From the NCBI GenBank assembly GCA_947503005.1, contig CANNCA010000004.1:323433-387432 (forward strand): a DNA stretch of 64,000 bases, written 5' to 3'. Of the stretch, positions 1-64,000 are shown piece after piece (position 1 is the stretch's first letter; each line of letters opens with the position of its first letter). A program made the position numbers and the translations under genes. Below the pieces are notes generated by a model. The model saw only the letters and a program-made list of their open reading frames with translations, made no database searches and was not told the origin of the DNA. Source of the DNA: an uncultured Flavobacteriaceae bacterium. GTDB lineage: Bacteria; Bacteroidota; Bacteroidia; Flavobacteriales; Flavobacteriaceae.

Positions 1-1
1 C

Positions 2-1183
2 ATAGGTTATTACCGTGATTACCAAGTGAAAAACAGAAATTATACCAATTTGAGCGAGGCGATAATAAAAGTGGCAGACCAGGGTTTTGGAAAAAAGAAT
101 ATTTTAACCAATCAATACCAGCTGTACTCGTATAATCCAAACACAGATTTTGAAATTGATTCGTTTGCCAGGCAACCTTATGACTACGAAGAATATAACA
201 AAGTGGTACCCAACGCAAAAATGAAGAACGAGGGTGGTAATGAGTTCATTACGTTGCGAATGCACGATGCTATTCGAAATTATGGATTAGAGTCATTTTC
301 CTTCGTTGATGACCTGTCATCGGATTTTACCGATAACCATAAATTTCGGTTGAAAGGTAAAACCAATTATGGGAAAGAATCCGTCTATGAAATCGATATG
401 GTTTATCGAAACAAGGATTATGTGGCGGATGGAGCAATTTTTATAAATACCAATGATTTTGCCATTCATAAACTCGACTATGCCGTTTTCAAACGCAAGA
501 AGCCAAACGATGTGAGCGGGGCAATAAATGATGAGGAACGGTTTTCTGATGGATTCAAGAAAATGAACCGCGAAATGCTTTACCATATTCAAATAGAATA
601 TGTTCGAGGGGCGAAAAAGAAAATGTTCTTGAATTATATTTCGTTTTACAATAAAGTGCTGGTACATCGTCCGGCGCCTTTCAAGTCAAAATTCGTTGTT
701 AATCTAAACGACAAATCATTTAGGATACGAATGAATAAAATTCCTGCAGAAAGAAACAAGATTAAAATACGAGATTTTGACATTACCTATAAAAATACCG
801 AGTTGCCTATAAAGGAGTTTTACTTTCTGGAAGACGAACGCACATTTGTTGTATGCCCATATCTAAGAAAAGAGGGTTTAAAAGAAACCATGGCCCTTAT
901 TTTCAAAGAAAACGACAGCCTAAGAATTCCTGACTTAAAGTACGCATATGGAAATATCAAGGACAACCTCGGAAATAAGTTGGATGACAGAAAATGGGAA
1001 TACCTACACCAATACCGAGAGTTTTTCACACAAGAAGTCAAATCAATTTCTAATGAAAAACTAAAGGGGAATAAGCTTATGATAAAAGATTTGCCCCTAG
1101 AGAGTGAATTGCAACCAATTTATGAAGATGGTATGAAAAAGGAGTATTGGAAAAACACTCCGTTGCCCATGTTAAAAAACTAA
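2..1183 (+). CDS. C-terminal part of a flavobacterial surface protein of the carboxypeptidase-like regulatory domain type (5' end outside window)
   Basis: The reading frame is open to the first base of the window, so the GTG at 26 is not the real start and the N-terminus is missing. The visible 390 or so residues begin with a GYYRDY...YTNLSEAIIKV segment and continue as beta-rich sequence with many aromatic and charged residues. This matches the region that follows the CarboxypepD-regulatory-like domain in secreted Bacteroidota proteins of unknown function. I see no catalytic motif. The gene converges on glnII and shares a bidirectional terminator with it. The family call rests on resemblance of the N-terminal visible block only; the function is unknown. 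Confidence 0.55.
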   Translation: MGYYRDYQVKNRNYTNLSEAIIKVADQGFGKKNILTNQYQLYSYNPNTDFEIDSFARQPYDYEEYNKVVPNAKMKNEGGNEFITLRMHDAIRNYGLESFSFVDDLSSDFTDNHKFRLKGKTNYGKESVYEIDMVYRNKDYVADGAIFINTNDFAIHKLDYAVFKRKKPNDVSGAINDEERFSDGFKKMNREMLYHIQIEYVRGAKKKMFLNYISFYNKVLVHRPAPFKSKFVVNLNDKSFRIRMNKIPAERNKIKIRDFDITYKNTELPIKEFYFLEDERTFVVCPYLRKEGLKETMALIFKENDSLRIPDLKYAYGNIKDNLGNKLDDRKWEYLHQYREFFTQEVKSISNEKLKGNKLMIKDLPLESELQPIYEDGMKKEYWKNTPLPMLKN

Positions 1184-1219
1184 AAACCGCCTTGAAATAA
1201 AATTTCAAGGCGGTTTTTT
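1184..1219. terminator. Bidirectional intrinsic terminator between convergent genes
   Basis: A perfect 15-bp stem (arms 1184-1198 and 1202-1216, containing ACCGCCTTGAAAT) with an AAA loop is flanked by an A run on the left and a T run on the right. It lies between the stop codon of the first gene and the 3' end of glnII, so it can serve both strands. Confidence 0.9.
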
Positions 1220-1235
1220 ACAACAACTAATATAC

Positions 1236-2246
1236 TTATATTTTTGCGCTCTTCACAGTTTCAATGATTCTTCCAGCAATTTTGTATGGATCCCCGTTCG
1301 AAGCTGGGCGACGATCTTCCAACCATCCTTTCCATCCTTTTTCTACTGTAATAATTGGAATACGAATAGAAGCTCCTCTGTCAGATACACCATAACTAAA
1401 GTCTTTGATAGAGGCAGTTTCGTGAAGACCTGTCAATCGTTCATCATTATATGCCCCGTATACCGCAATATGCTCTTTGGTAACTGGTCTGAACGCTTCA
1501 CATATTTTCTCGTATACTTCTTTTGAACCACAAGTTCTTAAAGTTGTATTCGAGAAGTTCGCATGCATACCAGAACCGTTCCAGTCCCCTTTTACAGGTT
1601 TTGGATGATATTCGATATAATACCCATGTTTTTCGGTCAACCTATCAAGCAAATATCTCGCAACCCAAATTTCATCTCCTGCTTTTTTGGCGCCTTTGGC
1701 AAAACATTGAAATTCCCATTGGCCTGGAGCAACTTCTTGGTTGATTCCTTCAAAATTCAAACCGGCCGCAATACAAAGATCCGCATGTTCTTCAACTAGA
1801 TCTCTACCCCAAGTATATCGACCCCCAACGGAGCAATAGTACTTACCCTGTGGGCCTGGAAAACCTCCTCTAGGAAATCCTAGTGGCAAATCGGTTCTGG
1901 TATCCATCAAGAAATATTCTTGTTCAAAACCAAACCAGAAGTCACCATCATCATCATCAATTTTAGCTCTTGCGTTAGAAGGATGAGGTGTACCATCAGC
2001 ACTTAAAACCTCAGACATTACCAACCAGCCGTTCTTTCTTGCAGGATCGGGAAATATAGCTACGGGTTTCAACAAACAATCAGAAGAACCCCCTGATGCT
2101 TGTTCAGTTGATGAGCCGTCAAAAGACCAAATAGGGCAGTCTTCTAACTTTCCACTAAAGTCGTTTTCAACTTTGGTTTTGCTTCTCATGTTCTGTGTTG
2201 GCTCATGTCCGTCAAGCCAGATATACTCTAATTTTGATTTACTCAT
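1236..2246 (-). CDS. glnII: Glutamine synthetase, type II (eukaryote-like, beta-grasp)
   Basis: The 336-residue product should make glutamine from glutamate, ammonia and ATP in the cytosol. The length suits the short GSII class rather than the roughly 470-residue GSI class. Visible family blocks are WSFDGSSTEQA near residue 40, the metal-binding GFEQEYF near 106-112, GINQEVAPGQWEFQ near 167-180 and NGSGMHANFSN near 223-233. The start has a clear ATG and the gene is divergent from a second, unrelated-class glutamine synthetase. A TAnnTTTG promoter box and CCCC/GGGG inverted repeats lie upstream, suggesting nitrogen control (inference). The assignment is secure; the symbol follows use for bacterial GSII. 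Confidence 0.93.
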   Translation of the reverse strand: MSKSKLEYIWLDGHEPTQNMRSKTKVENDFSGKLEDCPIWSFDGSSTEQASGGSSDCLLKPVAIFPDPARKNGWLVMSEVLSADGTPHPSNARAKIDDDDGDFWFGFEQEYFLMDTRTDLPLGFPRGGFPGPQGKYYCSVGGRYTWGRDLVEEHADLCIAAGLNFEGINQEVAPGQWEFQCFAKGAKKAGDEIWVARYLLDRLTEKHGYYIEYHPKPVKGDWNGSGMHANFSNTTLRTCGSKEVYEKICEAFRPVTKEHIAVYGAYNDERLTGLHETASIKDFSYGVSDRGASIRIPIITVEKGWKGWLEDRRPASNGDPYKIAGRIIETVKSAKI

Positions 2247-2284
2247 AATATTGGTCGTTAATTTCTAGAATTTTAAAAGACAGA

Positions 2285-2292
2285 CAAAAATA
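2285..2292 (-). promoter_or_regulatory. Bacteroidota -7 box of glnII
   Basis: On the minus strand this reads TATTTTTG, fitting the Bacteroidota TAnnTTTG consensus. It lies about 40 bases upstream of the glnII ATG. No good TTTG -33 box is seen at the usual distance, which fits an activator-dependent promoter. Confidence 0.55.
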
Positions 2293-2320
2293 TGTTTTTT
2301 GGTGAATTATTATAATTAAA

Positions 2321-2330
2321 GAGGGGGTAT
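2321..2330. promoter_or_regulatory. Half-site of the candidate nitrogen operator
   Basis: GAGGGGGTAT is one arm (GGGGTA) of the inverted repeat found at 2361-2377 and twice upstream of glnB. It sits about 45 bases upstream of the predicted glnII transcription start. The second arm is missing, so this is either a weak site or chance. Confidence 0.4.
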
Positions 2331-2356
2331 TTTTATTAAAAGTTATTATTTTTCAG

Positions 2357-2381
2357 TATACCCCTATATTTTAGGGGGATA
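2357..2381. promoter_or_regulatory. Candidate nitrogen-regulator operator between glnII and glnN
   Basis: CCCCTA (2361-2366), a 5-base spacer, then TAGGGG (2372-2377) form a perfect 6-bp inverted repeat in the 203-bp divergent region. It lies about 50 bases upstream of the predicted glnN start and about 90 upstream of that of glnII. The same arms recur in the glnB-amtB upstream region, the only other nitrogen locus in the window. The binding protein is unknown. Confidence 0.65.
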
Positions 2382-2407
2382 ATTATGAATTATTTAATAA
2401 TTGATAG

Positions 2408-2415
2408 TAATTTTG
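2408..2415 (+). promoter_or_regulatory. Bacteroidota -7 box of glnN
   Basis: TAATTTTG matches TAnnTTTG exactly and lies 35 bases before the glnN ATG. A matching -33 TTTG is not obvious, and the CCCCTA/TAGGGG repeat occupies the activator position. Confidence 0.55.
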
Positions 2416-2449
2416 GCAAAATATTGAATGGACATTAACAGAAAACCGC

Positions 2450-4636
2450 ATGTCAAAAATAAGATTTGCCGCTATTGCCGAAAGTCATAAAAGAAATTCG
2501 GTTACCATCGAGGAAAAAGGAAGACGTTCCGAACTTTTCGGTAAGAACGTTTTCAACGCAGAAAGAAGATTACAATACCTCACCAAAGATGCATTGGAAA
2601 GTGTTGAAAGTGCTATTTTTTCAGGTTCAAAAATCGATAGAAAGATCGCGGATCAGGTAGCGGAGGCCATGAAAGGCTGGGCGATTAGTATGGGAGTAAC
2701 GCACTATACGCATTGGTTTCAACCATTAACCGGATCCACCGCAGAAAAGCACGACGCTTTTTTTGATTTGCTACTTGATGGTAGGGCACTTGAAAAGTTT
2801 GGAGGCGGACAATTGGTTCAGCAGGAACCAGATGCTTCGAGTTTTCCAAGTGGTGGTATTCGAAATACCTTTGAAGCACGTGGATACACCGCTTGGGATC
2901 CTACATCTCCTGCGTTCATCTATGGTACAACTCTATGTATTCCAACAATTTTTGTCTCATATACAGGTGAGGCTTTGGATAACAAAGCGCCCTTGCTACG
3001 GGCTCTTGGGGCGGTTGATGAAGCCGCCACCGCCGTAGCTAAATATTTTGATAAGAACGTTTCCAAGGTCAATGCAACCTTGGGCTGGGAGCAGGAATAT
3101 TTTCTCGTAGACAAGGCACTTGCAGAGTCTCGACCTGATATTATTTTAACTGGTCGCACTCTGGTGGGTCATTCAGCAGCCAAGGGGCAACAGCTGGACG
3201 ATCATTACTTTGGTGTTATTCCTGCTAGGGTTTTGAGTTTTATGAGCGATTTGGAACAAGAATGTACTAAACTGGGTATTCCTGTAAAGACACGTCATAA
3301 TGAAGTAGCACCAAACCAATTTGAATTGGCACCCGTATTTGAAGAAGCCAATTTAGCCGTGGATCACAATCTATTGCTCATGGACGTAATGGACAAAATG
3401 GCGAATAAACATAATTTCAAAGTGTTATTCCACGAAAAACCTTTTGCGGGTATCAACGGTTCGGGCAAACACAACAATTGGTCTTTGGCCACTGATACGG
3501 GAGTTAACTTATTAAGCCCAGGTTCAACCCCGATGAAGAACTTACAGTTTTTGACCTTTTTCATTAATACGATCAAAGCTGTCGATGCGTATGAGGAATT
3601 GCTACGGTCATCAATTGCTTCAGCGGGAAACGATCATCGTTTGGGGACCAATGAGGCACCGCCAGCAATTCTTTCGATATTTATTGGTACACAATTAAGT
3701 CAGGTACTTGACGAACTGGAGGGGGTCTCAATGGGCAAACTGTCACCAGAAGAAAAGACGGAATTAAAGCTGAATGTGGTTGGTAAGATTCCTGAGATTT
3801 TATTGGATAATACGGATCGTAATCGCACTTCTCCCTTTGCTTTTACAGGTAACAAATTTGAAATGCGTGGGGTTGGTTCTCAGACCAATTGCGCAAAACC
3901 CATGACTGTTTTAAACACTATCGTCGCAAAGCAATTACAAGAATTCAAAAAGGAAGTCGACATTCTAATTGAAAAAAAGAACCTAAAGAAAGATGAGGCG
4001 ATTTTCAACGTTCTAAGGGAATACATCAAAACCTCAAAACGAATTCGTTTTGATGGCGATGGTTATAGCGATGAATGGGAAAAAGAGGCAAGAAAAAGAA
4101 AACTGAGCAATAATAAGACCACGCCCCAGGCACTTCAAGTGCTTACCGCTGCAGAAAGCTTATCGCTTTTCAAATCCATGAATGTAATGAGTGAGGTTGA
4201 GGTCAAGGCCCGCCAAGAAGTGGAGCTTGGCTCGTACATTATGCATGTTCAAATTGAGGGTAGAGTGCTGAATGAACTGATGTACAATTTTATAATTCCC
4301 TCGGCCATAAATTATCAAAATAAGCTCATTAAAAATGTGCTGGGTCTTAAGGAAATCTATGGGTCTAGCCATAAGCAGCTAGCCGCAAGCCAATTGGAAA
4401 TCATTCAAAAAATATCGGAACATATTGAAATTATTAAAAGTAAAACAGATGCCATGATTCATGCAAGAAAGGATGCTAATGGATTAAAAGACATCAATAA
4501 AAAAGCAACAGCTTACGAAAAAGATGTGAAATCGCATTTTGATGAGATTCGTTATTCCAGTGATAAGTTAGAACAATTGGTAGGTGATGAAGACTGGCCG
4601 TTGACAAAGTATCGCGAACTTTTATTTATTAAATGA
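2450..4636 (+). CDS. glnN: Glutamine synthetase, type III
   Basis: The 728-residue product is of the large GSIII class common in Bacteroidota and makes glutamine from glutamate and ammonia. Recognisable blocks are LGWEQEYFLVD near residue 210, NEVAPNQFELAPVFEEAN near 283-300, GINGSGKHNNWS near 335 and the GTNEAPPAI block near 400. The C-terminal 150 residues are rich in charged helices, as in other GSIII proteins. It is divergent from glnII, with both promoters sharing one set of inverted repeats, so expression of the two enzymes is probably coordinated. purM follows 47 bases downstream on the same strand. Confidence 0.95.
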   Translation: MSKIRFAAIAESHKRNSVTIEEKGRRSELFGKNVFNAERRLQYLTKDALESVESAIFSGSKIDRKIADQVAEAMKGWAISMGVTHYTHWFQPLTGSTAEKHDAFFDLLLDGRALEKFGGGQLVQQEPDASSFPSGGIRNTFEARGYTAWDPTSPAFIYGTTLCIPTIFVSYTGEALDNKAPLLRALGAVDEAATAVAKYFDKNVSKVNATLGWEQEYFLVDKALAESRPDIILTGRTLVGHSAAKGQQLDDHYFGVIPARVLSFMSDLEQECTKLGIPVKTRHNEVAPNQFELAPVFEEANLAVDHNLLLMDVMDKMANKHNFKVLFHEKPFAGINGSGKHNNWSLATDTGVNLLSPGSTPMKNLQFLTFFINTIKAVDAYEELLRSSIASAGNDHRLGTNEAPPAILSIFIGTQLSQVLDELEGVSMGKLSPEEKTELKLNVVGKIPEILLDNTDRNRTSPFAFTGNKFEMRGVGSQTNCAKPMTVLNTIVAKQLQEFKKEVDILIEKKNLKKDEAIFNVLREYIKTSKRIRFDGDGYSDEWEKEARKRKLSNNKTTPQALQVLTAAESLSLFKSMNVMSEVEVKARQEVELGSYIMHVQIEGRVLNELMYNFIIPSAINYQNKLIKNVLGLKEIYGSSHKQLAASQLEIIQKISEHIEIIKSKTDAMIHARKDANGLKDINKKATAYEKDVKSHFDEIRYSSDKLEQLVGDEDWPLTKYRELLFIK

Positions 4637-4683
4637 GATGATATTTTTGTGAATCCACCTATTTTTGCTCTAAACCCTAAGTA

Positions 4684-5862
4684 ATGAGTTCATCACACAG
4701 TGAAAGATATAACCTACGAGGTGTTTCAGCTTCAAAGGAAGACGTTCACAACGCTATTAAAAATATTGACAAAGGGTTATTCCCCAAGGCCTTTTGTAAG
4801 ATCGTACCTGACTATCTGACCAATGATGATGATCATTGTTTAATCATGCATGCTGATGGGGCAGGAACTAAATCTTCCCTTGCTTACATGTATTGGAAAG
4901 AAACGGGAGATGTTTCGGTTTGGAAAGGTATTGCGCAAGACGCGCTCATTATGAACATCGATGATTTGATTTGTGTCGGAGCAACGGACAATATCATGCT
5001 ATCCTCTACCATTGGGCGAAATAAGAACTTGATTCCCGGAGAGGTGATTTCTGCAATTATCAATGGTACTGAGCAACTGATTTCCGATTTGAAAAAACAT
5101 GGCATTACGATACATTCTACAGGAGGAGAAACTGCCGATGTGGGTGATTTGGTCCGCACTATTATTGTGGATTCTACCGTAACTGCACGCATGAAAAGAA
5201 GTGATGTTATCGATAATGCAAATATTAAGGCCGGCGATGTCATCGTGGGGCTTGCCTCTTTTGGCCAAGCCATCTATGAAAATGAATATAATGGTGGCAT
5301 GGGTAGTAACGGACTCACCTCTGCACGACATGATGTTTTTTCAAAATATTTGGCCGAGAAATATCCCGAAAGTTTTGATGCTTCCGTCCCCGAAGAATTA
5401 GTGTATTCCGGTAAAACCAAATTGACGGATGTAGTGGAAGATTCCCCATTGGATGCTGGCAAGTTGGTGCTTTCGCCGACTCGTACCTATGCGCCGATAG
5501 TCAAGAGAATTTTAGAAAAATACGATTCCGGATCCATCCACGGAATGGTGCATTGTAGTGGAGGCGCGCAAACCAAAATTCTTCATTTCATCGACCAATT
5601 TCATATCATCAAAGACAACTTATTTCCCATTCCTCCTTTGTTTAGATTAATCCAAGAACAATCCGGTACCGATTGGAAAGAAATGTACCAGGTTTTTAAC
5701 TGTGGTCATCGATTGGAATTTTATGTTGAGGAAGCCGTTGCGGAAGATTTGATAGCTATAGCGAGCAGTTTCAATGTAGAAGGTAGAATTATAGGACGAG
5801 TAGAAGAGAATCCTTCTAAAAAATTGACAATTCAGAGCGAATTCGGAACATATCATTATTAA
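4684..5862 (+). CDS. purM: Phosphoribosylformylglycinamidine cyclo-ligase (AIR synthase)
   Basis: This 392-residue cytosolic enzyme closes the imidazole ring in purine synthesis (FGAM + ATP to AIR). It has the PurM-like fold blocks: DGAGTKSSLAYMYW near residue 58, QDALIMNIDDLICVGA near 87-103, STGGETADVGDLVRTI near 145 and GSIHGMVHCSGGAQTK near 283. It is longer than the roughly 345-residue proteobacterial enzyme, as Bacteroidota forms usually are. It directly follows glnN, whose glutamine product feeds the preceding purine step, although read-through is only inferred. Confidence 0.93.
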   Translation: MSSSHSERYNLRGVSASKEDVHNAIKNIDKGLFPKAFCKIVPDYLTNDDDHCLIMHADGAGTKSSLAYMYWKETGDVSVWKGIAQDALIMNIDDLICVGATDNIMLSSTIGRNKNLIPGEVISAIINGTEQLISDLKKHGITIHSTGGETADVGDLVRTIIVDSTVTARMKRSDVIDNANIKAGDVIVGLASFGQAIYENEYNGGMGSNGLTSARHDVFSKYLAEKYPESFDASVPEELVYSGKTKLTDVVEDSPLDAGKLVLSPTRTYAPIVKRILEKYDSGSIHGMVHCSGGAQTKILHFIDQFHIIKDNLFPIPPLFRLIQEQSGTDWKEMYQVFNCGHRLEFYVEEAVAEDLIAIASSFNVEGRIIGRVEENPSKKLTIQSEFGTYHY

Positions 5863-5919
5863 CCTAATATGGCATACGATTACCCTTAAATCTGCGTTTT
5901 GTATAGTAAATATAATGCT

Positions 5920-6369
5920 ATGGAAAGAAAGCAGTTTTTAAGGAGCTTGGGGGCCGGTGCGGCCTTTGCTCTAACGTTCCCATGTCTTCAAGGGTGTTCA
6001 AACGATGATTCGGAAACCCCCGGAAATATTGTAGAAGAGCCTACTGGCGTGGATTTTACAATTGATTTGACTTCGTCAGAAGCTTCAAAATTGCAAGACA
6101 ACGGAGGCTTCATTCTTAAAAATTTGGTGGTTGTGGTAAAAAACCTTGAAGGAGAATTTGTTGCAGCCAGTCAAGTATGCAGTCATGAAGCCTACGATCA
6201 GGTGCGGTTTGTATCCAATGATGGAGGTATCTTCTATTGTGATGTGCATGGTTCTAGATTTGCACAAAATGGAACACCATTGAATCAAGTTGATGGCAAT
6301 CCCGCGAAACAATTAAAAGTTTATAATACCGAGTTGACCGGAGATATGCTTCGTGTTTTCGAATCTTAG
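5920..6369 (+). CDS. Exported Rieske [2Fe-2S] lipoprotein
   Basis: The 149-residue protein starts best at the ATG at 5920; an upstream in-frame TTG at 5899 adds seven residues that do not look like a signal. The N-terminus (ERKQFLRSLGAG, then a hydrophobic run and LQGC) resembles a lipoprotein signal with a Tat-like motif in which one arginine is lysine. The Rieske cluster motifs are clear: CSH near residue 87 and CDVH near 107. It likely carries electrons on the outer face of the inner membrane. It heads a run with a thioredoxin-like protein, ApbE, DUF4266 and DUF3570, so a shared extracytoplasmic redox role is inferred. Confidence 0.85.
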   Translation: MERKQFLRSLGAGAAFALTFPCLQGCSNDDSETPGNIVEEPTGVDFTIDLTSSEASKLQDNGGFILKNLVVVVKNLEGEFVAASQVCSHEAYDQVRFVSNDGGIFYCDVHGSRFAQNGTPLNQVDGNPAKQLKVYNTELTGDMLRVFES

Positions 6370-6386
6370 TTTTCAAAATAAGCGAA

Positions 6387-6821
6387 TTGAAAAAAATAAT
6401 TTCCCTCGTCCTATTTCTTTTTTCGGCCGTAGCGTTCTCCCAAAACTGGCAACCTACCTATGGTGAGGCCTTGGCCTGTGCAAAAGAGAACAACAAGCCG
6501 ATGATTCTTGTATTTTCAGGTTCAGATTGGTGTGCACCTTGCATAAAACTAGATAAATCAATTTGGCAATCCGAAGAATTTAAATCCTATGCCAAGGAAA
6601 ATTACGTGTTGTATCGGGCTGATTTTCCAAGGAAAAAAAACAATCGATTATCCGAAGAAATAACCGCTCAGAACAATCAACTGGCTGAAAGGTTCAATGC
6701 AAAAGGTCATTTTCCTTTGGTGGTCGTATTGAACGAGAACGAAGAGGTATTGGGTACTACGGGATATAAAAAGATTACTCCAACTGCATACATTTCACTT
6801 TTAAACACCATGATAAAGTGA
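6387..6821 (+). CDS. Secreted thioredoxin-fold protein
   Basis: This 144-residue protein with a TTG start has an N-terminal signal peptide ending near residue 18 (AVAFSQN). A thioredoxin fold with the active-site motif DWCAPC lies near residues 47-52, followed by a cis-proline type segment (GHFPLVVVL) near 110. It probably reduces or oxidises disulfides in exported partners. It lies 17 bases after the Rieske gene and overlaps apbE by four bases, so translational coupling is likely. The CxxC plus signal peptide are seen directly; the partner, perhaps the cysteine-rich DUF4266 tail or ApbE, is inference. Confidence 0.85.
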   Translation: MKKIISLVLFLFSAVAFSQNWQPTYGEALACAKENNKPMILVFSGSDWCAPCIKLDKSIWQSEEFKSYAKENYVLYRADFPRKKNNRLSEEITAQNNQLAERFNAKGHFPLVVVLNENEEVLGTTGYKKITPTAYISLLNTMIK

Positions 6822-7813
6822 AATTTTTCGTATCGGTATTATTCGGATTGCTTACTCTAACTGGCTTTTCTCAGGAGAGTAAATATGTTACCGTAAAAAG
6901 AACGATGAAGTTAATGGGAAGTCGTTTTGATATCACGGTTCTTGCCATAGACGAAGAGTTGGGCTACATCAATATTGAAGAGGCTGCTGCAGAGATTACA
7001 AGAATCGAAAAAATGATTTCCGCTTGGGATGATGATTCGGAAACGGCATTGATCAATAGAAATGCGGGAATAAAACCAATAAAAGTAAGTCTTGAACTTT
7101 TCAAACTGATCGAACGTTCAAAGCAGATATCAGAACTGACCGATGGCGCTTTTGATATCTCTTATTCGTCCATGGACAAGATTTGGAAGTTCGATGGTAC
7201 AATGAGAAAAATGCCAAGTGAAACTGAGATAAAGAATTCAGTCTCGAAAGTAGGATACCAAAAAATCATTTTGGATAGTGAAAACCAGACAGTGTTCTTG
7301 AAGCAAAGGGGTATGAAAATTTCCTTTGGAGCCATAGGAAAAGGGTATGCAGCAGATAAGGCCAAAGAGCTTTTGATATCAAAGCAAGTGGTCGGAGGTA
7401 TCATTAATGCCGCTGGAGACCTTTCCACTTGGGGGACGGATGTTAGCGGTAAAAAATGGATTATCGGAATTGTGAATCCGTTGAGTAAGGACAAAATAGT
7501 TTCTTGGCTACCCGTGGTGGAATCCTCTGTGGCTACTTCAGGTAATTATGAAAAGTATGTGACCTTTAAAGGAAAACGCTATTCTCATATTATAGATCCT
7601 AGAACTGGGTATCCGACCTCTGGTATAACACAAGTCTCTATTTTTTCTAAAAGCGCCGAATTATGTGATGCCTTGGCGACTGCAGTTTTCATTATGGGTA
7701 GGGATGCCGGACTTTCTCTCATTAATCAATTAGGGGGAACCGAAGTCATTTTGTTCGATAGTGATAACAAAGTTCATAAAAGTAGTGGCATATTGTTTGA
7801 TCGAAATCCATAA
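6818..7813 (+). CDS. apbE: FAD:protein FMN transferase
   Basis: The 331-residue exported protein should attach FMN from FAD to a threonine or serine of partner proteins outside the cytoplasm. It starts at GTG 6818, overlapping the previous stop, and has a short signal peptide (FGLLTLTGFSQ). ApbE blocks include MGSRFDITV near 33, SFGAIGKGYAADKA near 168-181 and the SHIIDPRTGYP region near 255. No recognisable FMN-accepting target protein was found among its neighbours. ApbE with DUF4266 and DUF3570 neighbours is a recurrent flavobacterial arrangement. Confidence 0.92.
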   Translation: MKFFVSVLFGLLTLTGFSQESKYVTVKRTMKLMGSRFDITVLAIDEELGYINIEEAAAEITRIEKMISAWDDDSETALINRNAGIKPIKVSLELFKLIERSKQISELTDGAFDISYSSMDKIWKFDGTMRKMPSETEIKNSVSKVGYQKIILDSENQTVFLKQRGMKISFGAIGKGYAADKAKELLISKQVVGGIINAAGDLSTWGTDVSGKKWIIGIVNPLSKDKIVSWLPVVESSVATSGNYEKYVTFKGKRYSHIIDPRTGYPTSGITQVSIFSKSAELCDALATAVFIMGRDAGLSLINQLGGTEVILFDSDNKVHKSSGILFDRNP

Positions 7814-7822
7814 CTTTAGAAG

Positions 7823-8032
7823 ATGAAGAAATTAGTAATCTTAGCTTTTCTTGCCTACTTCGCCACTTCCTGCGTAGCCGTAAAGGAATATGAAAAAGTA
7901 TACCTGAACGATGAAGAAATGCAGTTGTCGGCGAAAAGTATGGAACGTTTTGAGACCAATTTTCAGATTTATCGTGAGGCTTCGGCGGGTGCAAATGGTG
8001 GAAAGTCCGGCGGAGGTTGTGGATGTAATTAA
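7823..8032 (+). CDS. DUF4266 lipoprotein
   Basis: This 69-residue lipoprotein has a lipobox (FATSC) near residue 17 and the family's YEKVYLNDEEMQL block, and ends in a glycine-rich tail with two cysteines (GGGCGCN). It lies nine bases after apbE and before DUF3570, the usual order for this set. The function is unknown. The tail cysteines could be substrates of the thioredoxin-like neighbour or bind metal, but that is speculation. Confidence 0.85.
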   Translation: MKKLVILAFLAYFATSCVAVKEYEKVYLNDEEMQLSAKSMERFETNFQIYREASAGANGGKSGGGCGCN

Positions 8033-8046
8033 TTTTTTAGTTTGGT

Positions 8047-8080
8047 AAAGTTGTCATCTCGAGCGCAGTCGAGAGCTTGG
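8047..8080. repeat. Dispersed GAGCGCAGTYGAGA repeat, copy 1
   Basis: The stretch CTCGAGCGCAGTCGAG is a partial palindrome; a related copy lies after prfA at 11512-11575. Such short dispersed palindromic repeats are common between flavobacterial genes and may act as transcript-end or REP-like elements. Here it sits between DUF4266 and DUF3570. Confidence 0.5.
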
Positions 8081-8110
8081 GAACACAAAATCAAAATTTT
8101 CTAGAAACTC

Positions 8111-9403
8111 TTGAAACCCTTCCATTTGAAAGTTTTAGCTCTTTTACTATTTTTTTTAGGCTGTCTTGTATCTTCTGGACAAGCTGACACTAGTTATAAA
8201 AAGCGAGTGTTGGAAGCAGCCGAGATTGAGCTCTTGTTCAGTTATTATGGCCAAGATGGTCAAAATGCGGCGGTCACCGGGGGAGAGGGAACAGAAAAAC
8301 TTACAGATGCCACATCAAGTATTGTGGTAAAAATACCTTTGAACGAAGATGATATATTGACGGTTGATGCCGGCATATCTGCGTACACCTCCGCTTCTTC
8401 GAGTAACGTGAATCCGCTAGATGGTGATGCGAATAGAAATGTAAGTCCGTTCAGTGCCTCCTCGGGTGCCTCTAGACAAGATGTGCTTACTTATTTTAAC
8501 CCTTCGTATCAACATGCGTCTGACGATCGAAATTCTGTAGTGAATGTCAAGGCATACGTTTCGATGGAGTATGATTATTTTTCTTTGGGCTTCGGTGGAG
8601 GATATGCCCGTTTGTTCAACGAAAAAAATACAGAAATTTCCATAAATGCCCAAGTGTTTTTAGACAAATGGAACTCGCAATACCCGATAGAACTTCGAGA
8701 TGGTTTTTTTGATTCTCGCACAATGGGGACTGGTACTTACAATCCGAATTTCAATGCTTTTGAAAAGGAAACTAGAAATTCGTATTCCGTCTCTTTAGGG
8801 CTTTCACAAATTCTAAGTAAAAAGCTGCAAGGTTCTATTTTTATGGATGTTGTCTCACAAACGGGATTGTTAAGTACGCCTTTTCAAAGGGTTTATTTTT
8901 CGGATGCAACCGATTTTTTTATTGAAGATTTCCAACTCGCTGACGATGTGGAACGGCTTCCTGATAATCGTTTTAAATTACCTGTTGGTGGACGCCTAAA
9001 TTATTACGCCAGTGACCACATTGTACTTCGAAGTTATTATCGTTTCTATACTGATAACTGGGGAATTGCCTCACACACGGCAAACTTAGAAATGCCTATT
9101 AAATTGACGGATAGTTTTACATTATATCCAACTTATCGCTATTATACGCAAACAGCAGCCGATTACTTTTATGCTAAAGAAAACGCTCTTTCTACCTTTG
9201 ATTTTTACACTTCAGATTATGACTTATCAAAGTATACTGCCCATCAATACGGTGTGGGGGCTCGTTACAAAGATATTTTTGCAAAAGCCAGAGTATTTAC
9301 TTTTGGTTTAAAGACCATCGACCTACGTTTTAATGTATATGACCGTAGTGATGGTCTGAATGCATTTATTATGACTTTGGGTACTACGTTTGTTGGGGAT
9401 TAA
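8111..9403 (+). CDS. DUF3570 outer-membrane beta-barrel protein
   Basis: This 430-residue exported protein (TTG start) has a hydrophobic signal up to GQADTSYKKR near residue 25 and then alternating beta-strand-like sequence to the C-terminus, which ends in a strand (IMTLGTTFVGD). The YKKRVLEAAEIELLFSYYGQDGQNAAVTGG opening block is diagnostic of DUF3570. A membrane barrel is inferred from composition and family knowledge. It ends the Rieske-ApbE run, 78 bases after DUF4266. Its last 20 bases overlap the end of the convergent ABC ATPase gene. Confidence 0.85.
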   Translation: MKPFHLKVLALLLFFLGCLVSSGQADTSYKKRVLEAAEIELLFSYYGQDGQNAAVTGGEGTEKLTDATSSIVVKIPLNEDDILTVDAGISAYTSASSSNVNPLDGDANRNVSPFSASSGASRQDVLTYFNPSYQHASDDRNSVVNVKAYVSMEYDYFSLGFGGGYARLFNEKNTEISINAQVFLDKWNSQYPIELRDGFFDSRTMGTGTYNPNFNAFEKETRNSYSVSLGLSQILSKKLQGSIFMDVVSQTGLLSTPFQRVYFSDATDFFIEDFQLADDVERLPDNRFKLPVGGRLNYYASDHIVLRSYYRFYTDNWGIASHTANLEMPIKLTDSFTLYPTYRYYTQTAADYFYAKENALSTFDFYTSDYDLSKYTAHQYGVGARYKDIFAKARVFTFGLKTIDLRFNVYDRSDGLNAFIMTLGTTFVGD

Positions 9404-10049
9404 AGTTTATATATCCTTCATTTTCCAAATCTTCTTTTGACTGAATCAATTTAGAGTATCCGTCTTTGAGAAGATATATTGAGTCGCCAATGTCTAAAAT
9501 TTCTCGATAGAAGTGGTCTGTAATGATTATTGCACGGTCATTTTTCGTTTCTAAAATCAATTGTTTGAACTGCTCCACATATATTGGTGCCACAAAGGAA
9601 AAAGGTTCATCCAAGAGAATGATCTTCTTGCCAGAATTTAAGATAAGATAGGTTTCCACGACTCGAAGCTCACCTGAGGAAAGTTCATTGGTTTTGCTGT
9701 TTGCATATTTTCCAAAGGAATCAAAAATGTTGGTGAAGGTCATCCAATCAACATTAAAAATGTTAAAGGCACGCTTTATCTTTAAATTAGTAGGTAGCAG
9801 TTGGTGTTGTGGCAGATATGCCACTAAATTGGTTTCGAACAATGGCTTTTTCAGGTAGTTTTCATCCAAACGAATGTTCTTATATTTTGGTTTTAGGTCT
9901 CCGAACAGAATACGCAATAAACATGTTTTTCCTGAACCATTTCTACCCAGAACTCCGGTGACTTTTCCTAATTCACCCTTGACATAAACTCCGTAAAGAA
10001 TTCTCTTTTGGTCAAAATTCAATTCTACGCTGTCGATTTCTACTGTCAA
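9384..10049 (-). CDS. ABC transporter ATP-binding protein
   Basis: This 221-residue ATPase has a Walker A GRNGSGKT at residues 35-42, a Q-loop PQHQ near 80, the signature LSSGE at 123-127, Walker B ILLDEP near 144-149 and a switch histidine in ITDHF near 176. It overlaps by four bases the upstream gene for a 100-residue membrane protein, the only candidate membrane partner nearby. The substrate is unknown; short single-domain ATPases of this kind often belong to export or lantibiotic-immunity-type systems. Confidence 0.88.
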   Translation of the reverse strand: MTVEIDSVELNFDQKRILYGVYVKGELGKVTGVLGRNGSGKTCLLRILFGDLKPKYKNIRLDENYLKKPLFETNLVAYLPQHQLLPTNLKIKRAFNIFNVDWMTFTNIFDSFGKYANSKTNELSSGELRVVETYLILNSGKKIILLDEPFSFVAPIYVEQFKQLILETKNDRAIIITDHFYREILDIGDSIYLLKDGYSKLIQSKEDLENEGYINFNPQQT

Positions 10050-10348
10050 AATAGATTCATGGTTAGCATTAGAATAGTAGTAAAAATGGAATCGATTACG
10101 AAAGAAGTAAGAAGCAAGAGTAACGGAGATATTCCGAAGTTTTTATAAAAAATCAATTTTCGCTTTAAACTTGGTTCAAAGTAGGACAACCATAGAAGTC
10201 CGAACAATAAAAATTTTAAAGTGATAATGAACATGAAAGACATTTTCATGAACAAGAAATATAGTGCGATCAGTAAGCTGATAAAAAGAAACTTTTTATA
10301 AAAGTGAAATCCTAGTTGTAGTGTTTTTAATCTAAATATGGAGCGCAT
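10046..10348 (-). CDS. Small integral membrane protein, possible ABC partner
   Basis: This 100-residue protein is dominated by about three hydrophobic segments (roughly residues 18-35, 37-53 and 74-95) with basic loops between. It overlaps the ATPase gene (10046-10049), implying co-translation. No family is recognised. It is much shorter than a normal ABC permease, so it may be a reduced membrane partner or an unrelated protein. Confidence 0.6.
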   Translation of the reverse strand: MRSIFRLKTLQLGFHFYKKFLFISLLIALYFLFMKMSFMFIITLKFLLFGLLWLSYFEPSLKRKLIFYKNFGISPLLLLLTSFVIDSIFTTILMLTMNLF

Positions 10349-10416
10349 CTAATAGTTCTGGTATCTTTAAATGTACAAATTTATCGTAAATTCGTCCCTC
10401 GAACAGAAGTCCGATT

Positions 10417-11493
10417 ATGATTGATAAACTCAATATTGTAAAGCAACGCTTTGATGAGGTTTCTGACCTGATTATTCAACCTGATGTCATCTCAGATCAG
10501 AAACGCTATGTAGAATTGACTAAGGAATATAGTGACCTTAAAGCTTTGGTTGAAAAGCGTGACCAGTATCTTGAACTTACCAATAATATTGAGGAAGCAG
10601 AGGAAATCATCTCAGATGGCAGTGATGCCGAAATGCTTGAAATGGCCAAAATGCAACTCGAGGAGGCTAAGGCAGGTCTGCCTGTTTTGGAAGAGGAAAT
10701 CAAGTTAATGCTGATACCTAAGGATCCTGAAGATGCCAAAGATGTAGTGATGGAAATTCGGGCGGGTACAGGTGGAGATGAGGCCAGCATATTTGCTGGA
10801 GACTTATTCCGAATGTATACTAAGTATTGTGAATCTAGAGGATGGAAAACCAATGTCATCGATTTAAGTGAAGGTACAAGTGGTGGTTATAAAGAGATTC
10901 AGTTTGAAGTAAGCGGAACCGATGTATATGGAACGTTGAAGTTTGAGGCTGGAGTACATCGTGTACAACGTGTACCTCAAACGGAAACACAAGGTCGGGT
11001 TCATACCAGTGCAGCTACGGTGATGGTACTTCCCGAAGCGGAAGATTTTGACGTACAAATCGACCCCAAAGATGTTCGTATCGATTTCTTCTGTTCATCT
11101 GGTCCGGGAGGTCAGTCCGTCAATACGACATATTCCGCAGTGCGATTAACGCATATACCAACAGGATTGGTTGCCCAATGTCAAGATCAAAAGTCACAAC
11201 ATAAAAATAAGGATAAGGCTTTTCGAGTGCTACGTTCGCGTTTATACGATTTAGAACTTGCAAAGAAACAAGAAGAGGATGCCGCCAAGCGTAATTCCCA
11301 AGTAAGTAGTGGAGACCGATCCGCAAAGATTAGAACATATAACTATGCGCAAGGTAGGGTTACCGACCACCGAATCGGACTTACGCTTTATGATTTGCAG
11401 AATATCATCAATGGCGATATTCAAAAAATTATAGATGAGTTGAGTTTAGTCGAGAATACAGAAAAATTGAAAGAAGCTTCCGAGACTTTTTAA
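10417..11493 (+). CDS. prfA: Peptide chain release factor 1
   Basis: The 358-residue protein releases finished peptides at UAA/UAG stop codons on the ribosome. The catalytic GGQ lies in [11 protein letters not shown] near residues 228-237, and the N-terminal helical domain and central domain are of normal length. It starts at an ATG 68 bases after the divergent membrane gene. pyrF follows with a 94-base gap that holds a dispersed repeat. Confidence 0.96.
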
Positions 11494-11511
11494 ATAGTAA
11501 TAATCCTCTTG

Positions 11512-11575
11512 TAAGTTCGAGCGCAGTTGAGAATTCATGGACAGTTTGGTTCAAAATAGCTCGACTGAGCCCGGT
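11512..11575. repeat. Dispersed GAGCGCAGTYGAGA repeat, copy 2
   Basis: TTCGAGCGCAGTTGAGA (about 11516-11532) and, about 30 bases on, AGCTCGACTGAGC form an inverted pair. The element resembles that at 8047-8080 and may terminate prfA or separate it from pyrF. Confidence 0.5.
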
Positions 11576-11587
11576 AAATAAATACAT

Positions 11588-12409
11588 ATGACTACAGAAG
11601 CATTAGTAGCACAAATTCTTCTAAAAAAATCATTTCTCTGTATCGGACTGGATACCGATTTGGAGAAAATTCCCCCGCATCTTCTTGAAAAGGAAGATCC
11701 CATTTTTGAATTTAATAAAGACATTATTGATGCTACGCATCATTTATGTGTTGCGTATAAACCTAACATGGCTTTTTATGAAGCGTATGGCTTAAAAGGA
11801 TGGCGAGCTTTGGAAAAGACCATAAACTATTTGAATTCAAAGCACCCTGAGATTTTTACGATTGCAGATGCAAAACGTGGCGATATCGGAAATACTTCAA
11901 CAAGATATGCAAAAGCCTTTTTTGAAGATTTGGAATTCGACTCCATTACTATAGCACCTTATATGGGCAAAGATTCCGTTGAGCCATTTCTGGCTTTTAA
12001 AGATAAGCACACCATTCTTTTGGCGCTTACCTCAAATGTGGGCGCCTTCGATTTCCAGACTAAAAAAGTAAATGGTCAAGAATTGTATCAAGAAGTGCTA
12101 CGAACATCGCAAACCTATAAGAACGCAGAAAATCTGATGTATGTAGTTGGAGCTACAAAGGCAGAATATCTTACCGAAATTCGAAAAATCGTTCCGAATA
12201 ATTTTTTGTTGGTTCCTGGTGTTGGCGCACAAGGAGGTAGCCTTGAAGACGTCTGTCAATATGGAATGACATCGAATGTTGGCTTATTGATCAATTCCTC
12301 AAGAGGAATAATCTATGCGTCAAAAGGTGCTGATTTTGCTGAGGGAGCAGCAGAAAGTGCGAAAAGAATTCAAGTTAAGATGTCAGGGGCGCTAGAAAAT
12401 CTCAATTGA
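11588..12409 (+). CDS. pyrF: Orotidine 5'-phosphate decarboxylase
   Basis: The 273-residue enzyme makes UMP in pyrimidine synthesis. The length and the catalytic [11 protein letters not shown] block near residues 93-103 mark the longer OMPDC subgroup found in Bacteroidota and mycobacteria. [14 protein letters not shown] near residue 17 binds substrate, and the [10 protein letters not shown] loop near 213 binds phosphate. It follows prfA on the same strand. Confidence 0.94.
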
Positions 12410-12412
12410 AAC

Positions 12413-12601
12413 CTATACCAAATTCTCTAATACTCGTTGAATTTTAAAGGCTTTTTGCTCAAAAAATTCTACCAATTTCGCATCATTAATATTAGACGCT
12501 TTATCTAAGAAGTTTTGATATTGGTATTCCAATAGATGAATCATGTTTCTGTTCGCCTCTATTGGGGTAACACTTCCTACTTTGCAATATTGATTTTCCA
12601 T
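12413..12601 (-). CDS. Small hypothetical helical protein
   Basis: This 62-residue reading frame starts at ATG 12601 and ends three bases from the pyrF stop, convergent with it. The sequence is mostly helical (ANRNMIHLLEYQYQNFLDKASN), with no signal peptide or known motif. It is kept because it fills the gap exactly, uses ordinary codons and has no competing frame. The roughly 210 bases upstream to the next gene hold nothing recognisable. Confidence 0.5.
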   Translation of the reverse strand: MENQYCKVGSVTPIEANRNMIHLLEYQYQNFLDKASNINDAKLVEFFEQKAFKIQRVLENLV

Positions 12602-12813
12602 AGTCTTATAATAAGTTCTGGTAAATATACGCTCGAAATGATTTTTTGGATGTTTAAACTCGTCGAATTTGTCAATAAATCAGTTCTTTTAATAATTTCT
12701 TAAGGATATCATATAGCATGTGATAAGACTTAAATAGACCATTGTGTTAAATAATCCGTTAAACCGTACGTACCTGCAAAAAGATTTAATACATTGCATC
12801 GCTACCATAATAG

Positions 12814-13674
12814 GTGCAAGAGAACACTTTGTTGAACTATACTACATATCTTCACAACGATTCAAAAGTCTGGGTAACTTTCGTCCATGGCGCTGGTGGT
12901 AGTTCATCTATTTGGCATAAACAACTGCGTGAATTCCGAAAACATTTTAATGTACTTTTATGTGATTTAAGAGGTCATGGTAATTCCGAACCTCGTTTAA
13001 AGGAAGCCTTTAATGAAAAGTATACATTTGAGGCTATTACCGATGATATCGTTGAAGTGATCGACCATCTTCAAATAAAAAAATCTCACTTTGTAGGCAT
13101 TTCATTAGGTACGATATTGATACGAAATCTGGCTGAAAACTATCCTGATAAAGTTGAAGGGTTAGTCATGGGTGGTGCCATCATGAAGTTGAACTTTAGG
13201 TCACGTATGTTGATGGGTCTAGGAAATGTTTTTAAATCGGTTGTACCCTATTTGTGGTTGTATCGATTTTTTGCGTTTATCATCATGCCTCATAGCAACC
13301 ATAGAGAGTCGCGAGTACTATTTGTTCGAGAAGCTAAGAAATTGTGCCAGAAAGAATTTTTGAGGTGGTTTAAATTGACCTATGAGATTAACCCGTTGTT
13401 GCGTTTATTCCGATCTAAGGATATCAACATTCCTACTTTGTATGTGATGGGCGGAGAGGATTATCTTTTTCTTCCCTCCGTAAAAAAAATAGTTCAAAAA
13501 CATGAGAATTCGAGCCTTCTGTTAATTGAGCATTGTGGTCATGTTGTAAATGTTGAACAACCTGAAATTTTTAATAGGCTTGTCATCAATTACATTTCAG
13601 ATTTGAGCTGGGAATCCATTTTGGTTCAGGAGGCCTTGCAGCAAGAAAAGACAATACTGACAGCTGTTAAATAG
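12814..13674 (+). CDS. Alpha/beta-fold hydrolase
   Basis: This 286-residue cytosolic protein (GTG start) has the hydrolase layout: an oxyanion FVHGAGGSSS near residue 23, LLCDLRGHGNSEP near 48, the nucleophile elbow GISLGT near 93-99, an acid in YVMGGEDYLF near 210 and a histidine in IEHCGHVVN near 232-240. The substrate cannot be told from sequence. It is followed 16 bases later by a small secreted protein on the same strand. Confidence 0.85.
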   Translation: MQENTLLNYTTYLHNDSKVWVTFVHGAGGSSSIWHKQLREFRKHFNVLLCDLRGHGNSEPRLKEAFNEKYTFEAITDDIVEVIDHLQIKKSHFVGISLGTILIRNLAENYPDKVEGLVMGGAIMKLNFRSRMLMGLGNVFKSVVPYLWLYRFFAFIIMPHSNHRESRVLFVREAKKLCQKEFLRWFKLTYEINPLLRLFRSKDINIPTLYVMGGEDYLFLPSVKKIVQKHENSSLLLIEHCGHVVNVEQPEIFNRLVINYISDLSWESILVQEALQQEKTILTAVK

Positions 13675-13690
13675 TTCTTTTAAAGGGGGT

Positions 13691-14203
13691 ATGAAGCTTT
13701 TAAAGATAATTACGATTTACATTTGCTGTTTTTTCGTGTGGGATGTTTCGGCTCAGACCGAAACTTGTGCGTGTTGTTCAGAAAACCATAAAGCTTTTGA
13801 TTTTTGGATAGGAACCTGGGAAGTTACAGATAGCGTTGGTCAGGTTGTAGGAACTAACCGTATAGAGAAACTACAGGATAATTGTGTTTTACAGGAGAAT
13901 TGGGTCGGGAGCAGTGGAAGCACTGGAATAAGCACGAATTTCTTTAATTTCCAGACTCAGCAGTGGGAACAGCTTTGGGTAGACAATCAAGGTACTTATC
14001 TCAAATTAAAAGGAAATCGCAAGGGTAATCAAATGATTCTTTCTTCTGATGTTTTTACCCATTCCGACGGAAATGAGTATTTAAATCGAATTACCTGGAC
14101 TCTTAATGGAGATGGAACAGTACGCCAACTTTGGGAAATTGTACAGGATGGAGAAGTGGTTAACGTGGCATTTGATGGATTATACACCAAGGTGAAGAAA
14201 TAA
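13691..14203 (+). CDS. Secreted DUF1579-like (lipocalin-like) protein
   Basis: The 170-residue protein has a signal peptide ending near residue 21 (DVSAQ), a CACC cysteine group just after it, and the FDFWIGTWEVTD block that opens DUF1579-like eight-stranded beta proteins. The remainder is beta-rich (NRIEKLQDNCVLQENW, WEQLWVDNQGTYL). The function is unknown. It probably shares a transcript with the hydrolase, and a terminator lies 70 bases downstream. Confidence 0.65.
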   Translation: MKLLKIITIYICCFFVWDVSAQTETCACCSENHKAFDFWIGTWEVTDSVGQVVGTNRIEKLQDNCVLQENWVGSSGSTGISTNFFNFQTQQWEQLWVDNQGTYLKLKGNRKGNQMILSSDVFTHSDGNEYLNRITWTLNGDGTVRQLWEIVQDGEVVNVAFDGLYTKVKK

Positions 14204-14272
14204 ATGGTATCGTTTTTAGACTACCTTTAATGACGTGTAAGTTGCCATGAAAAGATTGGAAAGGGGCAAAAA

Positions 14273-14298
14273 AAAACCGATGCTCCCATCGGTTTTTT
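14273..14298. terminator. Intrinsic terminator
   Basis: A 10-bp stem (AAAACCGATG / CATCGGTTTT) with a CTCC loop has an A run upstream and T run downstream. It serves the hydrolase/DUF1579-like pair and perhaps the convergent DUF4197 gene. The following roughly 160 bases carry TAACTAACTAACT-type short repeats and nothing else recognisable. Confidence 0.85.
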
Positions 14299-14466
14299 AC
14301 TAACTAACTAACTCAAAAAATTACTAACTCAAATAGTTCTGTTTATACAATTTCTAAAAACGGCAAATAGAGCGATTTTCAAAGATCAGTCATTTACAGT
14401 TGTACTCTAAAAATACAACGTTGTTTTATTTCTAATATTGTTGATCTGTAACACTAATTTTTAAAT

Positions 14467-15174
14467 TTAGTCTTGCAATCCAAAAACCCTACGCAATAGG
14501 TCGGTGGTACGTGACGAAACTTTGGTTCGTATTTCTTTTTCCTCAATCGCAATCATCGTATAAACTCCGCTTAGTGCTTCGTTGGTGACATAATCGGTCA
14601 AGTCAGGATTCACGTTATTGGTCAATGGTATGCTGTTGTATTTCGTGATGAGGTTTTCCCAGATTTTATCGGCTCCAACTTTTTCAAAAGAGTTCTTGAT
14701 GACCGGGTTGAATTTATTATATAATTGTTTTTGGGTCGCAGAAGTAAGGTATTGGGTTGCAGCATTGTCATTACCTAATAAAATCGATTTCGCATCATTG
14801 AATGTGATGCCTTTTACTGCGTCTACAAAAATAGGGGTGGCTTCGCCAACGGCATCTTCAGCTGCCCTATTCAATACTTTTAGACCTTCGTCGGCCAATT
14901 TTCCTAATCCAATATCGCGTAAGGTCTTGTCAACTTTTTGGAGTTCTTCTGGTAGAAGAATTTTAACCAATTCATTCTTAAAGAAACCATCGGGTTGGGT
15001 CAATTTGGTCACCTGCTTTTCTATGCCCAAATCTAAGGCCTGCCTTAGACCACTTGCTATTTCAGCGTTTCCAATACCTTGCTGCCCTTGGGGTAATTGA
15101 TTTACTACCTGCTGTAGTTCACCACAAGATGAGATTTGGAATATAACGAGGAGCATTAGTAGTATTCGTTTCAT
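14467..15174 (-). CDS. DUF4197 lipoprotein
   Basis: This 235-residue lipoprotein has a signal ending in the lipobox ISSC near residue 17. The DUF4197 body follows: GLRQALDLGIEKQV near 43, DGFFKNELVKILLPEELQ near 61, and the C-terminal YVTNEALSGVYTMIAIEEKEIR block. It is helical, probably periplasmic, and of unknown function. The reading frame is intact and of normal family length. Confidence 0.85.
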   Translation of the reverse strand: MKRILLMLLVIFQISSCGELQQVVNQLPQGQQGIGNAEIASGLRQALDLGIEKQVTKLTQPDGFFKNELVKILLPEELQKVDKTLRDIGLGKLADEGLKVLNRAAEDAVGEATPIFVDAVKGITFNDAKSILLGNDNAATQYLTSATQKQLYNKFNPVIKNSFEKVGADKIWENLITKYNSIPLTNNVNPDLTDYVTNEALSGVYTMIAIEEKEIRTKVSSRTTDLLRRVFGLQD

Positions 15175-15281
15175 AGCTAATTATTTAAAAGGTAAAGTTT
15201 ACTTGAAAATAGAACGCAACTCTTAGATGGATAGTATTTCATGTGGTCAGAAGCACGGACAATCGGCAAAGAGTTACATGG

Positions 15282-16130
15282 CTAGGAAAAAATGACCGTT
15301 TTATTGTTATAGACCATCGTTTTGCGCTGAACATGCAACTGTACGCCTCTGGAAAGTACGATTTTTTCAAGATCTCTACCCTTCGCGATAAAATCTTTGA
15401 TGGAATGCGTATGAGAGACCGTAGTAACATCTTGCTCTATGATCGGGCCGGCATCAAGTTCTTCGGTAACATAGTGGCTTGTCGCCCCAATAATTTTAAC
15501 CCCTCGCTTAAAGGCAGCGTGATAAGGTTTTGCGCCTGCAAATGCAGGTAAGAAAGAATGATGAATATTTATGATTTTATTGGGGTATTCATTAATGACC
15601 TTGCTACTCACAATTTGCATATAACGTGCTAAAACTATAAAGTCGATATGATTCTCTTTTAGTAACTGCAGTTGTTCGTTTTCAGCTTCGGATTTAGTTT
15701 CTTTTGTGACAGGAATATGGTAGAAAGGAATTGAGAATTGCCGCGCAATTGGTTTCAAATCTTGATGGTTACTTATGATGAACGGAATTTGAACTTTTAA
15801 TTCTCCAGAATTATGCCTACTCAATAAATCGTAAAGGCAGTGATTGTATTTTGAAACAAATACAGCCATTTTGGGAATTGTTTCATCGGTATGCAAACTC
15901 CAGCTCATTCCGTAAGGTTCAGCGACTGATTTTTCAAATTTTTTTCTGAACTCGGATATCGAAAATTCATCGGAAAACTCACTTTCTAAACGCATGAAGA
16001 AAACATTTGCCTGTTTGTCTACATGTTGGTCTAGGTAAATGATATTGCCACCTTTGACATGAATAAAACCTGTGACGGCATGAACAATTCCTGATTGATC
16101 AGCGCAATGAATTAGAATGGTAGTTTGCAA
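15282..16130 (-). CDS. purU: Formyltetrahydrofolate deformylase
   Basis: The 282-residue enzyme hydrolyses 10-formyl-THF to THF and formate, balancing one-carbon pools. It has an N-terminal ACT domain (residues 1-80, IHCADQSGIVHAVTGFI) and a formyltransferase-type catalytic domain with NIHHSFLPAFAGAKPYHAAF near 188-208 and the GATSHYVTEELDAGPII block near 215-231. A TTG start is used; no ATG lies nearby upstream. Confidence 0.93.
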   Translation of the reverse strand: MQTTILIHCADQSGIVHAVTGFIHVKGGNIIYLDQHVDKQANVFFMRLESEFSDEFSISEFRKKFEKSVAEPYGMSWSLHTDETIPKMAVFVSKYNHCLYDLLSRHNSGELKVQIPFIISNHQDLKPIARQFSIPFYHIPVTKETKSEAENEQLQLLKENHIDFIVLARYMQIVSSKVINEYPNKIINIHHSFLPAFAGAKPYHAAFKRGVKIIGATSHYVTEELDAGPIIEQDVTTVSHTHSIKDFIAKGRDLEKIVLSRGVQLHVQRKTMVYNNKTVIFS

Positions 16131-16260
16131 TTGTTCTTATTTTAATCGTAAAATTAGAACAATAAATGAATCAAAACTTTTAAAAATTGTGGTATTTAAA
16201 AAGAAGGTCGCACCTAAAAGATTCAAAAATAAATTTAGCTGAAATGATGTAAGATAGTAA

Positions 16261-16656
16261 CTAGTCTTTTCTGAGGGTTCTTCTCCATTTAGTAAAAGAC
16301 TTGCGGAAACTTTTGATTTCGGTACGTAATAGGTTGAGATATTCCTTTTCTTTAACTCCGTCTTTCTCTAGGCCTAAACAATACGAGTTGATGTTGCGAA
16401 TCATTATGTTAATGAATGTTGCACTATGCATACGTTCAGCATAAGAATTTGAATGTTCGGCCTGGGCTATCTGCTCCGGAATAAGTACCGTGTCGTTCAC
16501 CAAAGAATCGGCAATAATATCACGTAAGCTATTGGATTTGTATCGCTTGAGCATATCTTTATTGAAGGTAATATAAGATGCAATTGCCTTACTGACCTCA
16601 CGGAGTTCCAGTGCTTTTTGATAAACGGGTATAGCCCCAAGATTTTTAGTTGACAT
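16261..16656 (-). CDS. Conserved-looking hypothetical helical protein
   Basis: This 131-residue protein lacks a signal or membrane segment. It is predicted largely alpha-helical, with an IPVYQKALELREVSKAIASYI opening and a very basic C-terminus (KSFRKSFTKWRRTLRKD). The pattern resembles four-helix-bundle proteins, but no named family is recognised. It is divergent from the Lrp-type regulator 120 bases away. Confidence 0.65.
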   Translation of the reverse strand: MSTKNLGAIPVYQKALELREVSKAIASYITFNKDMLKRYKSNSLRDIIADSLVNDTVLIPEQIAQAEHSNSYAERMHSATFINIMIRNINSYCLGLEKDGVKEKEYLNLLRTEIKSFRKSFTKWRRTLRKD

Positions 16657-16776
16657 TTTCTTTAAAATAGCAAATAAGTACTATAAAGTTACGTTCTAAT
16701 GAGTAGCAATTGCTTTTTAATCATTAGTAAATTTGTACTTTAGCTAATGATTCAAAGAAAATAAAACAATTTAATT

Positions 16777-17238
16777 TTGAAAGTTAAGATAGATGCTTTA
16801 AACTGGAAGATTCTCGAATGTCTGCAGGAAAATGCGCGAGAATCATTTGCGAATATTGGTCGAAAAGTAGGCCTTACTCCGCCGGCCGTGGCTGAAAGGG
16901 TCAAAAAAATGGAAGACCTTGAAATTATTAATGGCTACAAAACAATGGTGTCTCATGCATTGACAGGACACCAATTAAAAGCGATTATTACCCTTAGGGC
17001 TTTTATGGGAAAGCTAAAACCTTTTTTGGCAACGGTGGTAACTTTTGAAGAAGTAATTAATTGCTACCGTATTACCGGTAATGAAAACATTGTAATGGAG
17101 GTAGTTCTTAAAGATCAATTTCACCTAGAGAAGTTTATTGATAGACTCATTCAATATGGTGAAACAAGAACGCATATAATTCTGTCTAACGTAGTTTCCA
17201 ATGCGCCGATTTTAAATGGAGGTTTAAAATCAATGTAA
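16777..17238 (+). CDS. Lrp/AsnC family transcriptional regulator
   Basis: This 153-residue DNA-binding protein (TTG start) has an N-terminal winged helix (LNWKILECLQENARESFANIGRKVGL, residues 5-31; TPPAVAERVKKMEDLEII, 32-49) and a C-terminal RAM domain that would bind an amino acid effector. It is a single regulator with no obvious target gene beside it. Confidence 0.88.
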   Translation: MKVKIDALNWKILECLQENARESFANIGRKVGLTPPAVAERVKKMEDLEIINGYKTMVSHALTGHQLKAIITLRAFMGKLKPFLATVVTFEEVINCYRITGNENIVMEVVLKDQFHLEKFIDRLIQYGETRTHIILSNVVSNAPILNGGLKSM

Positions 17239-17426
17239 ACGGAAACAGAGAGCAGCGTTTCGGAAGTGCTTCAATAGTTTATTTTATTGGCTGCCAATGC
17301 GATTGGTATAAAACTGTTACTGCCAAATAAAAAAAGGGTTGTAAGCTTCGAATTTAGTGATTAAAATCAATCATAAATGATTATGATTATTTGTAGGAAA
17401 CGGATTTAATCACTTATTTTATATTC

Positions 17427-18251
17427 ATGGAAATGGATAAAATCAACGAGTATCTGCAAATTGCCATAGACAAGACTGTATTTTTCTTACCTAGAATTAT
17501 AGCTGCAGGACTTATTCTTTGGATTGGTTTCAAGATTGTCAAAAAGTTAGTGCAATGGGTGGGTCTTGCACTTGAGAAGACGGGTTTTTCAGAAACTTTG
17601 AGACCATTTCTGACTTCGACTACGAGTGTAATCTTAAAGGGGGCCGTGCTTTTTATCATCGCCTCTTTCATTGGTGCTGATTTAACGGGCTTGGTTGCAA
17701 TACTAGCTGCTGCCGGTTTTGCCATCGGAATGGCGTTACAGGGTAGTTTGGGAAATTTTGCTTCGGGAATTCTAATATTAACTCTCAAACCATACAAGAT
17801 AGGAGATTGGATACAGCTTGATGATAAGTTTGGAAAAGTTGAGGAAATCGGTATTTTCAGTACGGATGTATTGACTCCGGGAAACAAGATTCTTATTGTG
17901 CCCAATTCTATGGTAACCGAATCAGTGGTTACCAATTTCTCAGAAAAGGGAAAGATTAGATTAGAGTTGATGGTTACTATGCCCTATGACGAGAGCTTTC
18001 CTAAGGTGAAGCAAATCATTATAGACTCGTTGCTCACGATACCAAAGGTATTGAAGGATCCTCTACCCGAGATAGGTATTCAAAATTTTGATTCGCATAG
18101 TGTACAACTTTTGGTGCGACCTTATGTGAAGCCCAGTGATTTTTGGGAAGTTACCTTTGAATCACACAAGGCGATTAAAGCAGCGTTTCATGCACACGAT
18201 ATTAAGGTTGCTTACTCAGAAGGAGTTGAGATGGGTCGCATTGGTGAATAA
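17427..18251 (+). CDS. Small-conductance mechanosensitive channel (MscS family)
   Basis: The 274-residue inner-membrane channel releases solutes on hypo-osmotic shock. It has about three N-terminal membrane segments (residues 20-40, 66-86, 88-110), the pore helix AAAGFAIGMALQGSLGN near 93-109 with the GxxxG pattern, and the soluble beta domain (LTLKPYKIGDWIQLDDKFGKVEEIGIF near 116). It is a minimal MscS and likely a single-gene unit. Confidence 0.92.
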   Translation: MEMDKINEYLQIAIDKTVFFLPRIIAAGLILWIGFKIVKKLVQWVGLALEKTGFSETLRPFLTSTTSVILKGAVLFIIASFIGADLTGLVAILAAAGFAIGMALQGSLGNFASGILILTLKPYKIGDWIQLDDKFGKVEEIGIFSTDVLTPGNKILIVPNSMVTESVVTNFSEKGKIRLELMVTMPYDESFPKVKQIIIDSLLTIPKVLKDPLPEIGIQNFDSHSVQLLVRPYVKPSDFWEVTFESHKAIKAAFHAHDIKVAYSEGVEMGRIGE

Positions 18252-18363
18252 ATGTGTTGGAACTAGTATGGAAAGGAGCTCGAATTATTTCCTTAAATTT
18301 AGTCTATTGAATTTTTGGCCGGATTTTTGATGAATCCCATGCTAAACGAGCCAAAGTGAACAC

Positions 18364-19776
18364 ATGAAAAAAACGGTACTCCTTCTCTTATTATTTTTTT
18401 CCTTCTTCGGTACTGCACAAAAAATCGTCATAAAAAAGGGCGCTGTAATTGATGGTATTAAGGTAGGAGATACAATTCCTGAAACCTTTGCTATTTACTT
18501 GCCTACGGCTTTTGAAATAACCAAGAAGTGGCCTGTACTATTCGTTTACGACACTCAAGGTAGGGGCAAGAGAGTTTTGAGCATGTTCAGAGAGGCAGCA
18601 GAAGAACAGGGTTTCATTTTAGCGGCGTCCAACAATATCAATGATAGTTTATCGCTTTCACAAAACGTTTTGGTTTCGAGTAGAATGTTCAATGCGGTCT
18701 TTGCCATGGTACCCATACAAAAAAATCGCGTGTATACCGGAGGTTATACCGAAGGTGCTCGTCTGGCTTCTTTGATGCCTACTTTTATAAAACAAGTCAA
18801 AGGTGTTATTGCTTGTGGTTCGCCAGTGGCAAACAGCGAAGTGCTTAGTAGCAAAAATCCTTTTCATTTTATTGGCATTGTTGGTGTGGAGGACTATAAT
18901 TACACCGCGATGTTGGCTACTGAAAAGGTGCTGAACAAATTACGCTTTCCAAATAATCTTTTAGTTTTTCAAGGTGGTCAAGAATGGCCAGAAACAGCCT
19001 ACATCAGTAAGGCAATGGAGTTGTTGAACTTGGGATTGATGGCAAAGGGTGAATTACCCAAGGATGAAGCATTTATTGATAAAACTTACCGAAACAGTCT
19101 AGGCGAAATCAGTAGTTTAATAACGGAAAATAAACCTTTGTTGGCCGATAGACTCTTAAGAGAGATGATGGAAAATTATCGATTATTGAGAAATGTCGAT
19201 TCGCTTAAAATGAGTTCTAAAACCTTACGGAAAACGAAACAATTCAGAAGTGCAAATCGTACGCTCAACTCCATATTTTTTAGGGAATCCCTGATAAAGG
19301 AAGACTACGTTTACTATTTGGAGGAAGATGTGTTGACCTATAATTATAACAACCTAGGTTGGTGGAAGTATCAAATGGAAAAACTTCAAGAGTATGAGAA
19401 GAAGCCCAGTATTTATGAAAAACAAATGGGCCGCAGGCTTAAAGGGTTTGTCAATGCTTTGATAGCCGATAATATTGATATCGTAAAAGCCGAAACCCCA
19501 GTTGATGAAGAAGCACTGAACTTTTTATGGATGGTGAACACCATTACCGATGCCAAGTCTTACCAATCGTATTTAAACATTATATCGTATAGTGCTAAAA
19601 TCGAGGACTACGGCACCGCACTTTTCTATTTGGAAGAACTTTTGAAAAATGGTTATACCGATCAAGCAACTTTGTATTCCCTTGAGCATACTGCACTTTT
19701 TCGAATTATGCCTGAATTTAATAAGGTAGTCGCCAAGTACTTAAAAGATGCTAGGTATGACGTTATTGAGGAATGA
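18364..19776 (+). CDS. Secreted esterase-like alpha/beta protein with altered nucleophile elbow
   Basis: The 470-residue protein has a signal peptide ending at FFGTAQ near residue 19. The first half resembles an alpha/beta hydrolase of the dienelactone hydrolase/esterase D type (WPVLFVYDTQGRGK near 58, NRVYTGGYTEGARLAS near 118). At the nucleophile elbow the usual G-x-S-x-G reads G-Y-T-E-G, so the serine is a threonine and catalysis may be lost. The second half is helical, suggesting TPR-like repeats. It overlaps the convergent DJ-1-like gene by 14 bases. Confidence 0.6.
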   Translation: MKKTVLLLLLFFSFFGTAQKIVIKKGAVIDGIKVGDTIPETFAIYLPTAFEITKKWPVLFVYDTQGRGKRVLSMFREAAEEQGFILAASNNINDSLSLSQNVLVSSRMFNAVFAMVPIQKNRVYTGGYTEGARLASLMPTFIKQVKGVIACGSPVANSEVLSSKNPFHFIGIVGVEDYNYTAMLATEKVLNKLRFPNNLLVFQGGQEWPETAYISKAMELLNLGLMAKGELPKDEAFIDKTYRNSLGEISSLITENKPLLADRLLREMMENYRLLRNVDSLKMSSKTLRKTKQFRSANRTLNSIFFRESLIKEDYVYYLEEDVLTYNYNNLGWWKYQMEKLQEYEKKPSIYEKQMGRRLKGFVNALIADNIDIVKAETPVDEEALNFLWMVNTITDAKSYQSYLNIISYSAKIEDYGTALFYLEELLKNGYTDQATLYSLEHTALFRIMPEFNKVVAKYLKDARYDVIEE

Positions 19777-20500
19777 ACCGAGGTATTTCTTCAAGCTTCC
19801 AGTCAATCACTAAACCACCTGCCAACGATTGGGCGATTTCTTTTCCATATAAATATTCACATAGATAAAGGGCTGCTTCAAAGCTTTTTGCTCCACCGGC
19901 CGATGTTATGTACTTACCATCATGAACAAATAGCACACTGTCTTTCACATTGAGATTCGGGAACATTTTTTTGTAAGTATCAATATCAGTGGGGAAGGTG
20001 GTAGAAGCCACATCTTTCAATAATCCTGCCTTGGCCAATACAAAGGCACCATCGCAATGACTGGTCATAAAAAGGGCATCTTCATCTATTTTTTTAACGA
20101 AATTGAGCATCACGGTATCCTTTAAGTCAGTGTCCAAATGATGTTCCGCACTAGGTACTACAAGAATATCGATTTGGGGTAAGCTGTCATTGGTATAGTC
20201 ATAATCCGGCAGAATACGTACACCTTCAAAAGTGGTAATCGGTTCTAGCGTGTTTGCAACGGTAAAGGTGTTCATGGCCTTGATGTTTTTTCGGTATTGC
20301 GTATGTTGAAAAATATCGTAGGGTGCCGTGAACTCGGTATTGTAAGTGCCATCCATAATCAAGAAAGCAACGTTATATCTGTTCGGCTCTAGTTGTGGCA
20401 GAACTCTGTTATCTACGGATGAATTTTTTATTTCTTTTTTGTTCTCGTTACATGAAAACGAAAGGAGAAGAAAAAGTAAAACGAAAAAACTTGGTTTCAT
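19763..20500 (-). CDS. DJ-1/PfpI family lipoprotein
   Basis: This 245-residue lipoprotein (lipobox LSFSC near residue 17) carries a DJ-1/PfpI class I glutamine-amidotransferase-like domain from about residue 42: NVAFLIMDGTYNTEFTAPYDIF, then IDILVVPSAEHH, and the nucleophile cysteine in MTSHCDGAFVLA near 146-157. It is similar in layout to ThiJ/AraC-type DJ-1 domains but lacks a DNA-binding part. An export location is unusual for this family, which is mostly cytosolic. Confidence 0.85.
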   Translation of the reverse strand: MKPSFFVLLFLLLSFSCNENKKEIKNSSVDNRVLPQLEPNRYNVAFLIMDGTYNTEFTAPYDIFQHTQYRKNIKAMNTFTVANTLEPITTFEGVRILPDYDYTNDSLPQIDILVVPSAEHHLDTDLKDTVMLNFVKKIDEDALFMTSHCDGAFVLAKAGLLKDVASTTFPTDIDTYKKMFPNLNVKDSVLFVHDGKYITSAGGAKSFEAALYLCEYLYGKEIAQSLAGGLVIDWKLEEIPRFIPQ

Positions 20501-20578
20501 GGACTCAGAATTTAGAACAATTTACGACCAAATTCTTAAAATGTTGGATGGGCTTTTAATTGTATTTTTATACTTTAA

Positions 20579-21250
20579 ATGAACTGGACCATGAAATTTT
20601 CGGCTGTATTGATTTTTTCATTGCTATTCATAGGAGTAGCTTGCAAACAAAAAAAGAAATACCACGACACAACTGAAGGAGTATCGATTGTGGGAAAGCC
20701 CCAGGCTTTAGTTGATATTGCAAATTTTCAGACAAATCTAAATGAGGAATTCAAAAACCCTGAAACCTCACCTTTGCCAGACCGATTTCGAAAGGATTTT
20801 GAATCGTTGGAGTTTTTTCCGGCCGATACCACATATAGAATCGAGGCTCGATTTGTCCGTACTCCTGATGCAGTTCCTTTTTTGATGCCAACAACAACCG
20901 ACAGAAAGTCAAAAGAAGTGGTCTATGGAGTCGCCCATTTTTCCTTGGATGGAAAAGAACACCAATTGGAAATCTATCAAAATGAAGAATTAATATTAGA
21001 AGACGGTTATGAAGATTATTTATTCCTACCCTTTACCGATTTGACCAACGGAGATGAAACGTATGGTGGTGGTCGCTATTTAGACCTATCAATACCTAAT
21101 GGAAATACGATACAACTTGATTTCAACAAAGCTTACAATCCCTATTGTGTTTATAACAAGAAGTTTTCTTGTCCCATAGTGCCAAGTATCAATCATTTGA
21201 ATACCAGGGTAATGGCTGGAGTCAAAGATTTTAAAAAGGGATATGACTAG
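20579..21250 (+). CDS. DUF1684 lipoprotein
   Basis: The 223-residue protein has a lipoprotein signal (FIGVACKQ, Cys near residue 22). DUF1684 blocks follow: FRKDFESLEFFPADTTY, then VYGVAHFSLDGKEHQLEIYQN, and the C-terminal GGGRYLDLSIP...YNPYCVYNKKFSCPIVP motif. The function is unknown. ATG 20579 or the second ATG four codons on are both possible starts. Confidence 0.85.
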   Translation: MNWTMKFSAVLIFSLLFIGVACKQKKKYHDTTEGVSIVGKPQALVDIANFQTNLNEEFKNPETSPLPDRFRKDFESLEFFPADTTYRIEARFVRTPDAVPFLMPTTTDRKSKEVVYGVAHFSLDGKEHQLEIYQNEELILEDGYEDYLFLPFTDLTNGDETYGGGRYLDLSIPNGNTIQLDFNKAYNPYCVYNKKFSCPIVPSINHLNTRVMAGVKDFKKGYD

Positions 21251-21255
21251 CTACT

Positions 21256-21287
21256 AAAAAGCCCCAACATTACTGTCAGGGCCTTTT
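21256..21287. terminator. Hairpin terminator between convergent genes
   Basis: AAAAGCCC (left arm) and GGGCCTTTT (right arm) pair with one bulged C around a 14-base loop, with A and T runs outside. It lies between the DUF1684 stop and the 3' end of the porin gene and can serve both. Confidence 0.6.
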
Positions 21288-21330
21288 GAACTTAAAACTA
21301 TAAATAACTCAACCAATTAAGTTCATTTTT

Positions 21331-22410
21331 TTAAAAGGAGTAGACGGCAGCTAGTACAAAAGATGAAAGGCCCGCCATCACTTCACCATCTGAATTTACG
21401 AATACATCTTCAGAGGCACTGTCCAAACGCAATTCAGGTTTTATCATAAGGTCGCCAATGGTAGCGCTTCCTGTAAGGGTCAAGGCGAAAACACTCATGT
21501 CACCATCAAAATTGGGGTCTGGCGAAGTACCAATCGCTCCAAAACCATCTGTCTCCGCAAAATACTCACCTCTGAGTCCAATCGTGAAATTCTCTGATGT
21601 TGCTAATTGTGGGTATAACGCTATACCCGCAAAATTTCCGATACCATCTTCTTCGTCTCCACTGAAATAAGCAGCGTTTATTCCCAAGAAAAAGGAATCG
21701 GATAAATCAAAACCACCCGTATAATCAACTTCAAACGAACCGTTATCAATCAATAGGTTCAGGTATTGATCACTATATCCTAATTGCGCGCCATATGCAT
21801 ATTGACCCGTTGGGTTGAACTCTGTCAAATCTGTTTGGTTCATTACAGCCAACATCAAACTAAAGTCATCTGATAAAGCAAAGTCGGCCTTTAGTCCAGT
21901 ATGGGAAAATGGTCCGTACGAAAACAAATAAGAAGTACTGTAATTAAAATTTGCAACGGGCGATATCACCTCATACCCCAAAAAGGTATTGAAATTACCA
22001 AAGGTCAGTGTGACACTTTCGCTTACATTCCAGTAAGCATATAGCTGATTGACAATATTTCCTGTTGCCGAATACATCGGTGAGGCAAAAATCGCATCGG
22101 TACCCCTTGGACCAAAAACTAAGTCGGCGACAAAACCTGCTTTTTCACCCTCATAACTTCCGATTACGTTGGCCATTCCCAAAGCAAAACCGGGTAATTG
22201 TGCAAAGGAACTACCGGGAGCAACATAGTTATCGCCCGAATTTGCAGCGTTCAAATTGGCCCTATAATAGGCATCAATAGACCCACTGAAACTAAATTTT
22301 GGTTTTGTGTCTTCTTCCTCTTCTTGTGCAAACAATGCCGAAGTAGAAAAAAGAAGTAGTGCTACAACGAAAAGATTTTTGATGTACTTTATATTTGTAA
22401 TGGCTTTCAT
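21331..22410 (-). CDS. Outer-membrane beta-barrel porin
   Basis: This 359-residue exported protein has a signal ending at SALFAQ near residue 29 and then an acidic EEEED stretch. About 320 residues of alternating strands follow, ending in the aromatic C-terminal strand VLAAVYSF typical of barrels. The FSFSGSIDAYYRANLN opening is that of the OmpL-like/porin family next to Bacteroidota ammonium transporters. Placed after amtB on the same strand, it could let ammonium or small nitrogen compounds cross the outer membrane (inference). A hairpin lies between the two genes, so it may have its own promoter. Confidence 0.82.
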   Translation of the reverse strand: MKAITNIKYIKNLFVVALLLFSTSALFAQEEEEDTKPKFSFSGSIDAYYRANLNAANSGDNYVAPGSSFAQLPGFALGMANVIGSYEGEKAGFVADLVFGPRGTDAIFASPMYSATGNIVNQLYAYWNVSESVTLTFGNFNTFLGYEVISPVANFNYSTSYLFSYGPFSHTGLKADFALSDDFSLMLAVMNQTDLTEFNPTGQYAYGAQLGYSDQYLNLLIDNGSFEVDYTGGFDLSDSFFLGINAAYFSGDEEDGIGNFAGIALYPQLATSENFTIGLRGEYFAETDGFGAIGTSPDPNFDGDMSVFALTLTGSATIGDLMIKPELRLDSASEDVFVNSDGEVMAGLSSFVLAAVYSF

Positions 22411-22473
22411 AATTATTGAATTTAGATTTCCCTGCGAGGGGTTTAAAGATTTGATTTGCGTGTTAGCTTTTTA

Positions 22474-22503
22474 AAACGGAGCGTTCTGCAAAACGCTCCG
22501 TTT
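22474..22503 (-). terminator. Hairpin after amtB
   Basis: A perfect 12-bp stem (AAACGGAGCGTT / AACGCTCCGTTT) with a six-base loop sits between the amtB stop and the porin start. On the minus strand it is followed by a short T-rich stretch, so it can attenuate transcription into the porin gene. Confidence 0.7.
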
Positions 22504-22516
22504 CTTTTTATTTCAA

Positions 22517-23749
22517 TTAGTCGTTAATAAAGTCAGGGTAGGCATCCATACCGTGTTCATGAAGGTCAAGACCTTCGATTTCTTCTTCTTTGGAAACTCG
22601 TAGTCCCATGATTGCTTTAAGTGACCCTAAGATTATTCCCGAGGTAACAATACAGAAAGCCCCGATGATCAAGACGCCGTACAGTTGGGTCATGAATTGG
22701 CCTCCGCCCGCCATAGAACCAAAAATACCTACTGCTAAAGTGCCCCAGATACCGCAGATCAAATGAACGGCAACCGCTCCAACGGGATCATCTAATTTCA
22801 ATTTATCAACAAGTGCGACACCCAATACGATAATGATACCAGCTATTAGTCCGATGATTATGGCTTCATTGGGCGACATCAAGTCCGCACCTGCAGTAAT
22901 TCCTACTAATCCACCTAAGATTCCGTTCAGGAACATCGTTAAGTCTAGGTTTTTATACAGAGCAAATGATAAAATCATTGCCGAAACACCACCTGCTGCA
23001 GCTGAAAGACATGTGGTAACCAATACTAAAGAAGTCAGTTCTGGATCGGCCGATAGGACAGAACCTCCGTTGAATCCGAACCATCCCAACCATAGTATTA
23101 ATACCCCAGCTGTTGCAAGAGGAATACTGTGACCCGGTATTGCCTTTGGCTTGCCATCTTCTCCGAATTTTCCAATTCTAGAACCTAATAAGGCAATAGC
23201 TACTAAAGCGGCCCACCCGCCTACGGAGTGAACTAATGTTGAACCTGCAAAATCATAGAAGCCCCATGCATCTAAAAAGCCACCGCCCCATTTCCAAGCC
23301 CCGACTATTGGGTATACCAATCCAACATAGAATACGGTAAAAATCATAAAGGCTCCTATTTTCATACGTTCTGCAACTGCTCCAGAAACTATAGTTGCTG
23401 CTGTAGCTGCGAACATGCCCTGAAAAAGAAAATCTGTCCACCAAGTATAACCTCCATCTGCGTATTCGGGAGTCATTCCATTTTCAGGTGCGGCAATTCC
23501 GAATCCAGCGAAACCGAATATTCCAGAAGAACCGTCTTCAAAACCGGGGTACATGAGGTTAAAGCCCCATGCATAATAAAGGAGAAGTCCACTGGTGATA
23601 ATGAATATGTTCTTGAATAATATGTTAATCGTATTTTTTTGTCTAGTTAATCCTATTTCCAAAAATCCAAATCCCGTGTGCATGAAGAATACCAATGCGG
23701 TAGCCAACATCATCCATACGTTATTTGCTGTAAATAATCCTGCGTCCAT
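22517..23749 (-). CDS. amtB: Ammonium transporter
   Basis: The 410-residue inner-membrane protein has about 11 membrane helices. Conserved blocks are AGSTLVHSVGGWAAL near 168-182 and AVHLICGIWGTLAVG near 324-338, carrying the twin pore histidines. There is no cleavable signal; the N-terminus (MDAGLFTANNVWMMLATALVFFMH) is the usual start for this clade. It lies 28 bases after glnB, so both are co-transcribed and PII gating of the channel is expected from family knowledge. Confidence 0.95.
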   Translation of the reverse strand: MDAGLFTANNVWMMLATALVFFMHTGFGFLEIGLTRQKNTINILFKNIFIITSGLLLYYAWGFNLMYPGFEDGSSGIFGFAGFGIAAPENGMTPEYADGGYTWWTDFLFQGMFAATAATIVSGAVAERMKIGAFMIFTVFYVGLVYPIVGAWKWGGGFLDAWGFYDFAGSTLVHSVGGWAALVAIALLGSRIGKFGEDGKPKAIPGHSIPLATAGVLILWLGWFGFNGGSVLSADPELTSLVLVTTCLSAAAGGVSAMILSFALYKNLDLTMFLNGILGGLVGITAGADLMSPNEAIIIGLIAGIIIVLGVALVDKLKLDDPVGAVAVHLICGIWGTLAVGIFGSMAGGGQFMTQLYGVLIIGAFCIVTSGIILGSLKAIMGLRVSKEEEIEGLDLHEHGMDAYPDFIND

Positions 23750-23777
23750 TTTTTTAAAGTTTAGTGTAAGTGGTTAA

Positions 23778-24116
23778 TTAGTTAATTCCTGCTTGACCGT
23801 TTTCTTTGGTTCTTATTCTGTAGGCCTCCAAGACTTCGGAAACGAAAACCTTACCATCGCCTACGTTACCGGTATAGGCTGATTCTAAAATGCAATTGAC
23901 CGTTTTTTCCAAAAATTCATCGGAAACGACAACTGAGAGGTAGCGACGTTGAATGTCAGTAGTACTATAAGAGATACCTCTATACACGTGACCTTGTTTT
24001 TCATTACCAACTCCCGTTACATCCCAATAACTGAAGAAATTAACTTCAATTTGATGAAGCGCCTTCTTGACGTCATCAAATTTTGACTTTCTGATAATTG
24101 CCTCGACTTGTTTCAT
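23778..24116 (-). CDS. glnB: Nitrogen regulatory protein PII
   Basis: The 112-residue trimeric signal protein senses 2-oxoglutarate/ATP and binds AmtB and other targets. The PII signature blocks are present: MKQVEAIIRKSKFDDVKKAL at 1-20, the T-loop GNEKQGHVYRGISY ending in Tyr50 (the equivalent of the modifiable Tyr51 in enteric PII) and the B-loop TGNVGDGKVFV near 83-93. The T-loop is about two residues shorter than the enteric GHTELYRG form. Directly upstream of amtB, it could be called glnK. Two inverted repeats like that near glnII/glnN lie upstream. Confidence 0.93.
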   Translation of the reverse strand: MKQVEAIIRKSKFDDVKKALHQIEVNFFSYWDVTGVGNEKQGHVYRGISYSTTDIQRRYLSVVVSDEFLEKTVNCILESAYTGNVGDGKVFVSEVLEAYRIRTKENGQAGIN

Positions 24117-24225
24117 TGTGTTGCTATTTAATTGGTTTAATACGTTGCAAGCTCTGAAATGGAAGAATCGGCTAATTGCTTCACATATTCGTTCTCTCCA
24201 CTTGCTTTTTTGTTATTTACAGCGC

Positions 24226-24233
24226 CAAATGTA
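24226..24233 (-). promoter_or_regulatory. Bacteroidota -7 box of glnB-amtB
   Basis: On the minus strand this reads TACATTTG, an exact TAnnTTTG match, about 110 bases before the glnB ATG. The nearest CCCTA/GGGG inverted repeat is centred about 40 bases upstream of the expected start point, the classic activator position. Confidence 0.6.
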
Positions 24234-24248
24234 TGTTTTAATAATTAA

Positions 24249-24270
24249 GACCCTATAAAAAATTGGGGTC
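24249..24270. promoter_or_regulatory. Candidate nitrogen operator, proximal copy upstream of glnB
   Basis: GACCC ... GGGGTC arms bracket a TATAAAAAATT-like A/T core. The arms and layout resemble the repeats at 2361-2377 and 24302-24322. Confidence 0.6.
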
Positions 24271-24301
24271 ATTTTATAATTTTTATACTTATTGTAAAAT
24301 A

Positions 24302-24322
24302 TACCCTATTATTTTAGGGGTA
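24302..24322. promoter_or_regulatory. Candidate nitrogen operator, distal copy upstream of glnB
   Basis: TACCCTA (24302-24308), six bases, then TAGGGGTA (24315-24322) form an inverted repeat almost identical to that between glnII and glnN. It is centred about 93 bases upstream of the predicted glnB start; the glnII copy is about 91 upstream of its own. Confidence 0.65.
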
Positions 24323-24399
24323 TGAAAAATAAAGGTTTGTAAAAATGATAATTTGAATAATTCAAAATTGACCAGGCTGGATAAATTTTAAAAAACAGT

Positions 24400-24429
24400 A
24401 ACAATTCGAGTAATTCTTTAAGAATTGTT
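24400..24429 (-). terminator. Possible terminator of crcB
   Basis: AACAATTC and GAATTGTT arms around a 14-base loop lie about 65 bases beyond the crcB stop, followed on the minus strand by a T-rich stretch. The A/T-rich stem makes it a weak candidate. The rest of this 376-base gap holds the glnB regulatory sites. Confidence 0.4.
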
Positions 24430-24492
24430 CAAAAAAAACGGAAAAGACCTGTGTTTTGCTAAATATTTAGAAGAGTCTCTGCTGAGCGTGGC

Positions 24493-24888
24493 CTATATAG
24501 TTTTTGCTATCCATAGCCCAACAGCAATGGCAACGATGCCTACTACAACACTTGAAATTGTATAAAGGGAGAAATTTAGAAGTTGACCCTCGCTTAAAAG
24601 AGAATGTTTTTCAAAGGCAAAAGTAGAAAAGGTTGTAAACCCACCGCAAAAACCTGTACCTAGAAGTAGTATCTGGTTTTCAGAGAGATAATTGTTCTTG
24701 AAAGATAAACCCAAGATGATTCCTATAAGCAGGCAACCGGCAATATTGACCAAAAAGGTACCTAAAAAAAAATGTTGAAAATACGGGTTGAGATTTTTGG
24801 AGATAATATACCTAAGAATACTGCCAAGGCCTCCTCCTAAAAAAACAAGTAACAATTGCCGCATACTCAAAGGTAAGAAATGAACCAA
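24493..24888 (-). CDS. crcB: Fluoride exporter CrcB
   Basis: The 131-residue protein with four membrane helices belongs to the Fluc/CrcB family, which forms dual-topology dimers that let fluoride out. The LGGGLGSILRYIIS opening (near 17-30), the GTFLVNIAGCLLIG segment near 43 and the signature GFCGGFTTFSTF near 79-90 are clear. An internal ATG nine codons in (MRQLLLVF) may be the true start. No fluoride riboswitch consensus was found upstream. Confidence 0.93.
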   Translation of the reverse strand: MVHFLPLSMRQLLLVFLGGGLGSILRYIISKNLNPYFQHFFLGTFLVNIAGCLLIGIILGLSFKNNYLSENQILLLGTGFCGGFTTFSTFAFEKHSLLSEGQLLNFSLYTISSVVVGIVAIAVGLWIAKTI

Positions 24889-25094
24889 AACAATTTAGTA
24901 GAGGCCAACTGAAATAGTCATTAAAAAGTTATACGACAGTATGGCGAGTTCATACTAGTCGATCGTCTTATCCGACCTAAATATTAAAAAAATAGAACCT
25001 AAAAAAATAAGCGAAATAAGCCAAAATTCTTTTGGCTATTAAAAGAAGCGTTGCGTGGTGAATTGATTCAAAAAATAGTTTCAATCAACAAAAC

Positions 25095-25271
25095 CTATAC
25101 TGCTTTCTTGTATTTTGATGAAGTCGCATCCATCGGGAAAATTTTGGAAGCGGAAGTTTCGGTATTTCCTACGGAAGTCTTCCTATTGCGTCCGGCACCA
25201 TTCAAATTTATGAATAGCATTACGGCGTTTACCCCAATAATGATGAAAAGAATTGTAAAAAATGTAATCAT
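25095..25271 (-). CDS. Small membrane-anchored protein (58 aa)
   Basis: This frame runs ATG 25271 to TAG 25095. The product is a hydrophobic N-terminal helix (ITFFTILFIIIGVNAVMLFI, residues 2-21) and then a polar tail with INLNGAGRNRK, ending in SSKYKKAV. The helix-plus-SKIFPMD...YKKAV pattern looks like a small protein seen in many flavobacterial genomes, whose function I do not know. A longer frame on the plus strand at 25051-25293 overlaps it but has no protein-like features. Confidence 0.6.
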   Translation of the reverse strand: MITFFTILFIIIGVNAVMLFINLNGAGRNRKTSVGNTETSASKIFPMDATSSKYKKAV

Positions 25272-25353
25272 TTTATTGCCCCTTATACGATAAACAACGC
25301 AAAATTACGATGTTTGGTATATTATACGGGTCAAAATGCAAAATTGTTGTCCT

Positions 25354-25391
25354 TTAACACATTTTTATGATACTCTCAGAAAATGTGTTAA
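25354..25391. terminator. Perfect 12-bp inverted repeat at the end of a small gene
   Basis: TTAACACATTTT (25354-25365) and AAAATGTGTTAA (25380-25391) pair perfectly around a 14-base loop. The right arm contains the stop codon of the 62-residue membrane protein. It may be a terminator or a protein-binding site. Confidence 0.5.
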
Positions 25392-25576
25392 TATTTGAGT
25401 AAATACTTAATACAGAAGAGAATAATTAAGAAAATTAAGAAGGAAATGCCTACCCATTTAACGCCCTGATAGTTCTTCAGATGTAGTTTTTCATCTTTTT
25501 TGTAAGAATAAACGACGATTATTCCAAAAATGACGCTAAATAGGATTGCAAAAACAATTTGCCCGCTACTGAACAT
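25388..25576 (-). CDS. Small two-helix membrane protein
   Basis: The 62-residue protein has helices at about residues 6-24 (VFAILFSVIFGIIVVYSY) and 41-58 (WVGISFLIFLIILFCI) joined by a basic loop (KKDEKLHLKNYQG). It is of unknown function. The start is an ATG with no competing frame, and the stop is embedded in a perfect inverted repeat. Confidence 0.7.
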   Translation of the reverse strand: MFSSGQIVFAILFSVIFGIIVVYSYKKDEKLHLKNYQGVKWVGISFLIFLIILFCIKYLLKY

Positions 25577-25638
25577 ATTTTCTATTTTTACGCAAAGCTA
25601 ATCGAAAACAAACTATAAAAATAACTGATAAATAGTAA

Positions 25639-26028
25639 TTGATGAAAAGTAAAATAGAGGCAGTACGATTGTTTCACCACTCCTTTGGTTTAGGTGTTTC
25701 TGAAAGCATGAAAGCTGATTTAGGTGAGACTACGAACAGGCTTCGCTTCAATTTAATGGATGAAGAGAACAAAGAATACTTTGAAGCTGCCCAGAATAAT
25801 GATCTAGTGGAGGTTGCGGATGCTCTGGGTGATATGCTCTACATTCTTTGCGGAACCATCTTGGAACATGGTATGCAGCATAAAATAGAAGAAGTCTTCG
25901 AAGAAATACAGCGAAGTAACATGAGTAAATTAGGTGCTGATGGTAAACCTATTTACCGTGAAGATGGAAAGGTTTTAAAGGGACCTAATTATTTTCAACC
26001 AAAGATTCAAACGATATTGGAGTCGTAA
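25639..26028 (+). CDS. MazG-like nucleoside triphosphate pyrophosphohydrolase
   Basis: The 129-residue protein has the all-alpha NTP-PPase metal-binding pattern: EENKEYFEA near 43-51 and VEVADALGDMLYIL near 57-70. It should hydrolyse a (d)NTP or PRA-type pyrophosphate. The C-terminal part (SKLGADGKPIYREDGKVLKGPNYFQP) is typical of the small phage/bacterial subfamily. It is divergent from the small membrane protein and convergent with the DUF1059-like gene. Confidence 0.85.
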   Translation: MMKSKIEAVRLFHHSFGLGVSESMKADLGETTNRLRFNLMDEENKEYFEAAQNNDLVEVADALGDMLYILCGTILEHGMQHKIEEVFEEIQRSNMSKLGADGKPIYREDGKVLKGPNYFQPKIQTILES

Positions 26029-26046
26029 GTACAAACTGAAATCTAC

Positions 26047-26286
26047 CTATTCGCTTTCGGAAAGCGCTTCAAATTCTTTTCTTTTATTGGTGAACCATGC
26101 GGCCATGGCCTCAGGAGACTTCATCAATTGCTGCATATCACCCATGGCCTTTAAGTGTGCTTCATCGCCTTTATGAAACATTTCAGTACCATGCTTTTTA
26201 CTCATTTCGGCGATTTCTTCGAAAGTGTTGGCGGTGAATTTTGTGTCACATGCGCCTCCCAGTTGGTTACAGGTCATTGTTTTCAT
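26047..26286 (-). CDS. DUF1059-like small protein
   Basis: This 79-residue protein starts MKTMTCNQLGGACDTKF, the cysteine-containing opening of DUF1059-type proteins, followed by FEEIAEMSKKHGTEMFHKGDEAH, a helical block. It is cytosolic and of unknown function. It is immediately downstream of the DUF885 gene on the same strand in reverse order, with 26 bases between. Confidence 0.75.
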   Translation of the reverse strand: MKTMTCNQLGGACDTKFTANTFEEIAEMSKKHGTEMFHKGDEAHLKAMGDMQQLMKSPEAMAAWFTNKRKEFEALSESE

Positions 26287-26312
26287 AATCTTTGTTTTTG
26301 ATTTAGGTCAGT

Positions 26313-27959
26313 TTAATCACTTTTAAATAAAGAAGCTTCCATAAGCTTTGGGGGCATATTTCCAATTTTTAAAAGCTTTTCGTGAAAATCACTTAAAGTG
26401 AATCGGTCTCCCATTTTTTCTTGGTAGCGTGTCCTCATTTTTAGAATTTCGCTCATCCCCATAAAGTAACCGATGAAATATCCTGGTCTCTCCGAAGCGG
26501 AATCTACTTCAAGTTGGGCCGCCCAGCGAAGAAAACCTACTTTGTCCGTCATCATTTTGATAGCCTCTTCATAGGTCATTTTTCCGGTATGCATACCAAC
26601 ATCATAAACCACCCTGGCATTTCTCCAAAGGCGTAACTGCAATTGTCGTAAATGGATTTCCTTACTAGGAAAAAATCCTGTTTCACTCATTAACTGTTCA
26701 TTGTAAAGTCCCCAGCCTTCACTGAACATTGAAAGTCCATTCTCGCGTCTAAGCTTGCTCGGATTATGCATTTGATAAAGGCCCTGAACATGATGACCGC
26801 CATACGCTTCGTGCGGTGCCGTTACGATAATAACGCCCCAATCGTGTTCTACAAGATATTCTTGTTTGGTTCGGTCGTCCCATTGGTCCTCGAACGGATT
26901 TATCATCCATTGCGCCGTGAAAATACTATCCTTGTCTTTGCCTTGGGCACGAGAAAAATTTCCGTAATATGATGTTTTCCGTAAATATTCGGCTCTGGGT
27001 ACTACTTGAACTCTTTCATTCCATGGAATAGGTATAAGGTTTTTGTTAAGTATATGTGCTTTTGAACTATCAACCCAAAGCTGATGCGCAGCAATCATCT
27101 CATGTGGTTTAGGATAGTCATTTTTAATTTCGGTCGCCAATTCTTGCCATGTTTTCTGGGGGTTAATTTCTTTGGCCAAGGCTTCTAGCTCTGAAACGGT
27201 TTTGTTAAATTGTGCTTTACCGAACTCCCAAAGAGTTTCATCATTGTAATCCAACAGAAATTGTTGTTCGAGCATATGATTGTAGGTCTCCTTTCCCATG
27301 GCAAAATCTCGCCGTGGTTTTTTAGGCAAATCATTGGCTATGAAATCAGTATACGACGCTAGTGCTTCTTGACATTTAGAAATTAAAGGAATTAATTTTT
27401 CTGCACCTTTCGATTTTGAAGCAAATTCCACCAAGTCTTTTTCGAAAAGTGATTTTGAATTTTCCGCCATGAACAATGAAAGTTCTTGAAATCTAGGCAC
27501 ATGGTACTCCAATTGATTTTGCCCATTTTGAAGTTGAACAGGCACCATTTTTAAGCGAGCTTCTAATTGTGTAATCTTATCGGAAAGGGCCCCGGGCTTT
27601 TCCATAGTATTTCCCAACGCCCGAAAAGACATGTAATTTCTAGGATCCATCTTCCAGGTCTGATGTTTAGATTGTCGAATCTCCCTTCCCTTTAAAATAC
27701 TATGGGCAAAGCGCCAATCAATTCTATCCTCAAATGACAAGTGGGTGGTGTCGATGGTATTCAATTCTTTAAGTTGCCTAGTTACGCGTTCCAATTCGGA
27801 AGTAAAGTGGGTGACGCTTAGATCGGGAATGTCTTCAGCACCGCGAGACGCGTTGAAATTCTCAATAAAAGTTAGGAAGTCCGTTGGCTTGGTGGTCTCC
27901 GTCTTTTCTTGGCATGCCAGCAAAATAGCCAAAACCGATAGCGTCAGTAATCTTTTCAT
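26313..27959 (-). CDS. DUF885 lipoprotein, predicted zinc carboxypeptidase-like
   Basis: The 548-residue lipoprotein starts best at ATG 27959 (a TTG two codons earlier is possible) with lipobox LLAC near residue 15. DUF885 proteins have a zincin-like motif, seen here as HEAYGGHHVQG with a downstream SEGWGLYNEQL carrying a glutamate ligand; both are intact. The C-terminal block has ERPGYFIGYFMGMSEI. The peptidase role is inferred from the family. Confidence 0.85.
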   Translation of the reverse strand: MKRLLTLSVLAILLACQEKTETTKPTDFLTFIENFNASRGAEDIPDLSVTHFTSELERVTRQLKELNTIDTTHLSFEDRIDWRFAHSILKGREIRQSKHQTWKMDPRNYMSFRALGNTMEKPGALSDKITQLEARLKMVPVQLQNGQNQLEYHVPRFQELSLFMAENSKSLFEKDLVEFASKSKGAEKLIPLISKCQEALASYTDFIANDLPKKPRRDFAMGKETYNHMLEQQFLLDYNDETLWEFGKAQFNKTVSELEALAKEINPQKTWQELATEIKNDYPKPHEMIAAHQLWVDSSKAHILNKNLIPIPWNERVQVVPRAEYLRKTSYYGNFSRAQGKDKDSIFTAQWMINPFEDQWDDRTKQEYLVEHDWGVIIVTAPHEAYGGHHVQGLYQMHNPSKLRRENGLSMFSEGWGLYNEQLMSETGFFPSKEIHLRQLQLRLWRNARVVYDVGMHTGKMTYEEAIKMMTDKVGFLRWAAQLEVDSASERPGYFIGYFMGMSEILKMRTRYQEKMGDRFTLSDFHEKLLKIGNMPPKLMEASLFKSD

Positions 27960-28021
27960 AATCAAGCTATAGTAACTTATTAAAGATACAAAAAAGCACT
28001 TTTACGGTTCGTCGAGTTTTC

Positions 28022-29749
28022 TTAAGGATTTTTTGTGTACACAACCTCACCATCAAAAATGGTCATTGCTATCATGGTAGATAAAATCTGATCTTCCGGT
28101 ACTTTCATTAAATCTTGATCATAAATCGTAAAATCAGCAAGTTTTCCTGCAGTGATTGAGCCTTTGATATTTTCTTCAAAGGCACCGTAGGCCGCATCTA
28201 GCGTATAAGAACGTAGGGCTTGCTCACGTGTCATTTTTTGCGCCGGCTCGTAACCTCCTTCGGGAGTACCTTTCAAAGTTTTACGACTTACGCTGGCATA
28301 GAAGCTCGCGATCGGATTCAAGGGTTCAACAGGAACATCGGTTCCGTTCACTATGGGAATACCACTTTTCAATAAATCCTGCCACATATACGCACCTTCT
28401 TTAATACGCTTTTCTCCTAAGCGGTCAATCGCCCAAGGTCTATCGGATGACATGTGTACGGCTTGCATTGCGGGAATAACCCCAAGCCCCGCAAATCTGG
28501 GAATATCGTCAGGATGCAAATGTTGGGCATGTTCGATACGGAATCGATGGTCCACACTTAAATCGGGCAAGGTGGTAAATGCAGCTTCGTAGCGGTCCAA
28601 GATTTCCTGATTTGCACGATCACCTATGGCATGTGCGCAAACTTGAAATCCATTTTGTAATCCGTTCAGTGCCGTTTCTTTTACGAATTCCATGGGTAAG
28701 GTCTCATGGCCAAAATGTCCGGGTCGATCGGTATATTCTTCTAATAACCAAGCGCCTCGGGATCCGAGGGCACCATCACAATTCAATTTAATAGAACGCA
28801 CGGTAAATAAGTGATCTGTATCTATAGAAGGACCTTTTTTATACCATTCGTCCAGCAGCTCTTTGTCCCATCCGGTAATCATGGCATACATGCGTATTTT
28901 AAGTTTATCCGCAGCTTTCATATTATCATAAAGTGCTATGGTCTCGCGACCGATACCGGCATCATGAAAACCGGTAATGCCATTTCTATGACAAGCGACT
29001 ACCGCCAGTTCGAAAGCTTGGGTATCTTTTTCAGGTGTTGTTGCCGGAATATGTTTCCAGATCAAGCTCTGGGCACGCTCATTGAAAATACCTGTTGGTC
29101 TTCCGATTGCATCGCGCATGACCTCGCCGCCTTCGACTTCGAATTTATCGATACCATCCTTTGGTAATAGCTGTATTCCTGCAATTTCCATGGCTTTGGC
29201 ATTCGCAAAACCTGCATGGCCACTGGCATGACTTAAATACACCGGATTGTCGGGCGACACTTCGCTCAGTTTATAATGTGTTTGAAAACCATTTACAGCG
29301 TCTTCGGGCAACCCGGCCCATTTACTTTGGTGCCAACCGCGCCCTGTAATCCATTCTCCCGGTTCAGTAGTTTTCACTTTTTCCGCTACCGCATCGATGA
29401 TTTCTTGATAGCTAGTTGTATTAATCAGGTCGAGATTCAATTCGTTGTAGCCCAATCCCATGAAATGTCCATGTCCTTCAATCAAACCTGGGGTCATGGT
29501 TTTACCTTCTAAATCGATAATCTGTGTTTGGTCGCTTTTATAGACCTCGGCTTCGGCAAGGCTACCCGCAAAAAGAATTTTATTGTCTTTGGTTGCCACC
29601 GCCTCAACCATGGCTTGGGCAGCATCGACTGTATATATTGGCCCGCCATGAATCAATAGGGTAGCGGTTTCTTTTTCAGGACTTGAACAAGCCGTTGAAA
29701 AAAGAAATCCAATGATTAGACTGAAGAAAAGAGAATTTTGAAATCGCAT
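28022..29749 (-). CDS. Exported amidohydrolase (YtcJ-like, amidohydrolase_3)
   Basis: The 575-residue lipoprotein (lipobox STACS near residue 20) has a metal-dependent amidohydrolase barrel. The metal motif HGHFMGLG lies near 93; CAHAIGDRA, FRIEHAQHLHP and GTDVPVEPLNP follow, holding further metal or substrate ligands. The N-terminal GPIYTVDAAQAMVEAVATKDNKI is the usual composite beta domain start. The substrate (amide, N-formyl or exoenzyme) cannot be read from sequence. The gene looks ordinary chromosomal in context. Confidence 0.88.
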   Translation of the reverse strand: MRFQNSLFFSLIIGFLFSTACSSPEKETATLLIHGGPIYTVDAAQAMVEAVATKDNKILFAGSLAEAEVYKSDQTQIIDLEGKTMTPGLIEGHGHFMGLGYNELNLDLINTTSYQEIIDAVAEKVKTTEPGEWITGRGWHQSKWAGLPEDAVNGFQTHYKLSEVSPDNPVYLSHASGHAGFANAKAMEIAGIQLLPKDGIDKFEVEGGEVMRDAIGRPTGIFNERAQSLIWKHIPATTPEKDTQAFELAVVACHRNGITGFHDAGIGRETIALYDNMKAADKLKIRMYAMITGWDKELLDEWYKKGPSIDTDHLFTVRSIKLNCDGALGSRGAWLLEEYTDRPGHFGHETLPMEFVKETALNGLQNGFQVCAHAIGDRANQEILDRYEAAFTTLPDLSVDHRFRIEHAQHLHPDDIPRFAGLGVIPAMQAVHMSSDRPWAIDRLGEKRIKEGAYMWQDLLKSGIPIVNGTDVPVEPLNPIASFYASVSRKTLKGTPEGGYEPAQKMTREQALRSYTLDAAYGAFEENIKGSITAGKLADFTIYDQDLMKVPEDQILSTMIAMTIFDGEVVYTKNP

Positions 29750-29845
29750 GAAAATTGGTTTTTAGGAAACCTGAATTTACGATTTAATATAGCAAGGAGA
29801 ATAAGACTCTAAAAATAAATAGGAATTAAATGCCGTGGGAAAAGA

Positions 29846-30292
29846 CTAGTCCCAAACAAATTTCCATTCACCGTTAGACTGTCTTTTCCATACCGTATGA
29901 AAAATACCTTTATTCTCTTTCTTGGTGCCTGAGGAGTCGATGGAGGTAAAAATGAAATTACCGTAGGTATAGGCTAAGTCACCAGCACTGCTAACTTCTA
30001 CGAAGGTGGGTTTCCAAGTTAGGGTTTCGTTAGGCTGAACATCGTTTTTATACCATTCTTGAATTGCGACTTTACCTTTTACTATTTTATTTTGCCTTTT
30101 GATAACCCCATCGGTTGCGGCAAAGTGATGGAAAGCGGCTGTAAGGCCTTTGTCTTGAGCCATATCATTAAAGTTTTTTTCAACCTGTATGATTTCAGAT
30201 TTCCATTTCTCTCTATTGGTTTTAGTATCAGCTGTAGTGCATCCAATACTCATCAAAAATGAAAATAAAAGAAATAGTGCGTGTTTTTTCAT
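29846..30292 (-). CDS. SnoaL/DUF4440-like lipoprotein
   Basis: This 148-residue protein is read from ATG 30292, as an in-frame TTG three codons up is less likely. The lipobox is SIGC near residue 18. The body has the cystatin-like fold pattern of NTF2/SnoaL proteins: VEKNFNDMAQDKGLTAAFHHF, then KGKVAIQEWY, and AYTYGNFIFT with FHTVWKRQSNGEWKFVWD at the end. The function is unknown. It is the last gene before the accessory half of the window. Confidence 0.8.
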   Translation of the reverse strand: MKKHALFLLFSFLMSIGCTTADTKTNREKWKSEIIQVEKNFNDMAQDKGLTAAFHHFAATDGVIKRQNKIVKGKVAIQEWYKNDVQPNETLTWKPTFVEVSSAGDLAYTYGNFIFTSIDSSGTKKENKGIFHTVWKRQSNGEWKFVWD

Positions 30293-30600
30293 TGTATACA
30301 AATTGAAGCGTAATGTTATGGTTGAGCTCAGCTTAAGATGTTTCTTAAAACCTTCTAATCGTTACAACCCCTTGCCAAATTATCTACTAGTTTATTCAAA
30401 TGACTTACTTGTTTTGTTGATGTACTCTCTGTTTCTTTTAAGTGTTAATCTTGATGATTTGAAGTACTCATGATTTTTACAATTTATAACGTTGTGTCAA
30501 AATAAATGTATGATTTTCAACTGCCTTTGATGAATCCGTTATCATTTGGCAAATAGTCAGTCGCTCTTAATTGACCTCAAGGTTCTTGACCTTTATCTCG
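30293..30600. other. Gene-free stretch, possible decayed attC-like remnant
   Basis: No protein-like frame is seen. The left part GTTATGGTTGAGCTCAGC (about 30313-30330) and the right part TTATAACGTTGTGTC (about 30484-30498) resemble the left and right ends of the cassette-array elements further on. The boxes do not match a partner across the next gene, so this is only a candidate remnant. Confidence 0.25.
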
Positions 30601-31011
30601 TCATTGCACAACCTCACTTATCTGGATAACAGGCTGAGTATTGGTATAGTTGGGGATGTCACTAACAATTTTTTCTGCATTAGGTCCGAAAGAATCTCGA
30701 TAGTCTGAAAGCTGGTCGAAATATAGATATCCAATGGCCAAATATGGAATTGGCTCATCGGGAGTCCTTCCAGCTACCCCCTTATCAATTTCCAATAATT
30801 TTAAGGAGTCGCCCAACAAACTTGCAACCATGGGCATGTGTTTATTGGCATAGTAGTCCATATCAAAGGTTTTCCCGTCACCGTTGGGATAGAGAATCGT
30901 TACTTTGACCATGCCTTTTTCAATTTTGGATTTGTCTGTTGATGCAACCTCATGAAAACCAGTAAGGAATACCGTGGCACCAAGGATTAAGAGGATAAAT
31001 TTAATTTTCAT
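30601..31011 (-). CDS. Exported EthD-domain protein
   Basis: The 136-residue protein has an N-terminal hydrophobic segment (residues 4-18). An EthD-type dimeric ferredoxin-like fold follows: KVTILYPNGDGKTFDMDYYANKHMPMV, with the family's YY..HMP block, then DPIPYLAIGYLYFDQ and the FGPNAEKIVSDIPNYTN block. EthD proteins are small oxygenase-like or accessory enzymes; the substrate is unknown. Export is unusual for the family. Confidence 0.75.
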   Translation of the reverse strand: MKIKFILLILGATVFLTGFHEVASTDKSKIEKGMVKVTILYPNGDGKTFDMDYYANKHMPMVASLLGDSLKLLEIDKGVAGRTPDEPIPYLAIGYLYFDQLSDYRDSFGPNAEKIVSDIPNYTNTQPVIQISEVVQ

Positions 31012-31077
31012 ATTAGTATGATTTAGTGATTAGTTAAAGGTAAATATTATTGTTTACTGTTTGCTTTCCGCTGCACA

Positions 31078-31419
31078 TTAAGCAAAATCTATTGGTAATG
31101 CTTCTCTGCCGACAGTCTTCACAAAAATATGCAGCGGTTTTTGTGAATTGATTTTTTCTTGAATTGCTTTATTAGTCCCCCGTATAAATTGCCTGGTTCT
31201 AATCAAATCATCAATACAACTAGCTGCCCAAAAAGTGCCTATAGCCTTGCCATTTTCAAATTCTAAATCATTTTTTCCATTTTCAACATTTATATTCTGC
31301 TCACAAACTTCATTTAAAAGGTCTTTATATTCTTTTGATGCAATAGCTAATTTTCGGTAATCAATATTATCCTGAAAATATTCTGAAGTAATTCGAATAA
31401 GTTCTTTTTGTATATCCAT
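31078..31419 (-). CDS. Unrecognised 113-aa protein, possibly a truncated enzyme fragment
   Basis: The frame is intact with ATG 31419. The N-terminal 90 residues are helical (AIASKEYKDLLNEVCEQNINVENG, then FWAASCIDDLIRTRQFIRGTNKAI), with a final LHIFVKTVGREALPIDFA. The region before LHI resembles the helical lead-in of a flavobacterial methyltransferase-like family in which a glycine-rich SAM motif would follow, but here the protein stops. It may therefore be a decayed fragment. This is a weak recollection; a stand-alone unknown protein is equally possible. Confidence 0.45.
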   Translation of the reverse strand: MDIQKELIRITSEYFQDNIDYRKLAIASKEYKDLLNEVCEQNINVENGKNDLEFENGKAIGTFWAASCIDDLIRTRQFIRGTNKAIQEKINSQKPLHIFVKTVGREALPIDFA

Positions 31420-31473
31420 TGATTAGTAGGGGTTTGTGCTTTTAAAGTTTTATCCAAAGGTTTGGATAAACTA

Positions 31474-32211
31474 TCATTTTAAATGACTTTTATTTTTTGT
31501 TGTGACTCCGCTTAGTTTAGTTGTTAGTTCTTCAATCAATTTATTGGTGGCGGGTTCATTTCTTCGTTTCAGTTCTTCAATCATTCGTTTGATTGTATCG
31601 GGAGTATAATCTTCTTTTGGTGCGGGCCGAAAACTTTTTTCAGGAGCTAATGAAAAAAATAACTGATCTGACCATTCATTTCTTTCGCCGTCAATTACCA
31701 GATGAAGACGGTCCGATTCTCCTTTATTCGAAACAGAATGTACATAATTTACATTTGTATACCAACATTCTCCCGGTAGCATTGTTATTTGGCTACCGTC
31801 AAGAATGAAATGAACATCGGAATTTGTAACTATTGGAATATGTAACCGAAAATTCCCATCCTCATAACCTAATTCGTGATCTCTGTGTGGTTTAATTTCA
31901 GCACCCGCTCCAAGTCGCATAATACGAGCGGTTAATATGGGGCACTTAAAAGTCTCAATAACTTCCTTAAAATAGTGACATTTTTTAAGGATGGGTGTTT
32001 CCGATTTAATGGAATTTGAGTTGGATAATGCAAAAATATTGGAATCGTCTCCATCTTCACCATACAATGAAAGAATCTTCCAATTGCCACTATAGCCTGT
32101 AGTGTTGTAATGTGGAAGCCACTTCTCCTCCACAATCAACGATAAATCATCAGCAAGCTTTTCGGTATCAAACTGAAAGGGGAGCTTTAAAGATTTCGTT
32201 ATGTTTTGCAT
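31474..32211 (-). CDS. Aspartyl/asparaginyl beta-hydroxylase family protein
   Basis: The 245-residue protein is read from ATG 32211 (an in-frame TTG two codons up was rejected). It has a cupin-like 2-oxoglutarate/Fe(II) core: MRLGAGAEIKPHRDHELGYED near 90-110 gives the His-x-Asp ligands, LHIPIVTNSDVHF follows and DRLHLVIDGERN gives the distal His. Members hydroxylate Asp/Asn of proteins or small molecules; the substrate here is unknown. It is the first of three 2-oxoglutarate-type oxygenases in a row. Confidence 0.85.
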   Translation of the reverse strand: MQNITKSLKLPFQFDTEKLADDLSLIVEEKWLPHYNTTGYSGNWKILSLYGEDGDDSNIFALSNSNSIKSETPILKKCHYFKEVIETFKCPILTARIMRLGAGAEIKPHRDHELGYEDGNFRLHIPIVTNSDVHFILDGSQITMLPGECWYTNVNYVHSVSNKGESDRLHLVIDGERNEWSDQLFFSLAPEKSFRPAPKEDYTPDTIKRMIEELKRRNEPATNKLIEELTTKLSGVTTKNKSHLK

Positions 32212-32234
32212 TATCAATATTTAGGAGGTTTGTA

Positions 32235-32300
32235 TTTATTGGGCTCAGCGATAGATATACAAAGTATTTGCGACGCTTTTATATATTGTTACGCGCCCAG
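32235..32300 (-). repeat. Degenerate attC-like element d1 (about 60 bp)
   Basis: GGGCTCAGCGATAGATATAC at the left and TTTATATATTGTTACGC at the right resemble the ends of the cassette elements, but the left AACGG core is missing. It abuts the stop of the AlkB-like gene. A weak partner GCGTAA occurs about 120 bases upstream of that gene, at about 33004. Confidence 0.35.
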
Positions 32301-32888
32301 TTAATCACTGAATCCGTATTTTCTAAAGGTTAGATTTATTCTTGGTCTTTTATATTTAGGATTTATGGTGAGGCTATGTTCATATCTCTCCTGACAGTAC
32401 TTTCCCATGAGTACTAAGCTTCCATTTTCTAAGGTTTGGGAAACTTCAACCTTACTTTCTTTTTCCCTAAACTTGAATTCTCTTTCTTCACCTAAACTTA
32501 TCGACGGTATAATAGAGGTATCTCCAAAGGCAACATAATCTGAATGGAAATCTACACCGGAGTTACCATCCGGATAATAGATTAGAACACAAACTTCGAA
32601 TTGCTGGTTGGTAAAATTTTCAATTTTTTCTTTAAGCTTTTTCAATTTATCGGTCCACCCCCTTGTTGGTCCCCATTGTCCTTCGGGGAATATATTTTCA
32701 TCAAGAAGATTTTGATCTAAAAACATAATTTTTTCAAAATTTACTTCATACGTTTTCCCATCTTCTGTTTTAGGGCAATAGCTTATTTTTTTAACGGTAT
32801 CGTATAAATCGACGAATAGCTCATTAGCTTCACTAAATTCCAGAAAACCACTGATATATTCAACTTCGCAATTTAAGGGTAGTTTCAT
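32301..32888 (-). CDS. AlkB-like alpha-ketoglutarate-dependent dioxygenase
   Basis: The 195-residue protein has the AlkB iron ligands His115-x-Asp117 (VDFHSDY) and His171 (ERYEHSL), and the 2-oxoglutarate-binding RINLTFR near 183-189. Its length and order match AlkB-type DNA/RNA demethylases, which remove alkyl groups from bases. The exact target is not known. It lacks an adjacent ada or other repair gene and sits alone between two decayed repeat elements. Confidence 0.85.
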   Translation of the reverse strand: MKLPLNCEVEYISGFLEFSEANELFVDLYDTVKKISYCPKTEDGKTYEVNFEKIMFLDQNLLDENIFPEGQWGPTRGWTDKLKKLKEKIENFTNQQFEVCVLIYYPDGNSGVDFHSDYVAFGDTSIIPSISLGEEREFKFREKESKVEVSQTLENGSLVLMGKYCQERYEHSLTINPKYKRPRINLTFRKYGFSD

Positions 32889-33213
32889 CTTACTTGTGAA
32901 TTTTTACATCCTGTTTGGCACTTATCGATTTGCGGCTAAAAACCGGGCCAAGATGTGTTGCTGTAATCCGTCCGTCTATGTTTACCGAAGCTTCCACGTA
33001 GGTGAGCGTAAAATCCTGCTGGAATTAAAGATAGCCATTAGCACGAAATTTCACTGCCCATTGGACGGCGTTCAGGATATCTGTAAGTAATGAATTCTAG
33101 CTTTTGTTCGCTACCGGATGAACTGTTTTAGATTTTATTCAATATAAACTTTATCTTCCGTTTTCCCTTATAGCATTTAACCCCAGTTATTGAACCGAAT
33201 ATGTTCAAAAACT
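32889..33213. other. Gene-free 325-bp stretch with a possible decayed cassette junction
   Basis: No convincing frame is present. At about 33003-33045, GAGCGTAAAATCC followed by GATAGCCATTAGCAC looks like a shortened array element (compare TATAGCCATTGTTAGG...). The first part pairs only loosely with element d1. I regard this as a possible remnant, not a proven site. Confidence 0.25.
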
Positions 33214-33798
33214 TTACATGGCATCTTCAATGATACTGATAATCTTATCGTTCGGTATGATATCTATCGTCATATTGATGCGGTCGGTAGTTCCATTGTT
33301 AATAACACGATGTGGATCCATTAAACGCAAGTACCAGCATTCTCCAACTTTCATCGGTGCCAATGTGTCGTTTAAAAAGAATTCTACACCCTCATTGTTA
33401 TCTATGGGAACGGTAAGCCGTATCATCGATTTTTCTTCCTCTAATGCCAATGTAGGGTCTTTATGCTCTTGCACAACGGATTTTGGGGCTAAAAACAATA
33501 GCCGAACTAAATTAACCGTCGTGTATTGGCTAAATTCATTAACTATGCTGGTTAAATAAGGGGATTTTTCTAGGGCGGGTGTATCCTTCCATTCGGTCCA
33601 AGAACCATCTGCATAATCACTTGCTGGAGGAGGAAAGGGTAATGATGTATCTACAAGGTGAGCAGGTGCTCGCAAAGGAATGACTTTATAATATTCGTAA
33701 TGTTCTTGTTTTAAAGCGCGTGCTTCTAGAACCATTTTTTCTACATCGAACAAAAAAGGTAATTGAATTCTGTCTTTAAATTGTTTCTTTTTTTCCAT
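33214..33798 (-). CDS. Aspartyl/asparaginyl beta-hydroxylase-like protein
   Basis: The 194-residue protein has the same core as the gene at 31474: LLFLAPKSVVQEHKDPTLAL gives the His-x-Asp pair, MIRLTVPIDNNEGVEFFL follows, and MDPHRVINNGTTDRINMTID supplies the distal ligand region. It is shorter and quite divergent from the other copy, so the two are not a recent duplicate. The substrate is unknown. Confidence 0.8.
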   Translation of the reverse strand: MEKKKQFKDRIQLPFLFDVEKMVLEARALKQEHYEYYKVIPLRAPAHLVDTSLPFPPPASDYADGSWTEWKDTPALEKSPYLTSIVNEFSQYTTVNLVRLLFLAPKSVVQEHKDPTLALEEEKSMIRLTVPIDNNEGVEFFLNDTLAPMKVGECWYLRLMDPHRVINNGTTDRINMTIDIIPNDKIISIIEDAM

Positions 33799-33819
33799 TT
33801 CAACTACAAATTTATCTAT

Positions 33820-33960
33820 TAACTAAGGTCGCCCGTGTACTTTGGTAAGATGGCCCACTGCACACCTGCCCGAACCTAAAGATAACTTTTTGTAGGTAAT
33901 TTGAATTTAAGCCTGAAAGCTAACGGGACGCAAGCAATGAATTTCAGGCTTTGTTGTGCA
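33820..33960 (-). repeat. Degenerate attC-like element d3
   Basis: AAGCCTGAAA (33909-33918) and TTTCAGGCTT (33942-33951) form a perfect 10-bp stem that runs straight into TTGTTGTGC, the standard right end of the array elements. The left end is not clear. It lies between the beta-hydroxylase start and the stop of the monooxygenase gene. Confidence 0.45.
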
Positions 33961-33989
33961 ACGTTTTTTGTTTTTAGGATATTCTTGTT

Positions 33990-34313
33990 TTAAAATTCGT
34001 AATCCAACGTCTCCTTTAATTCGCAATGAATGGATTTGTTGTCAAATCTTGACAAAACCTTCCTTGCTTTTTCAGGGACATATACAGTTTCATAGTCTTC
34101 CCCGACGAAAGCTATTACTGATTCAATTTTTTCAAACCACATAATTGTAGTGAATTCCACTTCATCCTCTAATTCTCTTCGCAACAATTGAATACGTTTA
34201 TATCCTGCAATTCTTTTTTCTTCAATTCCAGGAAAAATTTCTGTTTTCAACAAGTTTTCATAGATATCCGCATTTGATTTTGTGGTATATCCATGCCAAA
34301 TTCTTAAAATCAT
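33990..34313 (-). CDS. Antibiotic biosynthesis monooxygenase (ABM) family protein
   Basis: The 107-residue protein has the small ferredoxin-like ABM pattern: MILRIWHGYTTKSNADIYENLL at the start, GYKRIQLLRRELEDEVEFTTIMWFE in the middle (beta strand 3 plus helix) and a VYVPEKARKVL helix before an acidic tail. These dimers oxidise small molecules or act as heme-degrading or quinol-type enzymes; the substrate is unknown. It is the first clear cassette from the left. Confidence 0.8.
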   Translation of the reverse strand: MILRIWHGYTTKSNADIYENLLKTEIFPGIEEKRIAGYKRIQLLRRELEDEVEFTTIMWFEKIESVIAFVGEDYETVYVPEKARKVLSRFDNKSIHCELKETLDYEF

Positions 34314-34344
34314 TTTCTTAATCTTTATTGTTTTCAGAAATGTT

Positions 34345-34547
34345 CCAAAACGGTGGGGCTATGGCAAGTAGGGCAGTGAGGAAACCTTTTCGTTTCCGTC
34401 GTGGCTCGTAGCCATAGCTTTTTGTTTTGTTTTTATCTTTTTCATTTTAAAAAGCCATATCCCAAATATTTTGCGGACTTCATAAAAATACCTAAACCCA
34501 GCGATTAAGCCTGAACCCCTTATTGTTTATAGGTTTTGTTGTGAGCA
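34345..34547 (-). repeat. attC-like site s1, long class
   Basis: The element is 203 bp. The left core is CCAAAACGG...GGGGCTATG and the right end is TTTATAGGTTTTGTTGTGAGC. Internal stems include GGAAACC...GGTTTCC-like arms and CATATCC/ATTTTGCGGA-type remnants. The right box GTGAGCA pairs with GTAAGCA of the left box of s2, with offset, across the 220-aa gene. Confidence 0.7.
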
Positions 34548-34552
34548 TTTTT

Positions 34553-35215
34553 TTATCTGTAATAATAGAACCAACTACTTTCATAATTTTCATCGAAATT
34601 TTGTTTTGAATCAATTCCAATTTTGAATTCACTTCTTTTCCAATAATCAAACTCATCATATTCCTTTAACAATTCAAAATATCTATTTTCAAGTTTGTTG
34701 AAATAGTCAGATTCGGTAAATACCTCCTTTTGTTCATCTTTAAAAACGAACAATGTCACACTTCCAAAACACCTAGACAAAGTCCAAACTTTTTTATTTT
34801 TCAGTTCGGACAATAATTCTTTGATTCTAATTTCCGGAATAAGACTGTTTGCCTCTTCTTTAGCTAAAGGCTCAAATGCAGAAGCCGAAACAAAAACATT
34901 CTTTTGGTTTGGGGCTTTTAAAGTTGTGCAAGTGTCTTGATATTTTTCCGCAATATCATTCTGTATCTTTTCATTAAAGATAGCCCACATTTCGTCACTT
35001 ACTTTGAATTTAATTTCATCAGTTTTGCTTTCAACTGCGATTCCGATTCTAATTCTATTGTCGTGATTCATTATTTCGTGAGTAATGTTCAAAACATTGA
35101 CCTTGTACTTTTCAGAAATCCATTTAGCAAACTGCCCAAAATTCGAATCTATACCTGCTTTTTTCTGTTTTACGAGTTTGGCTAATTTGTATTCTTTGTC
35201 TGATGATGTTACCAA
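34553..35215 (-). CDS. Unrecognised 220-aa soluble protein
   Basis: This protein reads from TTG 35215; no ATG lies nearby upstream. It is charged, with no signal or membrane segment, and has mixed alpha/beta sequence (VNVLNITHEIMNHDNRIRIGIAVESK, TDEIKFKVSDEMWAIFNEKIQND). It ends in an aromatic tail (YESSWFYYYR). I do not recognise the family. It occupies its own cassette between s1 and s2, so it may be under weak or cassette-driven expression. Confidence 0.6.
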   Translation of the reverse strand: MVTSSDKEYKLAKLVKQKKAGIDSNFGQFAKWISEKYKVNVLNITHEIMNHDNRIRIGIAVESKTDEIKFKVSDEMWAIFNEKIQNDIAEKYQDTCTTLKAPNQKNVFVSASAFEPLAKEEANSLIPEIRIKELLSELKNKKVWTLSRCFGSVTLFVFKDEQKEVFTESDYFNKLENRYFELLKEYDEFDYWKRSEFKIGIDSKQNFDENYESSWFYYYR

Positions 35216-35235
35216 TTTTTATCTTTTCTTAAATT

Positions 35236-35434
35236 GCTTACGGTTCGGCTATGGCAAGTAGGGCGGTAAGGAAACCTTTTCGTTTCCGTCTGCGCTCGTA
35301 GCCAAAGCCTTTTGTTTTGTATTAATCTTTTTCGTTTTAAATGCCAAATCCAAAAGATTTGGCGGACTTAGCAAACACGCCCAAGCCTTTAAATATAGTA
35401 CTATAATCCCTATTTGCTATTGGTATTGTTAGCT
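35236..35434 (-). repeat. attC-like site s2, long class
   Basis: The element is 199 bp. Left GCTTACGGTTCGGCTATGG, right TTGGTATTGTTAGCTGC. Stem arms GGAAACC / GGTTTCC-like and GCCAAATC / GATTTGGC are present. The right box GTTAGCTGC matches exactly (9 of 9) the reverse complement of the left box of s3 across the CPBP-LytTR pair. Confidence 0.85.
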
Positions 35435-35557
35435 GCTGTGATTTTGTCCGAGTAAGCACCAAACTTTGTGTTTTTCTACGTATTTATTACATAAAGAGTG
35501 CAAAACGGAACGCTTAATTGAGTAATTTCAAGGTGTAATTGGCATTACTATTTATGG

Positions 35558-36220
35558 TTAAGCCAAACCAAAGTAAATACAAATTAATGCAAAGGTGTCA
35601 AAAAAACCGTGTACAGCAATAATAAACCACAAATCGTATTTACGCAAGTAGAATATCAGGGCTAAGAGCGCCCCGACAAAACCAGTTACAAGTTGCCCTG
35701 TAATTCCTTGATAACTATGCAAAAAGCCAAAAAAACAAGCAAGTAGGACAATATTAAGCACAATACTTACTTTGCTGTCTCCAAAGAATTTTACAAATTG
35801 TCTCATAAAATAGCCTCGAAAGATAATTTCTTCTCCAAATCCCGCGGTAGCCCACACTAACAATAAAGCAATTAAACATGCTTGCAGATTTCCTTCTAGT
35901 TGTTCAAAGCTTGAATAATCTATAGGAACCCCTGTGAGTTTCGTAAGTGCAGGAACTAATACAAAGACGTAGAGAGCAAAGAGTCCTAATGCAACTAGAG
36001 GAGCAAGTAGGAGGATGTTTTTTAATGTAACTTTTTCACGTTGAAATCCAAGTGCTGAAAATGGTTTTCCTTTGTATTCGATATAGTTCGCTATAATGAT
36101 TAGAATTGCAATAACGATATTTTCAATGTAGCTTAAACGGATTGGTCCAAACCATAAAAAGCAGATGATTGAAATTGTAATTAATGGAATTAATGTTTGT
36201 CTTAAGTTTATTATGTTCAT
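35558..36220 (-). CDS. CPBP-family intramembrane metalloprotease
   Basis: The 220-residue protein has about six membrane helices and the Abi/CaaX-like motif EEIIFRGYFMR near 129-139 with later histidines (FGFLHSYQGI near 165, VHGFFDTFAL near 203). CPBP proteins process lipidated or bacteriocin-type peptides and are frequent in immunity or self-protection loci. It is in the same unit as the LytTR protein gene upstream, with 125 bases between and no cassette element, so the two form one two-gene cassette. Confidence 0.88.
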   Translation of the reverse strand: MNIINLRQTLIPLITISIICFLWFGPIRLSYIENIVIAILIIIANYIEYKGKPFSALGFQREKVTLKNILLLAPLVALGLFALYVFVLVPALTKLTGVPIDYSSFEQLEGNLQACLIALLLVWATAGFGEEIIFRGYFMRQFVKFFGDSKVSIVLNIVLLACFFGFLHSYQGITGQLVTGFVGALLALIFYLRKYDLWFIIAVHGFFDTFALICIYFGLA

Positions 36221-36345
36221 TGTTTTGTGATTTTAAATTCAAAACGAAATAATGAACAAAATTTCTGAAATCCCCTTTAAACATTCATGTTTTTACTGAA
36301 TGGTCTTATATTTATAACTGAATAGTCGTTAGTTTTTGGCATCTT

Positions 36346-37182
36346 TTATTGAAACCAATTCATAAATGCTCGTCGCTTGTAACGACTGATATTGATTTCA
36401 GCAATCGCATCGTTTTCAACGCAAGCTTTTAACCGAACGCGCAACTTGCCATTTTCAATCTTTTCAATTTGTTCTACGGCATCTTTGTGAATGATAATTT
36501 GCCGATTGGCTCTTAAAAATAATTGATCGTTTAGTTTTTCTTCGAGCTCGTTTAACGTAAAATCGGTGATAATGGTTTTACCATCATTTTGAACAGCGTA
36601 TACAATTTTGTTCTCGCTATAAAAGCACGCAATATTGCCATAGGTAAGTTTGGTTGTTTTTGCGCCACTTTCAATCGTAATTTCGGCATCTTTTATAGAC
36701 AACTTATATAATTTGTACATGTCTTGGGCATAGACAAGTCCAATGGCAACAAAACTTACTAGTAGGGTGAGTAACAAACCAATTAACAAATAATAGAACT
36801 CCGTATCTCCTCCTGCAACTATATTCAAAAGGATAAATAGGGGAATATACATGATTGTAATATAGCCTAGAGTAGTAACCATGAACCTCACGATAGTGAT
36901 GATTTCTATTTTTTTAGAGAAATACTTTTTCTTGTAAAATTTAAAATTAAGCTCTGCTATGATTCCAATAAGAATACACAAAACAATAGTGGATAGAAAA
37001 CCTTCTATAGGAAATCTATACGATGCACCGTCTGGGAAACTCTCGGGAGTTGATAAATGATTTACGACTAAAGAGAAAATTATAAAGACAATTAATTTCT
37101 GAAACCAACTCCATCCAGAACTACTGATAAGTGTATACCATAGTGCTTTAAGTGTATTTTTATTTAGTACGATGGTTCTCAT
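36346..37182 (-). CDS. Membrane-bound LytTR-domain transcription regulator
   Basis: The 278-residue protein has four N-terminal membrane helices (about 25-42, 56-78, 95-120, 130-150) and then a C-terminal LytTR DNA-binding domain (from about residue 170: ITIESGAKTTKLTYGNIACFYSENKIVYAVQNDGK, ending ISRYKRRAFMNWF). LytTR proteins bind promoter repeats. It probably senses a membrane signal and acts on its own cassette partner, the CPBP protease. Confidence 0.88.
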   Translation of the reverse strand: MRTIVLNKNTLKALWYTLISSSGWSWFQKLIVFIIFSLVVNHLSTPESFPDGASYRFPIEGFLSTIVLCILIGIIAELNFKFYKKKYFSKKIEIITIVRFMVTTLGYITIMYIPLFILLNIVAGGDTEFYYLLIGLLLTLLVSFVAIGLVYAQDMYKLYKLSIKDAEITIESGAKTTKLTYGNIACFYSENKIVYAVQNDGKTIITDFTLNELEEKLNDQLFLRANRQIIIHKDAVEQIEKIENGKLRVRLKACVENDAIAEINISRYKRRAFMNWFQ

Positions 37183-37270
37183 GGATTAGGAGCTCCTTTT
37201 TTGCCAGATTCAAAAGTAAAGCCTGATCAAGTAAAAGTTGCTATGAAAAAATGTTTTTTTTCCCATTGCA

Positions 37271-37401
37271 GCTAACGGTCTAGTATAAGAATAGTTGCGG
37301 GTTTTCATGCGAGGAATTTCCACAGGAAATTCAGACGTAGTAAATACGCAACTACCTTTGGTTAAGCACTAAACCGTAATTATTTTTATACATTGTTGGC
37401 A
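37271..37401 (-). repeat. attC-like site s3, medium class
   Basis: The element is 131 bp. Left GCTAACGGTCTAGTATAAG and right TTTATACATTGTTGGCA; the centre has GAGGAATTTCC ACA GGAAATTC, a 9-bp hairpin. It abuts the stop codon of the GNAT gene. The right box and the s4 left box match over GCATTA. Confidence 0.85.
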
Positions 37402-37857
37402 TTAGTTTTTCATTCTGTGATAAACATTCGAGTTATGTTTCTCCATATAAAATTCAGGATTAGGAATTTCTGTAAACCCAAACTTTTTATAAAGCCATTC
37501 AGCTGTATCAGTTAATAAAATCCAGCGTCTTAATCCTTGAAGATTAGGGTGTTCCATTATTTCATTTATCAGCCACTTACTTAATCCCTTCCCTCTATAT
37601 TCCTTTAAAATATAAACATCTCCTAAATATGCAATAGTTGAATAGTCTGAAATTATTCTAGCAAAGCCAATTTGCTTGTTTTCGCAATAAAGCCCAAAAT
37701 TCAAAGAGTTTTCAATTGATGTTTTCACAGTATTGATTGGAATTCCGTTAGCCCAATCAGTTTCGTTTGCAAGGAATTTGTGAATGCTCAAAATATCTAA
37801 TTTATCCTTGTCAGTTGAAATGGTATATTCATTTCTATGAACTTCTCTAATTTTCAT
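37402..37857 (-). CDS. GNAT-family N-acetyltransferase
   Basis: The 151-residue protein has motif A with EYRGKGLSKWLINEIM near 84-99 for acetyl-CoA, followed by the IAYLGDVYIL strand pattern and a C-terminal WLYKKFGFTEI. The substrate is unknown. It is a single-gene cassette, and its stop codon directly joins the right end of s3, typical of compact cassettes. Confidence 0.9.
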   Translation of the reverse strand: MKIREVHRNEYTISTDKDKLDILSIHKFLANETDWANGIPINTVKTSIENSLNFGLYCENKQIGFARIISDYSTIAYLGDVYILKEYRGKGLSKWLINEIMEHPNLQGLRRWILLTDTAEWLYKKFGFTEIPNPEFYMEKHNSNVYHRMKN

Positions 37858-37876
37858 TTCAGTTTTCGTAATTAAT

Positions 37877-38073
37877 GCTTACGGTTTTGTATACGGCTCA
37901 TAGCCGTGTAAAAAGGTACTATCTTTTCGGTTAAGCACAAGCCGAATTTTTAAATTTTTCTTTTTTCCTCATTAACGCAAAAAGCCAAATTTTTAAATTT
38001 GGCGATTGGCAAATAAATCCTTACTTTGAGTATGTAACTAATTAGCTATGAGATGTATACGTTATTGTGGTGC
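37877..38073 (-). repeat. attC-like site s4, long class
   Basis: The element is about 197 bp. Left GCTTACGGTTTTGTATACGG; right GTATACGTTATTGTGGTGC. The internal stem GCCAAATTTTTAAATTTGGC is a strong inverted repeat. Confidence 0.7.
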
Positions 38074-38076
38074 GTT

Positions 38077-38904
38077 TTATCCGTACACAGCGTTTTCGGC
38101 TACACTTCTGTTGGTTTCCAAGTCCGATTTTACACTTGCCAATTTCATTCCGATTGTCATAAGTGCAACTTTTCCAAGTGGTAAACGAAGTGTAGGATTT
38201 TCTGAATTAACCAAATCAATAATTGCTTTAGAAGCTTTTATTGGGTCGCCTTCTTGTTTTCCGTCCACGCTTTTTAATTTGGTTCTGAAAGCTCCTGCGG
38301 TTTCAGAATAGTCATCAATTTCTATTTTCGCAAGACCAAGTCCGTCTCCTGCGAATTTTGTTCGGAATGGTCCTGGTTCAACTATTGAAACCTTAATTCC
38401 GAGCGGTGCAACTTCTTGTGCCAATGCTTCGCTAAATCCCTCAACAGCAAACTTACTTGCATTGTAGATTCCAAATCCAGCAAACGCCTTAATTCCTCCG
38501 TGTGATGAGATTTGAACAATGTTTCCGCTTTTGGCTATGCGCATAAAAGGTAAAACTGCCTGTGTTATTTTTAAAGTACCAAAAAAATTGGCGTCAAAAA
38601 CGTCTTTGACTTCTTTCATAGAAGTTTCCTCGACTGCACCTGCAAAACCAATTCCTGCGTTATTGACCAAAACATCAATTTTTCCGAATTCCGAAATAAT
38701 TTTTGAAACGCTTTTTTCAATATTCTGTTCGTTGGTAATATCCAAAAGAATGGAACGTGCTTTACCAGCATATTTAGTATTAAATTCATCTACTTGTGAT
38801 TGATTTCTATAAGTTCCAATTACAAAATCTCCATTTTCAATAACGGATTCTGCAAGTGCTTTGCCTAATCCGCTTGAAATTCCTGTTATAATCCAATTCT
38901 TCAT
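38077..38904 (-). CDS. Short-chain dehydrogenase/reductase
   Basis: The 275-residue protein has the Rossmann start WIITGISSGLGKALAE (TGxxxGxG near 6-13), the NNAG motif (LVNNAGIGFAG near 81) and the catalytic triad in VQISSHGGIKAFAGFGIYNASKFAVEG (Ser near 132, YNASK near 148). It should use NAD(P)H for an alcohol/ketone substrate; the identity is unknown. It is the 3'-most of a three-gene cassette unit with the cupredoxin and the Crp/Fnr regulator. Confidence 0.93.
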   Translation of the reverse strand: MKNWIITGISSGLGKALAESVIENGDFVIGTYRNQSQVDEFNTKYAGKARSILLDITNEQNIEKSVSKIISEFGKIDVLVNNAGIGFAGAVEETSMKEVKDVFDANFFGTLKITQAVLPFMRIAKSGNIVQISSHGGIKAFAGFGIYNASKFAVEGFSEALAQEVAPLGIKVSIVEPGPFRTKFAGDGLGLAKIEIDDYSETAGAFRTKLKSVDGKQEGDPIKASKAIIDLVNSENPTLRLPLGKVALMTIGMKLASVKSDLETNRSVAENAVYG

Positions 38905-38908
38905 AGAT

Positions 38909-39298
38909 TTACTTTACGATTATTTTATAATGTGGCGTTGGATTTAAAGGGCAAGAATAAACGTAGTTGCCATCTTTAAGTTCAACTACTCCAGTATATT
39001 GGACTTCTCCCTTTTTTACATAGGCAGTTGTGAACGAATTTTGCAGTGCCGTTTTCATTACATCAGCATCTTTGTCTTCTTCTTTTTGAATTACAAAGCC
39101 TAAATCTTTCTCAACATTTTTATTTACTACTCGAAATTGATACTTTCCAGAAGTCAAGTTTAGTTCTTGAGTTTCAAATTGTCCCTCTGTCTGAATTAGT
39201 TCGATAATTGTAACATCTTTTTCCATTGTTTGTGCTTTAACTGTATGATTGTTAAATACTGCACAAATAATTGTGAACACCGAAACGACTTTTTTCAT
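38909..39298 (-). CDS. Exported cupredoxin-like protein
   Basis: The 129-residue protein has a signal peptide (VFTIICAVFNNHTVKA) and a single beta-barrel-like domain, with YVYSCPLNPTPHYKIIVK near the end holding the Cys..His pattern of cupredoxin copper sites. It lies just four bases from the SDR gene. The link to the SDR and the Crp-like regulator suggests a stress or electron-transfer module, though this is inferred from gene order alone. Confidence 0.75.
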   Translation of the reverse strand: MKKVVSVFTIICAVFNNHTVKAQTMEKDVTIIELIQTEGQFETQELNLTSGKYQFRVVNKNVEKDLGFVIQKEEDKDADVMKTALQNSFTTAYVKKGEVQYTGVVELKDGNYVYSCPLNPTPHYKIIVK

Positions 39299-39364
39299 TT
39301 TTATAAAGTTTTAAATTAACTCTACAAAAGTCTTTTAAATTCGGCACTTAAAACTTGAAGTAGA

Positions 39365-39952
39365 TTAAGTTTTTGAGGTAAGGCTTTTTCTGATTTTTGA
39401 CATAAATTCAGGCGTAATACCTAAATATGAAGCAATTACTTTTTGTGAAACTCGATAAACAATATTTGGATAACGTTGCTCTAATGCTAAAAATCTCTCT
39501 TCTGCGGTCATACTTAAATTCGATAATGCTCTTTTTCTGGAAAAGGCAAACGCTCTTTCTGTTGTGATTCTGAAATATTCACTCAACGCGTGGATTTCTT
39601 TGCAAAGCCCTTCAATATCTTCATAAGTCATTTGTAGAATCACAGAATCTTCGATTGCCTCAACAAATAGAGTGGCAGGTGTTTGCGTTATGTAGCTGTA
39701 AAAATCGCTGGTAAAATGGTCTTCAACTGCAATTTGTACCGTATGTTCTTTTCCTTCATTGTCGATAAAATAAGAACGAAAAGCTCCTTTTTGAATATAA
39801 TTTCGGTATTTACTAACGTAACTTGGTTGGTCAATTAATTCACGTTTCTTGATTTTTTTCGTTCGGATTATTGAAATCAATTTTTCTGTTTCCTCGTCTG
39901 TCAGAGTAACGTATTTTTCAATATTTCCTAATATGTTTTTGTATAGTTTCAA
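39365..39952 (-). CDS. Crp/Fnr-family transcriptional regulator
   Basis: The protein has an N-terminal cyclic-nucleotide-binding fold (KRELIDQPSYVSKYRNYIQKGAFRSYFI) and a C-terminal helix-turn-helix (VSQKVIASYLGITPEFMSKIRK). I prefer the TTG start at 39952 (195 aa), because the ATG at 40000 lies inside site s5 and its extra 16 residues have the sequence of that site. No effector-binding cysteines are seen. It heads the three-gene cassette and likely controls the SDR and cupredoxin. Confidence 0.88.
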   Translation of the reverse strand: MKLYKNILGNIEKYVTLTDEETEKLISIIRTKKIKKRELIDQPSYVSKYRNYIQKGAFRSYFIDNEGKEHTVQIAVEDHFTSDFYSYITQTPATLFVEAIEDSVILQMTYEDIEGLCKEIHALSEYFRITTERAFAFSRKRALSNLSMTAEERFLALEQRYPNIVYRVSQKVIASYLGITPEFMSKIRKSLTSKT

Positions 39953-39967
39953 TGTTTCTTCAAATGT

Positions 39968-40022
39968 GCCACTACGTGTTCGTGCATACAACAGAGGCAT
40001 GGGTTATTCTCGTTGTTACCTG
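39968..40022 (-). repeat. attC-like site s5, short class
   Basis: The element is about 55 bp. Left CACTACGTGTTCGTGCATAC resembles the s18 left end; right TTCTCGTTGTTACCTGC. The right box and s6 do not match well, so this junction may be a recombined or mutated one. Confidence 0.5.
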
Positions 40023-40028
40023 CTGGCT

Positions 40029-41558
40029 TTATTCCTTAAGTTGTTTTAATCTGTCAATTGCATTTTGATTTCCTGGATTTAATTCCAACGACTTTTTATA
40101 ATTCAAAATAGCGTACTGGTAATCCTTATTATAAAAATATGCTTCGGCTAAACTGTCGTATAAATTTGCTGATTTTGGATAAAGATGTAAAGCCAATGAA
40201 AACACATTAACTCCTTGCTCTTTCTTTTCGGGATTGAATGACAACCACAATCCTAACATATTCAACATTCCTTCTTGAAGCTCAAGATTTGGATATTTAG
40301 CAATAGTTCTTTTATACAAAGGAACTAAATCTTGATAATCTTGTTTATATGCTAAATCATTAAAATCTCTATAGGTAAAGTCTTTTTTAATAGTCTTTTT
40401 TGTTTTTTTAGACATCAATGTATCCGAAAAACCATTTTCAACTGGGCTATTTTCAATGAAATCACTCGCATTTTTTTCATTCTTCAGTGTTGCATTTAAG
40501 AACTGCAAAGTATGATAGCAAAGTAAATTATACGAGGTCATTATTTTATCATCACTTTTATCTTGCCTTTTATCTCTGTTAGCGAACAAGACACCGAAAG
40601 AACTAAAATAGGAATGTGTCAGGTCGTGAAATCTATATCTGTAAATATTGCTATATTTCAAAGAATCGTACAATTGGAATTTGTAGTTCAATTCGACTGG
40701 AATTTTATCACTATTCAAAACTTCTTCAGGAATTTCTTTTTGAGCAAAATGGATGTAGGGAATATTAAACCTATCTAAATTAAAATAAGGTGATTTTTCT
40801 AAAACAGGATAATTGTATCTTTCAGCTCCGTCTAAACTTACAACTGCACTTATATTCCTGTTTTTCATAACGGTTATAGCATTAGACAACCCGCCAAAAC
40901 TGAACCCCATAAGTGCAATTTTATCATGTTTAATATTTTGGTATTTATGAATTTCTTTCAAAAGAAATTCTATGTCTCTAGATTGTGTTTCCATATCTTT
41001 TGCAGTTCCGCCTTCCAACCAACGAGTGTCAGTTCCTCTTGAAGGACTTGATATCACTACAAAACCGTTACTTGCTAAATACTCGAATAACGCAAAATTC
41101 TCAATTGAAGATGCTTGATAACTTGGTGCGTAAACTACAATTGGAAAATTTCCTTCTAAAAATTTTGGATTAGAAAAAGCGTTTACTTTTTCAGAAAGAT
41201 GAGCCTTGTTTTGTGGCGTGTTCCACAAATAAGGAAACCAATCCAATAAAAAATAGTTTGGTAAATTTTTCCATTCTTCCTCTTCTTTTAAAATCTCTAA
41301 ATAATTTAAAACTGTTAACTGCTCAGAATTACTGTTTTCAATTTTCATTGGATACCAAATACTAATTGGAATTGGCCTCCCGATAATTTGGTTGTTAAAT
41401 TCATTATGAATTCGGTAGGTTCTTGTGCTATCATTGATTGTATAATGCTTGAAACCTACTTTATATTCTCCAGCTTTAAGGTTTATTTCTTTTATAGATG
41501 TCTGTCCATAAGATATTGTTGATAGTACGATACTTGTAATGAATATTGTTAATCGCAT
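40029..41558 (-). CDS. Exported alpha/beta hydrolase with C-terminal TPR repeats
   Basis: The 509-residue protein has a signal peptide (FITSIVLSTISYGQ), an esterase/PAF-acetylhydrolase-like alpha/beta domain with the nucleophile elbow MGFSFGGLSNA near 217-227 and a WYPMKIENS oxyanion region near 68. The C-terminal 60 residues are TPR-like (ALHLYPKSANLYDSLAEAYFYN...YKKSLELNPGNQNAI). The combination suggests a secreted hydrolase with a protein-binding tail. It fills a single-gene cassette of about 1.5 kb. Confidence 0.83.
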   Translation of the reverse strand: MRLTIFITSIVLSTISYGQTSIKEINLKAGEYKVGFKHYTINDSTRTYRIHNEFNNQIIGRPIPISIWYPMKIENSNSEQLTVLNYLEILKEEEEWKNLPNYFLLDWFPYLWNTPQNKAHLSEKVNAFSNPKFLEGNFPIVVYAPSYQASSIENFALFEYLASNGFVVISSPSRGTDTRWLEGGTAKDMETQSRDIEFLLKEIHKYQNIKHDKIALMGFSFGGLSNAITVMKNRNISAVVSLDGAERYNYPVLEKSPYFNLDRFNIPYIHFAQKEIPEEVLNSDKIPVELNYKFQLYDSLKYSNIYRYRFHDLTHSYFSSFGVLFANRDKRQDKSDDKIMTSYNLLCYHTLQFLNATLKNEKNASDFIENSPVENGFSDTLMSKKTKKTIKKDFTYRDFNDLAYKQDYQDLVPLYKRTIAKYPNLELQEGMLNMLGLWLSFNPEKKEQGVNVFSLALHLYPKSANLYDSLAEAYFYNKDYQYAILNYKKSLELNPGNQNAIDRLKQLKE

Positions 41559-41630
41559 TATTTTTGAATAAGTGTCCGTAATAAAGATGCCCTATTTTGA
41601 TGATTGTTACATGACTTTTTTCAGCTTGTT

Positions 41631-41826
41631 GCCAACGGTCAGGCTAAGCGTAGTGTGGAGGCAAGGAAACTTTTCGTTTCCGTCTGCGCACGTAGCTAAA
41701 GCTTATTGTTTCGCTTTTTCTTTTTTTGTTCGAAAGCAAAATCCAAAAGATTTTGCGATCTTTTAAATATACACAGACCTTGGCGTATAAGCCACAAGTC
41801 CGCATTAATTATGGACTTTGTTAGCA
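41631..41826 (-). repeat. attC-like site s6, long class
   Basis: The element is 196 bp. Left GCCAACGGTCAGGCTAAGCG, right TTATGGACTTTGTTAGCA. Stems GGAAAC TTTTC GTTTCC and GCAAAATCCAAAAGATTTTGC are exact. The right box GTTAGCA exactly matches the s7 left box (GTTAGCATAC/GTTAGCAAAC, 9 of 10) across the SRPBCC gene. Confidence 0.88.
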
Positions 41827-41839
41827 TACCTACTTTTTT

Positions 41840-42313
41840 CTATGCAACAATTTTTTTCCACTTGTCCGTTTCCGCAAAGTCCTTCACGATTTTGTTCCGT
41901 TCTGCTAATAAGTCCGTCATATAATTTAGCAAGAATAACTTGTCAGCCAACTTACCTAAGATTCCAAATGGAGATTCATATTCAAAATAGTCCGTCATCA
42001 AGGTCCCGCCATTTAAGTCCTCAAAATGATGTTCGTGTCTGAAACCTTTGAAAGCACCTTCTACCATTTCATCAACAAACAGATTCGGGCGTTCAAATTT
42101 CGTAATCTTTGAAGTCAATTTTTGATAAATCCCAAAGTGTTTCGCTCTCCATGTAACCCATTCATCCATTCCAATTAGTCCGCTAGTTTTTCCGGCGATT
42201 GCAGTTTCGTTTGTATGTTCGGTAGAGATTTTATGTAAGTCAATACTCCTTGATAAGTCGAATACGATTTCCTTACCTGCGTTGATTTCCGTTCGTAATT
42301 CGATTCTTGGCAT
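41840..42313 (-). CDS. SRPBCC-fold ligand-binding protein
   Basis: The 157-residue protein has the START/Bet v1-type fold pattern (IELRTEINAGKEIVFDLSRSIDLHKIS at the start, FVDEMVEGAFKGFRHEHHFEDLNGGTLMTDYFEY in the middle) and a final helix FLLNYMTDLLAERNKIVKDFAE. It lacks a membrane segment and probably binds a hydrophobic ligand. It is a single-gene cassette and its flanking boxes match closely. Confidence 0.82.
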   Translation of the reverse strand: MPRIELRTEINAGKEIVFDLSRSIDLHKISTEHTNETAIAGKTSGLIGMDEWVTWRAKHFGIYQKLTSKITKFERPNLFVDEMVEGAFKGFRHEHHFEDLNGGTLMTDYFEYESPFGILGKLADKLFLLNYMTDLLAERNKIVKDFAETDKWKKIVA

Positions 42314-42333
42314 TTTGCTTTTTCAGTATGTTT

Positions 42334-42459
42334 GCTAACGGTCTTGTGTATGAAACTTAGCCTGAAAAAGACCCTAATTTCTCGGTTAGGCACATATAGC
42401 CAATACAAAAAAATTTCGGCTTAGAACTTAGTAACTATGTTTTATACACATTGTTAACC
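42334..42459 (-). repeat. attC-like site s7, medium class
   Basis: The element is 126 bp. Left GCTAACGGTCTTGTGTATG and right TTTTATACACATTGTTAACC. Its outer arms GTGTAT and ATACAC pair. The right box GTTAACCTTC and the s8 left box (GTTGAGCTTC) share 8 of 10 bases. Confidence 0.82.
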
Positions 42460-42536
42460 TTCCATTATTACTGTTAGCTTATTGTTTTATTATTGCCAAA
42501 TTAACCTGTTTATATTTAATATTAGAGAAGTGAAAC

Positions 42537-43259
42537 CTAATTGTCAAGCTCAAGGTCAATCATGTTTAAGAGATCATATGTTTGCTTTTCAATGATTTCA
42601 TAAACAACAACGATTTCGGTTTTTATTTTACAATTGAATTTTAGTATTTCCTTAAACTCTTGATTTTGAGATAAAATATCAATGTTGATGGGATGAGCGC
42701 TATGACCTATTGAATCTATAACTATATGTTTGTTGATTTGTGGCACCACTTGTTCAATCTGATATTTTTCATCTCTATTTTGTTCCAAATATCGAATGTA
42801 GTCATACGTATCCGTATAGTGGTTGGTGATTTGTTCTCTCAAAATCTTATTTTCAGTCATCCTAAATCCAACAGTTTTCAGGCTTTCGTAGGCAGAAGTA
42901 TTTTTTCCGAAGACAGCATTACCTTGAATATTTGCAAAATAAAAATTTATTGAATCCGCTTGAATCGCTGGGTCTTCCAAATAATGGAGCACAATTCTGT
43001 TGGCTTCAAGTATGTTCTTGTTTTTATTAATGCTAAATTTTAAATCAACTAAGTCCCTTTGTAAATTGGCTATCATTTCGGTTAAAAGGCCCTCTTCGTA
43101 CTCGGCAATGCGCTTATTGTCATTATTGTTATTTATGGATAATGCTATTAAAATTCCAATAACTACAAGCAGAATTTCGCCAATAGCATATATTAGATAT
43201 TTACTGAACTTGTTTTCAGTCAGCATTTTTTGACGAATTTTTCTAAAGAATTTTATCAT
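42537..43259 (-). CDS. DUF6090-type membrane-anchored protein, copy 1
   Basis: The 240-residue protein starts MIKFFRKIRQKMLTENKFSKY, then a single membrane helix (LIYAIGEILLVVIGILIALSI) near 22-42 and a long coiled helical exterior domain. The N-terminal 45 residues are almost identical in three other genes of this array; the remainder (KNILEANRIVLHYLEDP, EQITNHYTDTYDYIRYLEQN) differs. DUF6090 proteins are abundant in flavobacteria and their function is unknown. The 5' leader carries a TCCTGATAGCTATCGGGA palindrome shared with the gene at 44813. Confidence 0.85.
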   Translation of the reverse strand: MIKFFRKIRQKMLTENKFSKYLIYAIGEILLVVIGILIALSINNNNDNKRIAEYEEGLLTEMIANLQRDLVDLKFSINKNKNILEANRIVLHYLEDPAIQADSINFYFANIQGNAVFGKNTSAYESLKTVGFRMTENKILREQITNHYTDTYDYIRYLEQNRDEKYQIEQVVPQINKHIVIDSIGHSAHPINIDILSQNQEFKEILKFNCKIKTEIVVVYEIIEKQTYDLLNMIDLELDN

Positions 43260-43273
43260 TGGTTATTGGTTGG

Positions 43274-43291
43274 TCCTGATAGCTATCGGGA
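43274..43291. repeat. Palindromic leader repeat, copy 1
   Basis: TCCTGATAGCTATCGGGA lies just upstream of a DUF6090 start. The flank GGTTGGTC...ATGAAG recurs at 45849-45878 before the NHL gene. It may be a promoter element or a mobile palindrome. Confidence 0.55.
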
Positions 43292-43295
43292 TGAA

Positions 43296-43426
43296 GCTCA
43301 ACGGTTTGTGTATGAATAGTTGCTGACTATTCCAACGGAAAATGTCCGCCCGACAATAAAGATAATAGATTGCTGGATTTCCTAAGTTGGAAATCCACCC
43401 GAAATTAATTATGCACGTTGTTGGTA
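43296..43426 (-). repeat. attC-like site s8, medium class
   Basis: The element is 131 bp. Left GCTCAACGGTTTGTGTATGAA, right TTATGCACGTTGTTGGTA. The hairpin GGATTTCC TAAGTT GGAAATCC lies in the centre. The right box GTTGGTAA matches s9 (GTTGGCAA) in 7 of 8. Confidence 0.85.
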
Positions 43427-43481
43427 ATAGTTTTTATTTTTTCAATTACTCTTGGCTTACGATAATTAATACTTCTTATTT

Positions 43482-44579
43482 TCAGAGCTTCTTTTGATCA
43501 GTTTCGGAAATGGTATTATAAACTAACTTGTAAAAATCAGTTCTCCAATCACGATTTAGTTTAGTAGTATTTGCGCATGCACCAATAACAATACCTCTTT
43601 CTGGAAATACGTAAAACATTGAATCAAAACCCAGAACTCCTCCAGTATGGAAAATCATATTTATGGAATCATTTTGAACAATATCCAAACCATAGCCGTA
43701 TTTAACGTCCATTCCCATATCAATATCCGTAGTATAAGGTTTCAACATTTCACCCAATGTCTCTTTTTTTAATATTAAATTCGATGTTAAGGCTTTTTCC
43801 AGTTTAATGAGGTCACCCACTGTTGAATACATGTTTCCTGCACCTCTTTTTATGAGCATATTGTCAAAAACAGCATTCTCTACCTGTCCATCACTATTAA
43901 CTTCGTATCCTTGCGCTCTCTGCATTAATATTCGATTAGGATAATCTGCGCCCGAATTGACCATTCCCAATTTTTTGAAAACCTCTTCTTGAACAAAAGA
44001 ATCAAATGGCATTTTACTAACCTTTTCTATGATTAGAGAAAGAACGAAATATCCCATATTACTATAATTCATAGTCGTTCCTGGCACATTCGCTAAAGGA
44101 TGGTTTTGATAAATTTCAAATATTTCTTCAATTGTTAGATTATGATTTGTCTCCATATCTTCCGGCTGATAGGCAAGGCCTGATGTGTGAGTCAAAAGTT
44201 GATGTATGGTAATATTTTTCCAAGTATATGGAATATCGGAGATGTATGTGGATAGATGGTCGTTTACATCTAAAAGACCTTTCTCAACAAGAATCATGAC
44301 CGCAATTGCAGTAATCGGTTTGGAAATGGAGCCAATTCTAAATTTGGTATCCATAGTGTTTTCTACTAACAGTTCTCTACTTGCGTATCCGAAAGATCTG
44401 GAATAGACACTCTTTCCATCAATAGCAACTAGTACATTACCGCTAAAATTTTCAATTTTTTGAAAAAAATCATCAAATTCTTGATAATTTCCATTTGTAG
44501 GTTTTTGCTCATCACTAACATTACAAGAATAAACTATAATGAATATCAGGGGGAAGAAGATAAGTTTGATAAAATTCAT
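43482..44579 (-). CDS. Serine hydrolase (beta-lactamase class C fold)
   Basis: The 365-residue lipoprotein (lipobox YSC near residue 19) has the class C catalytic set: SxxK in GSISKPIT (Ser84-Lys87), YxN in MNYSNMGY (Tyr172-Asn174) and HTGG (FHTGGVLGF near 318). Such proteins are peptidases or esterases of peptidoglycan or small molecules rather than clinical beta-lactamases as a rule; the substrate is unknown. It is a single-gene cassette with near-matched boxes (P/Q-type, 6 of 7 in the core). Confidence 0.9.
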   Translation of the reverse strand: MNFIKLIFFPLIFIIVYSCNVSDEQKPTNGNYQEFDDFFQKIENFSGNVLVAIDGKSVYSRSFGYASRELLVENTMDTKFRIGSISKPITAIAVMILVEKGLLDVNDHLSTYISDIPYTWKNITIHQLLTHTSGLAYQPEDMETNHNLTIEEIFEIYQNHPLANVPGTTMNYSNMGYFVLSLIIEKVSKMPFDSFVQEEVFKKLGMVNSGADYPNRILMQRAQGYEVNSDGQVENAVFDNMLIKRGAGNMYSTVGDLIKLEKALTSNLILKKETLGEMLKPYTTDIDMGMDVKYGYGLDIVQNDSINMIFHTGGVLGFDSMFYVFPERGIVIGACANTTKLNRDWRTDFYKLVYNTISETDQKKL

Positions 44580-44621
44580 ATAGGCTTGTGAGTTGTTAAG
44601 TATTTCGTTTTTACAAATTTT

Positions 44622-44799
44622 GCCAACGTGTTAGTTTATGCTTTCGTTGCGTGTTTAAGCAACTAATTTAACAAATGCCAACCGAACCTGCCTCTATGCC
44701 AGCGGTACGTAAACCAGCAGGTGAAAAATCTACGAGCCTCGACGCCCCTGGGTTTGTAAGTAGGAGCGTACTTAAAATGTTTTATACACGGTGTTGTAC
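44622..44799 (-). repeat. attC-like site s9, medium to long (178 bp)
   Basis: Left GCCAACGTGTTAGTTTATG, right TTTTATACACGGTGTTGTAC. The central part is GC-richer than the other elements (CTGCCTCTATGCCAGCGG, GAGCCTCGACGCCCC), suggesting an inserted segment. Right box GTTGTAC matches s10 exactly. Confidence 0.83.
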
Positions 44800-44812
44800 A
44801 ACCGTTTTTATT

Positions 44813-45838
44813 CTATTCAGCTTTCTTTAGTTGAAATTTCTGAATACCATTCCCTAAAATATCTCCAACGTAAATACTCCCTTCATTGTCAATTAGAATA
44901 TTGTGATATCTCGAAATAGGACCATCATAAAATCCTGTTCTACCGAATTGCATTTCTAGATTCATATCTAAATCAAATCGAAAAATGTCGGAACCTTTTA
45001 CAGTAGTATCATGAACGGTCATATAATCTGTTCCAAATAAATGATTTTTTTTGGGGTCAATCGTAACTGAATATAGTTGTTCCGTTATTTTATTTTGCCA
45101 TAAAGCAATAAAATTTCCTTGATCATCAAATTTTTGAATTCTATTGTTTTCTCTGTCAGCCACATAAACATTACCCTCATTATCTAAATCAATTCCGTGT
45201 GGAATATTAAACTCTCCTTTTTCATTTCCAAACTTGCCCCACTCGAATAAATATTTCCCTTCCTTTGAAAATTTTGCTACTCTGCTATTTTCATAACCAT
45301 CGCTTATATAAAATGAACCATCTTTTGAGACAGCGACATCTGTCGGTAAATTAAAATGCAATGAATCATTTCCAGAAACTTTTGCCTCGCCTAAAGTCAT
45401 CAGTAAATTTCCATCAGAGTCAAATTTAAAGACTTGATGAAGTCCACAATCGGTAACCCAAATATTATTGTGATTATCAACTTCAAGTCCGTGAGGCATT
45501 ATGAATAAATTCTTTCCCCAAGATTTTAGAATTTCCCCAGTTTTTGAATCTATTGTTGATATTGTATTCTTTGTAATCAGAGGAAGATGTGAAATGGGCA
45601 TAGAATCCCATGTTCTGCCAGAACGATGAAAAACAATAATATTTCCATTAGTATCTTTTCCTAATCCTGTGGGACTTCCTAAAGTGAAATTATCTGGTAA
45701 ATCAGGCCAATCTTTTACTAAAATATAAGAATCGGATTTTTTAGTTTCTTGTTCAGGTTTACTTTTTTCAGAGTCCTTACAGCCTAAAATCAGAAATGCT
45801 GTGAAAAATAAGAGAATGCTATTTTTTTTAAGTTCCAT
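44813..45838 (-). CDS. NHL-repeat six-bladed beta-propeller lipoprotein
   Basis: The 341-residue lipoprotein has a lipobox (LILGCKDS, Cys near 20) and at least four NHL blades: GLEVDNHNNIWVTDCGLHQVFKFD, DVAVSKDGSFYISDGYENSRVAKF, GIDLDNEGNVYVADRENNRIQKF and ILIDNEGSIYVGDILGNGIQKF. The DGY and DREN positions follow the peptidyl-alpha-hydroxyglycine lyase-like propeller group. It is probably a protein- or ligand-binding exterior protein, catalytic or not. The 5' leader repeats that of a DUF6090 cassette. Confidence 0.85.
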   Translation of the reverse strand: MELKKNSILLFFTAFLILGCKDSEKSKPEQETKKSDSYILVKDWPDLPDNFTLGSPTGLGKDTNGNIIVFHRSGRTWDSMPISHLPLITKNTISTIDSKTGEILKSWGKNLFIMPHGLEVDNHNNIWVTDCGLHQVFKFDSDGNLLMTLGEAKVSGNDSLHFNLPTDVAVSKDGSFYISDGYENSRVAKFSKEGKYLFEWGKFGNEKGEFNIPHGIDLDNEGNVYVADRENNRIQKFDDQGNFIALWQNKITEQLYSVTIDPKKNHLFGTDYMTVHDTTVKGSDIFRFDLDMNLEMQFGRTGFYDGPISRYHNILIDNEGSIYVGDILGNGIQKFQLKKAE

Positions 45839-45855
45839 CTATTGGTTTTGGTTGG

Positions 45856-45873
45856 TCCCGATAGCTATCGGGA
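45856..45873. repeat. Palindromic leader repeat, copy 2
   Basis: TCCCGATAGCTATCGGGA is a perfect 18-base palindrome before the NHL gene, with flanks GGTTGGTC and ATGAAG matching copy 1. Confidence 0.6.
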
Positions 45874-45876
45874 TGA

Positions 45877-45944
45877 AGTACAACGCTTCGTGCAAACTAT
45901 GAATAGGCGTTTAGCCACTATAGCCGTAGCACATGGTTCTCGAC
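45877..45944 (-). repeat. attC-like site s10, short class
   Basis: The element is 68 bp. Left GTACAACGCTTCGTGC, right TATAGCCGTAGCACATGGTTCTCGAC. The box GTTCTCGACA on the right matches the reverse complement of the s11 left box exactly over 10 bases, around the amine oxidase gene. The site itself is compact and somewhat degenerate. Confidence 0.75.
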
Positions 45945-45955
45945 AGTAGTCGTAT

Positions 45956-47536
45956 CTAAATTTTCTTATAAATTGCTTCGGCAACTCTTCTACCTGTTTC
46001 TGCACCTCCGTTCATGAAGCCTTGAAAGTTTCTACTACAGTGCTCACCTGCAAAAAACACATTCTTAATAGGGGACATCTCATGACCTGCAATTGTTGTA
46101 AATTGTCCTGTTTTATAGCAAGCATAACTCCCTTTTGACAAAGGATTATTTGTCCACATAGCAGTATAATGTTTTCCGTTGAACTGTTCTTTTGAATTAG
46201 AGAAAATCGAATTTAATTGTGACACGAAATAATTTGTAGTTTCTAGGGATATCTTGTTTTTCAAACCCAATCTTTTAGCTTCTGCTGCAAGTTCTAGCGA
46301 AGGTGTCCCTCCTAGGAATATAGTATAACCAGATTCTCCGCTATTATGATTTAACATGTGACTACTATCCCAGGCCATTTGAATTGGGTCACCAATTAAA
46401 GAACCAGTAGAGTTATATCCATTTTCTCTCCAAGGCCTTCCATTATATCCTAAAATGAGCTTATTATTTTGTCCATACCCTAGTTCTTTAATGCATTTTA
46501 GTTTCTCATTGGTAATACCGTCGATATTCAATTCGATATTTCTAAGTACTGTAAATGGCATAGCCATCACCACAAAATCAGATAATACTTCCTTACCATT
46601 ATCAAACACTAGATTATATTTGTGACCGTTGGTATTAACACTTACAAGTTTTGATTCCAAATGAATATTGTCTTCAAGTGATTTGGCTAGCTTGTCAATT
46701 AACTGGATATTACCACCTTTAATTTTAAATCTAGTATTACCATCTCCCCAGAATTTTGAACCTTCTATATCGGTAGTGTTCGTAAATTTTATAAGAATCA
46801 AAGATGATTGAAGCCCAGCGTCAAGTCCAAATTCACTAGTGTAGGCATTTATTATTAACGTCTTTAAAAAGGGTTCACAAGCTAACTGATCAACATATTC
46901 TTCCAAAGAAGTATTATCCAATAATTTTGCATGGGGTGTATCATAAGCCTTTCCACATAAACGTCTGTCTTTGTTAATCTTATCAGCTATTGCTGCGAAT
47001 GCCTCAACAAATTCATCTTCTTTAATATGATTACCATCGACATAATAACTTTCATTGATGTCTTCATTTATTGAATAGTCTTCATCTCTATCTATTAAGT
47101 TTAGATTAAATTCATTGGCGAGTCGAATCATATCAAAATGATCGGTATTAATAAATTCACCTCCCAGTTCTGTTGCCATACCTTGGCTGAAATAGTCAGA
47201 AAGTGTATGTATTCTACCACCTATTCTTGATGAAGCTTCATATACATTAGCAAAAACTCCGCCCTTCTGTAAAGAATTTGCACAACTTAAACCGGCAATT
47301 CCGCCCCCAATAATCGATATAATGGGTTGATTTTTTTTACAACCTTGAAACATTAATGTTGGCATACTTAGACCAATTGTTGCAATGGCAGTTTTTGAAA
47401 TGAACTTCCTACGTCCTAATGTACCCGTTTTTTGATGGACGAAGTTGTAATATACTTTCTCATCTTTTTTCTTTAGTTGTGCCAGTTGAAAAGACCTTTG
47501 TAATGAACCGAGTATATTCGATTTAGTATTTTTCAT
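45956..47536 (-). CDS. FAD-dependent amine oxidase family protein, Tat-type signal
   Basis: The 526-residue protein is read from ATG 47536, as GTG 47545 is less likely. A Tat-like RRKFISKTAIATIGLSMPTLMF segment precedes a lipobox-like QGC near 66, so it is exported as a folded flavoprotein. Then come SIIGGGIAGLSCANSL (dinucleotide fold), YEASSRIGGRIHTL and the C-terminal FFAGEHCSRNFQGFMNGG, all typical of flavin monoamine oxidases. The substrate is unknown. Its cassette boundaries match exactly over 10 bases. Confidence 0.9.
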   Translation of the reverse strand: MKNTKSNILGSLQRSFQLAQLKKKDEKVYYNFVHQKTGTLGRRKFISKTAIATIGLSMPTLMFQGCKKNQPIISIIGGGIAGLSCANSLQKGGVFANVYEASSRIGGRIHTLSDYFSQGMATELGGEFINTDHFDMIRLANEFNLNLIDRDEDYSINEDINESYYVDGNHIKEDEFVEAFAAIADKINKDRRLCGKAYDTPHAKLLDNTSLEEYVDQLACEPFLKTLIINAYTSEFGLDAGLQSSLILIKFTNTTDIEGSKFWGDGNTRFKIKGGNIQLIDKLAKSLEDNIHLESKLVSVNTNGHKYNLVFDNGKEVLSDFVVMAMPFTVLRNIELNIDGITNEKLKCIKELGYGQNNKLILGYNGRPWRENGYNSTGSLIGDPIQMAWDSSHMLNHNSGESGYTIFLGGTPSLELAAEAKRLGLKNKISLETTNYFVSQLNSIFSNSKEQFNGKHYTAMWTNNPLSKGSYACYKTGQFTTIAGHEMSPIKNVFFAGEHCSRNFQGFMNGGAETGRRVAEAIYKKI

Positions 47537-47553
47537 TTTCTTCACTTTTTATT

Positions 47554-47623
47554 GTCGAGAACGCCCCGGCTAGATGCAATAGCCGACGAATGGAGGCTAT
47601 TGACATTTTAATCATTGTTGTGC
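47554..47623 (-). repeat. attC-like site s11, short class
   Basis: The element is 70 bp. Left GTCGAGAACGCCCCGGC, right TTTTAATCATTGTTGTGCC, with stem CAATAGCC / GGCTATTG. Left box is the complement of s10; the right box GTTGTGC resembles that of s12 (GATGTGC, 6 of 7). Confidence 0.82.
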
Positions 47624-47667
47624 CTGCCTGCCATCCAGAGACGGGTACACCGGAAGGCAGGCTTTCG

Positions 47668-48429
47668 TTATTTTCTCTTATCCAACTCTGTTTCAATAAG
47701 CAATTTTAATTCTATTATATCTTTATTGAAATTTTCTCGTTCTTTAAGAGAATTATGGGTGAGAATCAATTTGATTCCTAAAAGGTTTCTAAGTCTCTGG
47801 TTTTTCAATATTTGTTTGTAATCATTTTGCACTTCGTTTTCTATATTCACTGAAGGTATTTGCGTTTTAACCAAACGAACAAAATTTAAATCATTTTCGG
47901 CTATATCATCGATTCTAATCTGATGCACATCTAAGCGGTCTTTTAACATATCAATCAATGCTGCTTGATTGATTTCTAAACTCGTAAATTTTTCTTTAAT
48001 CTCTTGACTCTTTATAAGTTCTAATCTATCTGTGTTTTTGAGATTAGTATATGAATTAATTACAGGAACATTAGTCACCATAGTCCAAATTGCTTTTGCA
48101 AAAATGGAATCCGTTAAAGAAGTCTTATCCACTTCAGTATTATTCGATTGAATGTCAAGTACATTTGCCAATGTATTTCTGAGATCTCTTTCGCCGATAA
48201 TCAAGCTTTCTGATTGGGTTTTTGCTAAAATCAAATCTTCATAAAGACTTTTCAAAATTGCAGTTTCTTCATTATTATTTTTTTGGTTTTCATTCCAATT
48301 ATTAATACTCAATGCAATAAGAATACCTACAACAACTAACACAATTTCTCCAATAGCATATTTAAGATACTTTCCAGTTTTACCTTCTGAAAGTAAATTT
48401 TGTCGAATCCGTCTGAAGAATTTTATCAT
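47668..48429 (-). CDS. DUF6090-type membrane-anchored protein, copy 2
   Basis: The 253-residue protein starts MIKFFRRIRQNLLSEGKTGKY, with a membrane helix (LKYAIGEIVLVVVGILIALSI) at about 22-42 and then a charged, helical C-terminal domain (WNENQKNNNEETAILKSLYEDLILAKTQSE) that has no clear match to the other copies. It belongs to the same family as the proteins encoded from 42537, 50186 and 58563. The function is unknown. It is a single-gene cassette and its left (3') flank after s11 carries a GCCTGCCTGCC...GGCAGGC hairpin. Confidence 0.85.
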   Translation of the reverse strand: MIKFFRRIRQNLLSEGKTGKYLKYAIGEIVLVVVGILIALSINNWNENQKNNNEETAILKSLYEDLILAKTQSESLIIGERDLRNTLANVLDIQSNNTEVDKTSLTDSIFAKAIWTMVTNVPVINSYTNLKNTDRLELIKSQEIKEKFTSLEINQAALIDMLKDRLDVHQIRIDDIAENDLNFVRLVKTQIPSVNIENEVQNDYKQILKNQRLRNLLGIKLILTHNSLKERENFNKDIIELKLLIETELDKRK

Positions 48430-48452
48430 TGGCTAACGGTTGGTTATAATGA

Positions 48453-48519
48453 AGCACATCGTAGCGCTCTGTACCGCGTCTTCGTGAGCAGTGGGCGAGA
48501 TGTGGTGCTGGCATTGTAA
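48453..48519 (-). repeat. Decayed attC-like site s12
   Basis: The left part GAAGCACATCGTAGCGC matches the leader of other DUF6090 cassettes and GATGTGC is close to the s11 right box. The right part GGTGCTGGCATTGTAATATT lacks a clean GTTRKGC. It may be an old, mutated site. Confidence 0.45.
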
Positions 48520-48663
48520 TATTATGGAAATATAGTGAAATCCTTTTTCGGATTTCGATTGTATTGGGAATGAAGTTGTACGGTGCTTCCGAGCGCAACT
48601 AACATATGAATAACTTTACAAAACGATATGAACTAATGCTACAACATCGGTCTCGTATAACTA
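48520..48663. other. Gene-free segment between s12 and s13
   Basis: About 145 bases with no frame of interest. It has a GAAATCC TTTTT CGGATTTCG hairpin and a GTTGTACGG/TACAACATCGG-like pair. It may be an empty (orf-less) cassette or the remains of one. Confidence 0.35.
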
Positions 48664-48776
48664 TCAGTTACGGTTTAATATGCGCTCATATTCGGCTTAG
48701 CATAAACGTACGCAATTTCGAGTGGATTCGGACGTAGTCGAATCCGCCATAATTGCGGGTTTACATTGTTGTATTC
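48664..48776 (-). repeat. attC-like site s13, medium class
   Basis: The element is 113 bp. Left CAGTTACGGTTTAATATGCG, right GCGGGTTTACATTGTTGTATTC. Nested stems GGATTCGGACGTAGTCGAATCC and CGCAATT / AATTGCG are perfect. The right box GTTGTATTC matches 8 of 9 with the s14 left box. Confidence 0.8.
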
Positions 48777-48798
48777 TGTCTTCTTATTAATAATCTTA

Positions 48799-50061
48799 TT
48801 AATGTAAAATACCAGATTTAGAAATCTGCCTAGATATATCTGCCAATTTATTTGACACTCCATTATTATCGGCAGTTCCAAAAAAGGCAATAATTAAATT
48901 ACGGGATGGTGATATGAAAATTCCTTGTCCACTAAAACCATCTTTAAAAAAATCCCCGTCTTCCATAACCATATCCCATTGATAGGTATTATGATGAACA
49001 ACCTCGTTGTCAAGCCTATATTTATCTGCGCTAAATGCAGTTATCAAATGAGGTCGACCTCCATTTTGGATTTTATTAAAATAATCATTCGACACAATAG
49101 TATTTTCAGATGAACGACCACTTTCTAGAAACATATAACCAAACCTCGCTAAATCTCGAAGTGTAGCACTGATTCCGCCAGAAGCATAACTAGTGCCATT
49201 TGATTGAACAATATATGCATCAGATTCTGCACCGATTTTCTTCCAAATTTCGCTTTCAATATTTTGTGCATAAGAATGGCCCGTTACTCTTTCAATGAGA
49301 CATGAGAGAACGAATGTATTTACAGAAGAATATTCGAAGATTTTTCCAGGGGATTTTGCCGATAATAAAGCTTTAATATGTTCGAATGGATTTTCTGCCG
49401 TTTTTTCGGTTTGTTTTAGTAATCCAAAAGATGCATCGTACTGATAAAAGCAGTTTTCAGGGTTAGAATAAGCACCGTCCACCCATTCAAGACAATCAAT
49501 TCCTGAAGCCATATCCAAAATATCAATTATGGCTACATTTTCCCACCCAGAACCAATTAATTCAGGTATATAATGTTCTATTGGTTTAGTTACATCTACT
49601 TGCCCACGGTCCTCGAGAATTGCTATGAGCGTCGATACAAATACCTTGGATACAGACCAAGAAAGATGCTTATCGTGAGGAAACATTCTTGGATAGGCTT
49701 CATATACAATTCGATCTCCATGCAAGATTATCATTCCATCCACTTTGTTGCTAGTTTCTACATAGTCCTCAAGTGTCATTTCTCCCGCATCAGTTTTGAC
49801 TTTAAACTCTGCAATTTCTTTGCTGTAATCCTCCTTCAAACTCTTGACGTGACCATCACTATGTATAGTGGCATGCGTCCAAAATTCAGGCATATTTAAA
49901 AATATATATCTAGAAATTTCACCTCCGTCATCCCAAATGTCTAAATTCCATTGTTTAAATACGGACTGTATTTCTTTATGCGAAAAACCATCATATTTTT
50001 GACCAAATAAATTTGAATAGGAAAAGAGTATGAAAAGAAGCAATATTCTAGAATATTTCAT
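48799..50061 (-). CDS. Serine hydrolase (class C beta-lactamase-like)
   Basis: I start this protein at ATG 50061, giving a signal peptide (KYSRILLLFILFSYSNLFGQ); the longer frame to 50118 runs through site s14. It has SxxK in SWSVSKVFVST, a YxN-like YSSVNTFVL and downstream HHNTYQWD and FFGTADNNG blocks. The family acts on peptides or esters. It is not closely related in sequence to the other serine hydrolase at 43482. It is a single-gene cassette, with boxes matching 8 of 9. Confidence 0.88.
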   Translation of the reverse strand: MKYSRILLLFILFSYSNLFGQKYDGFSHKEIQSVFKQWNLDIWDDGGEISRYIFLNMPEFWTHATIHSDGHVKSLKEDYSKEIAEFKVKTDAGEMTLEDYVETSNKVDGMIILHGDRIVYEAYPRMFPHDKHLSWSVSKVFVSTLIAILEDRGQVDVTKPIEHYIPELIGSGWENVAIIDILDMASGIDCLEWVDGAYSNPENCFYQYDASFGLLKQTEKTAENPFEHIKALLSAKSPGKIFEYSSVNTFVLSCLIERVTGHSYAQNIESEIWKKIGAESDAYIVQSNGTSYASGGISATLRDLARFGYMFLESGRSSENTIVSNDYFNKIQNGGRPHLITAFSADKYRLDNEVVHHNTYQWDMVMEDGDFFKDGFSGQGIFISPSRNLIIAFFGTADNNGVSNKLADISRQISKSGILH

Positions 50062-50092
50062 TTTTTTAAAGGATGTTTGGTTTTCAAAAGGT

Positions 50093-50161
50093 GAACACAA
50101 CGTTTTCATATATGCCATGTGAGGCTACTGCCGAACATGGATATTTTGTGCTTTGTTGTGC
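50093..50161 (-). repeat. attC-like site s14, short class
   Basis: The element is 69 bp. Left GAACACAACGTTTTC, right TATTTTGTGCTTTGTTGTGC, with stem CCATGT / ACATGG plus ATAT flanks. The right box GTTGTGC equals the s15 left box exactly. Confidence 0.82.
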
Positions 50162-50185
50162 CTGACTACCGCAGGCAGGCTTTCG

Positions 50186-50941
50186 TTATTCTCGATTATT
50201 AATCTCTGAATCAATCATATTGATTCCTTGTTCGACTTTAGGAATTACTCTGTTTAAGAAGTATTCTCTTGTTTCTCGCTGTTTTGTAATAAGGGTAACA
50301 GCATTTATAAATTCGTTGTTATTAGCTAATTCATCGATGTTTATTGGAGTATTTATAGCTTTGCTATTATAACCAAATAGATTTTTTTGTATTGATTCCG
50401 AAGGTTTGAAATTTTTTAAAATCAATGGGGTAAAATAGTCATTTAACTGCTGATTTTCATAACTCTCACGAACATGAATATTCGAAAAACTTCGCTCGTA
50501 TAATAAAATCATTTGCTTTCTTAAATTCGCGTTACTTATTGTAACACCAGAGTTATTTGCAATACTTTTATAAGTTGTATTTGCATTGTTAAAGATATTT
50601 CCTGCGGAAATATCCTCTATAATACTCTTTAAGGAATCTTCACTTATTGACAATAATCTCAGATTGTTTAGCAGAACATTTGCAGATTTTATTTTAGATT
50701 TCATATCATCTCTAAGTCCGATAACTTCAATTTGATTAAATTTTAGATCGGCTCTGAGACTGACTAACAGATTTAATTCATTGTTGGTTTGTTTTCTCTT
50801 CTCATTCCAATTATTGATTTGTAGAGCTATGAGTATTCCAATAACAACGAGAAAAATCTCTCCGATTGCATAAATCAGATACTTACTAAATTTATTTTCA
50901 GAGAGCAAATTTTGTCTAATTTTTCTAAAGAATTTAATCAT
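50186..50941 (-). CDS. DUF6090-type membrane-anchored protein, copy 3
   Basis: The 251-residue protein starts at ATG 50941 (MIKFFRKIRQNLLSENKFSKY); an upstream ATG at 50971 adds an unconserved MCFIKTNHKP. One membrane helix (LIYAIGEIFLVVIGILIALQI) and a helical exterior domain with two putative helix-turn blocks follow. The leader GTTGGTTTTAATGAAGCACAACG is like the other DUF6090 cassettes. The function is unknown. Confidence 0.85.
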   Translation of the reverse strand: MIKFFRKIRQNLLSENKFSKYLIYAIGEIFLVVIGILIALQINNWNEKRKQTNNELNLLVSLRADLKFNQIEVIGLRDDMKSKIKSANVLLNNLRLLSISEDSLKSIIEDISAGNIFNNANTTYKSIANNSGVTISNANLRKQMILLYERSFSNIHVRESYENQQLNDYFTPLILKNFKPSESIQKNLFGYNSKAINTPINIDELANNNEFINAVTLITKQRETREYFLNRVIPKVEQGINMIDSEINNRE

Positions 50942-50965
50942 TGGTTTGTGGTTGGTTTTAATGAA

Positions 50966-51172
50966 GCACAACGTTTGAGCTAAGCGCAGTGCGGAAGTAA
51001 GGAAACGTTGAGTTTCAGTCTTAGCACGAAGCTATAGCTTATTGTTTAGATATATTTTTCTTGTCCAAAGCTACCCCGAAGCGTCGGGGCATAAGATTTA
51101 GCGACACTATAAGTATACACAGGCCTTTCGATTTTGACCTAAAGTCCGCATTACATTTAGGTTTTGATGTGC
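50966..51172 (-). repeat. attC-like site s15, long class
   Basis: The element is 207 bp. Left GCACAACGTTTGAGCTAAGCG, right TTTAGGTTTTGATGTGC. The right core has GATGTGC instead of GTTGTGC and still matches the s16 left box in 6 of 7. An extra GC-rich hairpin CCCCGAAGCGTCGGGG lies in the middle. Confidence 0.8.
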
Positions 51173-51252
51173 TTTCGTTATTTAACTTCCTTGCTAATCT
51201 TTGCTAAAAGCATGATAACCTCTTCCTTAAATTACATTAAATGATTTATCTT

Positions 51253-52599
51253 TTATTGGCTGTTCAACTCCATATAATCAAACACCAAATTACACAAGGC
51301 ATTAACGCCTATCTTAAACGAACTATCGTCCATAAGGAATTGTGGCGTATGATGGTCTCCGACGGTTTTTTTATCTCTGCCTATCGTCGTTGCACCAACA
51401 AAAAAATAAAGTCCGGGTACTTTTTGAGCGAAGTATGAAAAATCCTCTGCGCCTGTTTCTGCAGGAATTAAAATCACATTTTCCTTTCCTGCGGTTTTCT
51501 CCAAAGTTGGCAACATCATTGCAGTTAACTTCTCATTGTTGAAGGTTACTGGAAAACGAATAGAGTAGGGTAGCTCTACTGTTGCAGTTGCTCCTGCGGC
51601 TTGCGCTGTCAATTCTACGATCTCTCTGATTCTTTTAAGAACATAAGCCTCGTCTTCATTTGATAATGTTCTGATAGTGCCCAACATTTCTACTTGCTCC
51701 GGTATGATGTTGCTGCGATTTCCACCATTGATGGCGCCTATTGTTACAACAGCAGCATTCTTATTCAATGTTACATTACGACTTACAATGGTTTGCAGGC
51801 TAGTGATGATTTGAGCAGAAACTACAATAGGATCAATACCCATCCAAGGATATGCACCATGTGATGGCTTTCCTTTAACTGTAATTTTCATATCATTGAC
51901 ACTTGCCATAATGCCTGCTGGCCGATATAATATTTTACCTACTTCGTTTAAAGCATCCATATGTAGCCCAAAAATGACATCTACTTTTGGGTTTTCAAGG
52001 ACACCTTCTTTTGTCATTAAATAGGCCCCACCTTCTTCTCCTATAGGTGCTCCCTCTTCGGCTGGTTGAAAAATAAATTTTACGGTGCCCTTTAAATTAC
52101 TTTTCATTTCTGAAAGTATTTCGGCAACTCCCATCAAAATAGCTACGTGACCATCGTGACCACAGGCATGCATCACAGAAGTTTCATTACCATTGTACAT
52201 GGTTTTTACCTTTGAGGCAAATGCTAAGTCATTCTTCTCTTCAACAGGTAGGGCATCCATGTCTGCTCGAAGTGCTACAACAGGCCCAGGGGTATTCCCT
52301 TTGAGAATGCCGACAACGCCAGTCACACCAACCTCTGTTTGTACCTCCATGCCAAGTGATTTCAAATGTTCGGCTATAAGAGCCGCGGTACGAAATTCAC
52401 GATTTCCTAATTCTGGATTTTGGTGAATATCGTGTCGCCAATCGATAACTTTCTGCTCAATCTTATCTGCTTTTTTAGTAACCACTTCACTATAATCGTT
52501 GATTTGGCTGAAAGTTAAAGTCGTAAAAAACATTAATATGAATAACAATAAAGTTTTAAAAGTGTCTTTAAGGTATGCTTGGTTGGTTTTAAATTTCAT
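51253..52599 (-). CDS. Exported M20-family amidohydrolase/peptidase
   Basis: The product starts at ATG 52599 (448 aa) with a basic start and a hydrophobic helix (TLLLFILMFFTTLTFS). The M20D set follows: HDIHQNPELGNREF, VALRADMDALPVEE, MHACGHDGHVAILMG and IFQPAEEGAP, with TGAEDFSYFAQKVPG near the end. Such enzymes cleave N-acyl amino acids or indole-3-acetyl-type amides using a two-metal site; here the enzyme is exported. It occupies a single-gene cassette. Confidence 0.9.
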   Translation of the reverse strand: MKFKTNQAYLKDTFKTLLLFILMFFTTLTFSQINDYSEVVTKKADKIEQKVIDWRHDIHQNPELGNREFRTAALIAEHLKSLGMEVQTEVGVTGVVGILKGNTPGPVVALRADMDALPVEEKNDLAFASKVKTMYNGNETSVMHACGHDGHVAILMGVAEILSEMKSNLKGTVKFIFQPAEEGAPIGEEGGAYLMTKEGVLENPKVDVIFGLHMDALNEVGKILYRPAGIMASVNDMKITVKGKPSHGAYPWMGIDPIVVSAQIITSLQTIVSRNVTLNKNAAVVTIGAINGGNRSNIIPEQVEMLGTIRTLSNEDEAYVLKRIREIVELTAQAAGATATVELPYSIRFPVTFNNEKLTAMMLPTLEKTAGKENVILIPAETGAEDFSYFAQKVPGLYFFVGATTIGRDKKTVGDHHTPQFLMDDSSFKIGVNALCNLVFDYMELNSQ

Positions 52600-52690
52600 T
52601 TGTTTACTATTTTTAGGATTACTTTTTTTTCTCAAAAATTTAATTTATGGGAAGGTAGGATAATTAATTAACTCGAGTTTTGGATAAAGG

Positions 52691-52888
52691 AGCACAACGG
52701 TTTGTGTATGAGACGTAGCGTGCTAAAAGACACTAACTTTTCGGATTAACACAGAGCCGAATTTTTATGTTTTGTTTTTAACTTTTCTATATTAAAAGCC
52801 ACATTTAAAAATTTGGCGGTTTTTGTAAACTAGCACAAACCTTCAGGTTAAGCACCTATTAGCTATGTTTTATTCACCGTGTTGTGCG
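52691..52888 (-). repeat. attC-like site s16, long class
   Basis: The element is 198 bp. Left AGCACAACGGTTTGTGTATG, right TTATTCACCGTGTTGTGCG, with internal stem GCCACATTTAAAAATTTGGC. The right box GTTGTGCGT matches the s17 left box (GTTTTGCGT) 8 of 9. Confidence 0.85.
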
Positions 52889-52900
52889 TTCGTTTTTTAT

Positions 52901-53410
52901 TCAATGGTATTTTTCATAGAGTTCTTCTAGTAAAGCATCTAATTCTGGAGGACAACCTTCTGTAAAATCAGTTGGGCTCTCAATCACTTTTCCGTTGACC
53001 TTTTTGAACATAGCTCTCGGAATCTCTCTAACTATCTTAATTTCAGCGTATTCTTCTGTCCAAAAACCTGGTTCAAATTCAAAATCACTTGATTTATAAA
53101 AATCATTTTGGTAATTGGTTTCTAACCTTTTTATAAAGTCAAAATCATTTACAGAATGGGGTTCTATATCCATTACCTCTTTTCTGTCTTTATATTGTTT
53201 CAAATATCTTGGCGCGGATTTCCAATAAATCATTAAAACTGTCGCTTTATCCGTTAAAGCATTATTTACTAACCAATTCAGAAAACTGTCCGATCCATCC
53301 CAATTCCACTCCATTACCATTTGATAAAGAACTTTCTGTGTTTGTTTTGCAGCAAATTCCAAAATGATTTCACTTTCTAAAGCATCATATTCTTCTTGGC
53401 TTAATTTCAT
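52901..53410 (-). CDS. DUF4274-domain protein
   Basis: The 169-residue protein has the DUF4274 pattern WNWDGSDSFLNWLVNNALTDKATVLMIYW at about 33-61, a soluble domain often encoded in immunity or accessory gene sets. The rest has IKIVREIPRAMFKKVN and a short helix at the end. It has no signal or membrane segment. The function is unknown. It is a single-gene cassette. Confidence 0.78.
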   Translation of the reverse strand: MKLSQEEYDALESEIILEFAAKQTQKVLYQMVMEWNWDGSDSFLNWLVNNALTDKATVLMIYWKSAPRYLKQYKDRKEVMDIEPHSVNDFDFIKRLETNYQNDFYKSSDFEFEPGFWTEEYAEIKIVREIPRAMFKKVNGKVIESPTDFTEGCPPELDALLEELYEKYH

Positions 53411-53425
53411 ACTGTTTTCTCAAAT

Positions 53426-53559
53426 GACGCAAAACGGCTGGGCTATGAGTAGTAGCGTGGATTAGTACTTAACTTTACAAGTACACACCAAGTTGGAAAT
53501 TCCAGCGGAATTTCCAAAGTAGGCGAGAACAAGCAATTACTTATAGCCATTGTTAGGCC
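53426..53559 (-). repeat. attC-like site s17, medium class
   Basis: The element is 134 bp. Left GCAAAACGGCTGGGCTATG, right TTATAGCCATTGTTAGGC. The outer arms GGCTATGAGTAGT / ATTACTTATAGCC pair in 11 of 13 positions, with a central GGAAATTCC AGC GGAATTTCC hairpin. The right box GTTAGGC equals the s18 left box exactly. Confidence 0.9.
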
Positions 53560-53566
53560 ACGTATT

Positions 53567-54526
53567 TTATTCAAATATTTTTTCCAAATTCAGATATTCA
53601 GTTTCGACAAAGAAAATGCTCCATTCTCCATATTCATAGTTCCCTAAATTCTCTGATTGGCTAAAAAAGAAATATTTTCCGTCTCTTGAAAACCTTGGAC
53701 TACTTTCTTCATTTTTTGAATTGACCAACTGTCCGATAGGTTTTGCTTTGCTCCATCCATTTTCTGTCTTTTTACAGACAAAAATATCTTCGCCACCCTT
53801 ACCACCTGGTGCATCGTAAGAATTGAAAACCAAATAATTTCCATCAGGTGAAATTACTGCCGAATAAACCCAAAACTTTTCGTCATCCCAAATTCCTTCA
53901 ATTTCTCTCGGTTCGGAAAAAACTTTACCATCGAATTTCGTTTCATAAAGTTTTATGCTTTTTGTTCCGCGCATCATAGTTGTGAAATAAAAAGTTTCGT
54001 TATCATTAGAAAAAAAGAAATTATTGTTTGAAGATGGCCATTGTTCTTTTTCTATTTGAACAGCATTAATTGGTTCAGGTAATGGTTTTGGTTGACTCCA
54101 GCCTTTGTCTGTTTTTTCCATCATCCAAATATTCATATCAAAATTTCCTTTATTCGGCTTGTTTGGGATTTCACGCTCTGAACCAAAAAAAAGAAATTTT
54201 CCGTTTGGCGTTATCATCGCTGTTTCGTCTCTATCAGTAGAGAATTCGGCAAGTTTTGGTGTTGACCATTGACCATTAATAAAATCACTCTCATAAATCA
54301 TTTGCTTTTCTTCGGATGCTCTTCTAGAAAAAAAGGTTTTTAGTCCATCAGCAGAAAAAGTTAATTCAAATTCGCTATTGTCTTCAGTAGAAATTATGCC
54401 TTTTGCAAATGGTATTGGTTTTGAAACTATTTCTGTTGAGTATTTAACTTCTGGTTTCTTCTGATCTTTGTTGCAACTTAAAAATCCAAAAATTATAATT
54501 ATGAAAAGAATGTTTGTTTTTTTCAA
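53567..54526 (-). CDS. PD40/WD40-like beta-propeller lipoprotein
   Basis: The 319-residue lipoprotein has a lipobox (FLSCNKD near 16) and TolB/PD40-like propeller repeats: ELTFSADGLKTFFSRR, AMITPNGKFLFFGSERE, SAVISPDGNYLVFNSYDAPGG, SPRFSRDGKYFFFSQSEN. Such proteins bind partner proteins or sugars at the cell surface; the function is unknown. It is a single-gene cassette with exact flanking boxes. Confidence 0.83.
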   Translation of the reverse strand: MKKTNILFIIIIFGFLSCNKDQKKPEVKYSTEIVSKPIPFAKGIISTEDNSEFELTFSADGLKTFFSRRASEEKQMIYESDFINGQWSTPKLAEFSTDRDETAMITPNGKFLFFGSEREIPNKPNKGNFDMNIWMMEKTDKGWSQPKPLPEPINAVQIEKEQWPSSNNNFFFSNDNETFYFTTMMRGTKSIKLYETKFDGKVFSEPREIEGIWDDEKFWVYSAVISPDGNYLVFNSYDAPGGKGGEDIFVCKKTENGWSKAKPIGQLVNSKNEESSPRFSRDGKYFFFSQSENLGNYEYGEWSIFFVETEYLNLEKIFE

Positions 54527-54545
54527 AGCGTTTGTTTTTAATGTT

Positions 54546-54679
54546 GCCTAACGTGTTCGTGTATGGTTAGTTGCGTAAGCAACTAAGGTAACAAAAAAGC
54601 CCAGGAGTAAGGAAATCCACTAGGATTTATAAGACATTCTTTAGCAACTTTGAGCAATTAATTATACACGTTGTTATGC
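54546..54679 (-). repeat. attC-like site s18, medium class
   Basis: The element is 134 bp. Left GCCTAACGTGTTCGTGTATGG, right TTATACACGTTGTTATGC. Outer arms CGTGTATGG / ATACACG pair; the centre holds GGAAATCC/GGATTT. The right box GTTATGCA and s19 (GTTACACA) share 6 of 8. Confidence 0.83.
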
Positions 54680-54706
54680 ACTGATTAGTATTTGCAGAAC
54701 TGAGAA

Positions 54707-56278
54707 CTAATTTGTTCCATCATATTTAGAGGTTAGCTTTTCTCTTTCAATTAATTCTCCATTTATTAGCACAAACTGAATATCGTTATAGGCCTCGATT
54801 GTTTCAAATGGATTAGAATTGAGAATTAAAATATTAGCTGTTTTACCTATGCTTAATGTTCCAACCGAATTAATCAAATCAAACTCTTTTGCATTATTAA
54901 AAGTTGCAGCTTTAAAAATTTGTTTTAAAGGAACTCCAGCATCAAACCAATGTTGCATTTCTAGATAACCATTATAACCAGGTGGATGTGTATACATGTT
55001 CATCGCACCATTATCTGTACTGAATAATAAATTTGCATTGTTTTCTGCCAATAGGTTTACAACTTTTTGAATCTTTAATTCATAAGACTTATAAAGTTCA
55101 TCGAACATTTCTTCACCACTATTGAATTGGCTTCTTATTGGATTGAAAAATTCAGGATTCATTTTTTCAAGAAACTTTGGTCTGGCCAAAATTTTGTCAC
55201 GACTCCATTGGGCATCTTCTGATTGTAGCCAATCTATATATTTGGGAGTATAAAGTAATTTAAGAATTGGAGCCTCCTTAAAAGTATTATCAAGAATATC
55301 CTTTTCGGCTAGAATGACCCGAAAAGTTGGTTGATAACCAATACGTTTGTTCGAAATATCAAGTAATAGTTCTTTATGGGTTTCGGGAAATTTGGTGCTT
55401 AAATAATCTTCAGGATTTGAAGTCCAATTCCACATGGCATGAGCTATAACGTCGACTCCAGCATGAACTGCAAATAATTGCCCCTCATATGAAGTAGCAT
55501 GCATTATCACAGGTAAATCTTTAGCATGTGCTTCTGTGACTAGCTCATTCATTATTTCTAGAGTAGGTACTTCCCAGAATTGTGGAAGACCAGAAGCAGC
55601 ATCTTCGTATAATGTTTTAATGCAAATATTATCTTCTTGAGTAATTTGTGAAATAAGACTAGAAGGCGTATGAAGCTCAAGATTTATTGAATCTGGAATT
55701 TTAATATTTTTATTGTAACTATCGTAAAGGAAAGGCGTCTTGTAGCGTTCATTTTGAGGTAACTCATTCATCACCATTTCAAAATCATCCATAACTTGTA
55801 CTTTTTGGGCACAGGTGTAAATTTCAGGTCTAATACGAAAGTCTTTAAGCCTTTCTATTGTGTTTGGCGCATAATTATCAACATCGATAAGCGAGGTATA
55901 TCCAAAGTATAAAAAATTCCTAGGGAGTCGATCAAAGTAGTCATTGACTAATTTCTCGCTTGCTTTTCGTTGTCTAAAATTTATTCCAGCAATATTATTT
56001 AAATGAACATGGCTATCTATTAGACCAGGTATGGCATATTTTCCTTGTCCATCTATTATTTTAAGCTTTCCTTTTACATTCGGTTCTTTTTTACCGCAAA
56101 AAACAATTTCAGATCGGTCGATAAGGATATAGCCCAAATACTTTTCTATTGTACCAGTTTCGTCAGTTGAAATTATGGTTATGCTCTTAATTAAAATACC
56201 TTCTGTAACAGTAAAATTATTAGAAGAATAACAACTGATTAGAATAATTAGCAGCAATATTGAAGCAAGTTTCTTCAT
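54707..56278 (-). CDS. Exported amidohydrolase
   Basis: The 523-residue lipoprotein (lipobox ISCYS near 15) is a metal-dependent hydrolase. Blocks: IDSHVHLNNIAG near 87-98 (metal ligand HxH), DLPVIMHATSYEG with His near 254, VDVIAHAMWN near 272, and LLFSTDNGAMN with the aspartate near 433. It is of the amidohydrolase_1 type and not close to the gene at 28022 in sequence. It may cleave amide or imide bonds. It is a cassette cargo. Confidence 0.85.
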   Translation of the reverse strand: MKKLASILLLIILISCYSSNNFTVTEGILIKSITIISTDETGTIEKYLGYILIDRSEIVFCGKKEPNVKGKLKIIDGQGKYAIPGLIDSHVHLNNIAGINFRQRKASEKLVNDYFDRLPRNFLYFGYTSLIDVDNYAPNTIERLKDFRIRPEIYTCAQKVQVMDDFEMVMNELPQNERYKTPFLYDSYNKNIKIPDSINLELHTPSSLISQITQEDNICIKTLYEDAASGLPQFWEVPTLEIMNELVTEAHAKDLPVIMHATSYEGQLFAVHAGVDVIAHAMWNWTSNPEDYLSTKFPETHKELLLDISNKRIGYQPTFRVILAEKDILDNTFKEAPILKLLYTPKYIDWLQSEDAQWSRDKILARPKFLEKMNPEFFNPIRSQFNSGEEMFDELYKSYELKIQKVVNLLAENNANLLFSTDNGAMNMYTHPPGYNGYLEMQHWFDAGVPLKQIFKAATFNNAKEFDLINSVGTLSIGKTANILILNSNPFETIEAYNDIQFVLINGELIEREKLTSKYDGTN

Positions 56279-56333
56279 AACCTTGATTAGTTACTTGTAA
56301 GACGATAAAGATTTGGAAATGTTACTTGAATTT

Positions 56334-56395
56334 GTGTAACGGTTTTGCTATGCGCCGTGTCCCGAAGGGCATTGCGTATGGGTTATGTTGTAGAC
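56334..56395 (-). repeat. attC-like site s19, short class
   Basis: The element is 62 bp, a size usual for classical attC. Left GTGTAACGGTTTTGCTATGCG, right GCGTATGGGTTATGTTGTAGAC, with outer arms CTATGCGC / GCGTATGG and a CCCGAAGGG loop hairpin. The HxlR stop codon lies inside its right end. Confidence 0.8.
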
Positions 56396-56817
56396 AGTTT
56401 TTCTTTATAGTTCTTTTTAAGTGCTTCAATAGCATCTTCTCTATTACTCTTCATGAATTCAAGCTCATCAGTTTGTCTCATGATTGGATTGAATTCTCTT
56501 AAATTCTGGTCGCTCCAAATAGCTAGATCGACCACTACAGGTGCAAGTGATAATCCTTTGTCAGTTAAATGATAAAGTTTAGTCTTTTTATTGCTTGGGT
56601 GATTTTTTCTCTCTAAAAGTCCGTATGACTCCAAGCATTTGAGTTTCAATGTGAGAATACTTGTAGATACCGCTTCATCACTTTCGGTGAATTCTTTGAA
56701 AGTTTGCATCTCTTCGATTAGCATCTGCTTGATAATTATGAGCATCCACTTGTCACCTAAAATGTCTATAGCTGAGGTTACTGGGCAGTCACATCTAAAT
56801 TCTTGACTCATAAACAT
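56383..56817 (-). CDS. HxlR-family transcriptional regulator
   Basis: The 144-residue winged helix-turn-helix protein has the HxlR pattern: RCDCPVTSAIDILGDKWMLIIIKQML with the cysteines near 8-10, FKEFTESDEAVSTSILTLKLKCLESYGLLERK, and YHLTDKGLSLAPVV. Cysteines in this family can sense redox or aldehydes. It is divergent from a membrane protein gene with two 18-bp direct repeats in between, so it likely represses or activates that gene and itself. ATG 56817 and the next ATG two codons on are both possible. Confidence 0.9.
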   Translation of the reverse strand: MFMSQEFRCDCPVTSAIDILGDKWMLIIIKQMLIEEMQTFKEFTESDEAVSTSILTLKLKCLESYGLLERKNHPSNKKTKLYHLTDKGLSLAPVVVDLAIWSDQNLREFNPIMRQTDELEFMKSNREDAIEALKKNYKEKLSTT

Positions 56818-56859
56818 TGGTCTTAGATTTCATTGGAGAAAATATTTCTCTAACAATTA

Positions 56860-56908
56860 CTTCGGAAACAAAAGTAAAATAGTATTTTCGCTTCGGAAAC
56901 AAAAGTAA
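56860..56908. promoter_or_regulatory. Direct repeats, candidate HxlR operator
   Basis: CTTCGGAAACAAAAGTAA occurs at 56860-56877 and again at 56891-56908, exactly 31 bases (three helical turns) apart, in the 114-base divergent region. Identical sequence on one helix face suggests a two-dimer operator. Confidence 0.7.
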
Positions 56909-56931
56909 TAATCATTTAGTATATCTTCACT

Positions 56932-57468
56932 ATGAGCGAAATTCAAATTTCAACACTAGGACTGATTTTGTCCATCATTCCCGTTACACTTCACGGTATT
57001 GAAGTTCTTTTCCCAATGCAGGCCCGATTAATAGCTAACTGGGTTCTGCCGTTTTTTGGACTTAAAAGTCCAAGTGGCAAAACGGCTTTAACTCAAGACG
57101 AACAACTTACTATGCTTGATGCTGCACTTGAGGCAGCTCCAAAGGAAAAATCTACCAATGCAAAAGACTATATTTTTCTTTTGCTTTTCGAACAGCGCCA
57201 AGGCGCTATTGGTTTTGCAGCAGTAGCTGTAGGTGCTATTTATGGAATGGGAATTGAACTTACTGCACGACAACCTTTGCATCTTCTTTTTGGAGTTGTT
57301 GCGGTTTTGATGATGTTGGTCAATGCCAATCAAGCAGGTTTTTTACTATTTTTTGGCAAGCATCGAAGGGTTTCAAAGCACGGTAGAAATGTTGGGATTG
57401 TTTTCACACCATTTTGGTTAGCCGTTGCTCTGTTGAATTGGTTAGCTTTCTCTTATGTAATGTCTTAG
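56932..57468 (+). CDS. Integral membrane protein, unknown function
   Basis: The 178-residue protein has about four membrane helices (residues 6-28, 91-110, 115-140, 152-175) and a soluble loop rich in charged residues around 50-80. No family is recognised. It is the only clear plus-strand gene in the cassette array, paired with the divergent HxlR gene, and likely its target. It is followed directly by site s20. Confidence 0.72.
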   Translation: MSEIQISTLGLILSIIPVTLHGIEVLFPMQARLIANWVLPFFGLKSPSGKTALTQDEQLTMLDAALEAAPKEKSTNAKDYIFLLLFEQRQGAIGFAAVAVGAIYGMGIELTARQPLHLLFGVVAVLMMLVNANQAGFLLFFGKHRRVSKHGRNVGIVFTPFWLAVALLNWLAFSYVMS

Positions 57469-57480
57469 TTTTATTCTAAT

Positions 57481-57702
57481 TGGCTACGGTTGAGCTATGA
57501 ACAGTAAGGGGCACGCCGTCTGCGAAGCAGCGGGCGAGTTGGAGCGCTGGCAGCTTTCCGCCACGCACATAGCGAAATCTTTTTGTTTTGATTTATTTTT
57601 TCTGTCCAGAGCAAAATCCGAAAGATTTTGCGGACTACATAAAAATACACAAACCTTTCGTTTAAGCCCGAAACCCGTATTGTTTATAGGTTTTGTTGGC
57701 AA
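57481..57702 (-). repeat. attC-like site s20, long class
   Basis: The element is about 222 bp. Left GGCTACGGTTGAGCTATG, right TTTATAGGTTTTGTTGGCAAC. Stem GCAAAATCCGAAAGATTTTGC is exact, and an added CGTCTGCGAAGCAGCGGGCG hairpin increases its length. The right box matches s21 across the toxin-antitoxin pair in 15 of 16. Confidence 0.88.
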
Positions 57703-57721
57703 CAGTATTTTTGCGTGCAGT

Positions 57722-58009
57722 TTAGAGTATATTTTTCAAATCCTGTTTTCCGACAATCGCCATTATGTCCACCGTATCATTATTGATTTTGTGGTAAATA
57801 CTGTCCGAACCGCAAACACATCTCCGATACCCTTTCTTAATGTATTCAACAGATTCAAATGAATTAGCTCCCTTGGCTATAATGTCAAAATATTCGAAAA
57901 ACGTTTCGAAATATATGTCCGCTTGTCGTACTCCAAATTTTTTGATTCCGTAACGATGAATACGTATCAGGTCATCTTTAGCTTCATTACTTAATCTATA
58001 CTTAGTCAT
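57722..58009 (-). CDS. parE: RelE/ParE-family toxin
   Basis: The 95-residue toxin has the ParE/RelE fold pattern: YRLSNEAKDDLIRIHRYGIKKFG at the start, IKKGYRRCVCGSDSIYHKINNDTVDIMAIVGKQD at the end. The conserved IYxKI..D..I..I block and an alpha-helical hairpin at the N-terminus are clear. ParE toxins poison gyrase; family assignment to ParE or RelE cannot be settled by eye. The gene overlaps its antitoxin by eight bases, with the toxin second. Confidence 0.88.
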   Translation of the reverse strand: MTKYRLSNEAKDDLIRIHRYGIKKFGVRQADIYFETFFEYFDIIAKGANSFESVEYIKKGYRRCVCGSDSIYHKINNDTVDIMAIVGKQDLKNIL

Positions 58010-58241
58010 TAAGTTTAGACTTGGATCGTGCTAAGATTTGTTCCTTGCTATCATTGGTAAATCCGCTATTTTCAGATTTTTCCAATTTAGCTCTAATCCA
58101 GTCAATTTCGATTTGCTGATTTCTAGCCTGACGAATTAAGTCATTAACGAGTTCGCTTTTACTTGAGTATTCTTGGTTATCAACTTGTGTTTTTAACCAT
58201 TCGTCATTTGGTCGCGTGAAAGATATGCTCTGTCTAGCCAT
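58002..58241 (-). CDS. parD: Ribbon-helix-helix antitoxin (ParD/CopG type)
   Basis: The 79-residue protein starts with the short beta strand ARQSISFTRPNDEWLK, then YSSKSELVNDLIRQARNQ gives the ribbon-helix-helix core. The charged C-terminus (ILARSKSKLND) binds the toxin. It is the first gene of the operon. Toxin-antitoxin cassettes are known to stabilise large chromosomal integron arrays, and the boxes flanking this pair match in 15 of 16 bases. Confidence 0.87.
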   Translation of the reverse strand: MARQSISFTRPNDEWLKTQVDNQEYSSKSELVNDLIRQARNQQIEIDWIRAKLEKSENSGFTNDSKEQILARSKSKLND

Positions 58242-58304
58242 GAGAAATATATTTTGATGCTAATTTACACCAAAAACGAACCAACTCCAAATTTTTATAA
58301 TATT

Positions 58305-58505
58305 GTTGCCAACGGTTGGGCTAAGCGTAGTGCGGTAGTAAGGAAACTTTTCGTTTCCGTCTACGCTCGAAGCCAGAGCTTTTTGTTTTGTTTTTATCTT
58401 TTTCATTTTAAAAGCCAAATCCAAAAGATTTGGCGGACTTGGCAAACACTCCCAAGCCTGTAAAAATAGCACTTTATGCCCTATTTGCTATAGCCATTGT
58501 TGTGC
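58305..58505 (-). repeat. attC-like site s21, long class
   Basis: The element is 201 bp. Left GTTGCCAACGGTTGGGC, right TATAGCCATTGTTGTGC. Nested stems GCGTAG/CTACGC with GGAAAC TTTTC GTTTCC, and GCCAAATCCAAAAGATTTGGC are exact. The right box GTTGTGCTT equals s22 over nine bases. Confidence 0.9.
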
Positions 58506-58562
58506 TTTCGTTATTTCTATTTTAATCAATCATTATAGTTGAATCATTTTTTTTCAAGAACA

Positions 58563-59612
58563 TTATTCATCTTGTTTTATAAATTCAAAAGTGTTGTCAG
58601 TTAAATCTAGAATGACTTTGTAATTACCTTCTTCAGGAATAGATATGTTTCCTCCGTCAAGTCCGGCACTACCTTTAGGAAATTCTGCATTCATTGCTAA
58701 GCCCCAATTTTGAGACCAACTATCTCTACACCTAAATTTTACGGTTCCTTTTTTAAGGTACATCTTAATTTCCCAAATACCTTTATCTGCGTCCCTAAGT
58801 GTCATTGGTGTAGACTTAGCACCAACATCGTCATAACCATTTATAGCAGTTCCAATAATGCCTACATATTTATAAATAACTTTAACTTCAGGATAGTAAT
58901 CTTTTATCAATTCCATGATAGATAAACCATCGTTATGATGATTTATGGCTTTAGCGTAATTGTATTTTTTAACAGCTCGAACCGTCTTTAAAATAGATTT
59001 AAACTTTCTCGTTTTTAATAAGTTTCGACAATAAGTAAAGTCGATAGATGTATAGTACGTACTATCTAGTAGCTCCATGCTAGGCTCCAAAGAAGGATAA
59101 GCAAGATCAATGTTTTCCAAGGATTCAGTTAAGCGATCATCATTAAAATAATCATCATTGGAAATATTATTTAAATAATTTAATACCTCTTTTGTTAAAT
59201 CCTTTTGTATCCTGTTCTCAGGGTGTGCAATTAAATCTTTGGCGTATAGTGTAGATTCTGAAAAGAATTTATCATTACCATAACTTAATAAGAACAATTT
59301 TAAGGGAAGATCTTTATCGGGAATAGAATCTCCGTTATTTAAAAGTTCTTCAACCGATTCAATATCATTTTCAAATGTTTTTGAATGCCCTGAAAATATT
59401 TCAGTATCGTACTTTATTGTCGTATAAAGCTGTTCTAGAGTATTTTTAAATTGGGCTTTTTGTTTACGTGTTTCATTCCAATTTTGAAGTTGTAATGCAA
59501 AGAAAATACCAATAATAATTAAAACAATTTCGCCAAATGCATATATTAGATATTTACTGAACTTATTTTCAGTTAGCAATCGTTGTCTAATTTTTCTAAA
59601 GAATTTTATCAT
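58563..59612 (-). CDS. DUF6090-like membrane protein fused to a SusE/SusF-like C-terminal domain
   Basis: The 349-residue protein has the DUF6090 N-terminus (MIKFFRKIRQRLLTENKFSKY, membrane helix LIYAFGEIVLIIIGIFFALQL) and a helical middle. A C-terminal beta-rich domain from about residue 270 reads like SusE/SusF carbohydrate-binding ends: GIWEIKMYLKKGTVKFRCRD, WSQNWGLAMNAEFPKGSAGLDG, GNYKVILDLTDNTFEF. The fusion is distinct from the other three copies and suggests that the extracellular part binds glycans or peptidoglycan (inference). Confidence 0.8.
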   Translation of the reverse strand: MIKFFRKIRQRLLTENKFSKYLIYAFGEIVLIIIGIFFALQLQNWNETRKQKAQFKNTLEQLYTTIKYDTEIFSGHSKTFENDIESVEELLNNGDSIPDKDLPLKLFLLSYGNDKFFSESTLYAKDLIAHPENRIQKDLTKEVLNYLNNISNDDYFNDDRLTESLENIDLAYPSLEPSMELLDSTYYTSIDFTYCRNLLKTRKFKSILKTVRAVKKYNYAKAINHHNDGLSIMELIKDYYPEVKVIYKYVGIIGTAINGYDDVGAKSTPMTLRDADKGIWEIKMYLKKGTVKFRCRDSWSQNWGLAMNAEFPKGSAGLDGGNISIPEEGNYKVILDLTDNTFEFIKQDE

Positions 59613-59636
59613 TGGTTAGCGTTTTCTGATAATGAA

Positions 59637-59830
59637 GCACAACGGTTCGGCTATGGTTAGTACGGGAATTAAAAGTAGTGAACTTTCGATTAAGCACTTA
59701 GCCAAAACTTTTTATTTTGTTTTATCTTTTTCTTTATAAAGCCAAATCAAAAGATTTGGCGGACTTAGTTAAAGGCTCTAAACTTTGGGTTAAGCACTAA
59801 AACCCGTATTAATTATGGCCATTGTTGTGC
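59637..59830 (-). repeat. attC-like site s22, long class
   Basis: The element is 194 bp. Left GCACAACGGTTCGGCTATGG, right AATTATGGCCATTGTTGTGCACT, with stem GCCAAATCAAAAGATTTGGC. The right box matches s23 over 10 of 11 bases, GTTGTGCACT. Confidence 0.88.
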
Positions 59831-59839
59831 ACTGTTTTT

Positions 59840-60205
59840 TTATCGCATATGATATAAATAAATCGCAAAATTTAGTATTCCGCTCATATCATTTTCGCTT
59901 ATCGAATTGTATTTTTTGAGATAATCTAATTTCATTTTTTCAAACTTGTAATCTTCTAAATCTGCATAATTACTTTTTGACTTTTGAAAGTAGTTTGATT
60001 TAGTTCCCAAAGCTATTTCAGCATAAAGGTCATTTTTCAAGGTTCTTATATATTCTATTCGTTCTTGATTATAATCCCCAAGTTTGTAATATTTTAAACG
60101 TCTTTTTATTTTCTTTTCAGCCTCTTTTTTGTCCGAAAAGTCAAATTCATATGCTAAATCTGTAAAGCAAATCAAATTGTATGTCTGTTGAGTGGCTTGC
60201 TCCAT
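59840..60205 (-). CDS. Unrecognised 121-aa protein
   Basis: The 121-residue protein is charged and mainly helical (YEFDFSDKKEAEKKIKRRLKYYKLGDYN, IRTLKNDLYAEIALGTKSNYF), with no signal or membrane segment. It is directly behind the 118-aa Cys-His protein gene with three bases between and no element, so the two share a cassette. Such pairs are often effector/immunity or toxin/antitoxin-like, but the sequences do not show it. Confidence 0.65.
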   Translation of the reverse strand: MEQATQQTYNLICFTDLAYEFDFSDKKEAEKKIKRRLKYYKLGDYNQERIEYIRTLKNDLYAEIALGTKSNYFQKSKSNYADLEDYKFEKMKLDYLKKYNSISENDMSGILNFAIYLYHMR

Positions 60206-60208
60206 TTA

Positions 60209-60565
60209 TTATTTTCTTAATCCCATTTCCGTGTATGCGTGAAATTCGCAAATCGCCATTTCAGTCAGCGCATTTTTATTACAACCTTTCCAAGTACATT
60301 TTTGGTTAGTCGTTCCACGATACTTTTTTAATAGTTCTATTCTCAAATTTTGGTCGTCATATTCAGTCCAATTGTCAGTCGATTCAAGTCGAACAAAAAA
60401 CTGCTCTTGATATTTGTCCCATTCGTCAAGTCGCCAAAAGGAATTGTCTCTTATATTCCGATATAACCTGTACCAATTCTTTTGGTCAACTAATTCAAAT
60501 TCCGACTCAATAATTTCGAGAATATTTTTATCAGCGTAGTATATTTTATCTGTTAGTTCGGTCAT
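60209..60565 (-). CDS. Unrecognised 118-aa protein with a Cys-Cys-Cys-His cluster
   Basis: The 118-residue protein has a beta-rich first part (WYRLYRNIRDNSFWRLDEWDKYQEQFFVRLE) and a C-terminal CTWKGCNKNALTEMAICEFH segment, whose Cys/His spacing could bind zinc. No family is recognised. It begins the two-gene cassette. Confidence 0.65.
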   Translation of the reverse strand: MTELTDKIYYADKNILEIIESEFELVDQKNWYRLYRNIRDNSFWRLDEWDKYQEQFFVRLESTDNWTEYDDQNLRIELLKKYRGTTNQKCTWKGCNKNALTEMAICEFHAYTEMGLRK

Positions 60566-60575
60566 TTCTCAAATA

Positions 60576-60711
60576 GTGCACAACGTGTTTGTGTATGATT
60601 TCGTTGCGTGTTTCAGCAACCAATTTAGCAAATACAAACCGAATAGAAAATCCTCGAGGATTTTCGTAAGTAGGCTAGAACTAGCAATAAATTATATACG
60701 TTGTTAGGCGC
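60576..60711 (-). repeat. attC-like site s23, medium class
   Basis: The element is 136 bp. Left GTGCACAACGTGTTTGTG, right TATATACGTTGTTAGGCGC. The centre is a perfect GAAAATCCTCGAGGATTTTC palindrome. The right box GTTAGGCGC equals s24 exactly over nine bases. Confidence 0.9.
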
Positions 60712-60723
60712 TGTGTTTTTTAT

Positions 60724-61578
60724 TTACATTTTTTCTTTAATTGCTTTTCTCCAAAAGTAAATTCCAAAAACACAAGTAACAATTGTAAACATAATTCCAT
60801 TTTCTCCAAGCCAATGTTCTGTTCCTTCAATTTTTGTTGTTAAAGGAGGCATTATTTTTTGTATATAAACATTACTTACTGCGTGGAAAATTACTGCTGG
60901 CCAGAGACTTTTAGATTTAAAAGTATAGTATGTCATAGTAAACGACATAAAAATACAAGTAGTCAAAAATGCTAAAAATTCCAATATTGCATTATTACTA
61001 TAGTAAACGAACAACGGCCAATGCCAAGCTGCCCAAATAATTCCACTAAAAACAGAAACACTTGTAAAAGAAAGCACTTTTCTTAATTCATAAATAAAAA
61101 AACCTCTCCATCCAATTTCTTCTCCTAAAGTGGTTGCGGCTGATCTAATAACTTCAACAGTTCCTAACAAGAGTATGGCTATTACTACAATAGGTATGGT
61201 GTCTAAAGTTCCTATTCCCATTAATTGAAGTTCTTTAGCCCATTCAGTAATAACTTCTGTATTTGCTAAATTTCCAAATCCAAAAATCCAGATGAGTATA
61301 TAGGTAATTATACCAGCTAAAGCTGGAATAAAATAAGACAATCGAATGTATTTCCAATCTCCCCAATTCCAATTTAGAGATGAAATTTTACGCCTTTTTA
61401 TTTTTAGGGTGATAAACGCAGCTATCGCAGGACACCACATTATAGCCCCAACATATATTCGTGAAGGATATAAATTTACTATTGCATAATGGAAAGGCGA
61501 AGTAAGAATAACAACTAATACAAGAAACAAAAATATTGTTTTCCACGCTTCTTTTCGTTCCGATATGTTTTCTAACAT
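60724..61578 (-). CDS. CPBP-family intramembrane metalloprotease, second copy
   Basis: The 284-residue protein has about eight membrane helices, the metalloprotease motif TLGEEIGWRGFFIYELRK near 150-167 with downstream WAAWHWPLFVYY and VIFHAVSNVY histidine blocks. It is not a close copy of the shorter CPBP protein at 35558. It is a single-gene cassette here with no LytTR partner. The function may be peptide processing or self-protection. Confidence 0.88.
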   Translation of the reverse strand: MLENISERKEAWKTIFLFLVLVVILTSPFHYAIVNLYPSRIYVGAIMWCPAIAAFITLKIKRRKISSLNWNWGDWKYIRLSYFIPALAGIITYILIWIFGFGNLANTEVITEWAKELQLMGIGTLDTIPIVVIAILLLGTVEVIRSAATTLGEEIGWRGFFIYELRKVLSFTSVSVFSGIIWAAWHWPLFVYYSNNAILEFLAFLTTCIFMSFTMTYYTFKSKSLWPAVIFHAVSNVYIQKIMPPLTTKIEGTEHWLGENGIMFTIVTCVFGIYFWRKAIKEKM

Positions 61579-61632
61579 TGGTTTAATGATTGGTGTGTTT
61601 TAGAGGACGAAGAGATAGCAGTTTTGTTACAT

Positions 61633-61834
61633 TGCGCCTAACGGTTGAGCTATGAACATTACGGGAGCAAATAAGCGTTTGCTTTCCGCCACGCACATAG
61701 CGAAATCTTTTGGTTTTCTTTTTTCTTTGTCCCGATAAAAAGCAAAATCCCAAAGATTTTGCGGACTTTATAAAAATACACAAACATCGCGATTAAGCCC
61801 GAAGCCCGTATTGTTTATAGGTTTTGTTGGCATT
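61633..61834 (-). repeat. attC-like site s24, long class
   Basis: The element is 202 bp. Left GCGCCTAACGGTTGAGCTATG, right TTTATAGGTTTTGTTGGCATT. Stem GCAAAATCCCAAAGATTTTGC is exact. The right box GTTGGCATT equals that at the s25 left, across the GH65-like gene. Confidence 0.9.
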
Positions 61835-61860
61835 TCGTTTTTCTGCTTTTATCGGTTAAT

Positions 61861-63897
61861 TTATCTATCAATTCGGTATGTTTTTTTCTCCATACCAACA
61901 CCTTTTATGGTTAAGGATTTCCATTCTTTTGGAAGAATTGGATTTTTTTGAATAATTCCTTCATCCGTAATGTCTAAACCACCAAAACCAAAGAGAACAC
62001 TTTGTAACATACCACCTGCACCCGTTGCAAAATATGAAAAATTAGAAGTTGCCACCTCGGATAAGGCGCCAAAAGGAGCCTGCTGATTAGGCACGTAGCT
62101 TTCCTTAAAAAGGCGGTAGGCATTAGTTGCATCACCTTGCCTTGCATATAATACTGAAAAAATTGACTTACCCATTGCAGGACCTTCTTTTGATAATTTT
62201 GGTTCGTAATATTTCAAGTCTTTTAGTATAGACGTTTTGTCATTAATTATATTTAGAGGAAAAGAGAGTAAGTTTACATCCGCTTGTTTAATGATTTCCC
62301 CATTATAATTTTCATGTTCTTTAGTAATACCATCTTTAAGTTTTAGGATTTTAATTTTTTCTGATACCAATTCCCACTGTGGATTTGGCGTTTCTCCAAT
62401 TTCGATAGCTGCTTTGGTAGTAAATTTTAAAGCAGTAATTGCTGCCCCATTTGTGAAAGCATTGTCATTAACATTAGGTGCGAATTCATTAGCACCAACA
62501 ACGTTATTAATAGAGTAACTACCGTCATTATTTTTAGTAACCCTGCTTACCCAGAAATCTGCCACTTCTTTCATTAAAGGATAGCCTTTTTGGGTTAGCC
62601 AATTTTTATTTTGGGTAACACGATAATAGTTCCAAAATGCAATTGCTATGTCTGCCGTTATATGATGCTCAAAAGGCCCAGTAAGTGCAAAAGGTGGCGT
62701 GGCTTCCTCACCAGTATCGTCACTCTCCCAAGGAAACATTGCACCTTGGTAACCATAATTCAATGCTCTCTTTTTTGCAGGTTCAAGTCTGTCGGAACGA
62801 TAATTAACCAAAGAGCGGGCAATATCTTGATTAAACATTAATAAGGGTGGAAACATCCAAAGCTCGGTGTCCCAAAAGATATGACCATTATAAGGTGTTT
62901 GTAGTGAGAGCCCCATTGGTGCGATACTTAAATCCGAATCTCCACGACCAAAAGCATACAAATGATATAATGCTAAACGAACGTCTTGTTGCGATTGTAA
63001 ATCTCCTTCAATAATAATATCTCCTTCCCATAATTTACTCCATTGTGCTTTATGCTGAGCTAGTAATACTTCTTTTGAATTTAATAAATTGAAGATTACC
63101 ATTCTTTCCGATTCTGATTTTGGGTCAGAAAAATCTTTGGTAGTGCATTGCGCACCAGTCCATGCAAAATCTAAACTTTCATTTTTCTTAATACTATAAT
63201 CAAATGATAACGAGTTTTCATAGTCTGATATAAGGTTGTGAGTTAATTCTGGTCGTTCATGTTCTCTTGAAGAATTTATTTTATGCCAAATGAATGTGCC
63301 AGATGTACTAACAAGATGTTTTTCAAATGGACTTTTAGCAACGGATTGCAAAATTGGCATTGTGGTTTCAACATCTTTTAATATTTGAAATGAATTTTTT
63401 GGAGTTTGATATTCTTTAGGTGTTATTATTTTGCCAGTAACTTTTACATCAATTTCTTTAGTAGCCCGAACACTAATATCTATATAACCAGTATACTGTA
63501 AATTGCGAAGGGCATAAACCGTACATGAAATTTTTGCTTTGTCTTTAAAGTTAAAATTTGTAGTTAAGGCAGCACTTTTCATATCCATTGTTTGCTGCCA
63601 ATTAGAGATATTATCTTCCGTAATTTTTTCGCCATCAATGTAAATATCAAGATTGCCAAAATTCATACCATGAAGAATCTGACTTACTTTTAAGTTTGGG
63701 TCAACATCATAGACATTGTTTAGTACAACGTGCTGTATTTGAAGAGGCTTAGAAGAGCTAAGCATTCCTATTCTACCATTTGCAATGGCAATACCTGTAT
63801 AATCTGAATTTTCATTTGTACTTATATGCCAGCCGTCATTTTGAGCAGTTATTATTGAACTTGAAATAATTAATACTATTAAAAATATTTTTTTCAT
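61861..63897 (-). CDS. Exported GH65-like glycoside hydrolase
   Basis: The 678-residue protein has a signal peptide (FLIVLIISSSIITAQ), an N-terminal beta-sandwich and an (alpha/alpha)6 barrel. GAMFPWESDDTGEEATPP near 395, FEHHITADIAIAFWNYYRVT near 419, FWVSRVTKNNDGSYSINNVVGANEFAPNVNDNAFTN near 460-500 fit GH65. The catalytic acid is probably the Glu of ANEF. Members of this branch are inverting alpha-glucosidases; trehalose- or glucosylgalactosyl-type substrates are possible but not shown. It is large for a cassette gene. Confidence 0.85.
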   Translation of the reverse strand: MKKIFLIVLIISSSIITAQNDGWHISTNENSDYTGIAIANGRIGMLSSSKPLQIQHVVLNNVYDVDPNLKVSQILHGMNFGNLDIYIDGEKITEDNISNWQQTMDMKSAALTTNFNFKDKAKISCTVYALRNLQYTGYIDISVRATKEIDVKVTGKIITPKEYQTPKNSFQILKDVETTMPILQSVAKSPFEKHLVSTSGTFIWHKINSSREHERPELTHNLISDYENSLSFDYSIKKNESLDFAWTGAQCTTKDFSDPKSESERMVIFNLLNSKEVLLAQHKAQWSKLWEGDIIIEGDLQSQQDVRLALYHLYAFGRGDSDLSIAPMGLSLQTPYNGHIFWDTELWMFPPLLMFNQDIARSLVNYRSDRLEPAKKRALNYGYQGAMFPWESDDTGEEATPPFALTGPFEHHITADIAIAFWNYYRVTQNKNWLTQKGYPLMKEVADFWVSRVTKNNDGSYSINNVVGANEFAPNVNDNAFTNGAAITALKFTTKAAIEIGETPNPQWELVSEKIKILKLKDGITKEHENYNGEIIKQADVNLLSFPLNIINDKTSILKDLKYYEPKLSKEGPAMGKSIFSVLYARQGDATNAYRLFKESYVPNQQAPFGALSEVATSNFSYFATGAGGMLQSVLFGFGGLDITDEGIIQKNPILPKEWKSLTIKGVGMEKKTYRIDR

Positions 63898-63917
63898 TAC
63901 TGGTTTTTTTTAAAATG

Positions 63918-64000
63918 AATGCCAACGGTTTAGCTATGAACAGTACGGGAGCAAACTAGCGTTTGCTTTCCGCAACGCTCATAGCAAAATCTTTTTGTTT
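63918..64000 (-). repeat. attC-like site s25, long class, cut by window edge
   Basis: The left part AATGCCAACGGTTTAGCTATG and GAGCAAACTAGCGTTTGCTTTC is nearly the same as s24 over its first 85 bases. The element continues beyond the window, showing that the array goes on to the right. Confidence 0.85.

What the first reader, a model, noticed from the sequence alone, without database searches (positions are those of the whole stretch)
33820..64000. Integron-like gene cassette array in a flavobacterium, no integrase in view
Seen: 25 related elements (plus decayed ones) lie between functionally unrelated gene units that are all transcribed leftward except one. Each has imperfect inverted ends and internal stems. 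Known: attC sites of integrons have this R''-L''-L'-R' layout, fold as single strands, follow each gene's 3' end and tend to form large chromosomal arrays with a common gene orientation and toxin-antitoxin cargo. Inference: this is a chromosomal integron, or an attC cluster lacking an integrase, in Bacteroidota, where such arrays are little described to my knowledge. It could also be a distinct recombination system using hairpin sites.
Basis: partly seen in the sequence, partly recalled or inferred. Interest (0 to 1): 0.95.

Follow-up and report, generated by a model that had tools for sequence, protein, structure and literature searches.

The report
Integron-like cassettes without classical integron integrase
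This part of a marine flavobacterium's chromosome is a long row of gene cassettes, most of them with a matching pair of end tags and a hairpin site, likely cut and inserted by a recombinase at the other end of the same contig that lacks the extra domain by which integron integrases are normally recognised.

Summary
Twenty-five attC-like elements (20 found by covariance models, five decayed) separate leftward gene units at window 33.9-64 kb. The missing integrase is a contig-edge effect: the window ends where its contig ends. A 375-aa tyrosine recombinase with two more elements lies at that contig's other end; a second recombinase with its own array is on another contig. Units carry complementary end tags (GTT plus six bases): 213 of 259 units match perfectly, against 12 of 315 comparisons inside single elements; in five genomes with long arrays 134 of 161 against 7 of 168. 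An exact first-cassette tag site follows the recombinase in 29 of 29 arrays. Cassettes shared between genomes stop sharply at GTT. It works like an integron but fails two identity tests: the recombinase lacks the IntI-specific insert (63-64 versus 105 residues), and 14 of 213 tags fit GTTRRRY. Homologues occur in 86 of 120 same-family genomes, attC-like sites in 98. Recombination is inferred, not shown. Eight literature searches found no description of this recombinase as a cassette integrase; a 2026 Riemerella paper reports attC-like, homology-independent uptake without naming one.

The parts
33872..33962 (-). E1, decayed attC-like element, last of the array; only the R'' end (GTT at 33953) is clear
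   Evidence: end anchor; not found by the models
33990..34313 (-). cassette gene, 107 aa, no Pfam match
34343..34546 (-). E2, long attC-like site
   Evidence: R1 178.9 bits
34553..35215 (-). cassette gene, 220 aa, no Pfam match
35233..35436 (-). E3, long attC-like site
   Evidence: R1 200.8 bits; tag pairs 6/6 with E4
35558..37182 (-). cassette genes: Rce1-like membrane protease and LytTR regulator
   Evidence: Pfam
37268..37403 (-). E4, short attC-like site
   Evidence: R2 100.6 bits
37402..37857 (-). cassette gene, GNAT acetyltransferase
   Evidence: Pfam
37874..38075 (-). E5, long attC-like site
   Evidence: R1 126.3 bits
38077..41558 (-). four-gene unit: short-chain dehydrogenase, cupredoxin-like (below cut-off), Crp-like (below cut-off), S9 peptidase/TPR
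   Evidence: Pfam
41628..41828 (-). E6, long attC-like site
   Evidence: R1 184.3 bits
41840..42313 (-). cassette gene, SRPBCC-like (below Pfam cut-off)
42331..42461 (-). E7, short attC-like site
   Evidence: R2 94.7 bits
42537..43259 (-). cassette gene, DUF6090
   Evidence: Pfam
43293..43428 (-). E8, short attC-like site
   Evidence: R2 82.2 bits
43482..44579 (-). cassette gene, PF00144 serine hydrolase family
   Evidence: Pfam
44619..44801 (-). E9, attC-like site
   Evidence: R2 95.7 bits
44813..45838 (-). cassette gene, NHL-repeat lipoprotein
   Evidence: Pfam
45876..45960 (-). E10, decayed element, only the R' end recognisable
   Evidence: end anchor; not found by the models
45956..47545 (-). 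gene, flavin amine oxidase family
   Evidence: Pfam
47557..47625 (-). E11, shortened or decayed element
   Evidence: end anchors; not found by the models
47668..48429 (-). gene, DUF6090-like by shared 5' end with 42537-43259
   Evidence: repeat family D1
48430..48450 (-). E12, decayed element, only the R' end recognisable
   Evidence: end anchor; not found by the models
48656..48776 (-). E13, attC-like site
   Evidence: R2 47.1 bits
48799..50118 (-). cassette gene, PF00144 family
   Evidence: Pfam
50094..50163 (-). E14, short or decayed element
   Evidence: end anchors; not found by the models
50186..50971 (-). cassette gene, DUF6090-like by shared 5' end
   Evidence: repeat family D1
50964..51174 (-). 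E15, long attC-like site
   Evidence: R1 157.6 bits
51253..52635 (-). cassette gene, M20 amidohydrolase
   Evidence: Pfam
52690..52889 (-). E16, long attC-like site
   Evidence: R1 160.2 bits
52901..53410 (-). cassette gene, DUF4274
   Evidence: Pfam
53426..53560 (-). E17, short attC-like site
   Evidence: R2 113 bits
53567..54526 (-). cassette gene, PD40 beta-propeller lipoprotein
   Evidence: Pfam
54544..54681 (-). E18, short attC-like site
   Evidence: R2 94.6 bits
54707..56278 (-). cassette gene, amidohydrolase
   Evidence: Pfam
56332..56395 (-). E19, very short attC-like site
   Evidence: R1 29.9 bits
56383..57468 (.). HxlR regulator (-) and the one rightward gene 56932-57468 (+)
57479..57703 (-). 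E20, long attC-like site
   Evidence: R1 166.7 bits
57722..58009 (-). cassette gene, ParE-family toxin
   Evidence: Pfam
58305..58507 (-). E21, long attC-like site
   Evidence: R1 193.1 bits; tags 6/6 with E20 and E22
58563..59612 (-). cassette gene, DUF6090-like (just below cut-off)
59635..59832 (-). E22, long attC-like site
   Evidence: R1 179.8 bits
59840..60565 (-). two-gene cassette, no Pfam match
60576..60711 (-). E23, short attC-like site
   Evidence: R2 118.5 bits
60724..61578 (-). cassette gene, Rce1-like protease
   Evidence: Pfam
61634..61834 (-). E24, long attC-like site
   Evidence: R1 188.6 bits
61861..63897 (-). cassette gene, glycoside hydrolase family 65
   Evidence: Pfam
63918..64000 (-). 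E25, attC-like site cut by the contig end; the recombinase (outside the window, same contig C4:1997-3121, minus strand) lies at the contig's other end
   Evidence: R1 53.2 bits

Best explanation
The window is likely the far end of an integron-like cassette array whose units, each a leader, gene and hairpin site, would be excised and inserted by the tyrosine recombinase encoded at the other end of the same contig. Shown by sequence: most units start with GTT plus a six-base tag and end with the complement of the same tag before AAC, then a folded site whose inner arms covary; a GTT+tag site matching the first cassette follows the recombinase gene; whole units recur in other arrays and genomes with borders at GTT; the non-coding strand folds better. 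Inferred: the recombinase cuts at or next to GTT in the folded non-coding strand, as IntI does in attC; own-tag pairing restores a fully paired R site when a cassette is circular; new cassettes enter at the attI-like site next to the recombinase and are read in the same direction. Inferred with less certainty: its extra N-terminal domain takes over the job that the I2 helix does in IntI.
For: Units: 213 of 259 perfect six-base tag pairs in 25 genomes, same-element control 12 of 315; 89 of 112 against 3 of 111, best of 5,000 shuffles mean 2.65 (3.57 within loci) against observed 5.42; three genomes with one contig (G335, G375, G171) plus G399 and G419: 134 of 161 against 7 of 168. Recombinase linkage: 113 elements in 22 named loci, 0 upstream of the recombinase; per-locus strand uniform, 338 elements in 60 loci with 2 opposite-strand hits. 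attI-like site: exact tag in 23 of 23 loci and 6 of 6 further arrays, 28 of 29 within 175 bp of the stop; inverted repeat before it above the 99th percentile of shuffles in 19 of 22. Folding: covarying inner helix, non-coding strand more stable in 249 of 305, composition shuffles 302 of 610. Mobility: 9 of 10 shared pairs examined, similarity ends at GTT; 5 of 5 cross-genome pairs keep both tags at 74-93% body identity. Catalytic residues kept in 23 of 23 except one K to R. Outside support: PMC13148043 (section 11 read) reports homology-independent uptake of a gene with 27 bp before it and 140 bp of attC-like sequence after it in Riemerella; units here have a median 30 nt leader and 17 nt plus mostly 120-129 or 180-199 nt of site.
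Against: No recombination was observed. In shared cassettes the site diverges more than the gene (attC identity 47-73% in the five cross-genome pairs, against 74-93% for the body; one pair has a short site in one genome and a long one in the other), so gene and site do not always travel as one. In the window 3 units score 1 of 6 where anchors are clear on both sides (E2/E3, E5/E6, E11/E12). In the family sample 7 of 86 genomes with a recombinase match have no R1 site, and 19 of 34 without one do. Many matches are only 35-50% identical and were not shown to sit beside arrays. That the window's array joins the recombinase across the gap is inferred; contig ends share only 77-bp branch repeats.
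Confidence: 0.83

Rival explanations
1. The recombinase works on double-stranded sites like Xer or Cre, with GTT+tag as a spacer, and hairpin folding plays no part.
For: The recombinase aligns with XerA at least as well as with IntI and lacks the IntI insert. attI-like sites are palindromic.
Against: Neighbouring tags differ (101 distinct among 213 perfect units), so a shared spacer is not available. The inner arms covary and one strand folds better, which a double-stranded mechanism does not need.
Confidence: 0.07
2. The arrays are moved by another recombinase (XerC/XerD or a further integrase), and the neighbouring recombinase is a passenger.
For: The genome has 12 Phage_integrase matches. 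19 of 34 sampled same-family genomes without a recombinase match still have R1 sites.
Against: 0 of 113 sites upstream and all downstream of this recombinase in 22 named loci; exact attI-like site past its stop in 29 of 29; 79 of 86 genomes with the recombinase have sites.
Confidence: 0.05
3. It is an ordinary chromosomal integron with a divergent IntI that has lost the extra domain.
For: The unit logic, attI and hairpin sites are integron-like; TIGR02249 scores 216.6 and 189.3 bits. The tree does not exclude a sister relation to IntI.
Against: Both recombinases are under the TIGR02249 cut-off of 265; the insert is missing in 23 of 23; 14 of 213 cores fit GTTRRRY; IntI forms its own fully supported group.
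Confidence: 0.03
4. The elements are immobile intergenic repeats such as terminators or non-autonomous insertion elements, and the gene order is static.
For: They sit in 3' untranslated regions and fold; some are decayed.
Against: Tag pairing across units rather than within elements; whole units recur in new contexts with borders at GTT.
Confidence: 0.02

Closest known systems
Integrons (IntI, attI, attC), including large chromosomal arrays
   Same: Array of one-way gene units, site at the gene's 3' end, R''-L''-L'-R' layout with an unpaired spacer, R''/R' pairing of 9 nt within one cassette (9-11 reported for classical cassettes in PMC2727003, passages), better folding of the non-coding strand, insertion site next to the recombinase gene.
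   Different: Recombinase without the IntI-specific insert and with an extra N-terminal domain; core GTT plus six mostly free bases; attI-like site with an inverted repeat, 28-175 bp past the recombinase stop; recombinase gene codirectional with the cassettes; sites of two length classes, 120-129 and 180-199 nt.
XerA-type recombinases (NF040815, 'site-specific tyrosine recombinase/integron integrase')
   Same: Both recombinases score just over that model's cut-off: 228.2 and 222.4 bits against 220; best Foldseek rows are XerA 5hxy, with IntI4 2a3v close behind.
   Different: About 80-100 extra N-terminal residues and linkage to cassette arrays; the model's name is automatic annotation.
attC-like uptake of a gene in Riemerella anatipestifer (PMC13148043, section 11 read)
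   Same: Gene with short leader and about 140 bp hairpin-forming 3' region enters the chromosome without homology.
   Different: No recombinase named and no array described there; its sites were not compared with these here.
TnpF-annotated recombinase of Acinetobacter-type plasmids
   Same: 54.5% identity over residues 146-375.
   Different: The match lacks the N-terminal part; its context was not examined.

Membership tests
Integron (IntI-based) | Tyrosine recombinase gene beside the cassette array | tested here: met
   C4:1997-3121 and C11:26324-27439 in the window's genome; 22 named loci with 113 sites, all downstream
Integron (IntI-based) | IntI-specific additional domain / I2 helix near patch III | tested here: not met
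   63-64 residues between the beta-strand Lys and RxxH in 23 of 23, 105 in 11 canonical Bacteroidota IntI, 63-71 in five Xer-like; VchIntIA alignment breaks at the same place
Integron (IntI-based) | Core site GTTRRRY | tested here: not met
   14 of 213 perfect tags fit; GTT itself is kept
Integron (IntI-based) | attC layout with paired L arms and unpaired spacer | tested here: met
   covarying pairs +8/-10 to +20/-22
Integron (IntI-based) | R'' and R' of one cassette complementary | tested here: met
   213 of 259 and 134 of 161 perfect over six bases
Integron (IntI-based) | attI site next to the recombinase gene | tested here: met
   exact tag in 29 of 29 arrays, 28 within 175 bp of the stop; the exception L087 (truncated recombinase) is at +1059
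Integron (IntI-based) | Cassettes move as whole units | tested here: inconclusive
   9 shared pairs with borders at GTT, but sites diverge more than genes; no experiment
Integron (IntI-based) | Recombination of the folded bottom strand by the integrase | not testable with these tools
   only folding asymmetry seen, 249 of 305
Integron (IntI-based) | Cassette promoter Pc at the platform | not tested
   no promoter analysis was run
IntI clade of tyrosine recombinases | Falls within, or is sister to, IntI in a tree | tested here: inconclusive
   39 rows: IntI 100/100, this group 80/72, Xer-like 100/99; no archaeal XerA included, root unknown
XerA-type recombinase NF040815 | Score over the curated cut-off | tested here: met
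   228.2 and 222.4 bits, cut-off 220
DRD/HARP-type branched-DNA-binding domain (N-terminus) | Shared fold | tested here: inconclusive

The most novel reading that the evidence does not exclude
A second, independently evolved kind of integron runs through the Flavobacteriaceae: a XerA-like recombinase without the I2 helix recognises folded cassette sites by an N-terminal DRD/HARP-like domain, and every cassette carries its own nine-base barcode pair that rebuilds the R site when the cassette is a circle.
Probability: 0.45. Interest if true: 0.93.

Novelty: new variant of a known kind. Interest (0 to 1): 0.86.

Why it matters
Surveys recognise integrons by the IntI-specific domain and by attC models. 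A 2022 survey (PMC9024848, passages) reports one complete integron in Bacteroidetes proper. If this reading holds, cassette arrays are common in Flavobacteriaceae (sites in 98 of 120 sampled genomes) and have been missed. It would also open a question that integron researchers call out of reach for lack of intermediates (PMC7790495, passages): how hairpin recombination arose with and without the I2 helix. The arrays hold varied genes, so they would be a large gene-exchange route in marine bacteria.

Tried and rejected
Canonical integron: TIGR02249 over the own genome gives no match above cut-off; 84 of 296 sampled Bacteroidota genomes have canonical IntI above it, none of the 86 matching genomes being labelled same family. 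XerC/XerD as the cassette recombinase: XerD is L001, XerC L004, elsewhere in the genome. Rfam: nothing at E<=1. Pfam for the N-terminal domain: only weak matches at E 0.057-0.12 in two of five sequences. PDB profile search with the N-terminal alignment: best E 0.09, nothing meaningful.

Weak or negative results. A first tag test on the large arrays with nhmmer hits and a looser anchor rule gave 49 of 106 perfect against 3 of 111, and an exact attI tag near the recombinase in only two of six. With covariance-model hits and the anchor rule, the same arrays gave 134 of 161 against 7 of 168 and 6 of 6; I use the second and report both. The RNAalifold structures of R1 and R2 hold few pairs (24 and 6), so the models detect mostly sequence. 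Tree: support for this group is 80/72 and outgroups are few. Contig joining by end overlap failed; ends share 77-bp prefixes or suffixes, that is branch points. In the phylum sample R1 rings in 50 of 296 and the recombinase query in 87 of 296; 15 of 30 same-family genomes there have no R1 site, and many weak R1 hits outside the family were not examined. Rows dropped: units with missing anchors or gaps outside 150-5,000 nt (200-4,000), one overlapping opposite-strand hit in L067, two opposite-strand hits, and two loci (L054, L070) left out as copies of genomes already taken; other duplicates between named loci and unnamed handles were not excluded. One of the 10 shared pairs (L057_0/L057_3) was not compared at its borders.

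Full report
What is there. The window (G000:C4:323,433-387,432) stops at the end of its contig. From 33.9 kb on, 25 elements separate units of one to four genes that run leftward, with one rightward gene at 56932-57468. Two covariance models built from alignments of 14 long and 9 short elements, 18 of which are in the window besides L017 and L018 copies, recover 20 of 25 in the window, none on the other strand. Five are decayed. Site length has two classes, 120-129 and 180-199 nt.

The recombinase. The genome has 12 Phage_integrase matches. One, 375 aa, lies at C4:1997-3121 on the minus strand, at the other end of the window's contig. Two attC-like sites and two leftward genes lie just beyond its 3' end, and then the contig ends. 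A second, 394 aa, lies at C11:26,324-27,439, followed by attC-like sites in the same orientation up to that contig's end. Over the genome R1 gives 53 and R2 33 matches at E<=1, overlapping in part, on contigs C1, C2, C4, C11, C15, C18, C19 and a few singles. The 5' ends of C15 and C19, and those of C18 and C1, share 77 bp; so do the 3' ends of C19 and C4-left. Contigs therefore break at repeated sites. The likely layout is two arrays, each starting at a recombinase and ending at the far end of C4 or C1; which end belongs to which is not known.

Unit ends. In the window the bases after GTT at one end of a unit pair with the bases before AAC at its other end: mean 4.32 of 6 over 22 units, shuffles 2.34, 0 of 20,000 as high; the two ends of the same element do not (2.52 against 2.22). 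Over 25 loci, 89 of 112 units are perfect against 3 of 111 same-element comparisons. Over 60 loci from 25 genomes it is 213 of 259 against 12 of 315, with 101 distinct tags, and 14 of 213 tags fit GTTRRRY. In long arrays of five further genomes, three of them single-contig, it is 134 of 161 against 7 of 168. An earlier rougher run on these gave 49 of 106 against 3 of 111. This is what a cassette circle needs: its two ends meet and rebuild a paired R site. Classical cassettes show 9-11 such bases (PMC2727003, passages).

attI-like site. In 23 of 23 loci with a recombinase and a site downstream, a GTT/GTA followed by the exact first-cassette tag lies between the recombinase stop and the first site. 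In 22 it is at +28 to +59, and in L087, whose recombinase is truncated, at +1059. Six further arrays give 6 of 6 exact, at +45, +48, +48, +85, +46 and +175. Of 22 such sites 19 follow an inverted repeat above the 99th percentile of shuffles.

Folding. Inner arms of 130 elements pair within the element (23.5) more than with shuffled partners (14.2, best of 60 shuffles 14.9), with changes on both sides, for instance left +15/right -17 paired in 88% against 33% expected. The spacer is 5 nt on one side and 7 on the other. The non-coding strand is more stable in 249 of 305 elements; composition shuffles give 302 of 610. Two conserved A-C mismatches of the coding strand become G-T on the other.

Mobility. 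Ten pairs of units share their body at over 70% identity and 85% length. In nine compared at the borders, similarity stops at GTT on the downstream side; upstream it falls to 45-58% 200-300 nt away, except in one tandem pair of Maribacter flavus whose upstream neighbour is a further copy. Two copies in G013 are identical through gene and site. Five cross-genome pairs, with 74-93% body identity, keep both tags. Against this, their sites are 47-73% identical, and in one pair a short site faces a long one. Gene and site therefore do not always keep together.

Spread. Homologous loci carry names such as Maribacter, Flagellimonas, Arenibacter, Zobellia, Salinimicrobium and Salegentibacter; 39 loci. 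In 22 of them 113 sites were scored, 0 upstream of the recombinase. All 14 sampled genomes of the own genus have R1 sites; one of these, G006, has the contig length of Maribacter algarum's NZ_VATY01000002.1. In 120 same-family genomes, 86 have a recombinase match at E<=1e-40 and 98 have R1 sites; 79 have both, 7 the first alone, 19 the second alone (counted from the lists). G335, a single-contig genome, has 49 sites in 58 kb from its recombinase on, all in one direction, and 37 in a second 35-kb stretch. 7,204 proteins match at E<=1e-40 among the 8,000 candidates scored.

Known or new. Integrons with IntI are reported from Bacteroidota (PMC9668308, PMC8618304, PMC2426708; passages). IntegronFinder 2.0 reports one complete integron in Bacteroidetes proper, Salinibacter ruber (PMC9024848, passages). 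IntI is said to have gained hairpin recombination with the I2 helix (PMC7790495, passages). Eight searches of the open-licence library showed no description of this recombinase as a cassette integrase; subscription papers and preprints are not held. The nearest result is in Riemerella: a gene enters the chromosome without homology together with 27 bp before it and 140 bp of attC-like sequence after it, recombinase unknown (PMC13148043, section 11 read). I did not compare those sequences with these sites.

Verdict. It works like an integron; it is not a member of the IntI integrons by two tested features. New variant of a known kind.

Noticed in passing
window 42537-43259, 47668-48429, 50186-50971, 58563-59612: Four DUF6090-type cassette genes share their 5' ends (repeat family D1), perhaps recombination or conversion between cassettes.
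   Followed up: no
window 57722-58240: ParE-family toxin followed upstream by a small open frame that may be its antitoxin, inside one cassette.
   Followed up: partly
window 43277-43300 and 45853-45880: A short palindromic repeat recurs in leaders just before two sites (family D11).
   Followed up: no
window 47655-47697 and 50173-50215: A GGCAGGCTTTCG repeat (family D12) follows the R'' ends of E11 and E14.
   Followed up: no
L057 11500-13600 (Maribacter flavus): Near-identical cassettes in tandem, 98.5-99.4% alike, with another unit between two of them.
   Followed up: partly
G000:C2:80-87 kb (L105): A cluster of five sites without a recombinase nearby in the fetched stretch.
   Followed up: no
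Tag flank positions 7-9 in all arrays: After the six-base tag the unit start often reads xAT or xAG where the unit end's complement reads xGT or xGG: a recurring mismatch at position 8.
   Followed up: no
Canonical IntI over cut-off in 84 of 296 sampled Bacteroidota genomes, more than the literature seen here suggests.
   Followed up: no
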